A model generated the notes under the pieces. That model had not been told where the DNA came from. It was given only the letters and a program-made list of their open reading frames with translations, and searched no databases. A stretch of 45,896 nt of DNA from Bacteroidaceae bacterium (GTDB lineage: Bacteria > Bacteroidota > Bacteroidia > Bacteroidales > Bacteroidaceae): positions 1 through 45,896 of the forward strand of contig JAFZVW010000048.1 of assembly GCA_017617635.1 (NCBI GenBank). Reading direction: 5' to 3'. Made by a program: the position numbers and the translations under genes. This document shows positions 1 to 45,896 of this stretch, piece after piece. How positions within the stretch are numbered: position 1 is the first letter of the stretch; each line of letters begins with the position of its first letter.

Positions 1-695
1 GCGTAACCCAACTCCTGATAAACGTAGGCACCCGAGTTGCAGAGCAGGTCGCTGTGCACCATCACGCAACGCAGGTTGGGGAAGTCCTTCAGTTTCTCCA
101 CCAGTTTAGGCATATCGGGCAGCAGCATGGTGCTGTCCTTGCCCTTCATGAGCATACGCTCGATGGGATCGAAACCGATGCCACCGACAATCTTCTCCTT
201 GTCGTAGCCCTTTTTCACGTAGTAAGCCACTACGATGTCGGCCAGTTCAAGGACGTGGCGCTGACAGGTGCGGAAGCTAACCTCCACACAATCGCACAGT
301 ATGCCGTCGAGCAGTGTCTCGATGAACTCAGCGCTCACCTTGTCGCCAGGGATACGGAATCCCAGCGAGTCGATGCCGCGGTTCAGGATGTCCAGAGCCT
401 TTGCGTTTGCCTCCTTGGCATCCTCTGCCTTGATGTTCTGACGCACATACCAGGCATTGTCGGCCTTTTTGTTACCTCTCACGAACGGAAACTCGCCAGG
501 CAAGGCATTGACGAGGGGCAATTTGTCCACGTCCTCCTTCCTGTAGAACGGTTCCATGGAGAAACCTTCGTTGGTTCTCCACACCATCTTCTTCTGATAG
601 TCGGCACCCTTGAGGTCTACCTCAATTTTGTCACGCCATTCCTGACGCGAGGGCGCAGTAAAATCAGAGAAGAGTCTTTCTTTACTATCTGCCAT
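1..695 (-). CDS. mutA: Methylmalonyl-CoA mutase small (beta) subunit, 3' end cut by the window
   Basis: The protein begins MADSKERLFSDF and about 231 residues are visible before the window edge. This is the non-catalytic small subunit of the B12-dependent heterodimeric mutase that interconverts methylmalonyl-CoA and succinyl-CoA. That reaction is the cytosolic step of propionate production in Bacteroidales. The visible part contains the start of the TIM-barrel-like domain (segments IGGIGFDPIERML and VMVHSDLLCNSGAYV). The ATG at 695-693 is the first in frame and follows a good promoter at 731-761. The MeaB chaperone of this enzyme lies 29 kb away in the same window, which supports the call. 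Family assignment is by recognition of the sequence. The C-terminal cobalamin-like domain is outside the window. Confidence 0.88.
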   Translation of the reverse strand, partial: MADSKERLFSDFTAPSRQEWRDKIEVDLKGADYQKKMVWRTNEGFSMEPFYRKEDVDKLPLVNALPGEFPFVRGNKKADNAWYVRQNIKAEDAKEANAKALDILNRGIDSLGFRIPGDKVSAEFIETLLDGILCDCVEVSFRTCQRHVLELADIVVAYYVKKGYDKEKIVGGIGFDPIERMLMKGKDSTMLLPDMPKLVEKLKDFPNLRCVMVHSDLLCNSGAYVYQELGY

Positions 696-730
696 ATTTT
701 TTTAATATGAATAATGTTAATTTTACCAAA

Positions 731-761
731 CAAAAGTACACATTTTTCCTTAGCTGACAAA
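731..761 (-). promoter_or_regulatory. Bacteroidota-type promoter for mutA
   Basis: Read on the minus strand, TACTTTTG (738-731) matches the TAnnTTTG -7 element. TTTG (761-758) lies exactly 19 bases upstream as the -33 element. The mutA ATG at 695 follows after a short AT-rich leader. Confidence 0.7.
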
Positions 762-802
762 ATTAAATAAGCTATTTTACACCGAGCTATCGTTTTTTTA
801 AG

Positions 803-810
803 TAATTTTG
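803..810 (+). promoter_or_regulatory. Probable -7 element for the transporter/topB/porE run
   Basis: TAATTTTG fits TAnnTTTG and lies 33 bases before the ATG at 844. The best -33 candidate (TTTA at 776-779) is imperfect and 23 bases away, so only the -7 element is well supported. Confidence 0.5.
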
Positions 811-843
811 CACGAAAAGCATAAACGTACTTAAAATAATACT

Positions 844-2580
844 ATGGATTGGTTATACAGCCTATTTACCAACACCGAGAGCGTAGGGCACATCGTCGTA
901 ATCTACGCACTGGTCATCAGTGTGGGACTATTGCTTGGCCGCATCAAATTTGCAGGCATTTCGCTAGGTGTGACGTTTGTCCTGTTTGCAGGCATATTGC
1001 TGGGACATATATACCATGCCGCAGGAATTGCGTCGGAAGTCGGAGGCTTTGCAGCACCGGGTAATGTACTGACATTCATACAGGATTTCGGACTTATTCT
1101 GTTTGTGTACTGCATAGGTCTGCAGGTAGGTCCCGGATTCTTCGAGAGCTTCAAGACCGGTGGTCTTAAGATGAATGCAATAGCAGTCGGAATAATCCTG
1201 CTGAATGTACTTTGCTGCATCTGCCTGTATTTTGCCGTATTCTACAAGGGAGGTCCTATCAGCGGAAAGAACAGCATTGACCTTGCCATGATGGTAGGTG
1301 TCCTGTGCGGTGCCATCACAAACACTCCGGGCCTGGGTGCTGCTACCGAAGCCTGCAACAACATCTTCGGAGCCAACGCACCATCCATTGCCAACGGCTA
1401 TGCCTGTGCATACCCGCTTGGTGTGGTAGGTATCATCCTGGCAACAATAGTAGTACGCTATCTTACACGCACATCCCTGAAAGATGCGCAGAAGGAGATT
1501 GAGGACGAAAAGGCAGCCAACCCGCATGCAACACCCCACCGTATGACCATCAGCGCCAGCAACCCCGCATTGGCAGGCAAGAGCATTCTGCAGATCCGCA
1601 CTTTCATCGGACGCGACTTTGTCTGCAGCCGTCTCCTGCACGAAGGTCATGTATGCATACCCAACCGTAACACCACCATAGCCTTGGGCGACAAACTGTA
1701 TATGAACTGCGCCCTGGACGATGCCGAAGCCATAGTAGCCTTTATCGGTCCCGAGGAGCATATCGAGTGGGAAGAGCAGGACGTAAAGCTTGCCACCAAG
1801 CACATCCTCGTAACACAGTCAGCCGTAAACGGCAAGACAATAGGCGAAATGCATTTCTCCAGCATTTACGGATGTACCGTTACCCGTGTACGTCGCGGCG
1901 ACCTGAATCTGTATGCCGAGCAGAACCTGCGCCTGCAGATTGGTGACCGCATCGTTGTCAACGGCCCCGAGGATCAGGTCGACCGTATTGCCGCAACGAT
2001 GGGCAACTCCGTCAAGAAACTGAACCATCCCAACCTGACCGGTATCTTCGTAGGTATCTTCGTAGGTATTATTTTCGGTGCCATCCCCGTAGCAATTCCA
2101 GGCGTACCTACTCCGGTAAAACTTGGTCTTGCAGGCGGTCCACTGATTATTTCAATTCTGATTGGAGCATACGGATGGAAGCTCAAGCTTAATGCCTATA
2201 CCACAACCTCGGCAAACATGATGCTGCGGGAAATCGGTCTTGCCCTGTTCCTTGCCAGTGTAGGCATCAAGGCAGGTGCACAGTTCCTGGAAACCGTCGT
2301 TGACGGCGACGGCATCAACTACGTATGGTGCGGCTTCCTGATTACCGTCGTGCCTATCCTGATTATGGGTATCATAGGTAGGAAAGTTGCCAAAATCAAC
2401 TTCTTCACCCTGATGGGCCTTATTGCCGGTTCCAATACCGATCCACCAGCACTGGCATTCGCCAATCAGACGGCAGGAAACGACTCTCCCGCAGTAGGCT
2501 ATTCCACAGTATACCCGCTGAGCATGTTCCTGCGAATACTCACGGCACAACTGATAATCCTGCTGTTGTGTACCGCATGA
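844..2580 (+). CDS. AspT/YidE/YbjL-family putative transporter
   Basis: A 578-residue inner-membrane protein of the aspartate:alanine exchanger superfamily. About five hydrophobic helices (residues 1-205) are followed by two cytosolic RCK_C (TrkA-C) domains, at about 230-300 (MTISASNPALAGKSI onward) and 318-390 (ILVTQSAVNGKTIGEMHF onward). A second helix block runs from about 395 to 578, with the conserved-looking stretch LMGLIAGSNTDPPALAF. The helix-RCK-RCK-helix layout and length are typical of the family. The transported substrate cannot be read from the sequence; dicarboxylates or amino acids are the family precedent. topB follows 32 bases downstream on the same strand. Confidence 0.85.
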   Translation: MDWLYSLFTNTESVGHIVVIYALVISVGLLLGRIKFAGISLGVTFVLFAGILLGHIYHAAGIASEVGGFAAPGNVLTFIQDFGLILFVYCIGLQVGPGFFESFKTGGLKMNAIAVGIILLNVLCCICLYFAVFYKGGPISGKNSIDLAMMVGVLCGAITNTPGLGAATEACNNIFGANAPSIANGYACAYPLGVVGIILATIVVRYLTRTSLKDAQKEIEDEKAANPHATPHRMTISASNPALAGKSILQIRTFIGRDFVCSRLLHEGHVCIPNRNTTIALGDKLYMNCALDDAEAIVAFIGPEEHIEWEEQDVKLATKHILVTQSAVNGKTIGEMHFSSIYGCTVTRVRRGDLNLYAEQNLRLQIGDRIVVNGPEDQVDRIAATMGNSVKKLNHPNLTGIFVGIFVGIIFGAIPVAIPGVPTPVKLGLAGGPLIISILIGAYGWKLKLNAYTTTSANMMLREIGLALFLASVGIKAGAQFLETVVDGDGINYVWCGFLITVVPILIMGIIGRKVAKINFFTLMGLIAGSNTDPPALAFANQTAGNDSPAVGYSTVYPLSMFLRILTAQLIILLLCTA

Positions 2581-2612
2581 TTTTTTCCTGAACGACTAAA
2601 CACACTGCACCA

Positions 2613-4472
2613 TTGATTGTCTGTATTGCCGAGAAACCCTCTGTCGCCAAGGATATTGCCAAAGTCATAGGCGCCAATGTGTCCAAGGACGGATACATGG
2701 AAGGTAACGGATACCAGGTCACCTGGACCTATGGTCACCTGTGCGAGCTCAAGGAGCCCCACGAGTACCACAGCCAGTGGCGATACTGGTCTTTGGGAGC
2801 ATTGCCCATGATTCCCGAGCGCTTTGGCATACGACTGAAGAACGACAAGGGAATCGCGCATCAGTTTCAGGTAATCCAGTCGCTCATGCAGAATGCCGAC
2901 AGCATCATCAACTGCGGTGATGCCGGGCAGGAAGGAGAACTCATCCAGCGCTGGGTCATGCAGCTGGCAGGAGCCAAGTGTCCTGTCATGCGCCTGTGGA
3001 TTTCCTCCCTAACCGAAGAAGCAATACGCGAAGGATTCCAGACACTCAAGGACCAGAGCCATTACCAGAGCCTGTACGAGGCAGGACTCATGCGTGCAAT
3101 AGGCGACTGGACGTTGGGAATGAATGCAACCCGGCTGTACACCCTCAAATACCGTTCAAACGACCGAACCAAAGGCCCCGGCCAGGTGCTCAGCATAGGC
3201 AGGGTGCAAACCCCTACCCTGGCGCTGATTGTACGCCGCCAGCAGGAAATCGAGAATTTCGTGCCCACCAAGTACTGGGTTCTGACCACCACCTACCGCG
3301 ATACGGTCTTCAACGTCATCATGGACGATGACGAGGATGACAATGCCGCTGACGGGAAAAACAAAAAAGAGCGTACGCCCAAGGGCTTCAAGACACAGGA
3401 GGAAGGACAGGCGGCAATGGATGCCATACGCGACCTGCCTTTCAAGGTAACCAAGGTCGAGAAGAAGAACGGCAAGGAAGCCCCTCCACGCCTGTTCGAC
3501 CTTACCAGCCTGCAGGTGGAGTGCAACAAGAAGTTCGGGTATTCTGCCGAACAGACGCTCAACCTGATTCAGAGCCTGTACGAGAAGAAAGTAGCCACAT
3601 ACCCACGCGTGGACACCACTTTCCTGCCAGACGACATATACCCCAAGTGTCCGCAGATACTTAACGGCCTTCGCGATTACTTCCCGCTTATGGAACGCAT
3701 CAAGGGCCAGAAACTGCGCAAGGGGAAGAAATACTTCGATTCGTCAAAGGTCACCGACCACCACGCAATTATCCCGACAGGTCAGTCAGCCAACAACCTG
3801 AACGAAGCCGAGCGGAAGGTCTTTGACCTGATTGTACGCCGTTTCATCGGCATTTTCTATCCCGACTGCCTTTTCGAAACGACAACGGTCACAGGACAGG
3901 TGGGAGACCTGGGATTCAAGACTACCGGAAAGCACATCACCGACCCCGCATGGCGCATACTGCTGCCTACAGCAAATACCGACAACGCCGGCGAGGAGAA
4001 AGTCCTGCCGGCATTCGCCAAAGGCGAGGAAGGCCCCCATGTACCGGATTTGGCAGAAAAGCAGACGACACCCCCCAAGCCATACACCGAGGCAACCCTG
4101 CTGCGTGCTATGGAAACTGCCGGAAAAACCGTCGAGGACGAAGAACTGCGCGATGCGCTGAAGGAAAACGGCATCGGGCGTCCGTCTACCCGTGCCGCCA
4201 TTATCGAAACGCTGTTCCGCCGCCGCTACATACGCAAGGAGCGCACATCCCTGTGGGCAACGGCTACAGGCGTCGAGCTCATAGGAATCATACACGAGGA
4301 ACTACTCAAAAGTGCCGAACTCACCGGTATCTGGGAGCGTAAGCTGCGTCAGATAGAACACAAGCAGTACGACGCACACCAGTTCCTGGACGAACTCAAG
4401 CAGATGGTCAGCGACCTTGTCCTCGAAGTAATGCGTGACAACAGCAACCGTCACGTTTCCCTAACACAATAA
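2613..4472 (+). CDS. topB: DNA topoisomerase III
   Basis: A 619-residue type IA topoisomerase that decatenates and relaxes DNA by passing single strands. The N-terminal TOPRIM domain begins IVCIAEKPSVAKDIA and carries the acidic motif DAGQEGE near residue 105. The active-site tyrosine is about Y330 in the motif TYPRVDT. The C-terminal half has the usual ENGIGRPSTRAAIIETL segment near 517-533. The start appears to be TTG at 2613: an in-frame TGA lies at 2589-2591, no ATG or GTG occurs between them, and homologues begin right at this residue. It follows the transporter by 32 bases and precedes the PorE-like gene by 28, so co-transcription is likely. Confidence 0.92.
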   Translation: MIVCIAEKPSVAKDIAKVIGANVSKDGYMEGNGYQVTWTYGHLCELKEPHEYHSQWRYWSLGALPMIPERFGIRLKNDKGIAHQFQVIQSLMQNADSIINCGDAGQEGELIQRWVMQLAGAKCPVMRLWISSLTEEAIREGFQTLKDQSHYQSLYEAGLMRAIGDWTLGMNATRLYTLKYRSNDRTKGPGQVLSIGRVQTPTLALIVRRQQEIENFVPTKYWVLTTTYRDTVFNVIMDDDEDDNAADGKNKKERTPKGFKTQEEGQAAMDAIRDLPFKVTKVEKKNGKEAPPRLFDLTSLQVECNKKFGYSAEQTLNLIQSLYEKKVATYPRVDTTFLPDDIYPKCPQILNGLRDYFPLMERIKGQKLRKGKKYFDSSKVTDHHAIIPTGQSANNLNEAERKVFDLIVRRFIGIFYPDCLFETTTVTGQVGDLGFKTTGKHITDPAWRILLPTANTDNAGEEKVLPAFAKGEEGPHVPDLAEKQTTPPKPYTEATLLRAMETAGKTVEDEELRDALKENGIGRPSTRAAIIETLFRRRYIRKERTSLWATATGVELIGIIHEELLKSAELTGIWERKLRQIEHKQYDAHQFLDELKQMVSDLVLEVMRDNSNRHVSLTQ

Positions 4473-4500
4473 AAGGACTCCCCCGCACGTTATTACGTAT

Positions 4501-6495
4501 ATGCGTATAGTGACAAGATTGTGCATTGTTATTGCAACCGTCGCCACACTGTGTGGATGCGGTGCGGACAATATTGCCAAAAAGGGAGACCAGTTTTACG
4601 CTATAGGCGAATATTTCGATGCCGCTGCCGAGTACAAGAAAGCCTACGCCCAGACAAAGGCCACCGACAAGGCCAAGCGTGGTGAGCGTGCATGGAAAAT
4701 GGCAGAATGCTATCGCAGGATAGGCTATTGCGCAAAGGCTGTAGGAGGCTATCAGAATGCCATCCGCTACAAGTACGAAGACCCCAATGCAATGCTCTGG
4801 CTGGCAAAGATGCAGCACAAGATGGGCAATTACAAGGATGCTGCCAAGTCGTATCGAGCATGTCTGGATGCCGATCCCACAGACACTTTGGCATACTATG
4901 GCCTGCTGGGATGCGAGCAAGCCCCGGGATGGAAGGCGGCAGGATCGCTGTATTCCATCAAGAAGGAACCCATACTGACAAGCCGCAGAAGCGACTACAG
5001 CCCTGCCCTGACAGGCGACGACTGGGATCAGGTCTACTTTTCCACCACACGCAACCAAGCCAAGGGCAGCGAGTTGAGCGGCGTTACAGGTGCACGAATG
5101 GCGGATATCTTCTTCTCGAAAAAAGACGACAAAGGCAAATGGACACAACCCGAAGCTGCCGAAGGCGAGATTAACACCGATTACGAAGAAGGCGCATGCT
5201 GCTTTACGCCAGACGGCAAGACAATGTATTTCACACGCTGCACCTATGACCCCGAATACCCTCGCTACGCACAGATAATGTACAGCAACCGCAGCGATGC
5301 CGCATGGAGCAAGCCGCAGGAATTCTACATCAGCAACGACACACTTACGACATTTGCCCACCCGGCAGTTTCAGGCGACGGCAAATGGCTATATTTCAGC
5401 AGCAACATGCCAGGCGGACACGGCGGATACGATATCTGGCGCATAGCCCTTGACGAACACGGGCTTTCAGCACCCGAGAACCTGGGCAGCCGCATCAACA
5501 CCCCCGGAAACGAGATGTTCCCCACATGCCGCTATAACGGAGAGCTGTATTTCTCCAGCGACGGCCTTCCGGGAATGGGCGGCCTTGACCTTTTTGTAGC
5601 CAAGCAGGACACCCTGGGCGCGTGGACAGCCAAGAACCTGCGTTCTCCGATGAATTCAGCCGGAGACGACTTCGGCATGACCTTCGAGGGAGTACACAAC
5701 CGGGGACTTTTCAGCACCAACCGCGGAAACGGTCGCGGATGGGACGAGATTATGAGCTTCGTTTGCCCCGAAATCGTACAGTCAATCAAGGGTTGGGTCT
5801 ACGAGAAGGACGGCTACGAACTGCCCGAAGGCCTTGTGTACATGGTAGGTAACGACGGTACCAACCTGCGCCTTACCCTGCGCAGCGACGGAAGCTTCGA
5901 ACAAGTTATAAAGCCCGGTGTCGACTATGTCCTGCTGGGAACCTGCAAGGGATACCTCAACCACAAGGAGGAAATCAGGGTCGACACCAGCAGCGTAAGC
6001 CGTCAGCACGTATTGCAGTTCCCCCTGGCCAACATCACGGCTCCCGTGCTCATCCGTAACGTCTTCTACGCATTTGACAGTGCCGAGCTTACCGAGAACA
6101 GCACACAGGCGCTGGACAGCCTTGTAACCCTGTTGAACGAGAATCCCAACGTCACCATCGAGCTCAGCGCACACTGTGACTACCGCGGCCCCGAGGAATA
6201 CAACCTGAAACTCTCCCAGCGACGTGCCGAAAGCGTTGTACGCTATCTTATCCGGCACGGTATTGACGACAAGCGCCTGTCGCCAGTGGGATATGGCAAA
6301 ACACGGCCAAAGGTCATCACACGCAAACTGGCAGAGCAGCACAAGTTCCTGCACGAGGGAGACACCCTTAGCGCCGAATTCATCCAGGCCCTGCCAGAAC
6401 CTGCCCAGCAAGATATCTGCAATGCCCTTAACCGCCGTACCGAATTCCGCGTGCTAAGGACTACCTACGGACTTTTTGACAAGAAAGAGCAGTAG
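4501..6495 (+). CDS. PorE-like OmpA-family lipoprotein (TPR, PD40 propeller, CRD-like, OmpA_C)
   Basis: 664 residues. A lipoprotein signal is visible with lipobox L17-C18-G19-C20. Domains in order: tetratricopeptide repeats (about 25-130), WD40-like PD40 beta-propeller (about 150-420, with YFSSNMPGGHGGYDIW-type blades), a carboxypeptidase-regulatory-like fold (about 430-510), and a C-terminal OmpA peptidoglycan-binding domain (about 520-655, starting VFYAFDSAELTEN, with RRAESVVRYLIRHGI). This exact order is described for PorE (PG1058) of the Porphyromonas type IX secretion system, where it tethers the PorLKMN machinery to peptidoglycan. PorQ, another type IX component, lies in this window. 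A general OmpA-family anchor is the alternative. The 3' end overlaps the convergent queH fusion by 35 bases. Confidence 0.75.
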   Translation: MRIVTRLCIVIATVATLCGCGADNIAKKGDQFYAIGEYFDAAAEYKKAYAQTKATDKAKRGERAWKMAECYRRIGYCAKAVGGYQNAIRYKYEDPNAMLWLAKMQHKMGNYKDAAKSYRACLDADPTDTLAYYGLLGCEQAPGWKAAGSLYSIKKEPILTSRRSDYSPALTGDDWDQVYFSTTRNQAKGSELSGVTGARMADIFFSKKDDKGKWTQPEAAEGEINTDYEEGACCFTPDGKTMYFTRCTYDPEYPRYAQIMYSNRSDAAWSKPQEFYISNDTLTTFAHPAVSGDGKWLYFSSNMPGGHGGYDIWRIALDEHGLSAPENLGSRINTPGNEMFPTCRYNGELYFSSDGLPGMGGLDLFVAKQDTLGAWTAKNLRSPMNSAGDDFGMTFEGVHNRGLFSTNRGNGRGWDEIMSFVCPEIVQSIKGWVYEKDGYELPEGLVYMVGNDGTNLRLTLRSDGSFEQVIKPGVDYVLLGTCKGYLNHKEEIRVDTSSVSRQHVLQFPLANITAPVLIRNVFYAFDSAELTENSTQALDSLVTLLNENPNVTIELSAHCDYRGPEEYNLKLSQRRAESVVRYLIRHGIDDKRLSPVGYGKTRPKVITRKLAEQHKFLHEGDTLSAEFIQALPEPAQQDICNALNRRTEFRVLRTTYGLFDKKEQ

Positions 6496-7594
6496 ACACT
6501 ACCCCGTCCATCCTGACGTCATGCTCCTCATGCGGCAGCTGCTCCAACAGCTGGAACGGGAAGCACACACCCATTTTATACGCTTTCAGGTTGCAAAGCA
6601 GGCGGTCATAATAACCCTTTCCCCTACCCAACCTGTGTCCTTGCCTGTCAAAAGCCATACCAGGTATTACGGCAAGGTCAATCATACTGTCTTCGCACAC
6701 CGCCGACCTACCGTCCGGCTCCAGTATACCATAGGCCCCCACCATCAGGGATTCAGGGCCGGTATATTCACACAGCACCAGGTCGTCACCCTTGACCTTG
6801 GGCAATAAGACACGCTTCCCCGAAAGCAGGGCATCCTCAAGCAGCAACTGCGTATCCACCTCGTCCGGCAAAGCATGGTACAGCAATACCGTACCGGCAT
6901 TCTGCCAAAGCGCACCCGACATTACCATACCGCATACATCAGTACTCATTTCCTTCAGTTCCTGCGCGGTATGCGCCCTCTTCAGCTCACGCATCCAGCG
7001 ACGCACATCATCCTTGCCCATCATGGGCAGACGGGCATTCAGGCTATACTCACACCCGCAATACAACTGGTTGTAGAAACCGTTCTCCCTCAGCAATTCG
7101 TTCCTACGCTGCTGCAATCCGCCCTTGCGCCAGTTACGTGCGTCAAAACGCAACGGTACCGAATCAGGAGACGCAGCATTAACCCCGTCAGCCGCCCAGT
7201 TACCTGCCAGCGCAATCTGTTCAAGGCTCTTCCAGCGGCTTGATGCCAAGGTCGACGTAAACGTCTCAATTCCCAGTTCCCTGGCCTTCGCTGCCGCACG
7301 CTGCAGGCGCATACGGAAACACTCCAGACAGCGGCTGCCACGTTCCGGCTGCTCCTCATGCCCCCTTACCCAGTTCTGCCATTCATCGTGGTCATATCTG
7401 TCCTCGATAAACTCCAAGCCCAGTTTCCCGGCATAGCGGACACATTCGTTCCTGCGAATCATATATTCTTCCTCAGGATATATATTGGGATTGGAATAGA
7501 ACAGCACCGGTTGCTCGCCATTGGCCAGCATCCACTCGATGATTGCACTCGAACACGGTGCACAGCAGCAATGCAGAAGAACTCTATGTCTCAT
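6461..7594 (-). CDS. queH: Fusion: epoxyqueuosine reductase QueH + 5-formyltetrahydrofolate cyclo-ligase
   Basis: 377 residues with two complete enzyme domains in one frame. Residues 1-188 are QueH (DUF208), the last step of tRNA queuosine synthesis, with cysteine motifs C9-C10-C11-A-P-C14, C89-L-E-C92 and Y-C179-G-C181. Residues 191-377 are 5-formyl-THF cyclo-ligase, which returns 5-formyl-THF to the folate pool. Its hallmarks are an N-terminal KDDVRRWMRELKR helix and the nucleotide-binding GRGKGYYDR motif. No stop codon separates the domains. A Met-Met pair at the junction (codons 191-192) could be the old or an internal start of the second gene. The ATG at 7594 is chosen because it begins the family motif directly; upstream in-frame sequence overlaps rsmF. 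The start overlaps the rsmF end by 11 bases, so translation may be coupled. Confidence 0.85.
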   Translation of the reverse strand: MRHRVLLHCCCAPCSSAIIEWMLANGEQPVLFYSNPNIYPEEEYMIRRNECVRYAGKLGLEFIEDRYDHDEWQNWVRGHEEQPERGSRCLECFRMRLQRAAAKARELGIETFTSTLASSRWKSLEQIALAGNWAADGVNAASPDSVPLRFDARNWRKGGLQQRRNELLRENGFYNQLYCGCEYSLNARLPMMGKDDVRRWMRELKRAHTAQELKEMSTDVCGMVMSGALWQNAGTVLLYHALPDEVDTQLLLEDALLSGKRVLLPKVKGDDLVLCEYTGPESLMVGAYGILEPDGRSAVCEDSMIDLAVIPGMAFDRQGHRLGRGKGYYDRLLCNLKAYKMGVCFPFQLLEQLPHEEHDVRMDGVVSTALSCQKVRR

Positions 7595-8795
7595 TCTCAA
7601 AAAGGCTCCATTTCCGGGTATATGTCGTACGGATACGCCATTGCTCAGGGTACAGGTTGTTGATTCTGTTTCCGACACACTTTCCAGGCCCCAGCGGCAA
7701 TCCTCTGTAACAAAGCGTAACCATTCCGCGCTCGGCCGGAACACGTACCGCCTCGCGCCGCAGATACTGCAGAGCCTCGTCGTAACTGAGCTCCACCGCA
7801 GGCCCCTCCAGCTCAAACGCCTCAGGCATTACACGCAAAGTCCGCTGCACCTTGTCCACCACATCTCCCCTCCCTTCGGTGGCGCCGGGCGATGACTCCT
7901 TCCTTATCGCACAGCAGTAGAATCCCTCACCCCTGTCACGACCCGGCAGGAAATGACGCTGTTCCAACAGTTCACCCCCCAACTGCTCACATATCCATCG
8001 GGCATTATCCTCGTCCTCGAAACGGTTGAATGTACACGTGCTATATATCAGCAGGCCTCCCGGCTTCAGCGCATGCCATATATCCTGCAGAATACCACGC
8101 TGGCGTGCCTGACACATCATCACATTCTCCATGTTCCACTCGGCAACTGCCTGTTCGTCCTTGCGGAACATCCCCCCGCCCGAACACGGAACATCCGTGA
8201 CCAGCATGTCAAAACAACCCGTCAGCGCCACAAAGTCTGCCGGATAGTTGTTCGTCACAATGCTCCTGACAGGATATGCACCATTCGCCACACGCGTCCA
8301 TTTCTGCATGTTCTCAGCCAGCACCTGGGCACGCTTTGGCATCGGCTCGTTGCTGACCAGCAGCGAACCCTCAGGCAGAAGCCCTGCCAACAAGGTCGAC
8401 TTTCCACCAGGAGCAGCACACAAATCAAGCGCAGCCAACGGCGCATTATCAGTTATGAATTGTGAATTATCAATTATGAATTCCCCCAAAAGCTTCGCAA
8501 TATACATCGACGATGCCTCCTGCACATAGTATGCCCCGGCATGCAGCATAGGATCGAAGGTAAACGGCGGCCGCTCCTTCAGATAATACGCATCATCGCA
8601 CCAGGGAACAGGATCACACTTGCCTATACCCTCGCATAAGCCGGCCAACTGCGGTACCGATGCCAGCTTCCTTTTGTTCAGGCGCACAGATACCTCCGGC
8701 TCAGTCGAAGCCAATGCCTCGCACAGCGCATCCGCCGTCTCAGCATCATACTGGCTGTGCATCAGCCTCACAAAGTCATCAGGCAATACCACCAT
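7584..8795 (-). CDS. RsmF/NOL1-NOP2-Sun family RNA cytosine-C5 methyltransferase
   Basis: 403 residues. A SAM-dependent RNA m5C methyltransferase with the motifs DLCAAPGGKST (SAM binding), DVPCSGGGMFRKD (catalytic PC region) and YSTCTFNRFEDEDN (TC nucleophile motif). A C-terminal region of about 110 residues ends in an RNA-binding module of the RsmF type. Two repeat-derived features stand out. The ATG and the first Val-Val codons come from the edge of an 11-base-phased repeat array. A 13-codon in-frame insertion (about 8445-8482, residues FIIDNSQFITDN) just before the SAM motif comes from an ATTATGAATT-type interspersed repeat. The gene lies between the GH5 gene and the queH fusion on the same strand. 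The exact rRNA or tRNA target is not readable. Confidence 0.85.
   Translation of the reverse strand: MVVLPDDFVRLMHSQYDAETADALCEALASTEPEVSVRLNKRKLASVPQLAGLCEGIGKCDPVPWCDDAYYLKERPPFTFDPMLHAGAYYVQEASSMYIAKLLGEFIIDNSQFITDNAPLAALDLCAAPGGKSTLLAGLLPEGSLLVSNEPMPKRAQVLAENMQKWTRVANGAYPVRSIVTNNYPADFVALTGCFDMLVTDVPCSGGGMFRKDEQAVAEWNMENVMMCQARQRGILQDIWHALKPGGLLIYSTCTFNRFEDEDNARWICEQLGGELLEQRHFLPGRDRGEGFYCCAIRKESSPGATEGRGDVVDKVQRTLRVMPEAFELEGPAVELSYDEALQYLRREAVRVPAERGMVTLCYRGLPLGPGKCVGNRINNLYPEQWRIRTTYTRKWSLFENET
8445..8482. repeat. ATTATGAATT-type interspersed repeat inside rsmF
   Basis: Tandem variants of AATTATGAATTGTGAATTAT, AT-rich in a GC-rich gene. The word ATTATGAATT recurs at 39786-39818. Here it adds about 13 in-frame codons immediately before the SAM-binding motif of the methyltransferase. 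Confidence 0.55.
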
Positions 8796-8871
8796 GAAAC
8801 TACTATGGAACTACGTTTTAACAACTATGGAACAACCATTTAACTACTTTTTAACAACCCTGGAACTACGT
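8795..8871. repeat. 11-base-phased repeat array A (7 units)
   Basis: Seven consecutive 11-base units on the plus strand starting at 8795, 8806, 8817, 8828, 8839, 8850 and 8861, each of the form T-(GG, TT or GA)-A-AC-N-AC-NN (for example TGGAACAACCA and TTTAACTACTT). The start codon of rsmF (8795-8793) shares the first base of the array. The stop codon of the GH5 gene (8846-8844) lies inside unit 5. Related arrays are at 11485, 32208 and 40870. Confidence 0.8.
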
Positions 8872-10112
8872 TTATATTCCTTATACCACTTCCAGCAGGC
8901 ACCCGAACAAGCCTCAGGGTTGCCCCCGAACGCAGGAACAGGATGCAATGGATCCCCGACCAGCTTGTCAAGATCCAGGTAGTCATGAGGGTGCGTCAGC
9001 GTCATCGACACATTGCCGAAATAATCCAGCATCGCCTTGTAGCACACACCCCATTTCGACGTCGAAGCCGTCGCCCAGGTACCCAGGTTCTTATACACCG
9101 GCTGCCCCCATTCGTTGTTGTGGGCAAACTCACGCGGTTCGCGCAAAGGGCTCCAATCCACCTCCGACACGAATATCGGATGCGTATCCACCACAGGCAC
9201 CTGCTTATGGAACTGAGCGATAAACTCCCTCTTGCTCTTCTCAATGTCACCATCACGGTCCACCTTGCCGTCGTCGCAACCATACCAACCCGAATATACA
9301 TGAACGGCATATCCTATATTGCTGCCCTCAATCGGATGTTTCACATAATCCGCATAATGCGACTGGAAACCCGTGCCCGGCACCCAGATGATACCCTCGA
9401 AGCCATTCGTCCTGATCACATCCACAATAGGCTGGAAATAGTCATGCAGAGCCCTCGCGTCAGCCTCGTTGTCAGCATTCCTGATGTTTATCGGCTCGTT
9501 AGCCAGCTCCAGCGCAATATGCCCGCAATACTTGCGTACCGTATCGTTCCTGGACACAATGTCCCATACCTCCATCAGATACTTCTGGTAATAGTCACCC
9601 ACCCTCAGGTCAGGCGGACACACCCCCGGCGGACGCATCACCACATACTGCCTGTGCCTCAGCGCCTTCTGTGCAAGCGGCACATACAACCTCTGCATAT
9701 AGTCCTTCAGCCTCTGCGGGTTGAAATGCCTGATGTCAGCCTCACCGCCAATACCCTCCGGCTGATCCTCCGAGCCGGGATACACATAGTTCCTGTCATT
9801 CGTCCAGACGGGGTCAAGATGCAGGCGGAATATATCACAATTGGCAATCTCAAAGGCCGTGAACATCTTCTCGAAGAAATCCTTGCACCTCTCCATACCC
9901 GCATCATCGTAGCTCCAGCCCCACCTGCCGCCGTTGAACCACGCATTAGGCGTATCCATCACACCATGCAGCACAACACGGTTACCCCTGGTGTCCACCA
10001 GCCACCGACCCTCGACACGAATCGCCGGCAACGGCTTCCCACCCCGTGCCATAACCGCCACACACGCAGACAGACACAACAATATCAAAGCAACACGTAT
10101 TTTCATAATCAT
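8844..10112 (-). CDS. Secreted glycoside hydrolase family 5 protein (cellulase-like)
   Basis: 422 residues with an N-terminal signal peptide (IRVALILLCLSACVAVMA, ending in a likely signal peptidase I site) and one GH5 (beta/alpha)8 barrel. The acid/base glutamate is in ELANEP (E206) and the nucleophile is in FVSEVDW (E317). GH5 covers endoglucanases, mannanases and related activities, so the substrate is not assigned. There is no type IX C-terminal sorting domain and no SusC/D pair nearby, so this is not a polysaccharide utilisation locus. The last residues (SSRVVKK) and the TAG stop are encoded by repeat array A. The start could be ATG 10112 or 10106. A TAATTTTG -7-like element lies at 10136-10129. 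Confidence 0.82.
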   Translation of the reverse strand: MIMKIRVALILLCLSACVAVMARGGKPLPAIRVEGRWLVDTRGNRVVLHGVMDTPNAWFNGGRWGWSYDDAGMERCKDFFEKMFTAFEIANCDIFRLHLDPVWTNDRNYVYPGSEDQPEGIGGEADIRHFNPQRLKDYMQRLYVPLAQKALRHRQYVVMRPPGVCPPDLRVGDYYQKYLMEVWDIVSRNDTVRKYCGHIALELANEPINIRNADNEADARALHDYFQPIVDVIRTNGFEGIIWVPGTGFQSHYADYVKHPIEGSNIGYAVHVYSGWYGCDDGKVDRDGDIEKSKREFIAQFHKQVPVVDTHPIFVSEVDWSPLREPREFAHNNEWGQPVYKNLGTWATASTSKWGVCYKAMLDYFGNVSMTLTHPHDYLDLDKLVGDPLHPVPAFGGNPEACSGACWKWYKEYKRSSRVVKK

Positions 10113-10143
10113 GATTCTTTCCCGAATACAAAATTACGGAAAT

Positions 10144-11250
10144 TTATCGGGACGGTTTTTGTAACTTGGACTTTTTTATCCATTTAACAGACTCTGAAAT
10201 AGACTTTGGTACGCCATAACCGTGTTTATAACATATTCCCAAATTATACTGTGCAGGGGCGTATCCTTGCTCTGCCGAAAGGCGATACAATTTTACTGCT
10301 TCTGTATAGGATTTTGCCACACCATATCCTTTTGCATAGCAAAGTCCCAGCATAAACTGGCCTTCAGCCTGCCCCTGCTCTGCTGCCAGTTTAAACCACT
10401 TTATAGCTTCTGTATAGGATTTCTCCACACCCTGTTCTTTTACAAGACAAAATCCTAGCACGGCCTGTGCATCAGCATCCCCCTGTTCTGCTAACGGTCT
10501 GAACCATTCTATGGCTTCCGTGAAATTCTGTTTTTCGTATGCGTAATACATTCCAACCATTTGCCGAGCTTCCTTTACTCCCTTCTCTGCCGCCATCTTA
10601 AACCACTTTATTGCCGTAGTGTCAGATTTTTCAACGCCCCTACCTTCCTTATAACACTTTCCCAAAATACATTGCGCCTTGGTATTTCCTCGTTCTGCAG
10701 AAAGCCGGAACCATTTTATGGCTGTCGTGTCAGATTGTTCAACACCCTGACCTTTAAGATAGCATAATCCCAAGTTATGCTGTGCGCCATCACTTCCCTG
10801 TTCTGCAGCAAGCCGGAACCACCTTGCGGCCTCTGTATAGGATTGTTCATAAAAAGAGCCTTTGTAATAACATAGGCCCGTATATAATTGCGCCTGGGCA
10901 ACACCTTGCATTGCAGAGACATAGATCCACTTTACCGCCATTGTATCAGATTGTTCAACACCCAGTCCATTAAGATAGCACCATCCCAACATATACTGTG
11001 CAGGAGCATATCCTTGTTCTGCTGAAAGGCGGTACCATTTTACTGCTTCTGTATAGGATTGCTCCACGCCATCACCACTGTAATATCGATTTCCCTGAAG
11101 ATATTGTGCCCCATCAGCCCCTTCTTCAGCAAATCCTCTAAGTATTCTTTCTATACACTGTTTGGTTTCCTTTTCGCAATCCTGATTTTCCGTCTGCGCC
11201 TGGATTGACAATGATGAGAAGAGAAAGATTAGTATGAAAAGTTTCTTCAT
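10144..11250 (-). CDS. Secreted Sel1-like repeat protein
   Basis: 368 residues. A signal peptide (MKKLFILIFLFSSLSIQAQ) is followed by about eight or nine Sel1-like repeats of 36 residues, each of the type A-E-Q-G-x-x-x-A-Q-x-x-L-G-x-C-Y-x-x-G-x-G-V. Sel1 repeats form alpha-solenoids that mediate protein-protein contacts in the periplasm or at the surface, and the binding partner is unknown. The repeats are very alike at the DNA level (for example the block around 10600-10760 and that around 10990-11090), so unit number may vary by recombination. A strong promoter lies at 11271-11301. The gene runs toward the GH5 gene but is separated from it by only 31 bases. Confidence 0.85.
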   Translation of the reverse strand: MKKLFILIFLFSSLSIQAQTENQDCEKETKQCIERILRGFAEEGADGAQYLQGNRYYSGDGVEQSYTEAVKWYRLSAEQGYAPAQYMLGWCYLNGLGVEQSDTMAVKWIYVSAMQGVAQAQLYTGLCYYKGSFYEQSYTEAARWFRLAAEQGSDGAQHNLGLCYLKGQGVEQSDTTAIKWFRLSAERGNTKAQCILGKCYKEGRGVEKSDTTAIKWFKMAAEKGVKEARQMVGMYYAYEKQNFTEAIEWFRPLAEQGDADAQAVLGFCLVKEQGVEKSYTEAIKWFKLAAEQGQAEGQFMLGLCYAKGYGVAKSYTEAVKLYRLSAEQGYAPAQYNLGICYKHGYGVPKSISESVKWIKKSKLQKPSR

Positions 11251-11270
11251 AAGTTTCTTTATTCTGAGAG

Positions 11271-11301
11271 CAAATTTAATGATTTATCCAATAAAAGCAA
11301 A
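11271..11301 (-). promoter_or_regulatory. Bacteroidota-type promoter for the Sel1 gene
   Basis: On the minus strand, TAAATTTG (11278-11271) matches TAnnTTTG and TTTG (11301-11298) lies exactly 19 bases upstream. The ATG at 11250 follows. Confidence 0.75.
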
Positions 11302-11393
11302 GAATTTGTATAAGAAACGACATATCTGTCTTATTTACGAAATACGATAAAGTGACGAAAAATCAGTCCTTCCTACGTCGTATGGTCGTTCCC

Positions 11394-11454
11394 GATACGG
11401 CGTTTCGTGGCCTTTGATACGCCGTTTCGTCGCCTTTGATACGCCGTTTCGAGG
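11394..11454. repeat. 22-base tandem repeat, about 2.8 copies
   Basis: Units begin at 11394, 11416 and 11438 and read GATACGCCGTTTCGTCGCCT plus two more T. They are GC-rich inside an AT-rich gene-free stretch. No gene was found in 11302-11582; it holds this repeat, a GGGGGGG run near 11470 and repeat array B. Confidence 0.75.
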
Positions 11455-11484
11455 CTGTCCGTACGCCAGGGGGGGGCTATAGTG

Positions 11485-11557
11485 GTTAAATGGTGGTTCC
11501 ACAGTTGTTAAATGAGCTTCGCCCGTTCCAGATTGTTTAACAATTGTTTATCGCGAC
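11485..11557. repeat. 11-base-phased repeat array B (6 units, one gap)
   Basis: Units at 11485, 11496 and 11507, then after a 7-base gap at 11525, 11536 and 11547, read as GTT(AAA or CCA)-T/C-x-GT-x on the plus strand. This is the reverse orientation of arrays A and C. The last three units match the last three of array D almost base for base, including a following short hairpin GCGACaaaGTCGC (11552-11564) and the words CATGGAACTAT. Confidence 0.75.
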
Positions 11558-11582
11558 AAAGTCGCATGGAACTATATATAAT

Positions 11583-11610
11583 AAATCCCCGTCATCACCG
11601 ACAGGGATTT
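11583..11610 (-). terminator. Stem-loop just after higA
   Basis: AAATCCC (11583-11589) pairs with GGGATTT (11604-11610) and GTC with GAC inside. It starts 3 bases past the higA stop. The T-run is weak (TTTATTATAT), so it may be a terminator or an mRNA-stabilising hairpin. Confidence 0.55.
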
Positions 11611-11612
11611 TA

Positions 11613-11924
11613 TCAGAATATAGCTGCTATACGGGGGATTTTTTTCAGCATGTCGAGCAGAATACTGTCCTTACGTGCCGTCTGCATGTTGTACTTCGTC
11701 TGCAGGTACATCAACGAGTCTGCAGGTACATCGAGTGCTGCCTCAAACATCAGGGCAGTCTTCGATGTCAGCGGGCGACGCCCGTTCAGTATCTCGTTCA
11801 CAACCGAATAAGTCAACCCCATAGAATTGGCCAACTGTCGCTGGCTGATTCCACGCTCCTCTATCTCGTCCTTCAGCACCTCACCAGGATGGGTGGCAAA
11901 TGCTCCATAGCCTAAATTTCCCAT
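11613..11924 (-). CDS. higA: HigA-family antitoxin (XRE helix-turn-helix)
   Basis: 103 residues. The helix-turn-helix spans about 12-65 (HPGEVLKDEIEERGISQRQL and the recognition region TYSVVNEILNGRRPL), as in HigA/VapI antitoxins. It neutralises HigB and represses the operon. It lies 15 bases downstream of the toxin gene in the usual higB-higA order. A canonical AGGAGG (11940-11935) overlaps the toxin stop and sits about 10 bases before the ATG. That is uncommon in this phylum and may boost antitoxin over toxin synthesis. A palindromic operator candidate lies at 12329-12345. Confidence 0.88.
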   Translation of the reverse strand: MGNLGYGAFATHPGEVLKDEIEERGISQRQLANSMGLTYSVVNEILNGRRPLTSKTALMFEAALDVPADSLMYLQTKYNMQTARKDSILLDMLKKIPRIAAIF

Positions 11925-11939
11925 GCGTTCTATACCTCC

Positions 11940-12251
11940 TTATTTTTTGTAATGATTCGACAATTCCGTGATGCTACAAATGGTGATACCCTCTTGTTTA
12001 CTCGATTTGAACTCTATGCGGTACTGGTCATTCACACGTACCGACTCCGTTCCTTTCTTGTCACCTCCCAAGGCCTCATAATGAAGGGAGTGATAACGAT
12101 ACAAGTCCTCTACTTTCTCAACAGAGTCAAGGATGTTCACTACGCGCACATACCGTCTTACAATATCTGGTTGGTAGCGGTGTTTCTTTTCCTTGCATAC
12201 ACCATTATAGAATAGCTCGCGCAGATAGTCCTTGTCAAACTTGATCTCCAT
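11940..12251 (-). CDS. higB: HigB-like (RelE/ParE superfamily) toxin
   Basis: 103 residues. The fold-typical C-terminal half reads LHYEALGGDKKGTESVRVND and YRIEFKSS, close to the plasmid-maintenance killer/HigB family of ribosome-dependent mRNA interferases. The active-site-type basic and aromatic residues (H, K, R, Y) are present in the expected strands. It is immediately upstream of higA. Promoter and operator are at 12305-12345. It lies at the left edge of the restriction island, where such modules often help stabilise mobile DNA; that role is inferred. Confidence 0.85.
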   Translation of the reverse strand: MEIKFDKDYLRELFYNGVCKEKKHRYQPDIVRRYVRVVNILDSVEKVEDLYRYHSLHYEALGGDKKGTESVRVNDQYRIEFKSSKQEGITICSITELSNHYKK

Positions 12252-12304
12252 ATTACTGCAACTTTAGCTTAGCTGAAATTGCCTTCTTTGCAACTTTCTG
12301 TATG

Positions 12305-12345
12305 CAAAGATATACATTATTTCTAATATTCGCAAATTTTGCGAA
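12305..12345 (-). promoter_or_regulatory. higBA promoter with overlapping palindromic operator
   Basis: The minus-strand -7 element is TATCTTTG (12312-12305) and the -33 TTTG is at 12336-12333 (spacing 20). The -33 element lies inside a perfect palindrome, TTCGCAAA-T-TTTGCGAA (12329-12345). This is the expected arrangement for autorepression by the HigA helix-turn-helix protein. Confidence 0.7.
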
Positions 12346-12393
12346 CTATTTTCGTAAACTCACAATATTTATTATTAGCTTAGCAACCTCTAA

Positions 12394-12573
12394 TAGCAAC
12401 ACGGCCTTTCTCGGGGAGAGAAACGGCGTGTTGCTATGCGTAAAACGGCCTCTCGCTTTTCGTAGCGACATCTTTTTGATAAAAAATCCGAACAACTATA
12501 ATGGTGGCTTAAAATAGAGTCTTAAGGATAATTTTTGCTCCCCTACTAGGGAAATATTTTTTCCTCGTAGGGG
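12394..12573. repeat. Two strong perfect hairpins in gene-free DNA
   Basis: Hairpin 1: TAGCAACACG (12394-12403) with CGTGTTGCTA (12427-12436), and inside it TTTCTC (12407-12412) with GAGAAA (12418-12423). Hairpin 2: CCCCTAC (12540-12546) with GTAGGGG (12567-12573), enclosing GGGAAA and TTTCC. No credible reading frame was seen in 12252-13005. These could be terminators, recombination ends or small-RNA structures. Confidence 0.6.
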
Positions 12574-12662
12574 CGCAGATTTTTTATAGTATAGCTACAA
12601 AACTCAGCTACGGCATGAGCTTTTAGCAGTTCGGAAATATATTGACAATTTTACACGGCGTG

Positions 12663-12903
12663 TGTCATTAATGTCATTAGGTCAAGAGTGTCATTAAGGA
12701 TTTTGAGTTGGGAGGGGGATTTCCGGCTCATAATAAATATATTAATATATATTATTATGCGGACTTTCGCACTCCGAATTGCTTAAAGTTTCGATTAAGT
12801 GAGAGCCATCAAGCTTGCTTGAATGGCCGAACGTGAGCAAGTTCAAGCGCAAAACGCTTAATGACATACGTGACACATGACACTCGTGACCTACGTTTTG
12901 CGC
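12663..12903. repeat. Imperfect inverted repeat plus 10-base-pair hairpin next to the restriction operon
   Basis: GGTCAAGAGTGTCAT (12680-12694) is inverted at 12877-12891 with one mismatch, and GTCATTAAGGATTTT (12690-12704) is inverted near 12851-12865. A perfect 10-base stem, GCGCAAAACG (12847-12856) with CGTTTTGCGC (12894-12903), encloses the right arm. An AT palindrome lies at about 12731-12757. Confidence 0.6.
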
Positions 12904-13005
12904 CGACATTCGAGAACCGCAATGTGACTGCCCTACCTTTGCATTGCCAAGAAAAAAAACCTCACCCAAACAATCTATTGTATAGTCCTCTAAACCTGAA
13001 TAACA

Positions 13006-15186
13006 TTATTTAGCGACAAAATTCTCCAGTTCACCAAATGTAGTATCCAAAAATGTATAGTCAATCAACACGTGAGGTTTTAAGTTTCGATATTCAGCAG
13101 ACAACCGATGATGTGGTTTCAGATGAAAAGCCAATCTCAGATCATCCTTTCCACCTTCCGTATCAATCTGTTTCACTTCACTACCCTTGATGGTTCTCAC
13201 CCTTGTTATTTCATAAACATCCCGAATACCCTTCCCCTTGAAATAAGGAATGAAATAATGAAGGTTATGCAAGGCGATAGAAGTTGGAAATAATGGGCCA
13301 GTATAATACAGGTCAGCCTCTCCATCCTCAAACTTTTTCAGATAGTTCTTTCTGCTGCTCTCCCTTACCAATCCAATCAGCACCCTATCGCCAACCTCCA
13401 TAAAGGCACCCTTCTGCGGAATCACCTTTGCTATTGTAGCAGCAGACTTCATGCTTATCAGTTCCTGAATGAAATCCTCCAACAACTTCCTGTTTTCCGA
13501 ATCATTAGGTCTCAATGGGAATGCGCCAATATTTACCTCATCAAGCGATTGTTGGAACTTGGCTTTAGCAACTTCCGTTGGCTCACCATTACCAGGGAAC
13601 AAAATGTAGCCGCCTATCACTTCTTTCTTCAGTGAGCTGTCACCATTCTTGTTACCTTTGTAATAAATGGCATCCCTGTATCGATGCATCTGATTGATAG
13701 CATCGTCTGGAGGTGTATCTACGCCTGCATCTGTTCTGTCGTTGATGCGGTATTTAGCATCGAAGAGGTAGGTCATCTTCATGCCCTTTTCGATGTCATC
13801 TTTTGTCAACTGCAGTACGATATCAGGCTTTTGGGGAACGGTGCGGCTTTCCACATTGGCAACACCCACTTCATCGTTCTCCTTATCCGTATGCTTTGGA
13901 TTGTATACAAGCTCTGCCAACTCCACTCCATTTTTGCGGAACAATATCCGTGAATGTTCACCCTTACCCAGTTCCCACGTAAAGACGCCGTTCATCTCCA
14001 TGCGGTTTCGATGGTCCACATCCACATCAAGTCCTAATTGTTCCTTTACGATATGGCTCACCTCGATGAAGCACCATATTTCGTAAAGTGTAGCAATGTC
14101 CTTTGACTGAAGCCTATACATACCATCATTCAATGAATAGGCACGTCTCAGAAGATTCCACGTCCTATATATCTGACTATATCCTGTAGCTCTTTGCAGT
14201 ACTAGGCTCTCTTGAGTCAAACCTTTGAAGCGCCCAACAGTCCTGAAGAATGGATTCCGCTGCAAGTGCGTCAGCGTCTTTTCCATTTCATTCATCTCCG
14301 CCTTCAGCGACTCCGAAGTATTCTTGATGGTCTCGATGCGTTTCTTCAGTACTTCATATTTGGCAGCGATCTGCCCAAGTGCATATTTCAAGAAGCGGTT
14401 CTCCTGAGTGTCGTTCGACTGCACATGCTCCTCAACACGATAAAGATGTGCCTGTTCCTTTCTATGTTCTGCCAATTCGTTCTCAATGTTCGTTGGCACC
14501 CGTTTCAGTTTGTCTGCTCTCAAATACACCTCATAGCCTCGCAATCTGCGTCGTGGTCTTTCTATGATACTGCGACAAGCCTTTAAAAACTTCTCCTGTT
14601 CACCAGCAAAGATGCTCCACCAAATCAACTCTGGTGTATCACCTTTCGTATCTGGCGAAAACCCATGAAACGTGCGTTTCATGTAGTCGAGAGCCAACAT
14701 ACGGTATTCTGCTTCGATGTCCTCGACTATCTTCTTCCAATGTTCGTGGTAGTTCAGTTTGGTGCTCAGCACCTCGTACCCCAATTTGAAGTGCCGCTGC
14801 TCCTTACCTATATTATATACTAACTGCAATTCGCTTCTGCCAATCTCATTTCCATAGTTAATGAAGCCAGCCAAAGCTCTTCCTCTGAAGCTGAAGCGGT
14901 CGTTGTCCGATTGAAGCATCGAGCCGAATTGAGCCTTGCTGACTTGCTGGTTAAACTCCACCCAGATGGGATATTCAGCATTATCGAAGAACACAGCTTT
15001 AGCCTGTTCTCCGTTTTCTATTGGTTCATCATTGATCGTCGCTGACTTCACGCCATCCGTCCAAGTGTAAGTAGTAAGCAGATTCTCTCTGCCCACATTC
15101 CCTACAGCCTTCCCCCAGATGGCTTCATACTTCGAGCACTCAACATACATCGTAAAGTCCTCATGTTGTATCGTCAGCAGATCCAT
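13006..15186 (-). CDS. DUF2357 / McrC-like restriction subunit with PD-(D/E)XK nuclease domain
   Basis: 726 residues. The N-terminal half (DUF2357-like, with a long helical segment at about 225-310, likely coiled coil) is followed by a PD-(D/E)XK nuclease core. The visible catalytic pattern is KPDIVL near 454-459 and FDAKYR (D476, K478). This is the nuclease partner of McrB-type AAA+ GTPases, as in McrBC and in the LlaJI/BsuMI-like GTP-dependent systems. It starts 6 bases after the mcrB-like stop, so the two are surely one operon. The region has lower GC than neighbouring housekeeping genes. The exact target sequence or modification is unknown. Confidence 0.8.
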   Translation of the reverse strand: MDLLTIQHEDFTMYVECSKYEAIWGKAVGNVGRENLLTTYTWTDGVKSATINDEPIENGEQAKAVFFDNAEYPIWVEFNQQVSKAQFGSMLQSDNDRFSFRGRALAGFINYGNEIGRSELQLVYNIGKEQRHFKLGYEVLSTKLNYHEHWKKIVEDIEAEYRMLALDYMKRTFHGFSPDTKGDTPELIWWSIFAGEQEKFLKACRSIIERPRRRLRGYEVYLRADKLKRVPTNIENELAEHRKEQAHLYRVEEHVQSNDTQENRFLKYALGQIAAKYEVLKKRIETIKNTSESLKAEMNEMEKTLTHLQRNPFFRTVGRFKGLTQESLVLQRATGYSQIYRTWNLLRRAYSLNDGMYRLQSKDIATLYEIWCFIEVSHIVKEQLGLDVDVDHRNRMEMNGVFTWELGKGEHSRILFRKNGVELAELVYNPKHTDKENDEVGVANVESRTVPQKPDIVLQLTKDDIEKGMKMTYLFDAKYRINDRTDAGVDTPPDDAINQMHRYRDAIYYKGNKNGDSSLKKEVIGGYILFPGNGEPTEVAKAKFQQSLDEVNIGAFPLRPNDSENRKLLEDFIQELISMKSAATIAKVIPQKGAFMEVGDRVLIGLVRESSRKNYLKKFEDGEADLYYTGPLFPTSIALHNLHYFIPYFKGKGIRDVYEITRVRTIKGSEVKQIDTEGGKDDLRLAFHLKPHHRLSAEYRNLKPHVLIDYTFLDTTFGELENFVAK

Positions 15187-15192
15187 AAACTG

Positions 15193-16692
15193 TTAGCTCC
15201 AGAAACTTGTGTAACCAGAATCGAGACGCTTCTTCATTTCCTCTATCTTCGTAAGAGAAATTGATTTGAAGACTTCGTCTGTTTCTTCTAAGCCAAAAAG
15301 GCAACCAGAGATTTCTTCCAATTGTTCCTTGATTACCTTGCCCAACTCTTCAAGGAAAGTCTTGCTCACCTTTGACTCATCACCTTCAATACGAGAAAGA
15401 ATCTTCATGTTCGTTATCTCGTCCAAAGCACGTGCAATAACAAACTCTTCTTTCCAAATTTGTTCTTCATCACCTTCAATCTGGTTATAAGGAAGATTAT
15501 TGACGACATAAAGTAGTACCTCGTTTCTTGTACGATAAGCAATCTTGAATGGTGTACCTTCCAACTTGTCGTTTACTTTTTGCAGGTAGGCAATAGCCGT
15601 GTCACAAACGCTCTTATAAGAAGAGTAGATATCCACACCTTCAACTACATTTCCTATCAGTTCTGCAGTTCCAAGCTTGCCTATCTGTTCATACTTATTA
15701 GCGAGACCACCTGACAGGTCTACCTCATTCATCTCTATGGTCATTGCTCTGTCAAGCACTTTGCGTGAGAATGAGAAAGTGGTCTCATCCATATTGACTG
15801 TACCTACAACGATAAGGTTTTGAGGGATGCAGATACCATCTTCAAGGAATCTGTTACGTATCTCATCATCGTCAGTTAGTTCACTTGTCAAAACCCGATA
15901 CCAATCCTCTTGACTCTTTTTCAGTATCGGATCAGTTGTAATGTTCCCCTCAGAATCTGCTTTCCTACTTTCTACAACGCTTAGATACTCGGCAAAGTAT
16001 TGTTCAACAGGAGCCAGGTTCATTTCATCTAAACACAAGAAATATGGAACACTATCTTCTGCTTCTTTCCAAGCTTTTGCCACGAACTTCAAGAAGTCGC
16101 CAGCTACATAAACAGGTTTTTCTCCTACGCGACTTACATAACCAATCAGTTCACTTGAATCGTGCCAGTTTGGCTTCACCTGCACCATTTCGAAGTTTCT
16201 TGGCTTCTGCGCATTAAACTCCTCGGAATCTGCATCCCAGCAAGCACGAGCCAATTCACGGACAATACGAGATTTGCCAGTGCCAGAGATACCTGCAAGC
16301 AGGAGGAATGGTTTTGACTTGATGGCGGTGATGTAGGGGCGATAATCAAAAATCTTATTGTTGATATGCTGATGAGGAAGTTCATTATCGTGATGAGGTT
16401 TGGATTCATCTTGAACAAACGGAGGAAAGATATATTTGCCATCTCGAAGATTCTTCCACGCATTTATTCCTCCTGAAAAATAGGCGCCACTTCCTGAATT
16501 GAAACCTCCATCTATCAGCAGTTGCTCATAGTCTCCTTCGTAAAACGTGGTTATCGCTTTTCCGTGTGTAAAACCGAAATACATACAGAAGTCGTTTTTC
16601 GATATTCTTTTGTTTGAATAAGCTTCAAACCCCTTCTTACATGCTTCTATGAGTTCTTGTTTTGTATTAATAGTCTCTTTGAACGGAACCAT
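15193..16692 (-). CDS. mcrB: McrB-like AAA+ GTPase restriction subunit
   Basis: 499 residues. The N-terminal 1-115 has no recognised fold and probably supplies DNA specificity. The AAA+ core has Walker A GISGTGKS (134-141), Walker B FLCLDEMNLAP (D222-E223) and the McrB-type sensor region VGTVNMDETTFSFSRKVLDRA near 296-316. These are the signatures of the GTP-driven translocase/motor subunit of McrBC systems. It lies between the methyltransferase (11-base gap) and the nuclease subunit (6-base gap) in one minus-strand operon. Pairing with a cytosine-5 methyltransferase suggests a modification-protected system like LlaJI or BsuMI rather than a solitary type IV enzyme. Confidence 0.85.
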   Translation of the reverse strand: MVPFKETINTKQELIEACKKGFEAYSNKRISKNDFCMYFGFTHGKAITTFYEGDYEQLLIDGGFNSGSGAYFSGGINAWKNLRDGKYIFPPFVQDESKPHHDNELPHQHINNKIFDYRPYITAIKSKPFLLLAGISGTGKSRIVRELARACWDADSEEFNAQKPRNFEMVQVKPNWHDSSELIGYVSRVGEKPVYVAGDFLKFVAKAWKEAEDSVPYFLCLDEMNLAPVEQYFAEYLSVVESRKADSEGNITTDPILKKSQEDWYRVLTSELTDDDEIRNRFLEDGICIPQNLIVVGTVNMDETTFSFSRKVLDRAMTIEMNEVDLSGGLANKYEQIGKLGTAELIGNVVEGVDIYSSYKSVCDTAIAYLQKVNDKLEGTPFKIAYRTRNEVLLYVVNNLPYNQIEGDEEQIWKEEFVIARALDEITNMKILSRIEGDESKVSKTFLEELGKVIKEQLEEISGCLFGLEETDEVFKSISLTKIEEMKKRLDSGYTSFWS

Positions 16693-16703
16693 TATAAAGC
16701 GTA

Positions 16704-17885
16704 TTAAATATTAAACATATGTTTCGCAAACATTATTACACAATCTACATTTACCGCATTACCAAACTGTTTATATGCTTGAGCTGGTTTTACGTCATAC
16801 TTAAACGTATCGGGAAAACTTTGTAAACGGGCACATTCCCTTGGAGTAAGAAATCTCCGCCTAGACCCAATAATTGACGTTTGAACAATAGCTACCAAAG
16901 CGGGGAAATAAGTGTTAACCTTAACCCTGATGCCCGATGGCCGCAATTGGAATATCTGATTCCATATGTTTGGAATATCCGCATTCCCTGCTTGCCATTC
17001 CAACTTGGCTTTAGCTCCATAGAAAAGAGGATTCTTGTTTGCACGTTTTAGCCAACTATTGATAAACTTTCTATTCTCTATATACAATTCATTGTTTTTG
17101 CGAATAAAGTTCTGTTTCCAAGTAGGATATTGCGACAAATCTTCATTGGAATCTAACTCGCAAAGCCTGTCTGTCCAGATAGGAAAACCTGGCAATTTCT
17201 CGGCCTTGATTGACTGTATGAATTCATTCCACAAATCAATCAGGTTTTCCATATCGCGAGATATACGATATTCATGTACGTTTGGTATTTCGTCATCATC
17301 TTGAAGGATTGTATCTATTGAACATGGGTGTATCTTTTTTTTGTCAAAAGTAAATGGTTTGATTTGTCCCAAATCTTTTCTTATACACATTATATAAACC
17401 CTCTCACGGTGCTGAGGAATTCCAAGATAGTGAGGACTAAATATGACTGGCTCAGGAAGCAAATTGTAACCAAGTTCCTCAAGACTGTCGTGAATTACTT
17501 TCCACGTGTTACCATGATCATGACTTGCAAGATTACGCACATTTTCTAATAATGCGTATTTAGGCTTATGGAAATCTAGGATTCTGCAAACATCGAAGAA
17601 CAACGTCCCTTTTGTTTCATCCTTAAATCCAAGTCTATTGCCAGCTTTTGAGAAAGACTGACAAGGAAATCCGGCACATAGAACATCATGTGATGGAATG
17701 TCTTTTGCCTCTATCTTTGTGATATCACCCTCTGGAGTTATTCCATAATTATCCTCATACGTTTTGCGGCAATCGGCATCAATATCGCTTGCGAATACGC
17801 ATTCTCCACCAAGTGACACCATTGCCTGATGAAAGCCACCAATACCCGCGAACAAGTCTATGAATGTGAATTTCTTCTTCGACAT
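16704..17885 (-). CDS. DNA (cytosine-5-)-methyltransferase of the restriction operon
   Basis: 393 residues. Motifs in order: I DLFAGIGG (10-17), IV GFPCQSFSK with catalytic C75, VI ENVRNLASHDHG, VIII QHRERVYI, a target-recognition region of about 120 residues, then RRFLTPRECARLQSFPDTF (IX) and QFGNAVNV (X). The order is that of a normal C5 methyltransferase. The recognition site is not readable. It is the first gene of the operon and would mark host DNA against the McrB/McrC-like pair downstream. The start ATG (17885) lies about 23 bases after the T-run of a terminator-like hairpin, so expression may be attenuated. The gene is AT-rich compared with the chromosome around it, suggesting transfer. 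Confidence 0.92.
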   Translation of the reverse strand: MSKKKFTFIDLFAGIGGFHQAMVSLGGECVFASDIDADCRKTYEDNYGITPEGDITKIEAKDIPSHDVLCAGFPCQSFSKAGNRLGFKDETKGTLFFDVCRILDFHKPKYALLENVRNLASHDHGNTWKVIHDSLEELGYNLLPEPVIFSPHYLGIPQHRERVYIMCIRKDLGQIKPFTFDKKKIHPCSIDTILQDDDEIPNVHEYRISRDMENLIDLWNEFIQSIKAEKLPGFPIWTDRLCELDSNEDLSQYPTWKQNFIRKNNELYIENRKFINSWLKRANKNPLFYGAKAKLEWQAGNADIPNIWNQIFQLRPSGIRVKVNTYFPALVAIVQTSIIGSRRRFLTPRECARLQSFPDTFKYDVKPAQAYKQFGNAVNVDCVIMFAKHMFNI

Positions 17886-17908
17886 GAAAAAGCCCTCTCT
17901 TCGTTTTG

Positions 17909-18053
17909 AAAAAGGGGGCGTGACAAGGTGTGTTTAACCAAGGCTTAGCACGGCCTGTATCAGACAACAACCTATTTGTCCACGCCCTTATGAGCGCAAA
18001 CATCCAAGTGCTTGTCCGACTGATACGTCTGTAGAAGTGCTAATTCTGGTTAA
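17909..18053 (-). promoter_or_regulatory. Pseudoknot-topology RNA leader with terminator before the methyltransferase gene
   Basis: Nested stems (plus-strand positions): TTAACCA 17934-17940 with TGGTTAA 18047-18053; TTAGCAC 17945-17951 with GTGCTAA 18037-18043; GTATCAG 17957-17963 with CTGATAC 18020-18026. Inside their apical loop lies CACGCCC (17981-17987), which pairs with GGGCGTG (17916-17922) outside the nest, extended by ACAA/TTGT and GGT/ACC. Read on the minus strand, that second stem ends in CCCCC-UUUUU at 17913-17909, a terminator shape, just before the ATG at 17885. Either a pseudoknot or a terminator/antiterminator switch is possible. Confidence 0.6.
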
Positions 18054-18060
18054 TCAGTCA

Positions 18061-18180
18061 TATCAAGGATGCTAAAGACTCTTTATTTCCTTATCCGTTA
18101 GTTTACGATTTCTCTGTTTAAGAGTTGTCCGCAAACACCCTGTGCGAACGGGTTGGTAATGACTTGACTAACTACAAACA
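18061..18180. other. Gene-free link between the two structured elements
   Basis: No gene seen. It contains AAAGACTCTT/AAGAGTT complementarity (about 18075-18126) and a small ACCC...GGGT hairpin near 18137-18153. It may belong to the same leader transcript as the flanking structures. Confidence 0.35.
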
Positions 18181-18515
18181 AAAAAAGCGCGGGTGCTTAC
18201 AGCTGCCTGTTCGCCGTTCGAGGTCTTAGGAAACCTATGGTGATAAACAGACAGAGTAAACACCCACGTTGAGGTATATAGACACCCGTAAAGTGTGCTG
18301 ATGAGAACATGGTTAGTCCTCGCAGCACACTACGGAGAGTATATACTACACCCCGTGGAGTTACATCTGCATTTGTCTTGACCACCATTCAAAAGTTCCT
18401 AAGTTTCGAACAGCCAAAAACAAAGCGTCAGTAACGCCTTTCAATATGTAGTGCTCCACCCAATGACTCCACACACCACAGTGTGCCTCATAGCCACAGT
18501 GGGCAGATGCAATTG
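18181..18515 (-). ncRNA. Large structured RNA candidate upstream of the restriction operon
   Basis: Many long stems on the minus strand. The 3' domain has CGCGGGTGCTTAC (18188-18200) with GTAAACACCCACG (18256-18268), 13 pairs including two G-U in the RNA. Inside it CTGCCTGTT (18203-18211) pairs with AACAGACAG (18246-18254), followed by UUUUUU. The middle domain has GTATATA 18274-18280 with TATATAC 18340-18346, CCGT 18286-18289 with ACGG 18332-18335, and GTGTGCTG 18293-18300 with CAGCACAC 18323-18330. The 5' domain has CACAC 18472-18476 with GTGTG 18481-18485 inside ATGA/TCAT and CCCA/TGGG, and GCGT/ACGC near 18425-18436. A TATTTTTG -7-like element is at 18523-18516. It is not RNase P RNA, tmRNA or SRP RNA by their hallmark sequences. 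Confidence 0.6.
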
Positions 18516-18573
18516 CAAAAATAATAAAATTTAGGGAAAAGTTGATGATGGAATGAAAATTATATCAAAAAAA

Positions 18574-18605
18574 TTGGGGAGTTGGTACCAAAATTAGTAC
18601 CTTTG
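18574..18605 (+). promoter_or_regulatory. Promoter with palindromic operator for the HicB-like gene
   Basis: The -7 element TACCTTTG is at 18598-18605 and TTG is at 18574-18576 (spacing 21). A perfect palindrome TTGGTACCAA (18582-18591) lies in the spacer, and GGTAC (18584-18588) is repeated inverted as GTACC (18597-18601) over the -7 element. This suits autoregulation by a ribbon-helix-helix protein. Confidence 0.65.
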
Positions 18606-18663
18606 TAACAAAATATCAGCATCTAAAGAATAATGGGTTAATAAAATAAAGGAGACGCGAATT

Positions 18664-19011
18664 ATGGATTATCTGGAATACAAAGGTTATAGAGGCAGTG
18701 TTGAGTATAGCAAGGAGGACAACTGCTTGTTTGGAAAGGTACAAGGACTGAGTAAGGAACTGATAACGTTCGAAGGTCAGACGCTTGACGAATTGCGCAA
18801 GGATTTTGAAGCTGGTATTGAAAGCTATTTGAACTATTGCAAGGAGGAAGGCATTGAACCGGTAAAACCGTACAGCGGCAGGCTCAACTTGCGTATGCCA
18901 TCAGAGTTGCATTCCAAAATGGCGGCTTTTGTTGCATCAACAGGAATCACTATTAATGATTTCATAAACCGTGCTATCAGGAACGAGATGAAGAAAGTCG
19001 CAGCCTTATGA
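18664..19011 (+). CDS. Orphan HicB-family antitoxin-like protein
   Basis: 115 residues. The N-terminal half (YKGYRGSVEYSKEDNCLFGK and EGQTLDELRKDFEAGIESYL) is the HicB partial RNase-H-like fold. The C-terminal half (LNLRMPSELHSKMAAFVAST and FINRAIRNEM) is a ribbon-helix-helix DNA-binding domain. In complete modules a HicA mRNA interferase of about 60 residues sits next to it. None is visible upstream (18606-18663) or downstream, so it is an orphan, as is common in Bacteroidales. The promoter palindrome suggests it regulates itself. AAGGAGA lies about 8 bases before the ATG. It overlaps the next gene by four bases (ATGA). Confidence 0.8.
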   Translation: MDYLEYKGYRGSVEYSKEDNCLFGKVQGLSKELITFEGQTLDELRKDFEAGIESYLNYCKEEGIEPVKPYSGRLNLRMPSELHSKMAAFVASTGITINDFINRAIRNEMKKVAAL

Positions 19012-19670
19012 AAATATTGTCCATACTGTTTTGTCTTTTTCTGTTGTGCGGATGCGGGAACAGGGATTATGACAAGATAGGCAAGACTGAGATTACGATT
19101 GAAACTGACAGGGGCAGGATTGTTATACGTCTGTATGACGATACGCCTGTGTACAGGGACAATTTCGTAAAACTGGTGAAGCAGGGTGCCTACGACGGTG
19201 CTGTATGGCACAGGATAGTGCGTGACGGGTTTATCCAGGCGGGTACTAACGACGAGGCGAAGTATGTTGGGGAGACTTTGCCTGCTGAGATTGTGTATCC
19301 GCGTCATTTCCACAAGGCGGGAGCGGTTGCTGCGGCCAAGGAGGATGATGATGTGAATCCTGAGAGGCGCAGCAGCAATACGCAGTTCTATATCGTTACG
19401 GGCAAGGTGTTCACGCCGGGTTCGTTGGCTGAACTGCGTCAGATGATGGCTGATGCTGACACGGTACATGGGTTTGCTCCGTTTACCGAACAGCAGAAGT
19501 CGGCTTACACGAAACGTGGCGGTGCTCCGCATCTGGACGGTGCGTATACTGTGTTTGGCGAAGTGGTCGAGGGCCTGGGTGTTGTGCAGAGCATAGGGCA
19601 CGAAAAAACGGTGGACGAGAAGCCTGTCCACCGTATTGTGATTAAGAGGGTTTCGGTTTCTACACGCTGA
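19008..19670 (+). CDS. Cyclophilin-type peptidyl-prolyl isomerase lipoprotein
   Basis: 220 residues. A lipoprotein signal with lipobox L13-C14-G15-C16 is followed by a cyclophilin domain: [44 protein letters not shown] and [17 protein letters not shown]. It should catalyse proline isomerisation for envelope protein folding, anchored in the periplasm. There is an insertion of about 35 residues ([13 protein letters not shown] to HLDG) between the core strands that is commonly seen in Bacteroidota cyclophilins. The ATGA overlap with the HicB-like gene suggests coupled translation, although the two have no obvious shared task. The 3' end overlaps convergent thyA by 11 bases. Confidence 0.88.
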
Positions 19671-20457
19671 CCACGCCCTTGATGGCCGGCCATGGGTCGT
19701 AATCGGTGAGTTGGAAGTCCTCGTACTTGAAGTCGAATATATTCTTTACATCGGGATTGAGGTGCATAACGGGCAGTGGCCGTGGTGTACGGCTTAGCTG
19801 CAGGCGCACCTGTTCCATGTGGTTCCGGTATATGTGTGTGTCGCCTGTGGTGTGGATGAAGTCGCCTGCCTTTAGGCCTGTGACTTGTGCCATCATCATG
19901 AGCAGCAGGGCATAGCTTGCGATGTTGAAGGGTACGCCCAGGAAGCAGTCGGCGCTGCGCTGGTAGAGCTGCAGCGAGAGACGGCCGTTGGCTACGTAGA
20001 ACTGGAAGAATGCATGACAGGGGGGGAGGTTCATGTTCTTGATGTCGGCGACGTTCCATGCGGATACTATGATGCGACGGCAGTCGGGGTCGTTCTTGAT
20101 TGTATCGACGGCTTGCTGTATCTGGTCGATGAAGCCTCCGTCGTAATCGGGCCATGAGCGCCACTGGTATCCGTAGATGTGTCCCAGGTCACCTGTCTCG
20201 GGATCTGCCCATTCGTTCCAGATGCGTACGCCGCGTTCCTGGAGCCATCGGGCGTTGGTATTGCCTTGCAGGAACCACAAGAGTTCGTATATGATGCTTT
20301 TGAGGTGGACTTTCTTGGTTGTCACCAGGGGGAAGCCGTCGTCGAGGTTGAAGCGCATCTGGTGTCCGAAGATGCTGCGTGTACCGGTTCCTGTACGGTC
20401 GGACTTGTCTGTGCCGTTGTCCAGGATATTCTGCAACAGGTCTAAATATTGTTTCAT
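19660..20457 (-). CDS. thyA: Thymidylate synthase
   Basis: 265 residues, the normal length. It converts dUMP to dTMP using 5,10-methylene-THF. Visible hallmarks are the dUMP/folate-binding start ([19 protein letters not shown]), the catalytic Cys motif [27 protein letters not shown] and the C-terminal substrate-contact segment [14 protein letters not shown]. The start is set at the ATG 20457, where homologues begin (MKQYLDLLQ); this lies 4 bases inside the end of folA (ATGA overlap). It oxidises THF to DHF, which the upstream partner FolA reduces, so the overlap makes functional sense. Confidence 0.96.
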
Positions 20458-20945
20458 CTTACTCGGGTATAATCTGCGAATGTATAGGGGTATGCATGTC
20501 TGTCGTCGGCTGGGTGGTGCTCGCTGGAGACTTGTTTCCACTGGCTCGCGTCTATCTGGGGGAAGAAGGCGTCTGCCTGCGATGGGGTGTCGTCGATAAG
20601 GGTAAGGCAGAGGTTGTCGGCAACGGCCATTGCCTGCCGGTATACGCTGGCTCCGCCTATGATATATACCTGCTCGTCAGCCGCGCACGCTGAGAGGGCG
20701 GCATCGAGCGAGGGGAATGTCTCTGCACCGGGGTATTGTGCCTGTGAACGTGACAGGACGATGTTACGGCGGTTGGGGAGTGCTCCCTTGGGCAGGCTTT
20801 CGAAGGTCTTGCGTCCCATGATGATGGTGTGCCCTGTGGTGAGGGCCTTGAAGCGCTTGAGGTCGTTGGGAAGCCAGTAGAGGAGCTTGTTGTCGTTGCC
20901 TATGGCATTGTCCTGTGCGATTGCGGCGATTATATTTACAGTCAT
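20454..20945 (-). CDS. folA: Dihydrofolate reductase
   Basis: 163 residues. It begins [20 protein letters not shown] (NADPH- and folate-binding first strand) and contains W-x-x-P-N-D-L-K-R-F, the T[16 protein letters not shown] core and the conserved [12 protein letters not shown]. The ATG at 20945 is preferred over an in-frame codon at 20975, because the protein family starts here and a -7 element TATCTTTG lies at 20972-20965. It is transcribed just before thyA with a 4-base overlap. It regenerates THF for thymidylate and one-carbon metabolism. Confidence 0.95.
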
Positions 20946-20975
20946 ATAGTGATTGTTTCCTGGACAAAGATACAT

Positions 20976-21012
20976 AAAAAAAGCGGAAGTGCAGTATGGA
21001 CCTCCGCTTTTA
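20976..21012 (-). terminator. Terminator after the exbD operon
   Basis: AAAGCGGA (20980-20987) pairs with TCCGCTTT (21003-21010). Read on the minus strand the hairpin is followed by seven T (20982-20976), giving a clear intrinsic terminator between exbD and folA. Confidence 0.8.
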
Positions 21013-21034
21013 TTAACTTATAGGGTGCGTATTA

Positions 21035-21493
21035 TTACTGACGGCGTGTGGCCGAGTAGTTGATACGCAGTGCCCATGACTTACGCAACACTTCCTTGAT
21101 ATCGGTTATGTAACCCATCTGTGTGTTCTGGTCGGCCTTGATGCTGATTGTCTGGGCTGCCTGGTTGGCCATACCCTGACGTTCCTGTGCTACGAAGTCC
21201 ATAACCTCGGACGGATTTGCGTAGCGGTCATTCAGCTGGATACGTGTACCGCTACCCATCTGGGCACGGAGCGCATCGGTTGGAGGACCGACATAGATGA
21301 AACTAACGGTGCTCTTCTTTGTAAGCTTCTCAAGCTCGGTACCTGCTGGTACGGTGAACTTGACCTTGAGCGTAACCTCGCGCATAGTGGTTACAATCAT
21401 AAAGAAGAACAAAATGGTGAATATCAAGTCGGGCAGAGATGAAGTATTCATCTCGGGCATTTCGCGCGACGCTTTCTTCTTAAATCCTGCCAT
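21035..21493 (-). CDS. exbD: ExbD-family biopolymer transport protein (second copy)
   Basis: 152 residues. A single N-terminal transmembrane helix carries the proton-path aspartate in SSLPDLIFTILFFFMIVTTM, followed by a periplasmic domain with KVKFTVPAGTELEKL and a C-terminal part ending in ALRINYSATRRQ. It is part of an ExbB/ExbD/TonB-type motor that energises outer-membrane transport with the proton motive force. It is the last gene of the exbB, membrane protein, exbD, exbD operon, 2 bases after the first exbD, and a strong terminator follows. Two exbD paralogues per operon is the usual Bacteroidota arrangement. Confidence 0.9.
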   Translation of the reverse strand: MAGFKKKASREMPEMNTSSLPDLIFTILFFFMIVTTMREVTLKVKFTVPAGTELEKLTKKSTVSFIYVGPPTDALRAQMGSGTRIQLNDRYANPSEVMDFVAQERQGMANQAAQTISIKADQNTQMGYITDIKEVLRKSWALRINYSATRRQ

Positions 21494-21495
21494 TT

Positions 21496-22095
21496 TTAAT
21501 TTCCTCCATACTTTTTAGGTTCAGCCTCGGATATCTTCTGAGGATATACAGCGCGAATTGCTACCTTGTGCTCCTCGTCCAGAGCTGCATATGGCTTGTG
21601 GAAGCGGGCCATTGAAAGCTCGTCACGAAGCTCGTTGTATGCGGCTACAAGTTCGTTCTGTACTTGGAAGTAGATATTATAGGGCGTACCACGGTCTGTC
21701 TGAACAGAAATCACGTGATTTTCTGTGACTGCCATCGGACCCAGCAGCTCTATGTCCTTGACATGCTTCTCGGGTAATGAACCCAGATTGTGTGGATTAT
21801 CAATGAACTCCTTGGCCTGAGCACGCAGGTCCTCGAGAGCTATGAAATCGTAATTGCCGTGACGGTACAATGCCAGATAGCCATCGGCATTGATACGTAC
21901 GTTGAAGACATTACGTTCCTTGACATCAATCTCTACATCTTCCTGTTCTTTCTCTGGTGGCTGCGGGAGGCGACGTGCCAGACCCATATCAGTATCCATC
22001 GAGGTGGTTACCAGGAAGAAGATGAGCAGCATGAAAGATATGTCGGCTGTTGAACTGGTGTTCAATCCGGGCATTTTTCTTTTCTTCTTTGCCAT
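21496..22095 (-). CDS. exbD: ExbD-family biopolymer transport protein (first copy)
   Basis: 199 residues. The N-terminal helix STADISFMLLIFFLVTTSM has the conserved aspartate of the proton channel. The acidic periplasmic region PPEKEQEDVEIDVKERNVF is followed by an ExbD fold and a basic tail (AVYPQKISEAEPKKYGGN). It forms the motor with ExbB encoded upstream, with the second ExbD perhaps making a heteromeric complex; the stoichiometry is not known from the sequence. It lies 24 bases after the small membrane protein gene and 2 bases before the second exbD. Confidence 0.9.
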   Translation of the reverse strand: MAKKKRKMPGLNTSSTADISFMLLIFFLVTTSMDTDMGLARRLPQPPEKEQEDVEIDVKERNVFNVRINADGYLALYRHGNYDFIALEDLRAQAKEFIDNPHNLGSLPEKHVKDIELLGPMAVTENHVISVQTDRGTPYNIYFQVQNELVAAYNELRDELSMARFHKPYAALDEEHKVAIRAVYPQKISEAEPKKYGGN

Positions 22096-22119
22096 ATATC
22101 TTTCTCTGTTTAATCGGTT

Positions 22120-22608
22120 TTACTTAGAAGCATTCTTTGTAAGTACACCTGACATGCTGACACCGACTGCAATGACAGCGGCAATAGTAAGGATGTAGAT
22201 GCTCCAGATGAAGATGTCTACCACCATTACGCCTGCTGCACTTGTAACGGTACCGTCAGCTGCAGTAAATTCACTCTCACCGAAACCGAGCAGAAGGCCT
22301 GGAATCAGCGAAACCACTAACAGAGCAATAGTGCCAAGGACAACCTTGCCACCGGGAACGCCTGTAGTTGCAGCAGGATCGTTGCCCTTGGTGCTCTGAA
22401 CGCCCTTGACTACCGACCAGATGGTGAGAGCGGCTGTAGCAACCACTGTCAGGTACATCCAGACAAGCAGAAGTGATGTGAAGTATGGTACATTGAAGTC
22501 TCCCTCGAAACTGTCTTCCCAACCAATCAGGAAGAACAACAAGAAGACCAATATACTAACGCCAATCACGCCGAGCATTGCATATTTGGAAATATTCTGA
22601 ATTTTCAT
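22120..22608 (-). CDS. Small membrane protein of the exbB/exbD operon, function unknown
   Basis: 162 residues with four predicted transmembrane helices (about 10-30, 42-65, 88-108, 125-150). The linker near 68-86 is polar (VQSTKGNDPAATTGVPGGK). No catalytic motif was recognised. Its fixed place between exbB and exbD suggests an accessory part of the TonB-energising complex, but this is positional inference only. It lies 55 bases after exbB. Similar uncharacterised genes occupy the same slot in other Bacteroidales as far as I recall. Confidence 0.75.
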   Translation of the reverse strand: MKIQNISKYAMLGVIGVSILVFLLFFLIGWEDSFEGDFNVPYFTSLLLVWMYLTVVATAALTIWSVVKGVQSTKGNDPAATTGVPGGKVVLGTIALLVVSLIPGLLLGFGESEFTAADGTVTSAAGVMVVDIFIWSIYILTIAAVIAVGVSMSGVLTKNASK

Positions 22609-22663
22609 TACTGTCTCTCCTTAAATAGAGGTATTGGATACTATATTATATATAAGGTGCAGA

Positions 22664-23515
22664 TTACTTCTGGCACTTGTCGCTCTTGACACACATAACG
22701 AGAAGCTCCTGAGCAGCCTCCTCCATGTTACCTGTGAGAACCTCAACACGAGACAGAATGAAGTTGTAGAATACCTGAAGAATCAGGGCAACAACGATAC
22801 CGAAGATGGTGGTAATCAAGGCAACCTTCATACCGCCGGCAACAACGGTCGGGCTGATATCACCTGCCTTCTGGATCTGGTCGAATGCCATAACCATACC
22901 GATTACAGTACCCAAGAAACCGAGAGACGGAGCCATAGCGATGAACAGGGTAATCCATGAGCAGTTCTCCTCGAGGTATGAACCCTGAACCTCAGCTTCC
23001 ATATTGATTGTACGCTCGATTGTAGCGATGTCGTTCTGCTCCTTGCTGTTCAGGCACTCCAGAGCCTTGCGGCTAACCTGTGCAACAGGACCGCGGGTAG
23101 CCTTTGCCTTCTCGAGAGCCTCGTCAACCTTACCGGCAGCAACCAGCTCGGCGAGCTCGGCACAGAACTTGCGGGTGTTAATCTGAGCAAGGCTCAGGTA
23201 GATAACGCGCTCGATGCAGAATGCCAGACCCAGAACAAGAGCAATGGCAACGAGTGACATGAAGTCGGCACCACCCTCGATGAACTTTGTCTTCAGAGCC
23301 TTGTGGATACCTTCGCTCTCCTCCTCGGCAACAGCAGCCTCGACAGGTTCAGCAGCAGCTGTGTCAACAGCAGCAGTGTCGGCAGCAGCAGAATCGGCCT
23401 GTTCAACAGCAGCGCTATCAGGAGCAGCAGCCTCATCTTCCTGTGCCATTACAGATGTTGTTGCAGCGAAAGAACATGCAGCAACCATCGCAACAATAGC
23501 AAATAACTTTTTCAT
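22664..23515 (-). CDS. exbB: MotA/TolQ/ExbB-family proton channel protein
   Basis: 283 residues. The N-terminus looks like a signal peptide (MKKLFAIVAMVAACSFAATT) followed by an Ala/Asp/Glu-rich periplasmic stretch (25-80). Then come the three ExbB helices: DFMSLVAIALVLGLAFCIERV, CSWITLFIAMAPSLGFLGTV and VVAGGMKVALITTIFGIVVA. The TolQ-type signature GFLGTVIGMVMAFDQI is clear. It forms the proton channel with ExbD and drives TonB. It is the first gene of a four-gene operon; the tRNA-Ser gene lies just upstream on the same strand and may share a transcript. The low-complexity extension is longer than in proteobacterial ExbB, as is usual in this phylum. Confidence 0.92.
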   Translation of the reverse strand: MKKLFAIVAMVAACSFAATTSVMAQEDEAAAPDSAAVEQADSAAADTAAVDTAAAEPVEAAVAEEESEGIHKALKTKFIEGGADFMSLVAIALVLGLAFCIERVIYLSLAQINTRKFCAELAELVAAGKVDEALEKAKATRGPVAQVSRKALECLNSKEQNDIATIERTINMEAEVQGSYLEENCSWITLFIAMAPSLGFLGTVIGMVMAFDQIQKAGDISPTVVAGGMKVALITTIFGIVVALILQVFYNFILSRVEVLTGNMEEAAQELLVMCVKSDKCQK

Positions 23516-23596
23516 TGTTTTGGAATTTTTTAGGTTTAATTATTGTAGTTGTTTATTTCACTCTCTTTATCTTCCCGAATTTTTCTCTCCCCTGTG

Positions 23597-23684
23597 CGGA
23601 GAGAGGGGGATTCGAACCCCCGAAACGCTTTTGACGTTTACACGCTTTCCAGGCGTGCCTCTTAAGCCACTCGAGCATCTCTCC
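23597..23684 (-). tRNA. tRNA-Ser (anticodon GGA)
   Basis: 88 bases on the minus strand. The acceptor stem GGAGAGA (5' end at 23684) pairs with TCTCTCC. The anticodon loop CTGGAAA gives GGA, reading UCC/UCU. A long variable arm typical of class II serine tRNA and the T-loop GGTTCGAATCC are present. The discriminator is G and CCA is not encoded. A -7-like TATTTTTG lies at 23709-23702. Confidence 0.93.
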
Positions 23685-23786
23685 AATAGCTTTTTCGGTT
23701 ACAAAAATATCATTTTTTATGGACTTATCACTATGAAAACGTAAAAAAGTTGCCTTTGTGTGGATTTTTTTGTTATCGGATAACTT

Positions 23787-24548
23787 CTATATGGAGAATA
23801 ACCGCTGTGCAGTGGAGGTTGTAATATTGTCTATTTCTGCTATGCCTACGTTGTATATCTGTGCCAGTTTGGCGGCTACGAAGGGCAGAAACGAGGGTTC
23901 GTTCCTGTGTCCGCGATGTGGTACTGGTGCCAGATACGGAGCGTCTGTCTCCAGGACAATCCTGTCAAGAGGAACTGCGTCCGAGAGTGTCTGTGCAAGG
24001 CGGCTGTTCCTGAACGTCACTACTCCGCCTATACCGAAGACAAAGCCTTCGTACCGCATCATGCGGCGTGCGCTCTCACGGCTTCCTCCAAAGCAGTGGA
24101 ATATGCCGCGAAGCCCGTCTGCCTTGTGCCGTTCCATTGCGTCAAGCAGCTGGGGCTCGGCATTGCGCATGTGGATGACCAGCGGAAGGTCCATATCCAC
24201 GGACTTGCATATCTGGTACTCGAAGGCATCGATTTGTTCCTTACGGAATGTGTCGTCCCAGTAGAAGTCAAGTCCTACCTCGCCTACGGCGACAGGATTT
24301 TCGACCTTGTCCCACATGCTGTCGAGCACGTCCTGCCAATCCGCGTGCACATCCTCGGGGTGCAGGCCTGTCATGGTGTGGCAGTACTGTGGATAGCGCT
24401 GTGCCAAGGCCTTCATCCCGGGAATCGATTCCTGGTTGATGCATGGGAGCAGGAACTTGTCAACGCCTGCCTCTACGGCACGTTTTACTACATCATCCCT
24501 GTCCTGGTCGAACTCGGGCTCGTAGATATGGGTGTGGGTGTCTATCAT
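23787..24548 (-). CDS. tatD: TatD-family metal-dependent hydrolase
   Basis: 253 residues, a TIM-barrel amidohydrolase-like deoxyribonuclease. Metal-binding hallmarks are the N-terminal DTHTH, the central VGEVGLDFYWD glutamate, LPLVIHMRNA, GIFHCFGGS and the C-terminal LETDAPYLAPVPHRG aspartate. The ATG at 24548 is chosen because the DTHTH motif must sit at the very start. A longer in-frame extension to 24596 would run into the polyprenyl synthase gene. It lies 16 bases after the polyprenyl synthase stop, on the same strand. It acts in DNA repair or turnover by family precedent, and the exact substrate is uncertain. Confidence 0.92.
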   Translation of the reverse strand: MIDTHTHIYEPEFDQDRDDVVKRAVEAGVDKFLLPCINQESIPGMKALAQRYPQYCHTMTGLHPEDVHADWQDVLDSMWDKVENPVAVGEVGLDFYWDDTFRKEQIDAFEYQICKSVDMDLPLVIHMRNAEPQLLDAMERHKADGLRGIFHCFGGSRESARRMMRYEGFVFGIGGVVTFRNSRLAQTLSDAVPLDRIVLETDAPYLAPVPHRGHRNEPSFLPFVAAKLAQIYNVGIAEIDNITTSTAQRLFSI

Positions 24549-24564
24549 TATGTCTGCCAGGCAC

Positions 24565-25542
24565 TTAGCTTTCGCGGCCGAGGAGTGACAGGGCATACTC
24601 CCAGAGGAGCTGCTTCTTTTCCAACGGCAGCTTGACGTCCTCTTCGAGGATTACACGGGCTTCGTGGAAGTACTCGTTTATCCTTTCCTGACACATGCCC
24701 TTGACGCCTGCCTGGTCATAGATTGCCGTTACTGCACGTATCTTTTCACCGGCATCGTACTCGGTGGCGTTTATCCAATCCAGCAGTTCCTTATGGGTCC
24801 ATCCCCTGGAGTTGGCCAGGGCCTGGATAAGCATATAGGTTTTCTTGTTGCAGAGGATGTCTCCACCTATCTTCTTACCGAAGGTATCGAAATCACCGTA
24901 TACGTCCAGCATGTCGTCCTGAAGCTGGAATGCAAGGCCTATCTTCTCGCCAAAGCCGTACAGGGCATCGGCATCCGCAGCTGAGGCGCCTGCCTGCAAT
25001 GCTCCCATCTTGAGCGCGCATGCCAGAAGGACGCTGGTCTTGAGACGGATCATTTCGATGTATTCAGCCTCGGTTACGTCCAGACGTTCCTCGAAGTCTA
25101 TGTCGTATTGCTGCCCCTCGCCTATCTCCAGCGCGGTTTTGGTGAAGAGGTCCAGCACTTCCTTCAGTTGCTTGGGGGGACACTGGGCGATAAGCTGATA
25201 GGCAAGAACAAGCATTGTGTCGCCGCTAAGTATGGCTGTATTCTCGTTCCATACCTTGTGGACACAGGGCTTGCCGCGGCGCACCTCGGCACGGTCCATT
25301 ACATCGTCGTGCAGGAGGGTATAGTTGTGATATACCTCAAGGCCCAGGGCGGCAGGCAATATCCTCTCGACATCGTCACGGTACATATTGTATGCCATGA
25401 GCATCAGTACCGGGCGCAGCCTCTTGCCGCCCATTGACAGGACGTAGCGTATTGGCTGGTAAAGACCGAAGGGCTGGCCCTCGAGATCGAGTTTAGCCAG
25501 CCCCTGGTTTATCTTTTCCAGAATTTCTTCTGAATTATACAT
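24565..25542 (-). CDS. Polyprenyl (geranylgeranyl/farnesyl-type) diphosphate synthase
   Basis: 325 residues. The two aspartate-rich motifs of trans-prenyltransferases are LLHDDVMD and QLQDDMLD, plus GGKRLRPVL near the N-terminus. It condenses isopentenyl diphosphate onto allylic diphosphates; chain length is not readable with certainty. The ATG at 25542 begins YNSEEILEKI and is preferred to the in-frame extension to 25638, which would cover the tonB stop. It starts 20 bases after tonB. IspH, which supplies its substrate, is encoded elsewhere in this window at 28141. Confidence 0.88.
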   Translation of the reverse strand: MYNSEEILEKINQGLAKLDLEGQPFGLYQPIRYVLSMGGKRLRPVLMLMAYNMYRDDVERILPAALGLEVYHNYTLLHDDVMDRAEVRRGKPCVHKVWNENTAILSGDTMLVLAYQLIAQCPPKQLKEVLDLFTKTALEIGEGQQYDIDFEERLDVTEAEYIEMIRLKTSVLLACALKMGALQAGASAADADALYGFGEKIGLAFQLQDDMLDVYGDFDTFGKKIGGDILCNKKTYMLIQALANSRGWTHKELLDWINATEYDAGEKIRAVTAIYDQAGVKGMCQERINEYFHEARVILEEDVKLPLEKKQLLWEYALSLLGRES

Positions 25543-25562
25543 ATTTATATAGTATGTGTATG

Positions 25563-26282
25563 TTAGCCCAGACGGAACATAACAGGCAGGTTGAAGCGTG
25601 AACGCACTGACCTGTTGCCCTGACGTGCAGGCTTCCACTTAGGCATCTGCTTTACAACGCGTACTGCCTCGTCCGAGAGGTGCTGGTCGGGAGAACGCAG
25701 AACCTTGACGTCAACGATAGTACCGTCCTTGTTGACAACGAATGCAACGATGACACGGCCCTGTACGCCTTGCTCCTGACAGATTGAAGGATACTTGATG
25801 TGGTCGTGCAGCCACTTCATACATGCCTCGTCACCGCCGGGGAACTGGGCATTCTCCTCAACAACGTCAAAGATGCGGTCATCGTCAACCTCCTCGACAA
25901 CGGGACCTACAGGACCTGTTGCAACAGCTGTAGACACCTGACCTGTACCTGGCGTAGACACAATGGCCTGGTTGATTTCCTCGGTGGTTTCAACCTCCTT
26001 CTCAGGCAGGTCGGTGTTGTTGTCGACGATGTTAATGATGGGATCGATAACCTTGGGTGCAGCTGCTGGTGGCGGAGCCATTACCTCCTGCTGCTGAGTG
26101 ATGGGAATCATGTCCTCCTCCATCACCATGTCGTAGATCCTTTCTTCCTCCTGAACCGCAACGTCACGCTGGGTGTACTCGAATGCACAAAACATCAGAG
26201 CCAAAGTCAGGATATAACCGATAAGAATACCCGTAGACTTCTGGCCGCGCAGTTCGTCATTCACGGCATTGATTGCTTCCAT
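25563..26282 (-). CDS. tonB: TonB-family energy transducer
   Basis: 239 residues. A short cytosolic start, one transmembrane helix (about 18-36, STGILIGYILTLALMFCAF), an acidic/proline-containing periplasmic linker with QQQEVMAPPPAAAPK, and a C-terminal TonB domain (about 145-239): FPGGDEACMKWLHDHIKYPS, GVQGRVIVAFVVNKDGT and MPKWKPARQGNR. It transmits energy from ExbB/ExbD to SusC-like outer-membrane transporters. It is encoded 2 kb from exbB and read with the prenyl synthase and tatD genes rather than with exbBD. A -7-like TACATTTG is at 26330-26323. Confidence 0.92.
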   Translation of the reverse strand: MEAINAVNDELRGQKSTGILIGYILTLALMFCAFEYTQRDVAVQEEERIYDMVMEEDMIPITQQQEVMAPPPAAAPKVIDPIINIVDNNTDLPEKEVETTEEINQAIVSTPGTGQVSTAVATGPVGPVVEEVDDDRIFDVVEENAQFPGGDEACMKWLHDHIKYPSICQEQGVQGRVIVAFVVNKDGTIVDVKVLRSPDQHLSDEAVRVVKQMPKWKPARQGNRSVRSRFNLPVMFRLG

Positions 26283-26426
26283 AATTATATTTGTTTTTTA
26301 TTTTTTTGCGTTACTGCACTGGCAAATGTAGCACATTTTTTTAATTTGCGTATGGAAAGAGTGTGATTTTTTTATGCCAACAGGCAATTTTTATACCCCC
26401 TCTGGGGTTATTTTTATAAAAACCAA

Positions 26427-26434
26427 TATCTTTG
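26427..26434 (+). promoter_or_regulatory. -7 element for porQ-cmk-ispH
   Basis: TATCTTTG fits TAnnTTTG, 19 bases before the porQ ATG at 26454. No convincing -33 element was seen. Confidence 0.5.
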
Positions 26435-26453
26435 GAAACGATTTAAATCAGCA

Positions 26454-27488
26454 ATGAGCCCAAAATACCATATAATACCGATTCTGCTATTACTGTTGTT
26501 GCCACTGAAAACGGCAGCACAGGAAAGCACCAGTATTTTCAATTTTCTGAACCTGCCGACATCGGCACATGCCACTGCCCTGGGCGGCAAGAACATATCG
26601 CTGATTGAGGATGATGCATCGCTGATTTTCCAGAATCCTGCCCTTATGGGCAGTGTGAGCGACAAGACGCTGAACCTGAACTTCATGACCTACATGCAAG
26701 GCAGCAAGACGGGCAGCGTAAGCTATGTGCAGGCACAGGGTGAAAGGGGCTCATGGGGACTCTCGGCACAGTTCGTGGGTTACGGCGAGATTCCGAACGT
26801 CAGCACCGAAGGCATAATACTGGGCAAGAACGGTGCCCTGGACATGGCCATAGCGGGGGGATACAGCTATATGCTGAGCGACTACTGGGTTGGCGGTGTT
26901 ACGGGCAAATTCCTGTACTCGAACTATGCGGGATACTCGTCCATAGGACTGGCAGTGGACCTGGGTGTAAGCTACTTCAACCCCGACAACGATTTCTCGT
27001 TTGCCTTCGTAGCTGCCAATCTGGGCGGTCAGGTAAAGGCTTTCGGGGAGGTGCACGAGAAGTTGCCTGTTGACCTGCAGTTCGGTATAAGCAAGGGGCT
27101 TGGAAGCTGGCCGGTAAGGGTGCACGTGATGCTGTATGACATGCTTCACTGGGACAAGGCGTACTACCTGACTGACTGCAGCGGATTCAGGGTATTCCTG
27201 AACCATCTGGACATCGGATTGGACGCAACGCTGTCCAAAGGCCGGATATGGGTAGGACTGGGATATAATTTCCGACGGGCCACATGCATGGTGGCTGAGG
27301 GGGCTTCGAACGCTTCGGGCATAACATTCGGAGCCGGTATCAACATCAAGCGCTTCAAGCTGGGACTTGCATACGGCAACTACCATACCGGTGCACCTAC
27401 AATAGCCATAACCACTGCCTACTCGTTCCCGAGCAAGAAGAAACAGGCGTCAACGGCGAAGACAGAATCAGACAACCAGACACTATAA
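26454..27488 (+). CDS. porQ: Type IX secretion system protein PorQ
   Basis: 344 residues. A signal peptide ([16 protein letters not shown]) is followed by a beta-barrel of the PorV/PorQ (UPF0164/FadL-like) type. Recognisable features are [35 protein letters not shown], the repeated glycine/aromatic strands and the C-terminal [20 protein letters not shown]. PorQ sits in the outer membrane and belongs to the attachment complex that fixes secreted cargo to the surface. It is followed directly by cmk, whose ATG overlaps the porQ stop. With the PorE-like protein at 4501 it indicates a type IX system in this organism; no cargo with a sorting domain was found in the window. Confidence 0.88.
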
Positions 27489-28186
27489 TGAAGAAGATTA
27501 CAATAGCCATCGACGGACACTCGTCATGCGGCAAGAGCACTATGGCCAAGAACCTGGCACGCGAACTGGGATACATATACATCGATACGGGTGCAATGTA
27601 CCGCAGTGTCACCCTATATGCAATGCAGAACGGTTTCATCGATGCCGGTCATAACATCGATACCGAGGGGCTGAAAAAGGCCATGGCGGACATCAATATC
27701 TCATTCAGGTTCAACGACACGACGGGGAGGCCCGACACTTACCTGAACGGCAAGTGTGTCGAGAACGAGATACGCACTATGGAGGTCAGCAATAACGTAA
27801 GCCCAATCGCCACACTGGGATTCGTCCGTGAGGCCATGGTCAGCCAGCAGCGTCTGATGGGCAAGGAAGGCGGGGTAATCCTGGACGGGCGCGACATAGG
27901 TACTGTAGTCTTCCCTGATGCCGAGCTGAAGATTTTTGTGACAGCGAGTGACGAAATACGTGCACAGCGCCGCTACGACGAGCTGACGGCCAAGGGCGAG
28001 AATGTCGACTACGAGGATATACTGAAGAATGTCCGTGAGCGCGACTATATCGACTCGCACCGTGAAATAGCACCGCTCACACAGGCTGCGGATGCAATAG
28101 TACTGGACAACAGCAACATGACAATACCTGAGCAGCAGGAATGGTTATTGAAATTGACAAGGGAAGTGGTTTCTGCTTCGGAGTAA
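27488..28186 (+). CDS. cmk: Cytidylate kinase
   Basis: 232 residues. It phosphorylates CMP/dCMP using ATP. The N-terminal P-loop is [11 protein letters not shown], followed by [21 protein letters not shown], the [22 protein letters not shown] segment and a C-terminal [15 protein letters not shown]. It overlaps porQ by one base (stop/start TAATG) and overlaps ispH by 46 bases. The porQ-cmk-ispH order suggests a single transcript. The long overlap with ispH is on the same strand in another frame. Confidence 0.94.
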
Positions 28187-29013
28187 CCCGCGCCATAGGA
28201 AAAGCTGAGGAGGAACTGGGCAGCGGCAACCGGCTTTATTGCCTGGGTGACATTGTCCACAACGGGAAGGAATGCGACCGTCTCGAACGCATGGGGCTGA
28301 AGTCCATCGGGCATGAGGAGTTTAACGCATTGCATAACTCCAAGGTGCTGTTGCGTGCCCACGGTGAACCTCCATCCACTTACGAGATTGCACAGAAAAA
28401 CAATATCCGTATTATTGATGCCACATGCCCTGTCGTGCTACACCTGCAGGAGCGCATCAAACAGGAGTATCTTGCCGATACCAATCATAGCAGGCAGATT
28501 GTAATCTTCGGCAAGAACGGACATGCCGAGGTACTGGGGCTTGTGGGACAGACAGATGGCAATGCCATCGTAATAGAAAGTCCCGACGAGGTAAGCAAAC
28601 TGGATTTCACCCGTGACATATGCCTGTACAGCCAGACGACAAAGTCGCTGAACGGATTCAACAAAATAGTCGATTACATCAAGGGGCACATCTCCCCTGC
28701 CGCCACATTCACGTATTATGACACCATCTGCCGCCAGGTGGCCAACCGTATGTCGGGAATACAGGAATTTGCTTCACGTCATGACCTGATTCTATTTGTA
28801 TGCGGGAAAAAGAGCAGCAACGGCCGGGTACTGTTCACGCAATGCCGGAACGTAAATGCCAGAAGCTACATGATAGAATCAGCCGGCGAAATAGAAACCG
28901 ACTGGCTGGCTGACTGCAACTCAATAGGAATATGCGGTGCGACAAGCACGCCCAAATGGCTAATGGAGGAGTGCAAGATACGTATCGAACAGTTGCTTGG
29001 CGGCAACGAATGA
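28141..29013 (+). CDS. ispH: 4-hydroxy-3-methylbut-2-enyl diphosphate reductase
   Basis: 290 residues. The last step of the MEP pathway, giving isopentenyl and dimethylallyl diphosphate with a 4Fe-4S cluster. The three cluster cysteines are in SGFCFGV (C12), DATCPVV (about 98) and [10 protein letters not shown] (about 197). The substrate contacts LRAHGEPPS and GKNGHAEV are also seen. The start at 28141 is chosen because the family begins within a few residues of SGFCFGV; it lies 46 bases inside cmk. The 3' end overlaps the convergent meaB gene by 54 bases, and both reading frames look genuine there. Confidence 0.94.
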
Positions 29014-30057
29014 GGTTTTCTCTCCGGCAAGAACCGAACGCTCCTCGGCCTTCAGCATAGTTTCTATCGTAGGATTCTGGTAGAAACTGTTACGCAGGTT
29101 TTCGTTTATTGACTCGTACATCCAGTACTTTGCCTGCTCGGCTCTGCGGTGCTCAAAGTACCCGTTCTTCTTCACGAAATCAATATAGGCGTATACCATA
29201 TCCCAGACTTCCTTGATACCGATACCGTAGAAACCGCTGTAGGTCAGTACCTGCGGAAGCCATCCGCTCTCGGGCATCGGGAACAGGTGCAGGGCATTAC
29301 GGAAGTGACTGGCTGCCAACTGGCACTTCTCCACATTGTTGCCGTCACATTTGTTGATTATTATGCCGTCTGCCATCTCCATGATGCCGCGCTTGATACC
29401 CTGAAGCTCATCACCGGTACCTGCAAGCTGAATCAGCAGGAAGAAATCTACCATGCTGTGACATGCTGTTTCGCTCTGTCCGACACCTACTGTCTCGACA
29501 AAGATCTTGTCGTATCCGGCTGCCTCGCACAGGATAATAGTTTCGCGCGTCTTGCGGGCAACACCTCCCAGCGAACCTGCCGATGGGCTGGGACGGATGA
29601 ATGTCTTGGGGTGTACCGAAAGCTTCTCCATACGTGTCTTGTCGCCCAATATGCTTCCCTTGGTGCGCTCGCTGCTGGGATCGATGGCCAGAACTGCCAG
29701 CTTTCCTCCATATTCGTCAAGTACGTGTATTCCGAACTCGTCTATGCTGGTACTCTTGCCGGCACCTGGAACACCGCTGATACCCACGCGGATGCTGTTA
29801 CCACTGTACGGAAGACATTTCTCGATAACCTCCTGGGCAACCTGATGGTGTTCGGGCAAAGTGCTTTCAACCAAGGTAACTGCCTGACCCAGAACCGAGG
29901 AATCCCCCTTCAGTATTCCTTCGACATAATCCGAAGCTGTCAACTTGCGACGCACAAAACTGCCGCGACGCAGATAGGGATTCCTGCTTGAAGGCTGCTC
30001 TACACCCTTGTTAACAACAAGTCCTGCAAATTCTGCACTGTTCTCGGGATGTTCCAT
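28960..30057 (-). CDS. meaB: Methylmalonyl-CoA mutase-associated GTPase MeaB (ArgK family)
   Basis: 365 residues. A G3E-type P-loop GTPase that loads and protects the B12 cofactor of methylmalonyl-CoA mutase. Motifs: GVPGAGKSTSIDEFG (P-loop), VLAIDPSSERTKGSILGDKT, the FVETVGVGQSE switch and INKCDG (NKxD-type). The N-terminal segment (about 25-55, PYLRRGSFVRRKL) and helical C-terminus fit the family. It is the last gene of a long minus-strand run, 21 bases after the DUF1573 gene. Its last 18 codons are read on the opposite strand to the end of ispH. Its client enzyme's small subunit is at 1-695. Confidence 0.94.
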   Translation of the reverse strand: MEHPENSAEFAGLVVNKGVEQPSSRNPYLRRGSFVRRKLTASDYVEGILKGDSSVLGQAVTLVESTLPEHHQVAQEVIEKCLPYSGNSIRVGISGVPGAGKSTSIDEFGIHVLDEYGGKLAVLAIDPSSERTKGSILGDKTRMEKLSVHPKTFIRPSPSAGSLGGVARKTRETIILCEAAGYDKIFVETVGVGQSETACHSMVDFFLLIQLAGTGDELQGIKRGIMEMADGIIINKCDGNNVEKCQLAASHFRNALHLFPMPESGWLPQVLTYSGFYGIGIKEVWDMVYAYIDFVKKNGYFEHRRAEQAKYWMYESINENLRNSFYQNPTIETMLKAEERSVLAGEKTSFVAAKQLFDTYLALLH

Positions 30058-30078
30058 TGTTTGGGAGTGGGTTATGGT

Positions 30079-31146
30079 TTAGTCGTTTACGGTAATATCT
30101 ATGGTTTCGATGGCATGATGAGGGTCGTCGCTGATTAGCAGGACACGTGGACGTGCCTTTTCCTTCTTCAGCATCGAAGGTGTAACCGTGATTTTCAGTT
30201 TTGCCGAATGTCCGGGAGCTATGGTACGGTCCGAAAGGCCTACTGCCACGGCACGGTTGAACACCTGTATCTGCTGTATGGTCAGGGTGGACTTACCCTC
30301 GTTGGTGACAATAACCGTCTGAATCACGTTTTTCCTGGTGTTCCCGGCCGGTATCTGCACATCGGTGCTACTGAGTTTCATCACGGGGGCAGCTGCCAGC
30401 TGGCTGGCGCTTAGCTGCGAGAATGCCGGCAACAATACGGCTGCAACCTGCAATTCGTTCTGTTCACCGACCTTGTCTCCCATGTAACGGGCAAGATAGA
30501 CGCTGGTCCTGTTCAATCCCATCATAGGAAGTTTCTCACTATCAAGAATAAGACGCACACGACCGGTACGACCACCGGGAAGCACCTCGGGCATATACTC
30601 TGCCGAGAGATATGAGGGCAAATGCATCAGCTGCGGACGGAAAGCGCCACGTTCGGTATTGACTATCTGAATCTCGGCAACGGGCTTGTCGCCCTTGTTT
30701 ACGTTATCGAACTCCACATAGTTGGTACTCATGCGGACATTACCCAGATCTATAGGAAAATCGCCGGTAAAATCGGTTGTACTTGCGACAACACGTCCCT
30801 GCATGGACAGCATCACCGGCTCGTCCGAGGCATTGGTATAGACCTCAAGATATTTGGTGAACGTCCCTAAAAGCTTGGCATCGTAGGTAGCCAGTATTTC
30901 GCCACGGCCTCCGGCAGGTATGGGTGTCCTTGTATATTCCACGCTGGTACATCCGCAAGACGGATGCACGTCCGAAATCACCAGCGGAGCATCGCCCTTG
31001 TTGGTAAAACCGAAGACTACCTTGCGCGGCTGCTGGAACAGCACCTCGCCCATCTTACGGATTTCCTGATCGGGCACAAAAGACGGCTGGGCTAGTGCTG
31101 CAGTACCGAGTATCAGCAGGTATAAAAGAACAATATGTTTTGTCAT
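30079..31146 (-). CDS. Secreted DUF1573 domain protein
   Basis: 355 residues. A signal peptide (TKHIVLLYLLILGTAALAQ) is followed by Ig-like (ASH/MSP-type) repeats of DUF1573. The first holds the typical VVFGFTNKGDAPLVISDVHP and PSCGCTSVEY; a second and third start near ISTNYVEFDNV and KLSSTDVQIPAG. Members are abundant in Bacteroidota and are exported, but their roles are unknown. The start could also be ATG 31152. A -33/-7 pair (TTTG 31185-31182, TATCTTTG 31163-31156) lies so close to the ATG that any transcript from it would be almost leaderless. It follows the DUF4837 gene by about 48 bases. Confidence 0.82.
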   Translation of the reverse strand: MTKHIVLLYLLILGTAALAQPSFVPDQEIRKMGEVLFQQPRKVVFGFTNKGDAPLVISDVHPSCGCTSVEYTRTPIPAGGRGEILATYDAKLLGTFTKYLEVYTNASDEPVMLSMQGRVVASTTDFTGDFPIDLGNVRMSTNYVEFDNVNKGDKPVAEIQIVNTERGAFRPQLMHLPSYLSAEYMPEVLPGGRTGRVRLILDSEKLPMMGLNRTSVYLARYMGDKVGEQNELQVAAVLLPAFSQLSASQLAAAPVMKLSSTDVQIPAGNTRKNVIQTVIVTNEGKSTLTIQQIQVFNRAVAVGLSDRTIAPGHSAKLKITVTPSMLKKEKARPRVLLISDDPHHAIETIDITVND

Positions 31147-31194
31147 AACCATTGGCAAAGATATAAAAAGAACCAGTATTTACAAAGAGAACAA

Positions 31195-32208
31195 CTATTT
31201 TTTTGTCCCTTGCGGCAACTGTTTCAAGGTACGAAGAGATGCTTCCAGTTCGCGCATCAGTTCCCGCTTTTCGGAGGACGGCGAATATACAAAGCCCTCG
31301 GCAACAATAACCTTACGCCGGGTTGTGTCTACCTGCACGATACATACAAACGGACCGCCCAAGGCTCCGTTTCGCATCTCCCACAAGCCTCGCACCTCCA
31401 GCATATCCCTGCCCTGTATGTTGCGCACCCTGCCGCTTACCAGAGCCTCGCCGCCTTCACGTGCCGTCTGCATCCACTGGTCGGGACGGCCGCCCGGAAT
31501 ATTCTCCTTCATGACCGAATCACGGCGTTCCATAGCGCTCCTGAGGTCAAATACAGTATTGCCATCCCAGGGGAGTGCATACACAACAACATTCTGGTCC
31601 ATCTGGTTACGGTTCGTTCCGCACCACAGGAAGTCCCTACCCTTCTTGGTTGCCTTCAGGTCCTCGGGAACACGTATGTCCATTCCCAATACCTGTTTAA
31701 GCTGATCCGAAACGCGCTTGCAGTATTTGCTCTGCAGAGCGGCAGTACGCATCTCGATCTGGGCATCACAAAGGAAATCCTGTATACGCTGCCTGTTTGC
31801 TGAAAGATATTCGCGCAGGGCATCCACAGACGGAGCTGACACCGTCACCTCTGTCTGAGGCTTTGCCGTTACGTTACGGCTGATGCCTATCATTGGCTTT
31901 CTGAGTTTAGGATCAACGGTCACGAACAACTGCGAGTGCATCGTGCCGAACATTCGGTCGTAATGCGGAGTAAAGATACGCGTTACACGAAACATCTGTT
32001 CGGATTGAGCCAATCCTGGAACCTGAGCCTCCACAATGGACTTGATAGTATCCTGCAGGTCGCTTTCCCATACAGGTTTGTCGACCACCAACAGCAATTC
32101 ACTGGGCAAGCCCTTGGACTTGCCGATGATTATCTTAGGCTTGCCGGTATCACAGGCACACAGGAGAAATACGGCAAACAACGATATGAACAACTGCCTG
32201 ACAACCAT
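31195..32208 (-). CDS. DUF4837 lipoprotein
   Basis: 337 residues. A lipoprotein signal with lipobox L16-C17-A18-C19 is followed by the DUF4837 domain, starting IIIGKSKGLPSELLLVVDKP. No function is known for the family, which is restricted to Bacteroidota. The ATG at 32208 is preferred. Upstream in-frame sequence to 32337 would translate three copies of the 11-residue unit NSCSKVVKRWL, which is just the phased repeat array C in this frame. The ATG itself and the Val-Val codons are contributed by the array edge, as in rsmF. It lies downstream of the alpha-2-macroglobulin gene, a common neighbour on the same strand here. Confidence 0.8.
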   Translation of the reverse strand: MVVRQLFISLFAVFLLCACDTGKPKIIIGKSKGLPSELLLVVDKPVWESDLQDTIKSIVEAQVPGLAQSEQMFRVTRIFTPHYDRMFGTMHSQLFVTVDPKLRKPMIGISRNVTAKPQTEVTVSAPSVDALREYLSANRQRIQDFLCDAQIEMRTAALQSKYCKRVSDQLKQVLGMDIRVPEDLKATKKGRDFLWCGTNRNQMDQNVVVYALPWDGNTVFDLRSAMERRDSVMKENIPGGRPDQWMQTAREGGEALVSGRVRNIQGRDMLEVRGLWEMRNGALGGPFVCIVQVDTTRRKVIVAEGFVYSPSSEKRELMRELEASLRTLKQLPQGTKK

Positions 32209-32295
32209 GGAACAACTATTTAACCACCGTTTGACAACTCTGGAACAACTATTTAACCACCGTTTGACAACTTTGGAACAACTATTTAACAACGC
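32208..32295. repeat. 11-base-phased repeat array C (8 perfect-length units)
   Basis: Units at 32208, 32219, 32230, 32241, 32252, 32263, 32274 and 32285, each exactly 11 bases: TGGAACAACTA, TTTAACCACCG, TTTGACAACTC repeated as a 33-base super-unit. The first base is shared with the DUF4837 start codon. The stop codon of the alpha-2-macroglobulin gene (32284-32282) ends unit 7. Confidence 0.88.
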
Positions 32296-35200
32296 TGTGC
32301 CTTGAGTTGTTGCCATGGGCCCTGTATTCGGGGGCATACTGGCATTGTACGGTCGGAACTGCCAGGTTGTATTTTCCTACACGCTGCACACTCTGCTCTT
32401 CATCCAGGACATAGACTCCATGAGGCATGGACGGAATGAAGTACTCTGTACGGTCGTCATACACCTGACGATAGTAGCGGATTCCACCCTGATAGCCGCA
32501 ACCCGACAACCTGCTCACCGGCTCAACCGAAGCCGAACGGGGCACCGTGACAACGACATAGTCGTAATCGTTACCTGCCGTCACCGTAACACGATGGCGT
32601 ATACGGTCACCTACCTTAGCATCTTCCCTGTCAACCTGAGCTGCAACCTCGAATCCGGTTCCTGAGCCCTCGACCTTGTCATACGGCAGGCTATAGCTTG
32701 CATATACCGAAGCCCAGGTCTCGTGGGACGACTTGTTGCTCAGAACAACATTGCGGCGACGGATAACGTCGATTGTATCCACCTTCATGAACGATGGACG
32801 ATGGACGATGGACGATGGACCGTCAGCAGTAAGTTCACGTACACCCAGAGTAAGTGCATATACCGCATCGATGCTGTTGACAGGTGTATCCCATACCTGT
32901 GTCCTCTTCTGCTTCAGCAGCCACTTCTGCATACCGCGTATTGTAGTGCTGTCCTGTGGAGTAACCTTACATATCGCTTCCATCACCTGTGTATGGATGG
33001 CAATACGACGGTCCAAACTGTTCCAGTCGGCAGAACGGTATGCCATGTATGTACCGTCCTTGTGCTCCAGACGCTTGTGAATCATCTCCATTGCACCCTT
33101 TGTCAGTTTCTCCTGCATATTGTGCTGCACAATTACCAACAGGGCAAGGTTCTCGTTATTTACCTCCTGTACATCCGTCGGAGCGTGCTTGAGCATGCGC
33201 CTTACCAACTTACCTGTCTCGTTGTCGATGGTTCCCGAAGCAGTAAGTACATACAATGCACGCAAGTCGTACCATGACAAATGCCATTCCCTTGAGGATT
33301 TGTTTCTCTCGTCAAGAGACTTCTGCAATACTCCCTTCAGGTATTTGCGGATACCGTACAGGACTCCGCTGGCATCGGCATCGCCTGTTGCAAGACGTGC
33401 CAACAGGAATCCTACCTCGCAGGTCATGTAATTATTGCCATTCAATCCGGGGAACCATGATATGCTGCCGTCTGCATTCTGCATCTGACGTACCTTGTTT
33501 ATATAACGCGAAGCAGCCTTGTTGCCCAGACGCGATGCGGCATAATAGGCGGATGCATAGGACAGGACGTCCTGACACTTAGGCTCCAGTATCTGCGGCA
33601 GTGCATTGATGGCACTCTGTATAGGATCCAGATTCTGCTCAACAACAACGGTACGGTTCACGGCACCGGCAGGGAACAAATCCTGGAAATCAACAGAAAC
33701 GGTTTCACCTGGCTCCAGTGTTATAGCCTTGGTCGAGACAAGGTCTGCCACTGACTCCAACACGGGAATCTCGCGCATCTCGCCATCACTGTCGGTAGCA
33801 GTAGCGGCCTTGATGCTTACCAGAAGTCCCTTTGCACCCTGAGGTGCGTACAGGGACGTTGTAATGGTCGAGTCGCGCTGTGCACCAAGGCTTACACGTA
33901 CATTCCTGCGGCAGACAACCTTCTGCGACACTGCATCCCTTACAACAATCTCGACACGGACCTGCTGAGTCTTGTCTGTTGTATTGTCTATGGTTGAAGA
34001 GAACGAAAAATCATCTCCCTCTCGTACGAAACGCGGCAGGTGCAGTTCTGCCATCAGGCTCTTCTGTGCTACCAGTTTGCTGTCAAGCTTTCCATAACAC
34101 ATGTCACTGGTGTGTGCGAATCCCAGTATATGCCATGTAGTCAGGCTCTGTGGCAAACGGAACGACAACGATACACGACCCTCGCCGTCTGTCATCAATC
34201 CCGACTGGAATGTTGCCGTCTCGCTGAAATCACTGCGCATGGCCACACCGTCAAGGGATTGTGCCCCGCCTTCATCTGCCAATGCCCCCTCCGTCTGCAA
34301 GCCTGCTACAGGACGTGCCAAAGCATCGTCCATGGACTTGGCTGAGGCATTCCCGCGAATGCGGACATTTTTAACGGCAACTTCGCGCAGGGTCATATTC
34401 TTAAGAGGAGCAGACGTGTAGTATAGGCGAACGTATCTGCTATTGAAGAGACTCTCGTCCAACGATGTGAAGCTATACTGCGGATAAGTATAGTATTTAA
34501 CCTCAAAATGCTGGAAATACATCTGACCACGAGGCTGGAATCCAAAGCCATAGCGCATGCGAGCGTACGGGATGTAGTGCGACAGGACATTCTGCATCCC
34601 GAACGAATTGGGAGCCAGCGCATCCAACGAAGCGTCATAGACGCTCATCAGCACACTTGCCCTTTCTGTACTGCCGTTCAAGTGACTGACCCGCAATGTC
34701 CATTGCTGCAATTCGCCCGGCTGGGTATGGTCGCGGAAAGTATCCCAATGCAGGGACAGACGCTTTTCGGGCATACGCCTCCAAAGTTTTATTTCCCTGT
34801 GCTCCACTATGCCGTCCAATACACAGGATGCAGACAGCCTCAATCCGTCTCCATACTCCGCCAGATACGGAATCTGCAGAGTGCAGAGTGTATCACTTGT
34901 GCTCACCACAGTATCAATGACCATCCTGTTACCGGTAAATCCCATCAGATACATATGGCGCATACGACCGGCCTTTCCACGGAACTCGAGAACGGCAGGC
35001 ACATCAGTCTCGAATGTGTCTACAGGAACCTCTAGCCATTTCTTGGCCGTTGCCTGTGTCTCCTGCGGAGGATCGGGGAAAAGACGTACCGAGGCACTTG
35101 CCGTCTGCTCCTCGCCTGACGGAGAAACCACGCGTACTGAGACAAGCATGGTAGGGAAATACCTGAACTCCCCACTGTTGTCCTGACGAGGTATCCTGAT

Positions 35201-36691
35201 GGTGAATCTTCCTTCGGCATCCGTATATGTGGTATCAAGTGGCACGTTGTTCTTACTGCTGCGTCTCCACCACCAGCAGGCTTGACGTCGCACAGTTCCA
35301 GTGACACGGCCCTCGCGCAACGGAGTACCGTTGTACTTCATGGCACGTCCTGTGACAACAAGCGTATCTGCCTCCAATGTAACATAGAACTCAGGCCTCT
35401 TGTACTCCTCGACACGAATTGTCTCAACGCTGTTGTTAATCTTCACCATGTGATTGCCCAGGCGTGTTTCCTGCGGTATGTTGAACGTAACAGCAACATT
35501 GCCCATGCTGTCCGTCTCTGCCCACTTGGAATCCAGCACCTTGTTCTCACCGTCTGTAAGCGATGCCGAAACCCTTTGTCCGGCAACGACACGGGCATCC
35601 CAGTGCCTGCGCTCGTAAACGACGGCTGCAGCCTTTACCTCCTGCCCGGGCCTGTAGATCTTGCGGTCGGTGAAGATTTCGGTAATCGTACTGTACTTGT
35701 CAGGCGGGGTCGAATAACTGTAAGACCTGTAATAGTTGATTGCAGGCAACAGGCTGTCTGCACCCAGGACGACACGGGCAGTACGCTTCTTTTCGTCCAG
35801 TATGACCTGAGCATCGGGAATACGTACACCTGACTTGGCATCGACGGCAATGACACGAATCTGCTTGTCAGGCATTTCCTGAACCAGCATCTGCAATCGC
35901 GACACGGTAAACTTGACTTCCAATGCCTTGGTACGCTTGCGCAACCTGGTTTTCGTAGTACCCCTGACCTTCATCACATACAGTCCCGGAGCGGACGGCG
36001 CAAACAACGTGTCACGCGATACCAGACGACCCCTGGTATCATAAATGCCAAAGGTCATATCACAGATATTCTTCCTGCCTATTTCAAGACGCAGGGAATC
36101 ACCCGGATAATAAATCTGTGCCATACGCACATACAGCTGAGGCTCGATCTTGTTGATTGAATCATTCAGCTGCTCCAGGCGCTTCAATTCACGAGCAATA
36201 CGCTGAGGTTTTACATTGCCACGGGCAGCACAGAAGCTGATAAGCGAGTCCTCGCTCATATATACCGAATCCGGCATACACTCACGTGCTGCAAGCCATA
36301 TCACATATAGCATGCTGGAATTGTACACCGCCTCGTCGGAACCACGTTTTACCACAGGCAGCCAGTCACGTGTACGAGCCGTGTACAGGGCTTCGGGATC
36401 ACTAAAAGCCTCACGCAGCAGCTCGGCCGTGCGTGCCCTCCACTTGTCCCTGACACCGTTGTACTGGTTCTGGTGATACATCTTGGCAAGACATACATCG
36501 TACAGGGCACGACGCACACCATCCGTTGCCAGGCGTTTCTCTTCCAGCAGGCTTATGTCATATTCCACGCTGTCGGGAGACAGTTGCTCACGTTCGACGA
36601 ACTTACGCAATATACCGGCCAAATCATCCTCGCGTGCAGATACGGCAAAAGGTACGGCACACAGCAGAACAAACATCAACAACTTCTTCAT
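32282..36691 (-). CDS. Alpha-2-macroglobulin-like secreted protein (MG2 and A2M domains)
   Basis: 1469 residues with a signal peptide (MKKLLMFVLLCAVPFAVSA). After an N-terminal region of about 330 residues come the MG2-type domain (TDRKIYRPGQEVKAAAVVY, about 338-356), further macroglobulin domains, the A2M signature region near 825-860 (FQSGLMTDGEGRVSLSFRLP) and a C-terminal helical toroid (ALPQILEPKCQDVLSYAS onward). No thioester motif (CGEQ) is present, so it cannot trap proteases covalently in the classical way. It probably protects the envelope or scaffolds periplasmic complexes; the role is uncertain. A heptamer repeat (32791-32818) interrupts the C-terminal part, and the last residues (HSVVK) and stop come from repeat array C. 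Confidence 0.85.
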   Translation of the reverse strand: MKKLLMFVLLCAVPFAVSAREDDLAGILRKFVEREQLSPDSVEYDISLLEEKRLATDGVRRALYDVCLAKMYHQNQYNGVRDKWRARTAELLREAFSDPEALYTARTRDWLPVVKRGSDEAVYNSSMLYVIWLAARECMPDSVYMSEDSLISFCAARGNVKPQRIARELKRLEQLNDSINKIEPQLYVRMAQIYYPGDSLRLEIGRKNICDMTFGIYDTRGRLVSRDTLFAPSAPGLYVMKVRGTTKTRLRKRTKALEVKFTVSRLQMLVQEMPDKQIRVIAVDAKSGVRIPDAQVILDEKKRTARVVLGADSLLPAINYYRSYSYSTPPDKYSTITEIFTDRKIYRPGQEVKAAAVVYERRHWDARVVAGQRVSASLTDGENKVLDSKWAETDSMGNVAVTFNIPQETRLGNHMVKINNSVETIRVEEYKRPEFYVTLEADTLVVTGRAMKYNGTPLREGRVTGTVRRQACWWWRRSSKNNVPLDTTYTDAEGRFTIRIPRQDNSGEFRYFPTMLVSVRVVSPSGEEQTASASVRLFPDPPQETQATAKKWLEVPVDTFETDVPAVLEFRGKAGRMRHMYLMGFTGNRMVIDTVVSTSDTLCTLQIPYLAEYGDGLRLSASCVLDGIVEHREIKLWRRMPEKRLSLHWDTFRDHTQPGELQQWTLRVSHLNGSTERASVLMSVYDASLDALAPNSFGMQNVLSHYIPYARMRYGFGFQPRGQMYFQHFEVKYYTYPQYSFTSLDESLFNSRYVRLYYTSAPLKNMTLREVAVKNVRIRGNASAKSMDDALARPVAGLQTEGALADEGGAQSLDGVAMRSDFSETATFQSGLMTDGEGRVSLSFRLPQSLTTWHILGFAHTSDMCYGKLDSKLVAQKSLMAELHLPRFVREGDDFSFSSTIDNTTDKTQQVRVEIVVRDAVSQKVVCRRNVRVSLGAQRDSTITTSLYAPQGAKGLLVSIKAATATDSDGEMREIPVLESVADLVSTKAITLEPGETVSVDFQDLFPAGAVNRTVVVEQNLDPIQSAINALPQILEPKCQDVLSYASAYYAASRLGNKAASRYINKVRQMQNADGSISWFPGLNGNNYMTCEVGFLLARLATGDADASGVLYGIRKYLKGVLQKSLDERNKSSREWHLSWYDLRALYVLTASGTIDNETGKLVRRMLKHAPTDVQEVNNENLALLVIVQHNMQEKLTKGAMEMIHKRLEHKDGTYMAYRSADWNSLDRRIAIHTQVMEAICKVTPQDSTTIRGMQKWLLKQKRTQVWDTPVNSIDAVYALTLGVRELTADGPSSIVHRPSFMKVDTIDVIRRRNVVLSNKSSHETWASVYASYSLPYDKVEGSGTGFEVAAQVDREDAKVGDRIRHRVTVTAGNDYDYVVVTVPRSASVEPVSRLSGCGYQGGIRYYRQVYDDRTEYFIPSMPHGVYVLDEEQSVQRVGKYNLAVPTVQCQYAPEYRAHGNNSRHSVVK
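32791..32818. repeat. Heptamer tandem repeat (ACGATGG x4) inside the alpha-2-macroglobulin gene
   Basis: Four perfect copies at 32791, 32798, 32805 and 32812, at about codon 1291-1300 of 1469. Seven is not a multiple of three, so gain or loss of one copy shifts the frame and removes the last 170 or so residues. Confidence 0.85.
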
Positions 36692-36715
36692 CTCCCGAAT
36701 ACAATAATTTAGTTT

Positions 36716-37090
36716 TTACTTTGCAGCCAGAACCTCGATTTCAACGAGAGCACCCTTTGGCAGATCCTTCACGGCAACTGCCGAGCGTGCCGGATACGGC
36801 TCCTGGAAAAAGGTTGCATAAACCTCGTTCATTGCAGCGAAATCTGCAATGTCTGCCAAATATACAGTAGTCTTGACAACGTGAGACAGGTCTGTACCTG
36901 CCTGCTGTAGAATTGCCGAAGCATTCTTCAGGCTCTGCTGTGTCTGCTCCCTGATACCACCGGGAACAAAAGCTCCTGTGGCAGGGTCAATGGGTATCTG
37001 ACCGCTGGCATATACAAAACCGTTGACTTCTATTGCCTGGCTGTACGGACCTATGGCAGCCGGCGCATTGTTTGTTGCTATTGCTTTCAT
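36716..37090 (-). CDS. ridA: RidA-family enamine/imine deaminase
   Basis: 124 residues, full length. It starts with the family pattern NAPAAIGPYSQAIEVNGFVYASGQIP. The active-site arginine is in YPARSAVAVKDLP and the glutamate in LVEIEVLA. It hydrolyses reactive 2-aminoacrylate or 2-aminocrotonate released by PLP dehydratases. The gene lies 43 bases after ilvA, the very enzyme that makes these intermediates, so the pairing is functionally coherent. It forms trimers in the cytosol by family precedent. Confidence 0.93.
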   Translation of the reverse strand: MKAIATNNAPAAIGPYSQAIEVNGFVYASGQIPIDPATGAFVPGGIREQTQQSLKNASAILQQAGTDLSHVVKTTVYLADIADFAAMNEVYATFFQEPYPARSAVAVKDLPKGALVEIEVLAAK

Positions 37091-37133
37091 ATTGGTAAAT
37101 GAATAATGAAAGAATAAATAATATTGTTTACCT

Positions 37134-38324
37134 TTAAATCAATTTAAAACCTGCTTCCCTCAATGCCTGGCGTATCTGCTCTATATGCTCGGCATTACGC
37201 GTCTCGACCTTGAGCGTCAGCTGGCAATCGGTCACACGTTCCGAATCATCGTTACGCTCATGACGCACGTTCACCACATTACCGCCAATTCCGGCAATTA
37301 TGTTGCTCACTGCCACCAGTTGTCCGGGCTTGTCTTCCAGTTCCACGGTCAGCGTGCAGATACGTCCGCCCTGAACCAAACCACGGTTGATTACACGGTT
37401 CAGTATCGTCACATCCACATTACCGCCACTGACCACACATATTGCCTTGCGGCCCTTAACAGGAACCTTGTTGAACATAGCGGCAGCCACACTCACGGCA
37501 CCTGCTCCCTCGGCAACCATCTTCTGCTGTTCGATCAGAGCCAGGATAGCCGCACATATCTCGTCCTCGGTAACAGTAACCACACCATCCAGATAATGAC
37601 TGCAAATATCGTATGTCAGATTACCCGGCTTCTTCACAGCAATACCGTCGGCAATAGTGTTCACGCTGTCCAGTGAAACAATGGACTGACTGTTGATACT
37701 GTTGAACATACTGGGGGCACCGGCTGCCTGAACGCCCCATACCTCGACCTTGGGGTTCAGACTCTTGATGGCATATACTATGCCGCTGGCCAGGCCACCG
37801 CCGCCTATAGGCACGACAACCACGTCAACATCCGGCAGCTGATCCAGAAGTTCCAAACCTATGGTACCCTGACCTGCTATGACATTCTCGTCGTCAAACG
37901 GATGGACAAATGCATAGCCCTTCTCATCGCGCAGTTCCAGGGCGCGCTTGTAGGCATCATCGTACACGCCAGGCACCAGGCATATTTCCGCACCATAGCG
38001 GCGAGTTGCTTCGACCTTGCTGATCGGCGCACCCTCGGGCAGGCATATTATGGACTTGACCCCGGCTTGTGTAGCACCCAAGGCAACTCCCTGGGCATGA
38101 TTACCTGCCGAACAGGCTACCACGCCACGCTTTTTCTCTTCGGCAGTAAGTTGCGAAATACGGTAATACGCACCACGCACCTTGAAGGAGCCCGTCAGCT
38201 GCAGGCACTCGGGCTTAAGCCAGATATCCGCCTCGGGATTCAGACGCGAAGCCGGAATCAGGTTGGTCGTACGTATAACCTTGCTCAGCACATACCGTGC
38301 CTTGTAAATATCATCTAACGTCAT
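37134..38324 (-). CDS. ilvA: Threonine ammonia-lyase with C-terminal ACT domain
   Basis: 396 residues. A PLP-dependent fold II dehydratase, converting threonine to 2-oxobutyrate. The PLP lysine is K48 in TGSFKVRGAYYRI. The phosphate-binding glycine loop is VPIGGGGLASG and SGGNVD follows. A single ACT-like domain (about 325-396, TLTVELEDKPGQLVAVSN) fits the shorter type with one regulatory domain rather than the long E. coli IlvA. It may supply isoleucine precursors or feed 2-oxobutyrate toward propionate. It sits between pepD (4-base gap) and ridA on the same strand. Confidence 0.92.
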   Translation of the reverse strand: MTLDDIYKARYVLSKVIRTTNLIPASRLNPEADIWLKPECLQLTGSFKVRGAYYRISQLTAEEKKRGVVACSAGNHAQGVALGATQAGVKSIICLPEGAPISKVEATRRYGAEICLVPGVYDDAYKRALELRDEKGYAFVHPFDDENVIAGQGTIGLELLDQLPDVDVVVVPIGGGGLASGIVYAIKSLNPKVEVWGVQAAGAPSMFNSINSQSIVSLDSVNTIADGIAVKKPGNLTYDICSHYLDGVVTVTEDEICAAILALIEQQKMVAEGAGAVSVAAAMFNKVPVKGRKAICVVSGGNVDVTILNRVINRGLVQGGRICTLTVELEDKPGQLVAVSNIIAGIGGNVVNVRHERNDDSERVTDCQLTLKVETRNAEHIEQIRQALREAGFKLI

Positions 38325-38328
38325 GGAA

Positions 38329-39774
38329 TCAAATACTCTTCAGCAAAGCCTGCATGAATACCCAGAATTTCTCCACACTCGCTATGTTGCAACGCTCGTC
38401 AGGTGTATGAGGACTGCGCAGAGTAGGACCGAAGCTGACCAGGTCCATCTCAGGGTAGACAGCACCAATCAGGCTGCACTCGAGACCGGCATGGCAAACC
38501 TCGACCTTTGCATCCTCATGGAAACAGTCCTTGTAAACCTGCACCATCTTGGCAACGATAGGGCTGTCAAAGTCAGGCTGCCACGAACCGTAGTGACCGC
38601 CAAACTCGACCTTCATGCCAATCATGCCGAATGTACATTCCATCATCTCCTGGATATACTCCAACTGCGTATCACAGCTGCTGCGAGCCAGAATAAGCAC
38701 CTCGGCATTACCGCCACCGATGTTGATGATAGCCAGGTTCGAACTCGTCTCAACCACAGTCGGGATGCTGGGGATAAAGCGCAGCACACCGTTATGGCAG
38801 GCCATTATGGCACTTATCAGGTTGTCCTGTATCTCCTCCGGCACCTGCATCTTGGGAACATCGCATTCCTCAACCGAAATTGCAATCTCCTCCTCAACAC
38901 CACGGTATTCGGCACGGAAAGTCTCCAGGCAGTATGCTACCAGTTCCTTCAGATCCTCGACATTCTCCTTGGGCAATGTCAGCACGACATCAGCCGTACG
39001 TGGTATGGCATTACGCATATTGCCGCCCTGCCAGCTTGCCAGACGGGCATCATCATCCTGAATGGCCTGGCGCACCAGACGTGCCATCAGTTTGTTTGCA
39101 TTGCCACGGCCCTCGTTAATCTCCAGACCGCTATGACCGCCACGCAGACCCTCGATACGAATCTTAACGGCAACATCCTCGCTGTCGGTCTCTACCTCCT
39201 TGTACTGCATCGAGGCAGTGATATTGATACCGCCGGCACTGCCTATGACAAACTCGCCCATGGTCTCGTTGTCGATATTCAGCAGGATATCACCCTTCAA
39301 CGTGTCAGCAGCCAGATGGTTCACACCATACATGCAAGTCTCCTCGTCCGCAGTAATCAATGCCTCCAGAGGACCATGTTCCAGAGTCTTTGACTCCATC
39401 ACAGCCATAATGACAGCCACACCGATGCCATCGTCAGCACCCAGCGTAGTACCCTTGGCCTTCACCCACTCACCGTCAATCCATGTCTGGATAGGATCCG
39501 TTTCGAAATTGTGCTCCACCTCGTCCAGTTTCTGAGGCACCATATCCATGTGCGCCTGCAGCACTGCAGTCTTGCTGTTCTCGTGACCTGGTGTGGCAGC
39601 CTTGCGCATGACGATGTTCTCTCCGCCATCCTTCCATGCCTCGATGCCACGCTCGGCAGCCCAGTCAAGCAGGAATTTCTGTACCTTTTCCAAATGTCCG
39701 CTTGGACGTGGAACCTGTGTCAGCAGATAAAAGTTCTGCCAAATCTCTTTTGGGTTAAGTTCGTTGATTGTCAT
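38329..39774 (-). CDS. pepD: Cytosol non-specific dipeptidase (aminoacyl-histidine dipeptidase, M20)
   Basis: 481 residues. A di-zinc M20/M28-clan peptidase. Zinc ligands: HMDMVP (H and D), DDGIGVA (bridging D), TADEETCMYG (catalytic E and ligand E), and C-terminal HAGLECSLIG. It begins INELNPKEIWQNFYLLTQVP, matching the family start. It hydrolyses dipeptides in the cytosol. It lies 32 bases after the flippase-like gene and 4 bases before ilvA. An interspersed ATTATGAATT repeat lies just upstream at 39786-39818. Confidence 0.93.
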   Translation of the reverse strand: MTINELNPKEIWQNFYLLTQVPRPSGHLEKVQKFLLDWAAERGIEAWKDGGENIVMRKAATPGHENSKTAVLQAHMDMVPQKLDEVEHNFETDPIQTWIDGEWVKAKGTTLGADDGIGVAVIMAVMESKTLEHGPLEALITADEETCMYGVNHLAADTLKGDILLNIDNETMGEFVIGSAGGINITASMQYKEVETDSEDVAVKIRIEGLRGGHSGLEINEGRGNANKLMARLVRQAIQDDDARLASWQGGNMRNAIPRTADVVLTLPKENVEDLKELVAYCLETFRAEYRGVEEEIAISVEECDVPKMQVPEEIQDNLISAIMACHNGVLRFIPSIPTVVETSSNLAIINIGGGNAEVLILARSSCDTQLEYIQEMMECTFGMIGMKVEFGGHYGSWQPDFDSPIVAKMVQVYKDCFHEDAKVEVCHAGLECSLIGAVYPEMDLVSFGPTLRSPHTPDERCNIASVEKFWVFMQALLKSI

Positions 39775-39785
39775 TTCAATATAGA

Positions 39786-39818
39786 TTATGAATTATGAAT
39801 TAAGCATTATGAATTAAT
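39786..39818. repeat. ATTATGAATT-type interspersed repeat between the flippase-like gene and pepD
   Basis: Three tandem-like ATTATGAATTA variants. The flippase-like gene ends inside it (its last residues R-I-N-S and TAA stop). It shares the core word with the insertion inside rsmF at 8445-8482. Confidence 0.55.
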
Positions 39819-40790
39819 CCTGGTTCTTCCCAATGCTGCCAATGACCAAAGTCCCAGCAATGCCACCAGCAAAGTCTGCAACGTATGTACCACAAATGCA
39901 AATATAGCCGCATCATTCCCTGCAACACCATACAGCACCAGCACAGTCTTGACCGCAAAATGCCATGGACCTGCTCCATTGGGTGTAGGAACCAGTACGG
40001 CAAAGCAACCGGCTACGAAAGCAACCAGAGCACACATCGGACCCAAGTTGGCAGTATAGTCAAAACACTGAAATGCAACATAGAAATGCAAGTAGTACGA
40101 CAGCCATATACCCACGCTGTACAACAGAAACAGGAACGGGCTCCTGACCTTGCGCACACTCATCATTCCGTCGGCAAAACCACGGAACTTGCTGGTCAGT
40201 TTGCCAAACAGGTGTACCTTGCGCATCAGCACCATAGCCATACCGGCAGCCAGTACACCGCACAACAGCGTAACCAGATAACCCGTAGTCGTAAAACCTG
40301 CCATGATTTTACCCAGCGAAAGACCTGTCCTGTCCATAAACTGCATGAACACCGGTATCTGCAACAACAGTGTAACCAGCGAGAACATAGCCACCATCGC
40401 CATGTCTATCACACGCTCTGTAACAACGCTGCCAACCAGTTTGCTGAAATCCACACCATCGTACTTCCTGACCACGCCACAGCGCAATACCTCGCCGCTG
40501 CGCGGAATAGCCAGCGAACTGCCATACGACAGGAAAATACTGTTTATCAGGACACCCGTGCGCGTTTTGTAACCCAGCGGATCAAGCACCTGCTTCCACC
40601 TGAGGGCACGAAACACCTGAGCCGATATGCCGAACGGCATACTCAACATAATCCATGTCCAGCACCTACGGCTCTCCATCGCCTCCAGTATCTGGTTCCA
40701 GTCAATCCTGCGATACATCCACCACATTATCGCAGCGGCAATAAATACCGGCAGGCCTATCCTGAATATATTGCTAATCCACCGTTTCAC
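39807..40790 (-). CDS. Lysylphosphatidylglycerol synthase TM-region / flippase-like membrane protein (UPF0104)
   Basis: 327 residues with about eight transmembrane helices. It begins WISNIFRIGLPVFIAAAIM; the family-typical pattern is RALRWKQVLDPLGYKTRTGV and RSGEVLRCGVVRKYDGVDF, then VVTERVIDMAMVAMF, and near the end VPTPNGAGPWHFAVKTVL. It lacks the cytosolic synthase domain of MprF. Members are putative lipid flippases, and the substrate is unknown. It is the first gene of the pepD-ilvA-ridA run, downstream of repeat array D. Confidence 0.85.
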   Translation of the reverse strand: MKRWISNIFRIGLPVFIAAAIMWWMYRRIDWNQILEAMESRRCWTWIMLSMPFGISAQVFRALRWKQVLDPLGYKTRTGVLINSIFLSYGSSLAIPRSGEVLRCGVVRKYDGVDFSKLVGSVVTERVIDMAMVAMFSLVTLLLQIPVFMQFMDRTGLSLGKIMAGFTTTGYLVTLLCGVLAAGMAMVLMRKVHLFGKLTSKFRGFADGMMSVRKVRSPFLFLLYSVGIWLSYYLHFYVAFQCFDYTANLGPMCALVAFVAGCFAVLVPTPNGAGPWHFAVKTVLVLYGVAGNDAAIFAFVVHTLQTLLVALLGLWSLAALGRTRINS

Positions 40791-40869
40791 TAAACCACCA
40801 AAACAAGATTCCTGTTATCAAATACAGGCGCAAATATACAAAAAACAAAACGCACAAACAAATAAAATT

Positions 40870-40946
40870 GTTAAATGGTTGTTAAATGGTAGTTCCATAG
40901 TAGTTAAATAGTGGTTCCATATTGTTTACCAATTGTTTAACACGCG
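40870..40946. repeat. 11-base-phased repeat array D (7 units)
   Basis: Units at 40870, 40881, 40892, 40903, 40914, 40925 and 40936, all exactly 11 bases: GTTAAATGGTT, GTTAAATGGTA, GTTCCATAGTA, GTTAAATAGTG, GTTCCATATTG, TTTACCAATTG, TTTAACACGCG. The last three match array B. It is followed by GCGAAGC and CATGGAACTAT as in B. It lies in a 202-base gene-free gap. Confidence 0.88.
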
Positions 40947-40992
40947 AAGCGCATGGAACTATTTTTTATCGTGGCAAATCCGCATAAGCGTC

Positions 40993-41844
40993 CTACTCCA
41001 ACCTTACAAATACCGGATAGTGATCGGATGGCAGACGGCGTCCCTGGTCCGTCCAATAGCAGTTGGTCAGTATACCATAGCGCAAGACTTTGATGCCCTG
41101 CGAAACAAACACATGATCTATGCGACTATCAGTCTTGCGATCAGGATTGAAGCCATTGATGGTTCCATTTTCGGCAAAACGCATTTGGCAACCCTCGTAA
41201 CTGTCGACAAGACCGTTTGACACGAAAATGCGGTATATCTCATCCCTCTGACCCACATTGAAGTCGCCCGTCAGTATTACCGGTGCATCCTTTGCTATCT
41301 CCCGAATGCGGCTTACCACCAGCTTGGCACTCTCCCTGCGGGCGACAACACCCACATGATCCATGTGCAAATTGAAGAAATAGAACGTCCTGCCCCATTT
41401 CGCACTGCTGAATTTTCCCCAGGTACAAATACGCGTACAAGCCGCATCCCAACCCAAGCCTGGCTTTTCTGGCGTCTCAGAGAGCCAGAAGTGCCCATCT
41501 TCCAGCAACGTAACCACGCTCCTGTCATAAAATATAACCTCGTGCTCTCCCCCACTCTTGCCGTCATCACGTCCTACACCTATATGGTCGTAGTCCTTCA
41601 GCAGAGCCTTCATGTCGCGCAACTGCCCCTTCAGCACCTCCTGAGCACCGAATATATCCGGATGCTCGAAATTTATCTGCCCGCAAATCACCGGACAACG
41701 CTGCTTCCAACCATTGCCCCTATTATTATCGCCTTTGTTCTGATAGCGTATATTATATGTTCCCACATAAATCCCCTGCCCCTGCACCACCAGACACAAC
41801 AGCATAACAAGTGCAAAAGACAAAAATCTTCTTTTATATTTCAT
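40993..41844 (-). CDS. Secreted endonuclease/exonuclease/phosphatase-family protein
   Basis: 283 residues. A signal peptide (RRFLSFALVMLLCLVVQG) is followed by one EEP domain: VGTYNIRYQNKGDNN, HPDIFGAQEVLKGQL (catalytic E), FFNLHMDHVG, VILTGDFNVGQRDEIYR (D and N) and RIDHVFVSQG, SDHYPVFVRL (final D-H pair). All catalytic positions are present, so an active metal-dependent phosphodiesterase is likely. Substrates in the family range from DNA to sphingolipids and inositol phosphates and cannot be told apart here. The ATG at 41844 is chosen for the signal peptide; the extension upstream adds nothing typical. It is a single gene before array D. Confidence 0.86.
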   Translation of the reverse strand: MKYKRRFLSFALVMLLCLVVQGQGIYVGTYNIRYQNKGDNNRGNGWKQRCPVICGQINFEHPDIFGAQEVLKGQLRDMKALLKDYDHIGVGRDDGKSGGEHEVIFYDRSVVTLLEDGHFWLSETPEKPGLGWDAACTRICTWGKFSSAKWGRTFYFFNLHMDHVGVVARRESAKLVVSRIREIAKDAPVILTGDFNVGQRDEIYRIFVSNGLVDSYEGCQMRFAENGTINGFNPDRKTDSRIDHVFVSQGIKVLRYGILTNCYWTDQGRRLPSDHYPVFVRLE

Positions 41845-41936
41845 AGCCTTTTCTGTTTCGCAAGCCAAAGATAGTAAATTTCCTCCATACCATAACTAAA
41901 CATCACCCCGTTCCAACAAATCTTTTAACAGAAAAC

Positions 41937-41967
41937 TTGCTTGCAATCCGAATTATCTGTATATTTG
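41937..41967 (+). promoter_or_regulatory. Promoter for a small RNA or long leader
   Basis: TTG at 41937-41939 and TATATTTG (TAnnTTTG) at 41960-41967, spacing 20. No gene starts until 42284, so about 310 bases would be untranslated, or a short RNA would end at the terminator at 42228. Confidence 0.6.
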
Positions 41968-41973
41968 CTGAGC

Positions 41974-42228
41974 AATCCGAAAGGAAAGCACTATCTTATT
42001 GGTTATAAATTACTAACTAATGCGTATGGTTACATAACAGACATAAGGACATATAGGATGAACATCCACTTTTGATTCTTGTTTCCGAAAGATTGGGGAA
42101 TTGGAAGGAAATCATCAAGAACTAAAGTAGATAGTTCACGCCATCGGCGTGGGCATTTACTCGTTTAAGATGATTAGGTATCCCCAACACCTCGGAAACG
42201 TAGACGAAGTAAATTGTCCACGTTTTTT
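41974..42228 (+). ncRNA. Predicted small RNA or attenuated leader with competing hairpins
   Basis: It runs from just after the promoter to an intrinsic terminator. The terminator stem is CGTGG-GC-ATTTACT-CGT (42148-42164) with ACG-A-AGTAAAT-T-GTCCACG (42204-42222), two bulges and one G-U, followed by six T (42223-42228). A second perfect stem, CACGCC (42137-42142) with GGCGTG (42146-42151), uses the same bases as the 5' arm of the terminator. The two cannot form together. No open frame of note in 41869-42283. The internal part (CTCGGAAACGTAGACG) is unrecognised. Confidence 0.5.
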
Positions 42229-42283
42229 GTACTTTTTTGATTATCACAAACCATATATATAACTAATCTTGGAAAGTATTGAA

Positions 42284-42751
42284 ATGATACAACGTAAAAT
42301 GAGGAACACCGAGAATATTCGCCAATACTCGAATCAACCACGCCTCGTCAATGTGTTATTATCATTCTTGATTCTTTCCATTGGTGGACTTATTTATGTA
42401 GGTTGCCGAGATAAGTCCCTGCTGATGTTTAAATGGTTCAACCAACTAGGTCTTAGCGGTGCAGTCGATACTTTCAGAGGATTAATCAACTCAGAAGGAG
42501 TTTATGGATGGGTAAAGAATAGCCTCCCCGATGGCTTGTGGTTGTTTGCGTACATGTTCTTAATTGATGCCATTTGGAATGGCACAACATCAATAATTTC
42601 ATACATATTCCTTTTCTACCTGCCTGTTCTTGCCCTGTTATCAGAGTTCTTGCAGTATTTTGGCTTAATGCCAGGGGTCTTTGATTGGATTGATGTTGCA
42701 AGCTATTCTTTCGCGATTCTTTTGTTTTTAATCATTAAACTAATAAAATAA
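42284..42751 (+). CDS. Small membrane protein, VanZ-like motif, function unknown
   Basis: 155 residues with four predicted transmembrane helices. The pattern SLPDGLWLFAYMFLIDAIW, then LALLSEFLQYFGLMPGVFDWI-D (E-x-x-Q then G-x-x-D-x-x-D), resembles the VanZ-like superfamily, whose members have no agreed biochemical role outside teicoplanin resistance. Assignment is by pattern only. The start is set at the ATG 42284; a TTG 15 bases upstream (42269) is possible. It lies 5 bases before the SHOCT protein gene, so the two are likely co-transcribed. Confidence 0.7.
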   Translation: MIQRKMRNTENIRQYSNQPRLVNVLLSFLILSIGGLIYVGCRDKSLLMFKWFNQLGLSGAVDTFRGLINSEGVYGWVKNSLPDGLWLFAYMFLIDAIWNGTTSIISYIFLFYLPVLALLSEFLQYFGLMPGVFDWIDVASYSFAILLFLIIKLIK

Positions 42752-42756
42752 GACCT

Positions 42757-44031
42757 ATGAAATCGAAATTTATCTTATCAACCCTTGCCTTAATCTTATT
42801 TGCATTGTTAGGCGGTGGCTCCATCGATCCAGATGCTATAGGATTCTTTATCGTTTATCTATTTGTCGTTGTGGCGGTAGTTGCAATAATTGCAGGCATC
42901 ACTTCAATGGTAAAAAGTAATAATATGAATAAAAGACTTCAAATGATCAAAGAAGATGAAAAGAATTCGCCAGACTTTGACAGAAGTGTTTCCATAGGAG
43001 ATGATCGCTGTAAAATTTATTTTGACTCAGAGAAGAAGCAAGTGATGGTTATGCGGGTCATGACGGAAGGTATCAAGAAGGTATATATTGATGATTTCGA
43101 ATTCCCCGGAAATGAACTCGCAAAATATTCAGGATCATCCTTCTATATATACGATCCTATTAAACGCAGATTATTATCAGGCTCTTATAACGATCTAAAT
43201 ATCACCCATCAAATTTCTTCCATTTCTGAGAATGACAAGAATAAAGATGTTGCTATAAATAATTCCATTCAACCTTGTTTTAAAAACATCTTTGGGGTTG
43301 AGGCTTCATATCACATACTCATAGAAGAAAACCGAGGTTTAATTGCAATCTGTGAGTCGGGAAAGGTTCTCAAGGTATTTAACTATGTAAACGCTGCAAG
43401 CCTCCCTTTGAAGATAGGTGAAGAATCCACAGTGAACACTAAGACCGTAGGCGATTATATGTTTATAATGGATGATTTCTTTAAGGTTCTTGTCCTCATT
43501 AACCGCGATACTCACGAAGTATTTAACTATGCCGATATAATTGAGGTTTCTTATGAGGAAAACGGGAATCAATTATACACTAAATCTGCAGGAAGAACAG
43601 TTGGAGGTGCAATAGTTGGCGGTGTCCTAATGGGAGGAGCTGGTGCAGTGGTTGGAGGCCTTTCAGGTGCAAGCAAACAAAACAAAGAAGTTAAGAGTAT
43701 TGATGTCAAGATACTTCTTCGCAGTACTAGTAGAACGTCACATACTCTTCACTTTAATGCAGCTAATCGCGTACTTAAGACAAAGGAAGATGCTGACAGA
43801 AAATTGTATGAGCAATATACCAAGAATGCAAACAAAGCAAAAGACCTATTATCTGTTATCATTGACGATGCGAAACAAGCCGCAGCCCAGGTTGCACCTG
43901 TAATGTCGCAACCTATCGCACCACAATCAACAAGTGTTGCTGACGAACTTTCCAAACTGGCAAAACTGAAGGCTGATGGAATTTTAACCGAAGAAGAGTT
44001 CCTGGCACAGAAAGCAAAACTTCTTGGCTAA
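42757..44031 (+). CDS. Membrane protein with glycine-zipper and C-terminal SHOCT domain
   Basis: 424 residues. Two N-terminal hydrophobic helices (about 5-20 and 27-50) are followed by a soluble domain of beta-rich character with no recognised family. A glycine zipper lies near 285-310 (VGGAIVGGVLMGGAGAVVGG), a charged helix near 340-375, and a C-terminal SHOCT motif ADELSKLAKLKADGILTEEE. SHOCT domains are short oligomerisation tails found in many phage and bacterial proteins. Function is unknown. Codon choice is AT-rich compared with genes at 20-40 kb, matching an accessory origin. Confidence 0.75.
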   Translation: MKSKFILSTLALILFALLGGGSIDPDAIGFFIVYLFVVVAVVAIIAGITSMVKSNNMNKRLQMIKEDEKNSPDFDRSVSIGDDRCKIYFDSEKKQVMVMRVMTEGIKKVYIDDFEFPGNELAKYSGSSFYIYDPIKRRLLSGSYNDLNITHQISSISENDKNKDVAINNSIQPCFKNIFGVEASYHILIEENRGLIAICESGKVLKVFNYVNAASLPLKIGEESTVNTKTVGDYMFIMDDFFKVLVLINRDTHEVFNYADIIEVSYEENGNQLYTKSAGRTVGGAIVGGVLMGGAGAVVGGLSGASKQNKEVKSIDVKILLRSTSRTSHTLHFNAANRVLKTKEDADRKLYEQYTKNANKAKDLLSVIIDDAKQAAAQVAPVMSQPIAPQSTSVADELSKLAKLKADGILTEEEFLAQKAKLLG

Positions 44032-44087
44032 TCTACGATAGAAATACATCTGAAAGTTGTGCCCGACACGGATTTAGGGTGGAGATT

Positions 44088-44918
44088 ATGAAATCAATCT
44101 ATCTTTTAGCGCCACTACTCTTTTTGGCAGCCTGCTCAAAACCAGTTAAAAAAGCGTCAGCTGAAGAAGCAGATTCGGAACAGACAGTAACGGTAGTCGA
44201 AACCGACACGAATGTGATGGTAATAATAGATGACGTGACGTTCAAGATGATTCGCATAGAGGGAGGAACCTTTCAAATGGGCAGCAATGATGGATATGAC
44301 AGAGAGAAACCTGTGCATCAAGTGACGCTCAGTAGCTTCAGCATCGGGCAAACAGAAGTGACACAGGAGCTTTGGGAAGCTGTGATGGGAACAAATCCCA
44401 GCGAATTCAAGGGCAGCAAGCATCCTGTGGAAAGTGTTAGTTGGAACGACTGCCAAGCATTCATATCAAAACTGAATGAACTGACTGGCAAGACGTTCCG
44501 TCTTCCCACAGAGGCAGAATGGGAGTTCGCAGCGCGCGGTGGCAACATGAGTAAGGGCTACACCTACAGTGGCAGCAACACAATAGACGATGTGGCATGG
44601 TACTATCATAACAGTTATGACAAAGGAGAGAGTAGTCCAGACTATGGAACACACGAAGTAGGCGCCAAGGCCCCAAATGAGTTGGGCATCTACGATATGA
44701 GTGGAAATGTATATGAGTTGTGTCAAGACTGGGAAAGTTCAAACTATTATTCCAATAGTCCTGTGAATAATCCAGCCGGACCGGCTTCTGGCTCTTTCCG
44801 TGTGTGCCGTGGAGGCAGTTGGTATGGCGATGATGCAACGGTTTGCCGCGTGGCATACCGCTGTAGCAGCGAACCGACGTATCCAGACTCTAGTGTCGGC
44901 TTCCGCCTTGCCCTTTAG
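44088..44918 (+). CDS. Formylglycine-generating-enzyme-like (SUMF1) lipoprotein
   Basis: 276 residues. A lipoprotein signal with lipobox L13-A14-A15-C16 is followed by an FGE-sulfatase domain: IEGGTFQMGSNDGYDREKPV, IGQTEVTQELWEAVM, PVESVSWNDCQAFISKLNEL, FRLPTEAEWEFAARGG, ELGIYDMSGNVYELCQDW and RVCRGGSWYGDDATVCRVAYR. Lipoproteins of this type (including GldJ/GldK-like ones) keep the fold but often not the sulfatase-activating chemistry. Sulfatase maturation activity is not claimed. The start is the ATG at 44088; a GTG at 44079 would add three residues before the signal peptide. It stands 56 bases after the SHOCT gene. Confidence 0.85.
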   Translation: MKSIYLLAPLLFLAACSKPVKKASAEEADSEQTVTVVETDTNVMVIIDDVTFKMIRIEGGTFQMGSNDGYDREKPVHQVTLSSFSIGQTEVTQELWEAVMGTNPSEFKGSKHPVESVSWNDCQAFISKLNELTGKTFRLPTEAEWEFAARGGNMSKGYTYSGSNTIDDVAWYYHNSYDKGESSPDYGTHEVGAKAPNELGIYDMSGNVYELCQDWESSNYYSNSPVNNPAGPASGSFRVCRGGSWYGDDATVCRVAYRCSSEPTYPDSSVGFRLAL

Positions 44919-44986
44919 CTTTACTCTGTCTGAAGTGAAGGAGCGTATAAAACCAATGAAATAAAAAGAATCAAAACACTACGAAT

Positions 44987-45355
44987 ATGAAGAAGCTTTT
45001 AATTGTATTGGTGGCCGTGTTCTTATGCTCTTGTGATAGTAAAATAAAAAGCACAGATGTTCAGTGCGTAGATAATGAAATAGTTTATAGGGACAAGAAC
45101 TATACTGGTCAAGTATGGTCCAAGGATGGTAAGAGCCTTGTTGTTGAAGTCAGCGATGGAAGACCTGTAAAGATTACTTTGTTTCATAAAAATGGAAATC
45201 CGGCCTTAGTATCCACAAAATTCCTACATAATGGTGGCCTCAAACATTTTGACATTAACGGGTATGAAATGACAGAACACGAATGGGAAACGAAATATAA
45301 GGACTTGCTGAATGAGGTTGATCTTGAGAGTGAATTTCCAATATTTTCTAATTGA
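44987..45355 (+). CDS. Small lipoprotein, function unknown
   Basis: 122 residues. A lipoprotein signal with lipobox L13-C14-S15-C16 (MKKLLIVLVAVFLCSC) is followed by a beta-rich domain with two MORN-like turns (YRDKNYTGQVW-S-KDGK and LFHKNGNPALVS-T-KFLHNG). That pattern occurs in YwqK-type putative antitoxin proteins and in many small Bacteroidota lipoproteins. No partner toxin is visible. AT-rich accessory gene, 68 bases after the FGE-like gene. Confidence 0.7.
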   Translation: MKKLLIVLVAVFLCSCDSKIKSTDVQCVDNEIVYRDKNYTGQVWSKDGKSLVVEVSDGRPVKITLFHKNGNPALVSTKFLHNGGLKHFDINGYEMTEHEWETKYKDLLNEVDLESEFPIFSN

Positions 45356-45382
45356 ATAAGAGTTTTATTTCCTTACAATAGA

Positions 45383-45833
45383 ATGCTGATTGACATTGAA
45401 ACCCTACCTGTTGTTTCTGGCAGACACGAATTCCTAAGAATCCGCAGTGAGGTTGAAATCTGTATTATTCCTATCACCGACGCAAGCAAAGACTCGCACG
45501 TTGAAAGCTTTATGGGACACAGGGGCTACAAACACTTGTATTCCGATGGAGTTGGCAGAGAGTATGGGCATACCTCTGCGTAAAGAAACCGTTATGCAAC
45601 TCGGTACTATTGACCAACTTTCGCGTTACTGCTCATTATATCTACGGTTCGCGGATGGACATTATTTGTTTATACGTGATGGCGTTGCTGTACCTAGTTC
45701 GAGAAATCAGTTGGTCGTTGGTATGGACGTTATGAAGTACGGCAAGACCTCCATTGTAGCTAACGGACAGAATGGTGTCCATTTTATATTTGAGATTAGC
45801 GAGACAATATTTCAAAATGGGGTATTACAGTAG
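45383..45833 (+). pseudogene. Retropepsin-like aspartic protease with a frameshift at about 45504-45506
   Basis: Two overlapping frames together make one retropepsin of about 149 residues. The first frame (45383 on) gives SEVEICIIPITDASKDSHVE. The second gives ALWDTGATNTCIP with the catalytic DTG of retroviral-type aspartic proteases, then NQLVVGMDVMKYG. Removing one A from the AAA run at 45504-45506 joins HVE directly to ALWDTGATN. The downstream frame alone would need a GTG at 45447 and lacks the first strands, because a TAA lies at 45435. Either a real pseudogene, a sequencing error in a homopolymer, or programmed frameshifting. Confidence 0.7.
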
Positions 45834-45896
45834 AAAATAATAAAGTCAAATAGATACCACAATAACGAAGGAATAATCAGAAATATCATTTAATAA
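45834..45896. other. Gene-free end of the window
   Basis: AT-rich sequence after the retropepsin stop. No feature seen. Confidence 0.5.

Follow-up and report, generated by a model that had tools for sequence, protein, structure and literature searches.

The four 11-base repeat arrays found in the window, that is the whole analysed stretch of 45,896 nucleotides of a Bacteroidaceae bacterium (contig JAFZVW010000048.1), are copies of a dispersed repeat family that is private to the species. The arrays are probably a species-specific composite minisatellite comparable to the BrickBuilt elements, which spreads to dispersed sites and is then duplicated in blocks. Annotation readily passes over the intergenic repeats of uncultured Bacteroidales. 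The present arrays include gene stops and starts, extend into protein linkers and fall at contig ends, and species-private repeats that fit gene junctions provide a tractable case for the origin of such repeats.

All four arrays of the original prediction are real and lie where it placed them, far above chance by genome-wide pattern counts. Two run in each orientation, and the frames neighbouring them are all on the minus strand. Array 1 (8787..8871, plus strand) is composed of seven 11-bp units of the TGAAAC, TGGAAC and TTTAAC types, which span 8795-8869 with all steps equal to 11, lack a hairpin insert and repeat best at lags 22 and 33 (identity 0.75 each). It abuts the start of an RsmF-like gene (7584-8795) and contains the stop codon of the upstream gene, a GH5-type minus-strand frame (8844-10112). 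Array 3 (32195..32295, plus strand) is composed of eight 11-bp units spanning 32208-32293, again with all steps equal to 11, and repeats at a higher order in 33-bp blocks (identity 0.93 at lag 33). Within it lie the stop of the alpha-2-macroglobulin (A2M) gene (32282-36691, minus strand) and, probably, the start of the minus-strand gene for the DUF4837 lipoprotein (31195-32208). The predicted unit counts stand for arrays 1 and 3, whereas five units instead of six were recognised in array 2 and six instead of seven in array 4. In array 2 (11482..11551, minus strand) the steps are 11, 28, 11 and 11, and the supposed 7-base gap proved to be an insert of roughly 17 bases that forms a hairpin of the GGGC-GAA-GCTC type (11507..11529, minus strand; three mismatches to the family form GGAACGGGCGAAGCCCATGGAAC). 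A hairpin brick, AGTTCCAT-GCGAC-TTT-GTCGC-G (11552..11573, minus strand), adjoins this array. Array 4 (40867..40940, minus strand) has steps of 21, 11, 11, 11 and 11, and is adjoined by a short hairpin brick of the GCGCTTCGCG type (40940..40960, minus strand), which lies beside GTTCCA and is paired in the fold. The window also holds two unstranded 22-bp arrays: a separate one adjoining array 2 (GATACGCCGTTTCGTGGCCTTT, 11394..11455), situated in a flank that shows a phase z of about 10 at both 11 and 22, and a second, intergenic one (AAACGGCCTCTCGCTATGCGTA, 12421..12464). An Rfam search of the window at the gathering score matched none of the arrays, its sole match being a tRNA at 23597-23684.

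The organism's own genome (2.05 Mb, 85% complete) contains 47 exact matches to a 15-base signature of the family, GGAACNACNNTTTAACNAC (28 forward and 19 reverse), against none for the reversed pattern. Three AACNAC motifs at period 11, with at most one mismatch, gave 100 matches against 7 in the control, four of the 100 belonging to another repeat (C31 and C41:98732). The fetched loci comprise 32 array clusters, or 29 without the three that are hairpin-brick sides of clusters already counted on the opposite strand. One contig (C54) starts, and another (C61) ends, within an array. Among 138 other genomes of the genus, the signature is present in two, with one match each, and a scan of the collection with the signature yielded at least 99 stretches; almost all of the 80 stretches listed resemble isolated chance matches. 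Between A2M and DUF4837, one relative (G180) lacks an array and has about 18 bases, and different short repeats occupy this junction in some other relatives. A 24-residue query from the start of DUF4837 was too short, and matched the own genome only.

The elements are composite. Units of 11 bases, with an occasional one of 10, are combined with hairpin inserts, and the longer copies also have a palindromic centre of the AACAATTG type, with hairpin bricks on its other side. The units have two main forms, TGGAACAACYA and TTTAACAACYA. In 56 unit pairs, with one position at a time left free, positions 5, 6 and 8 were invariant and positions 7, 10 and 11 varied, so the units have diverged unevenly. 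Plain duplication would not predict this uneven conservation, which counts against the minisatellite explanation. Of 22 inserts of thirteen bases, chosen solely by their context, 20 pair at 5 of 5 positions. They comprise seven distinct stems that covary, as an insert's own arms pair at 4.57 of 5 positions and swapped arms at 2.90. Hairpin bricks gave 25 matches with at most three mismatches (seven of them, with three mismatches, are doubtful) and none in the control. By eye, one element (L062) has matching ends, AAATAGTTCCA and TGGAACTATTT. Another (L079), folded with its flank, gave z = -5.15. The window-type elements are not long hairpins, pairing at 22-28 of 60 positions around the best centre within a short range.

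Across the genome, 132 of 167 intervals between units are 11 bases long, 12 are 10, 10 are 29, and 13 are 21, 22, 28, 31 or 32 (the three hairpin-brick-side clusters account for every 31, for the single 32 and for three of the 11s). No other spacing is as common as 11, and 135 intervals are multiples of 11; the "strictly 11-base-phased" arrays originally described are nevertheless dominated by this step rather than confined to it. Among the 16 arrays of at least six units, the best repeat lag is 11 in five, 22 in L071, L076a, L079 and L081, 44 in L074 and 33 in array 3 of the window, while four repeat best in blocks of 32 (L061), 21 (L068) or 40 (L076b and L083). One turn of B-DNA is 10.5 bp; the 21- and 32-base steps are therefore still near whole turns, and only the lengths of 28, 29, 31 and 40 are clearly off phase.

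The helical phase proposed at the outset would follow if the arrays were rows of sites for a DNA-binding protein lining one face of the helix, with the 11-base step under selection. The predominance of steps of 11 and 10, near one turn, the invariance of unit positions 5, 6 and 8, the blocks of 21, 22, 32 and 33 near whole turns, and the recurrence of period 22 with unrelated sequence in relatives all fit this reading. We nonetheless consider it unlikely, given that steps of 28-32 bases exist, including those at hairpins, that 40-base blocks have themselves been duplicated, that copies are found at convergent junctions and within coding sequence, that the identified neighbouring genes have no common function, and that 136 of the 138 relatives lack the signature. 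The lengths of 10, 28-32 and 40 bases likewise weaken strict helical phase as a rule for the window. We do not think that helical phase maintains the window arrays; the 11-base step would mostly be inherited by duplication. OmpR/PhoB-type operators, which also have head-to-tail 11-bp half-sites, comprise a few sites at particular promoters, whereas the present arrays are spread over some thirty loci whose neighbours vary and which include coding linkers.

The arrays are associated with gene boundaries. Of the 29 arrays, 21 contain the stop of an open frame of 80 or more codons (0.285 for random placement), 7 fit both a stop and a start (0.035), and 12 have a start nearby (0.258), the last being only a modest excess; the baseline is rough, in that the frames are uncurated and coding sequence was included in the random placement. 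Between 8 bases before and 20 bases after the end of the array, an ATG of such a frame occurs for 8 of the 29 in the forward orientation and for 5 of the 29 in the reverse. In the window all arrays lie between co-directional genes, as predicted, but elsewhere in the genome some copies lie in convergent junctions, according to crude gene calls, and two lie inside coding sequence, one encoding the linker of GldL (gldL, PF22827) and the other a linker of an ABC protein with two domains (a double-ABC frame, identified by eye). A unit pair reads TAA on both strands, with a forward ATG before each GGAAC and a reverse ATG where the spacer is CA. It follows that copies should fit gene junctions or protein linkers at little cost.

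These starts, and their fit together with stops, could also mean that the arrays work at the RNA level, as intercistronic leaders that control how the following gene is translated. A precedent is the TAACTGA heptamer arrays of Beggiatoaceae, cyanobacteria and some Bacteroidetes, which lie just upstream of start codons (PMC4679880). As described there, they resemble the present arrays as short direct repeats at gene junctions with stops in all frames, overlapping upstream gene ends and often near a start codon, and differ in having a 7-base unit of one sequence across phyla rather than 11-base units and hairpin modules in one species. A leader function appears quite improbable, since the arrays occur in both orientations, convergent and in-gene copies exist, the excess of starts is modest, and arrays 2, 3 and 4 of the window are not clearly more stably folded than shuffled sequences (z = -0.66, -1.24 and -0.86).

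Under the preferred minisatellite explanation, copies would reach new gene junctions by some copying or insertion step, and the arrays would then grow locally through duplication of unit blocks, as supported by the block lengths that vary between arrays. The codons read from the sequence indicate that a copy can bridge two genes, supplying the final codons of one and the initial codon of its neighbour, and a copy can also replace a protein linker; either fit would presumably be of low cost. No transposase or other mover tied to the arrays was found in the 85% complete genome. REP/BIME elements are likewise dispersed intergenic repeats with small hairpins, and have RAYT (Y1) transposases; the present elements differ in their tandem 11-base units, and the genome's single Y1_Tnp match (E = 2.1e-5) is on a contig (C27) with no array matches, so we rejected a known Y1 transposase as the mover. 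The arrays displayed neither a target-site duplication nor a clean empty site, which counts against the minisatellite explanation.

A search of one open-access literature library found no named element of this form, as originally stated. The closest counterparts are the BrickBuilt MITEs of Porphyromonas gingivalis, although the likeness rests on descriptions rather than on direct sequence comparison. They are reported to have a 23-nt tandem repeat in 19 dispersed, always intergenic copies, a leader and a tail of up to 285 and 318 nt with small inverted-repeat ends, long stem loops and bidirectional promoter activity (PMC4596501). On this account, both families belong to Bacteroidales, are restricted to one species, have a few tens of dispersed copies (19 and about 29), and combine tandem repeats with adjoining modules between genes of varied function. 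In contrast to the 23-nt repeat, the present units are 11 bases long (in blocks of 21, 22, 32, 33, 40 and 44) and none of the 167 steps is 23; two copies lie in genes; and we noticed no leader or tail of BrickBuilt size. Part of the copies have hairpin bricks and a palindromic centre.

Phased arrays also accompany a rare orphan gene family. An 11-phased region, diverged in sequence and inverted, lies upstream of the gene in 7 of 7 orphan-gene loci, against 8 of 450 control genes, and in 4 of 4 loci found by protein search alone. One genome (G197) has 14 loci in which the gene-linked array, one locus upstream of the orphan gene, and the dispersed arrays have a common unit. The own genome contains an orphan-type array copy (L070) with the gene absent from the fetched stretch; a dinucleotide phasing scan, which gave few regions, had led to this locus and to L084. 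The window arrays are most improbably satellites of such a gene-plus-array system, with the orphan gene encoding a factor that recognises or moves them as these loci might suggest, given that orphan-type elements are long palindromes (34-45 of 60 pairs) and window-type ones are not, that the unit sequences differ, that the other fetched array loci lack the gene, and that its protein matches nothing in Pfam or NCBIfam and matches PHROGs only weakly (E = 0.34). The protein also had no match in phages and no relative in viral contigs, with one weak partial match in plasmids (E = 7e-4).

Among non-coding tandem arrays sampled from the bacterial family, which are unrelated in sequence, there is a peak at period 22, based on limited sampling and a crude coding filter; should it prove robust, either a binding factor or a fixed-length copying step, of about two helical turns, would be required. 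This peak and the phased region upstream of the orphan genes favour the original suspicion of phase in a wider form. Tentatively, and with considerable doubt, we suggest that many intergenic arrays of Bacteroidales-type genomes are built on a fixed register of 11, mostly 22, bases, and that a cellular factor reads or makes this register rather than the species-private sequence; the conserved orphan gene with its inverted upstream region, of no known protein family, would be the master copy and the same-unit dispersed arrays, in at least one species, its satellites. The gene and its phased region are a concrete candidate to begin with. Dyads did not continue the 22 register beyond the detected arrays, either in 44 pooled arrays (0.265 at register 0, 0.264 for the shift mean) or in the 18 with a strong core dyad (0.312, against a mean of 0.272 and a maximum of 0.329 for the shifts). 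An A-form helix, with long palindromes mismatched every 11 bp, was rejected on 90 palindromes of the family samples (0.94 at lag 11; null 0.97, sd 0.028).

In other genomes, three contigs of one other Bacteroidetes bin (L134, L151 and L155) hold a common, unrelated repeat, and RUG552 (L089 and L094) has a short 11-bp array of different sequence.

All four arrays of the original prediction are present in the window, at 8787..8871 and 32195..32295 on the forward strand (arrays 1 and 3) and at 11482..11551 and 40867..40940 on the reverse strand (arrays 2 and 4). The strict 11-base phase claimed for them holds in arrays 1 and 3, where every step is 11 bases, but is interrupted by one step of 21 in array 4 and one of 28 in array 2, the latter containing a hairpin insert. 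The window also bears 7-base tandem repeats, ATTATGA at two sites and ATGGACG at one (8445-8482, 39785-39816 and 32787-32820), and a 108-bp tandem repeat (10298-10518) inside the open frame 10144-11250.

The window is contig C13 of a genome (2.05 Mb in 65 contigs, 85% complete) that, from its GldL gene among other signs, is probably of Bacteroidales type. In this genome, GGAACNACNNTTTAACNAC gave 47 matches as compared to none for the reversed pattern, and a looser pattern gave 100, four of which belong to another repeat, as compared to 7 in the control. A script located 199 units in 32 clusters within the fetched loci. The 11-base step prevailed there, accounting for 132 of the 167 steps, but not to the exclusion of others: steps of 10 (12 times), 21 (four), 22 (three), 28 (once), 29 (ten), 31 (four) and 32 (once) also occur. 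Three of the clusters are brick sides of clusters already counted on the opposite strand, and later counts are therefore based on 29.

The main unit forms are TGGAACAACYA and TTTAACAACYA. Longer copies contain a palindromic centre (AACAATTG type), beyond which hairpin bricks are spaced 31-32 bases apart. Inserts picked by context alone filled 28 rows, of which 22 are 13 bases long and the other six are ordinary array units matching the pattern. The stems of the 13-base inserts pair at all five positions in 20 of 22 cases and at three and four positions in the remaining two; among the 7 distinct stems, pairing with the own arm averaged 4.57 of 5, as compared to 2.90 with the arms swapped. The right-hand insert (GGGC-GAA-GCCC type) gave 13 matches at up to 3 mismatches and none in the control, while the left brick gave 25 against none, with the 7 found at 3 mismatches being doubtful. 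Each unit position was then freed in turn, an adjacent full unit being required. Positions 5, 6 and 8 stayed constant, with 56 cases for each of them; a single departure was seen at position 9, two at position 4 and three at position 1, and positions 7, 10 and 11 varied frequently. Neutral duplication by itself does not account for such uneven variation.

The 16 arrays with at least six units were each compared with themselves at up to nine lags. Five match themselves best at lag 11 (L062, L067, L069, L082 and window array 4), six at 22 or 33, and L074 at 44. The other four do so at 21 (L068), 32 (L061) or 40 (L076b and L083). Ties occurred at 22/33 in window array 1 and at 22/44 in L076a. Since the best lags differ between arrays, the duplicated block is variable and not necessarily a multiple of 11. 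Lengths of 21 and 32 bases are close to whole turns of B-DNA, and only those of 28-31 and 40 are plainly out of helical phase. Given that the blocks vary, yet 21 and 32 lie near whole turns, we call the 11-base phase dominant but not strict; selection for helical phase, which the period had been taken to suggest, is unproven in these arrays.

Within the genus, the species has the signature almost to itself, as 2 of 138 other genomes had a match, a single one in each. In the family draw, a pattern fixing only AACNAC at period 11 matched in 17 of 301 genomes, the own genome counted among the 17; a few of these carry 11-base arrays of their own, and some matches appear to fall within coding sequence. 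Searches of an open-access library yielded no paper describing intergenic arrays of 11 or 22 bases in Bacteroidales. The nearest known systems that they returned are the BrickBuilt MITEs of Porphyromonas gingivalis (PMC4596501) and the TAACTGA heptamer arrays (PMC4679880). The repeat family is real and species-private, and its best reading is that of a composite, BrickBuilt-like minisatellite. One species (G128, L214-L216) carries dense 8-base arrays together with several 11-base arrays.

Array 1 contains the stop (8844) of a GH5-type frame and the RsmF gene begins at its edge; array 3 contains the stop of an alpha-2-macroglobulin (A2M) gene and a DUF4837 lipoprotein gene probably begins at its edge. 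Among the 29 arrays, whose orientation is mixed, 21 enclose the stop of an open frame that is 80 codons long or more (a proportion of 0.285 in 4,000 random placements), 12 have a start close to one end (0.258), and 7 have both (0.035), against a baseline that is rough, as the placements spanned all DNA, coding included, and the frames were uncurated. With neighbours judged by eye, the A2M-DUF4837 junction of G180 is about 18 bases without the array, those of G301, G306 and G314 contain repeats of 7 bases or of the GGGAGG type, and several relatives have different neighbours. Two copies look coding, one in a GldL linker and one in the linker that joins the two domains of an ABC frame recognised by eye. 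The GldL at L082:3271-3981 has a short array-encoded linker; in 20 of 22 relatives both conserved parts lie on one contig and flank a different, longer linker, many being Gly/Ala-rich, while one has the parts on two contigs and one the second part alone. By eye, L067, L076 and L080 have similar gene starts (MKKIFVNP-like), each after an array, and L067 and L080 also have upstream sequence in common, as in segmental duplication.

Two further parts deserve follow-up, an orphan gene and a 22-base register in the family. At L084:4040-4420, about 300-350 bp of diverged 11-phased units (z 17.2 and 12.7 at 11, with no phasing at 10, 12 or 13) lie upstream of a gene for a 248-aa orphan protein, for which Pfam and NCBIfam gave no match and PHROGs only a weak one. 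This region and that of L070 (near 4267), which has no orphan gene in the fetched stretch, are mirror-symmetric, TC-type on the left and GA-type on the right. Of 121 genomes, 4 contain homologues (6 matches), and one more adjoins an array of G197. Over the 450 upstream bases of the seven loci, the highest phase z at 11 was 14.3, 11.1, 13.3, 17.3, 6.5, 4.3 and 6.1. The phased region is present in 7 of 7 loci (L358-L363 and L208), as compared to 8 of 450 control genes, mechanical open frames, at a z cut of 4.2 that was fixed after an earlier run had revealed the weakest locus; 2 of 450 controls reach 7 and none reaches 10. L358, L359 and L208 were first met through arrays, and L360-L363 by protein search alone.

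Six of these regions, the gene-less copy L070 included, form long and imperfect palindromes with 38-42 of 60 pairs on the best centre (L084, L070, L220, L360, L208 and L362), and the four other G197 copies have 34-45 of 60. One G197 copy (z -8.64) and two gene-linked regions (z -3.71 and -4.10) fold better than every shuffle. The ATCGAACAACT unit at up to 2 mismatches occurs at 14 loci in G197, one of them upstream of an orphan gene. The window-type and orphan-type elements have the 11-base step and AACAAC in common. The long palindrome is absent from the six window-type elements tested (22-28 of 60 pairs), and their membership in the orphan-gene system is therefore not established.

The 22-base register emerged from stretches of up to 20 kb taken blind at set places, in most cases where contig 1 or 2 begins, in a sample not purely random, as G038, G128 and G197 were known from array matches and some genomes were sampled twice. 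Genus and family pooled (1.28 Mb) gave 98 non-coding arrays, with period 22 in 26, 7, the second common period, in 20 and 14 in 10; neighbouring periods were scarce (21 five times, 20 and 24 once each, 23 never). By sample (L273-L357 series), period 22 accounted for 12 of 33, 5 of 15, 3 of 37 and 6 of 13 arrays, periods 7 and 14 being commoner than 22 in the third. Another 100 kb, drawn from G005, G008 and G009 (1-3 contigs each), gave 4 of 6 arrays at 22, with G005 and G008 already known for such arrays. Independently of the repeat finder, a count of lags 13-40 over 1.38 Mb gave 33 at 22, 8 at 21 and 1 at 23, with no other lag exceeding 7. In non-Bacteroidota loci, chosen via pattern match and not by random draw, lag 22 was absent from 0.39 Mb and none of 7 non-coding arrays had period 22, and other Bacteroidota loci had 2 of 15. 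The period-22 units are unrelated in sequence from genome to genome, and 17 of 28 non-coding period-22 arrays, the own two included, contain a dyad at an uncorrected p≤0.05. In G008, L355:11162-11381 reads by eye as ten successive 22-base lines, mostly dyads, whose arms vary jointly while the register stays constant.
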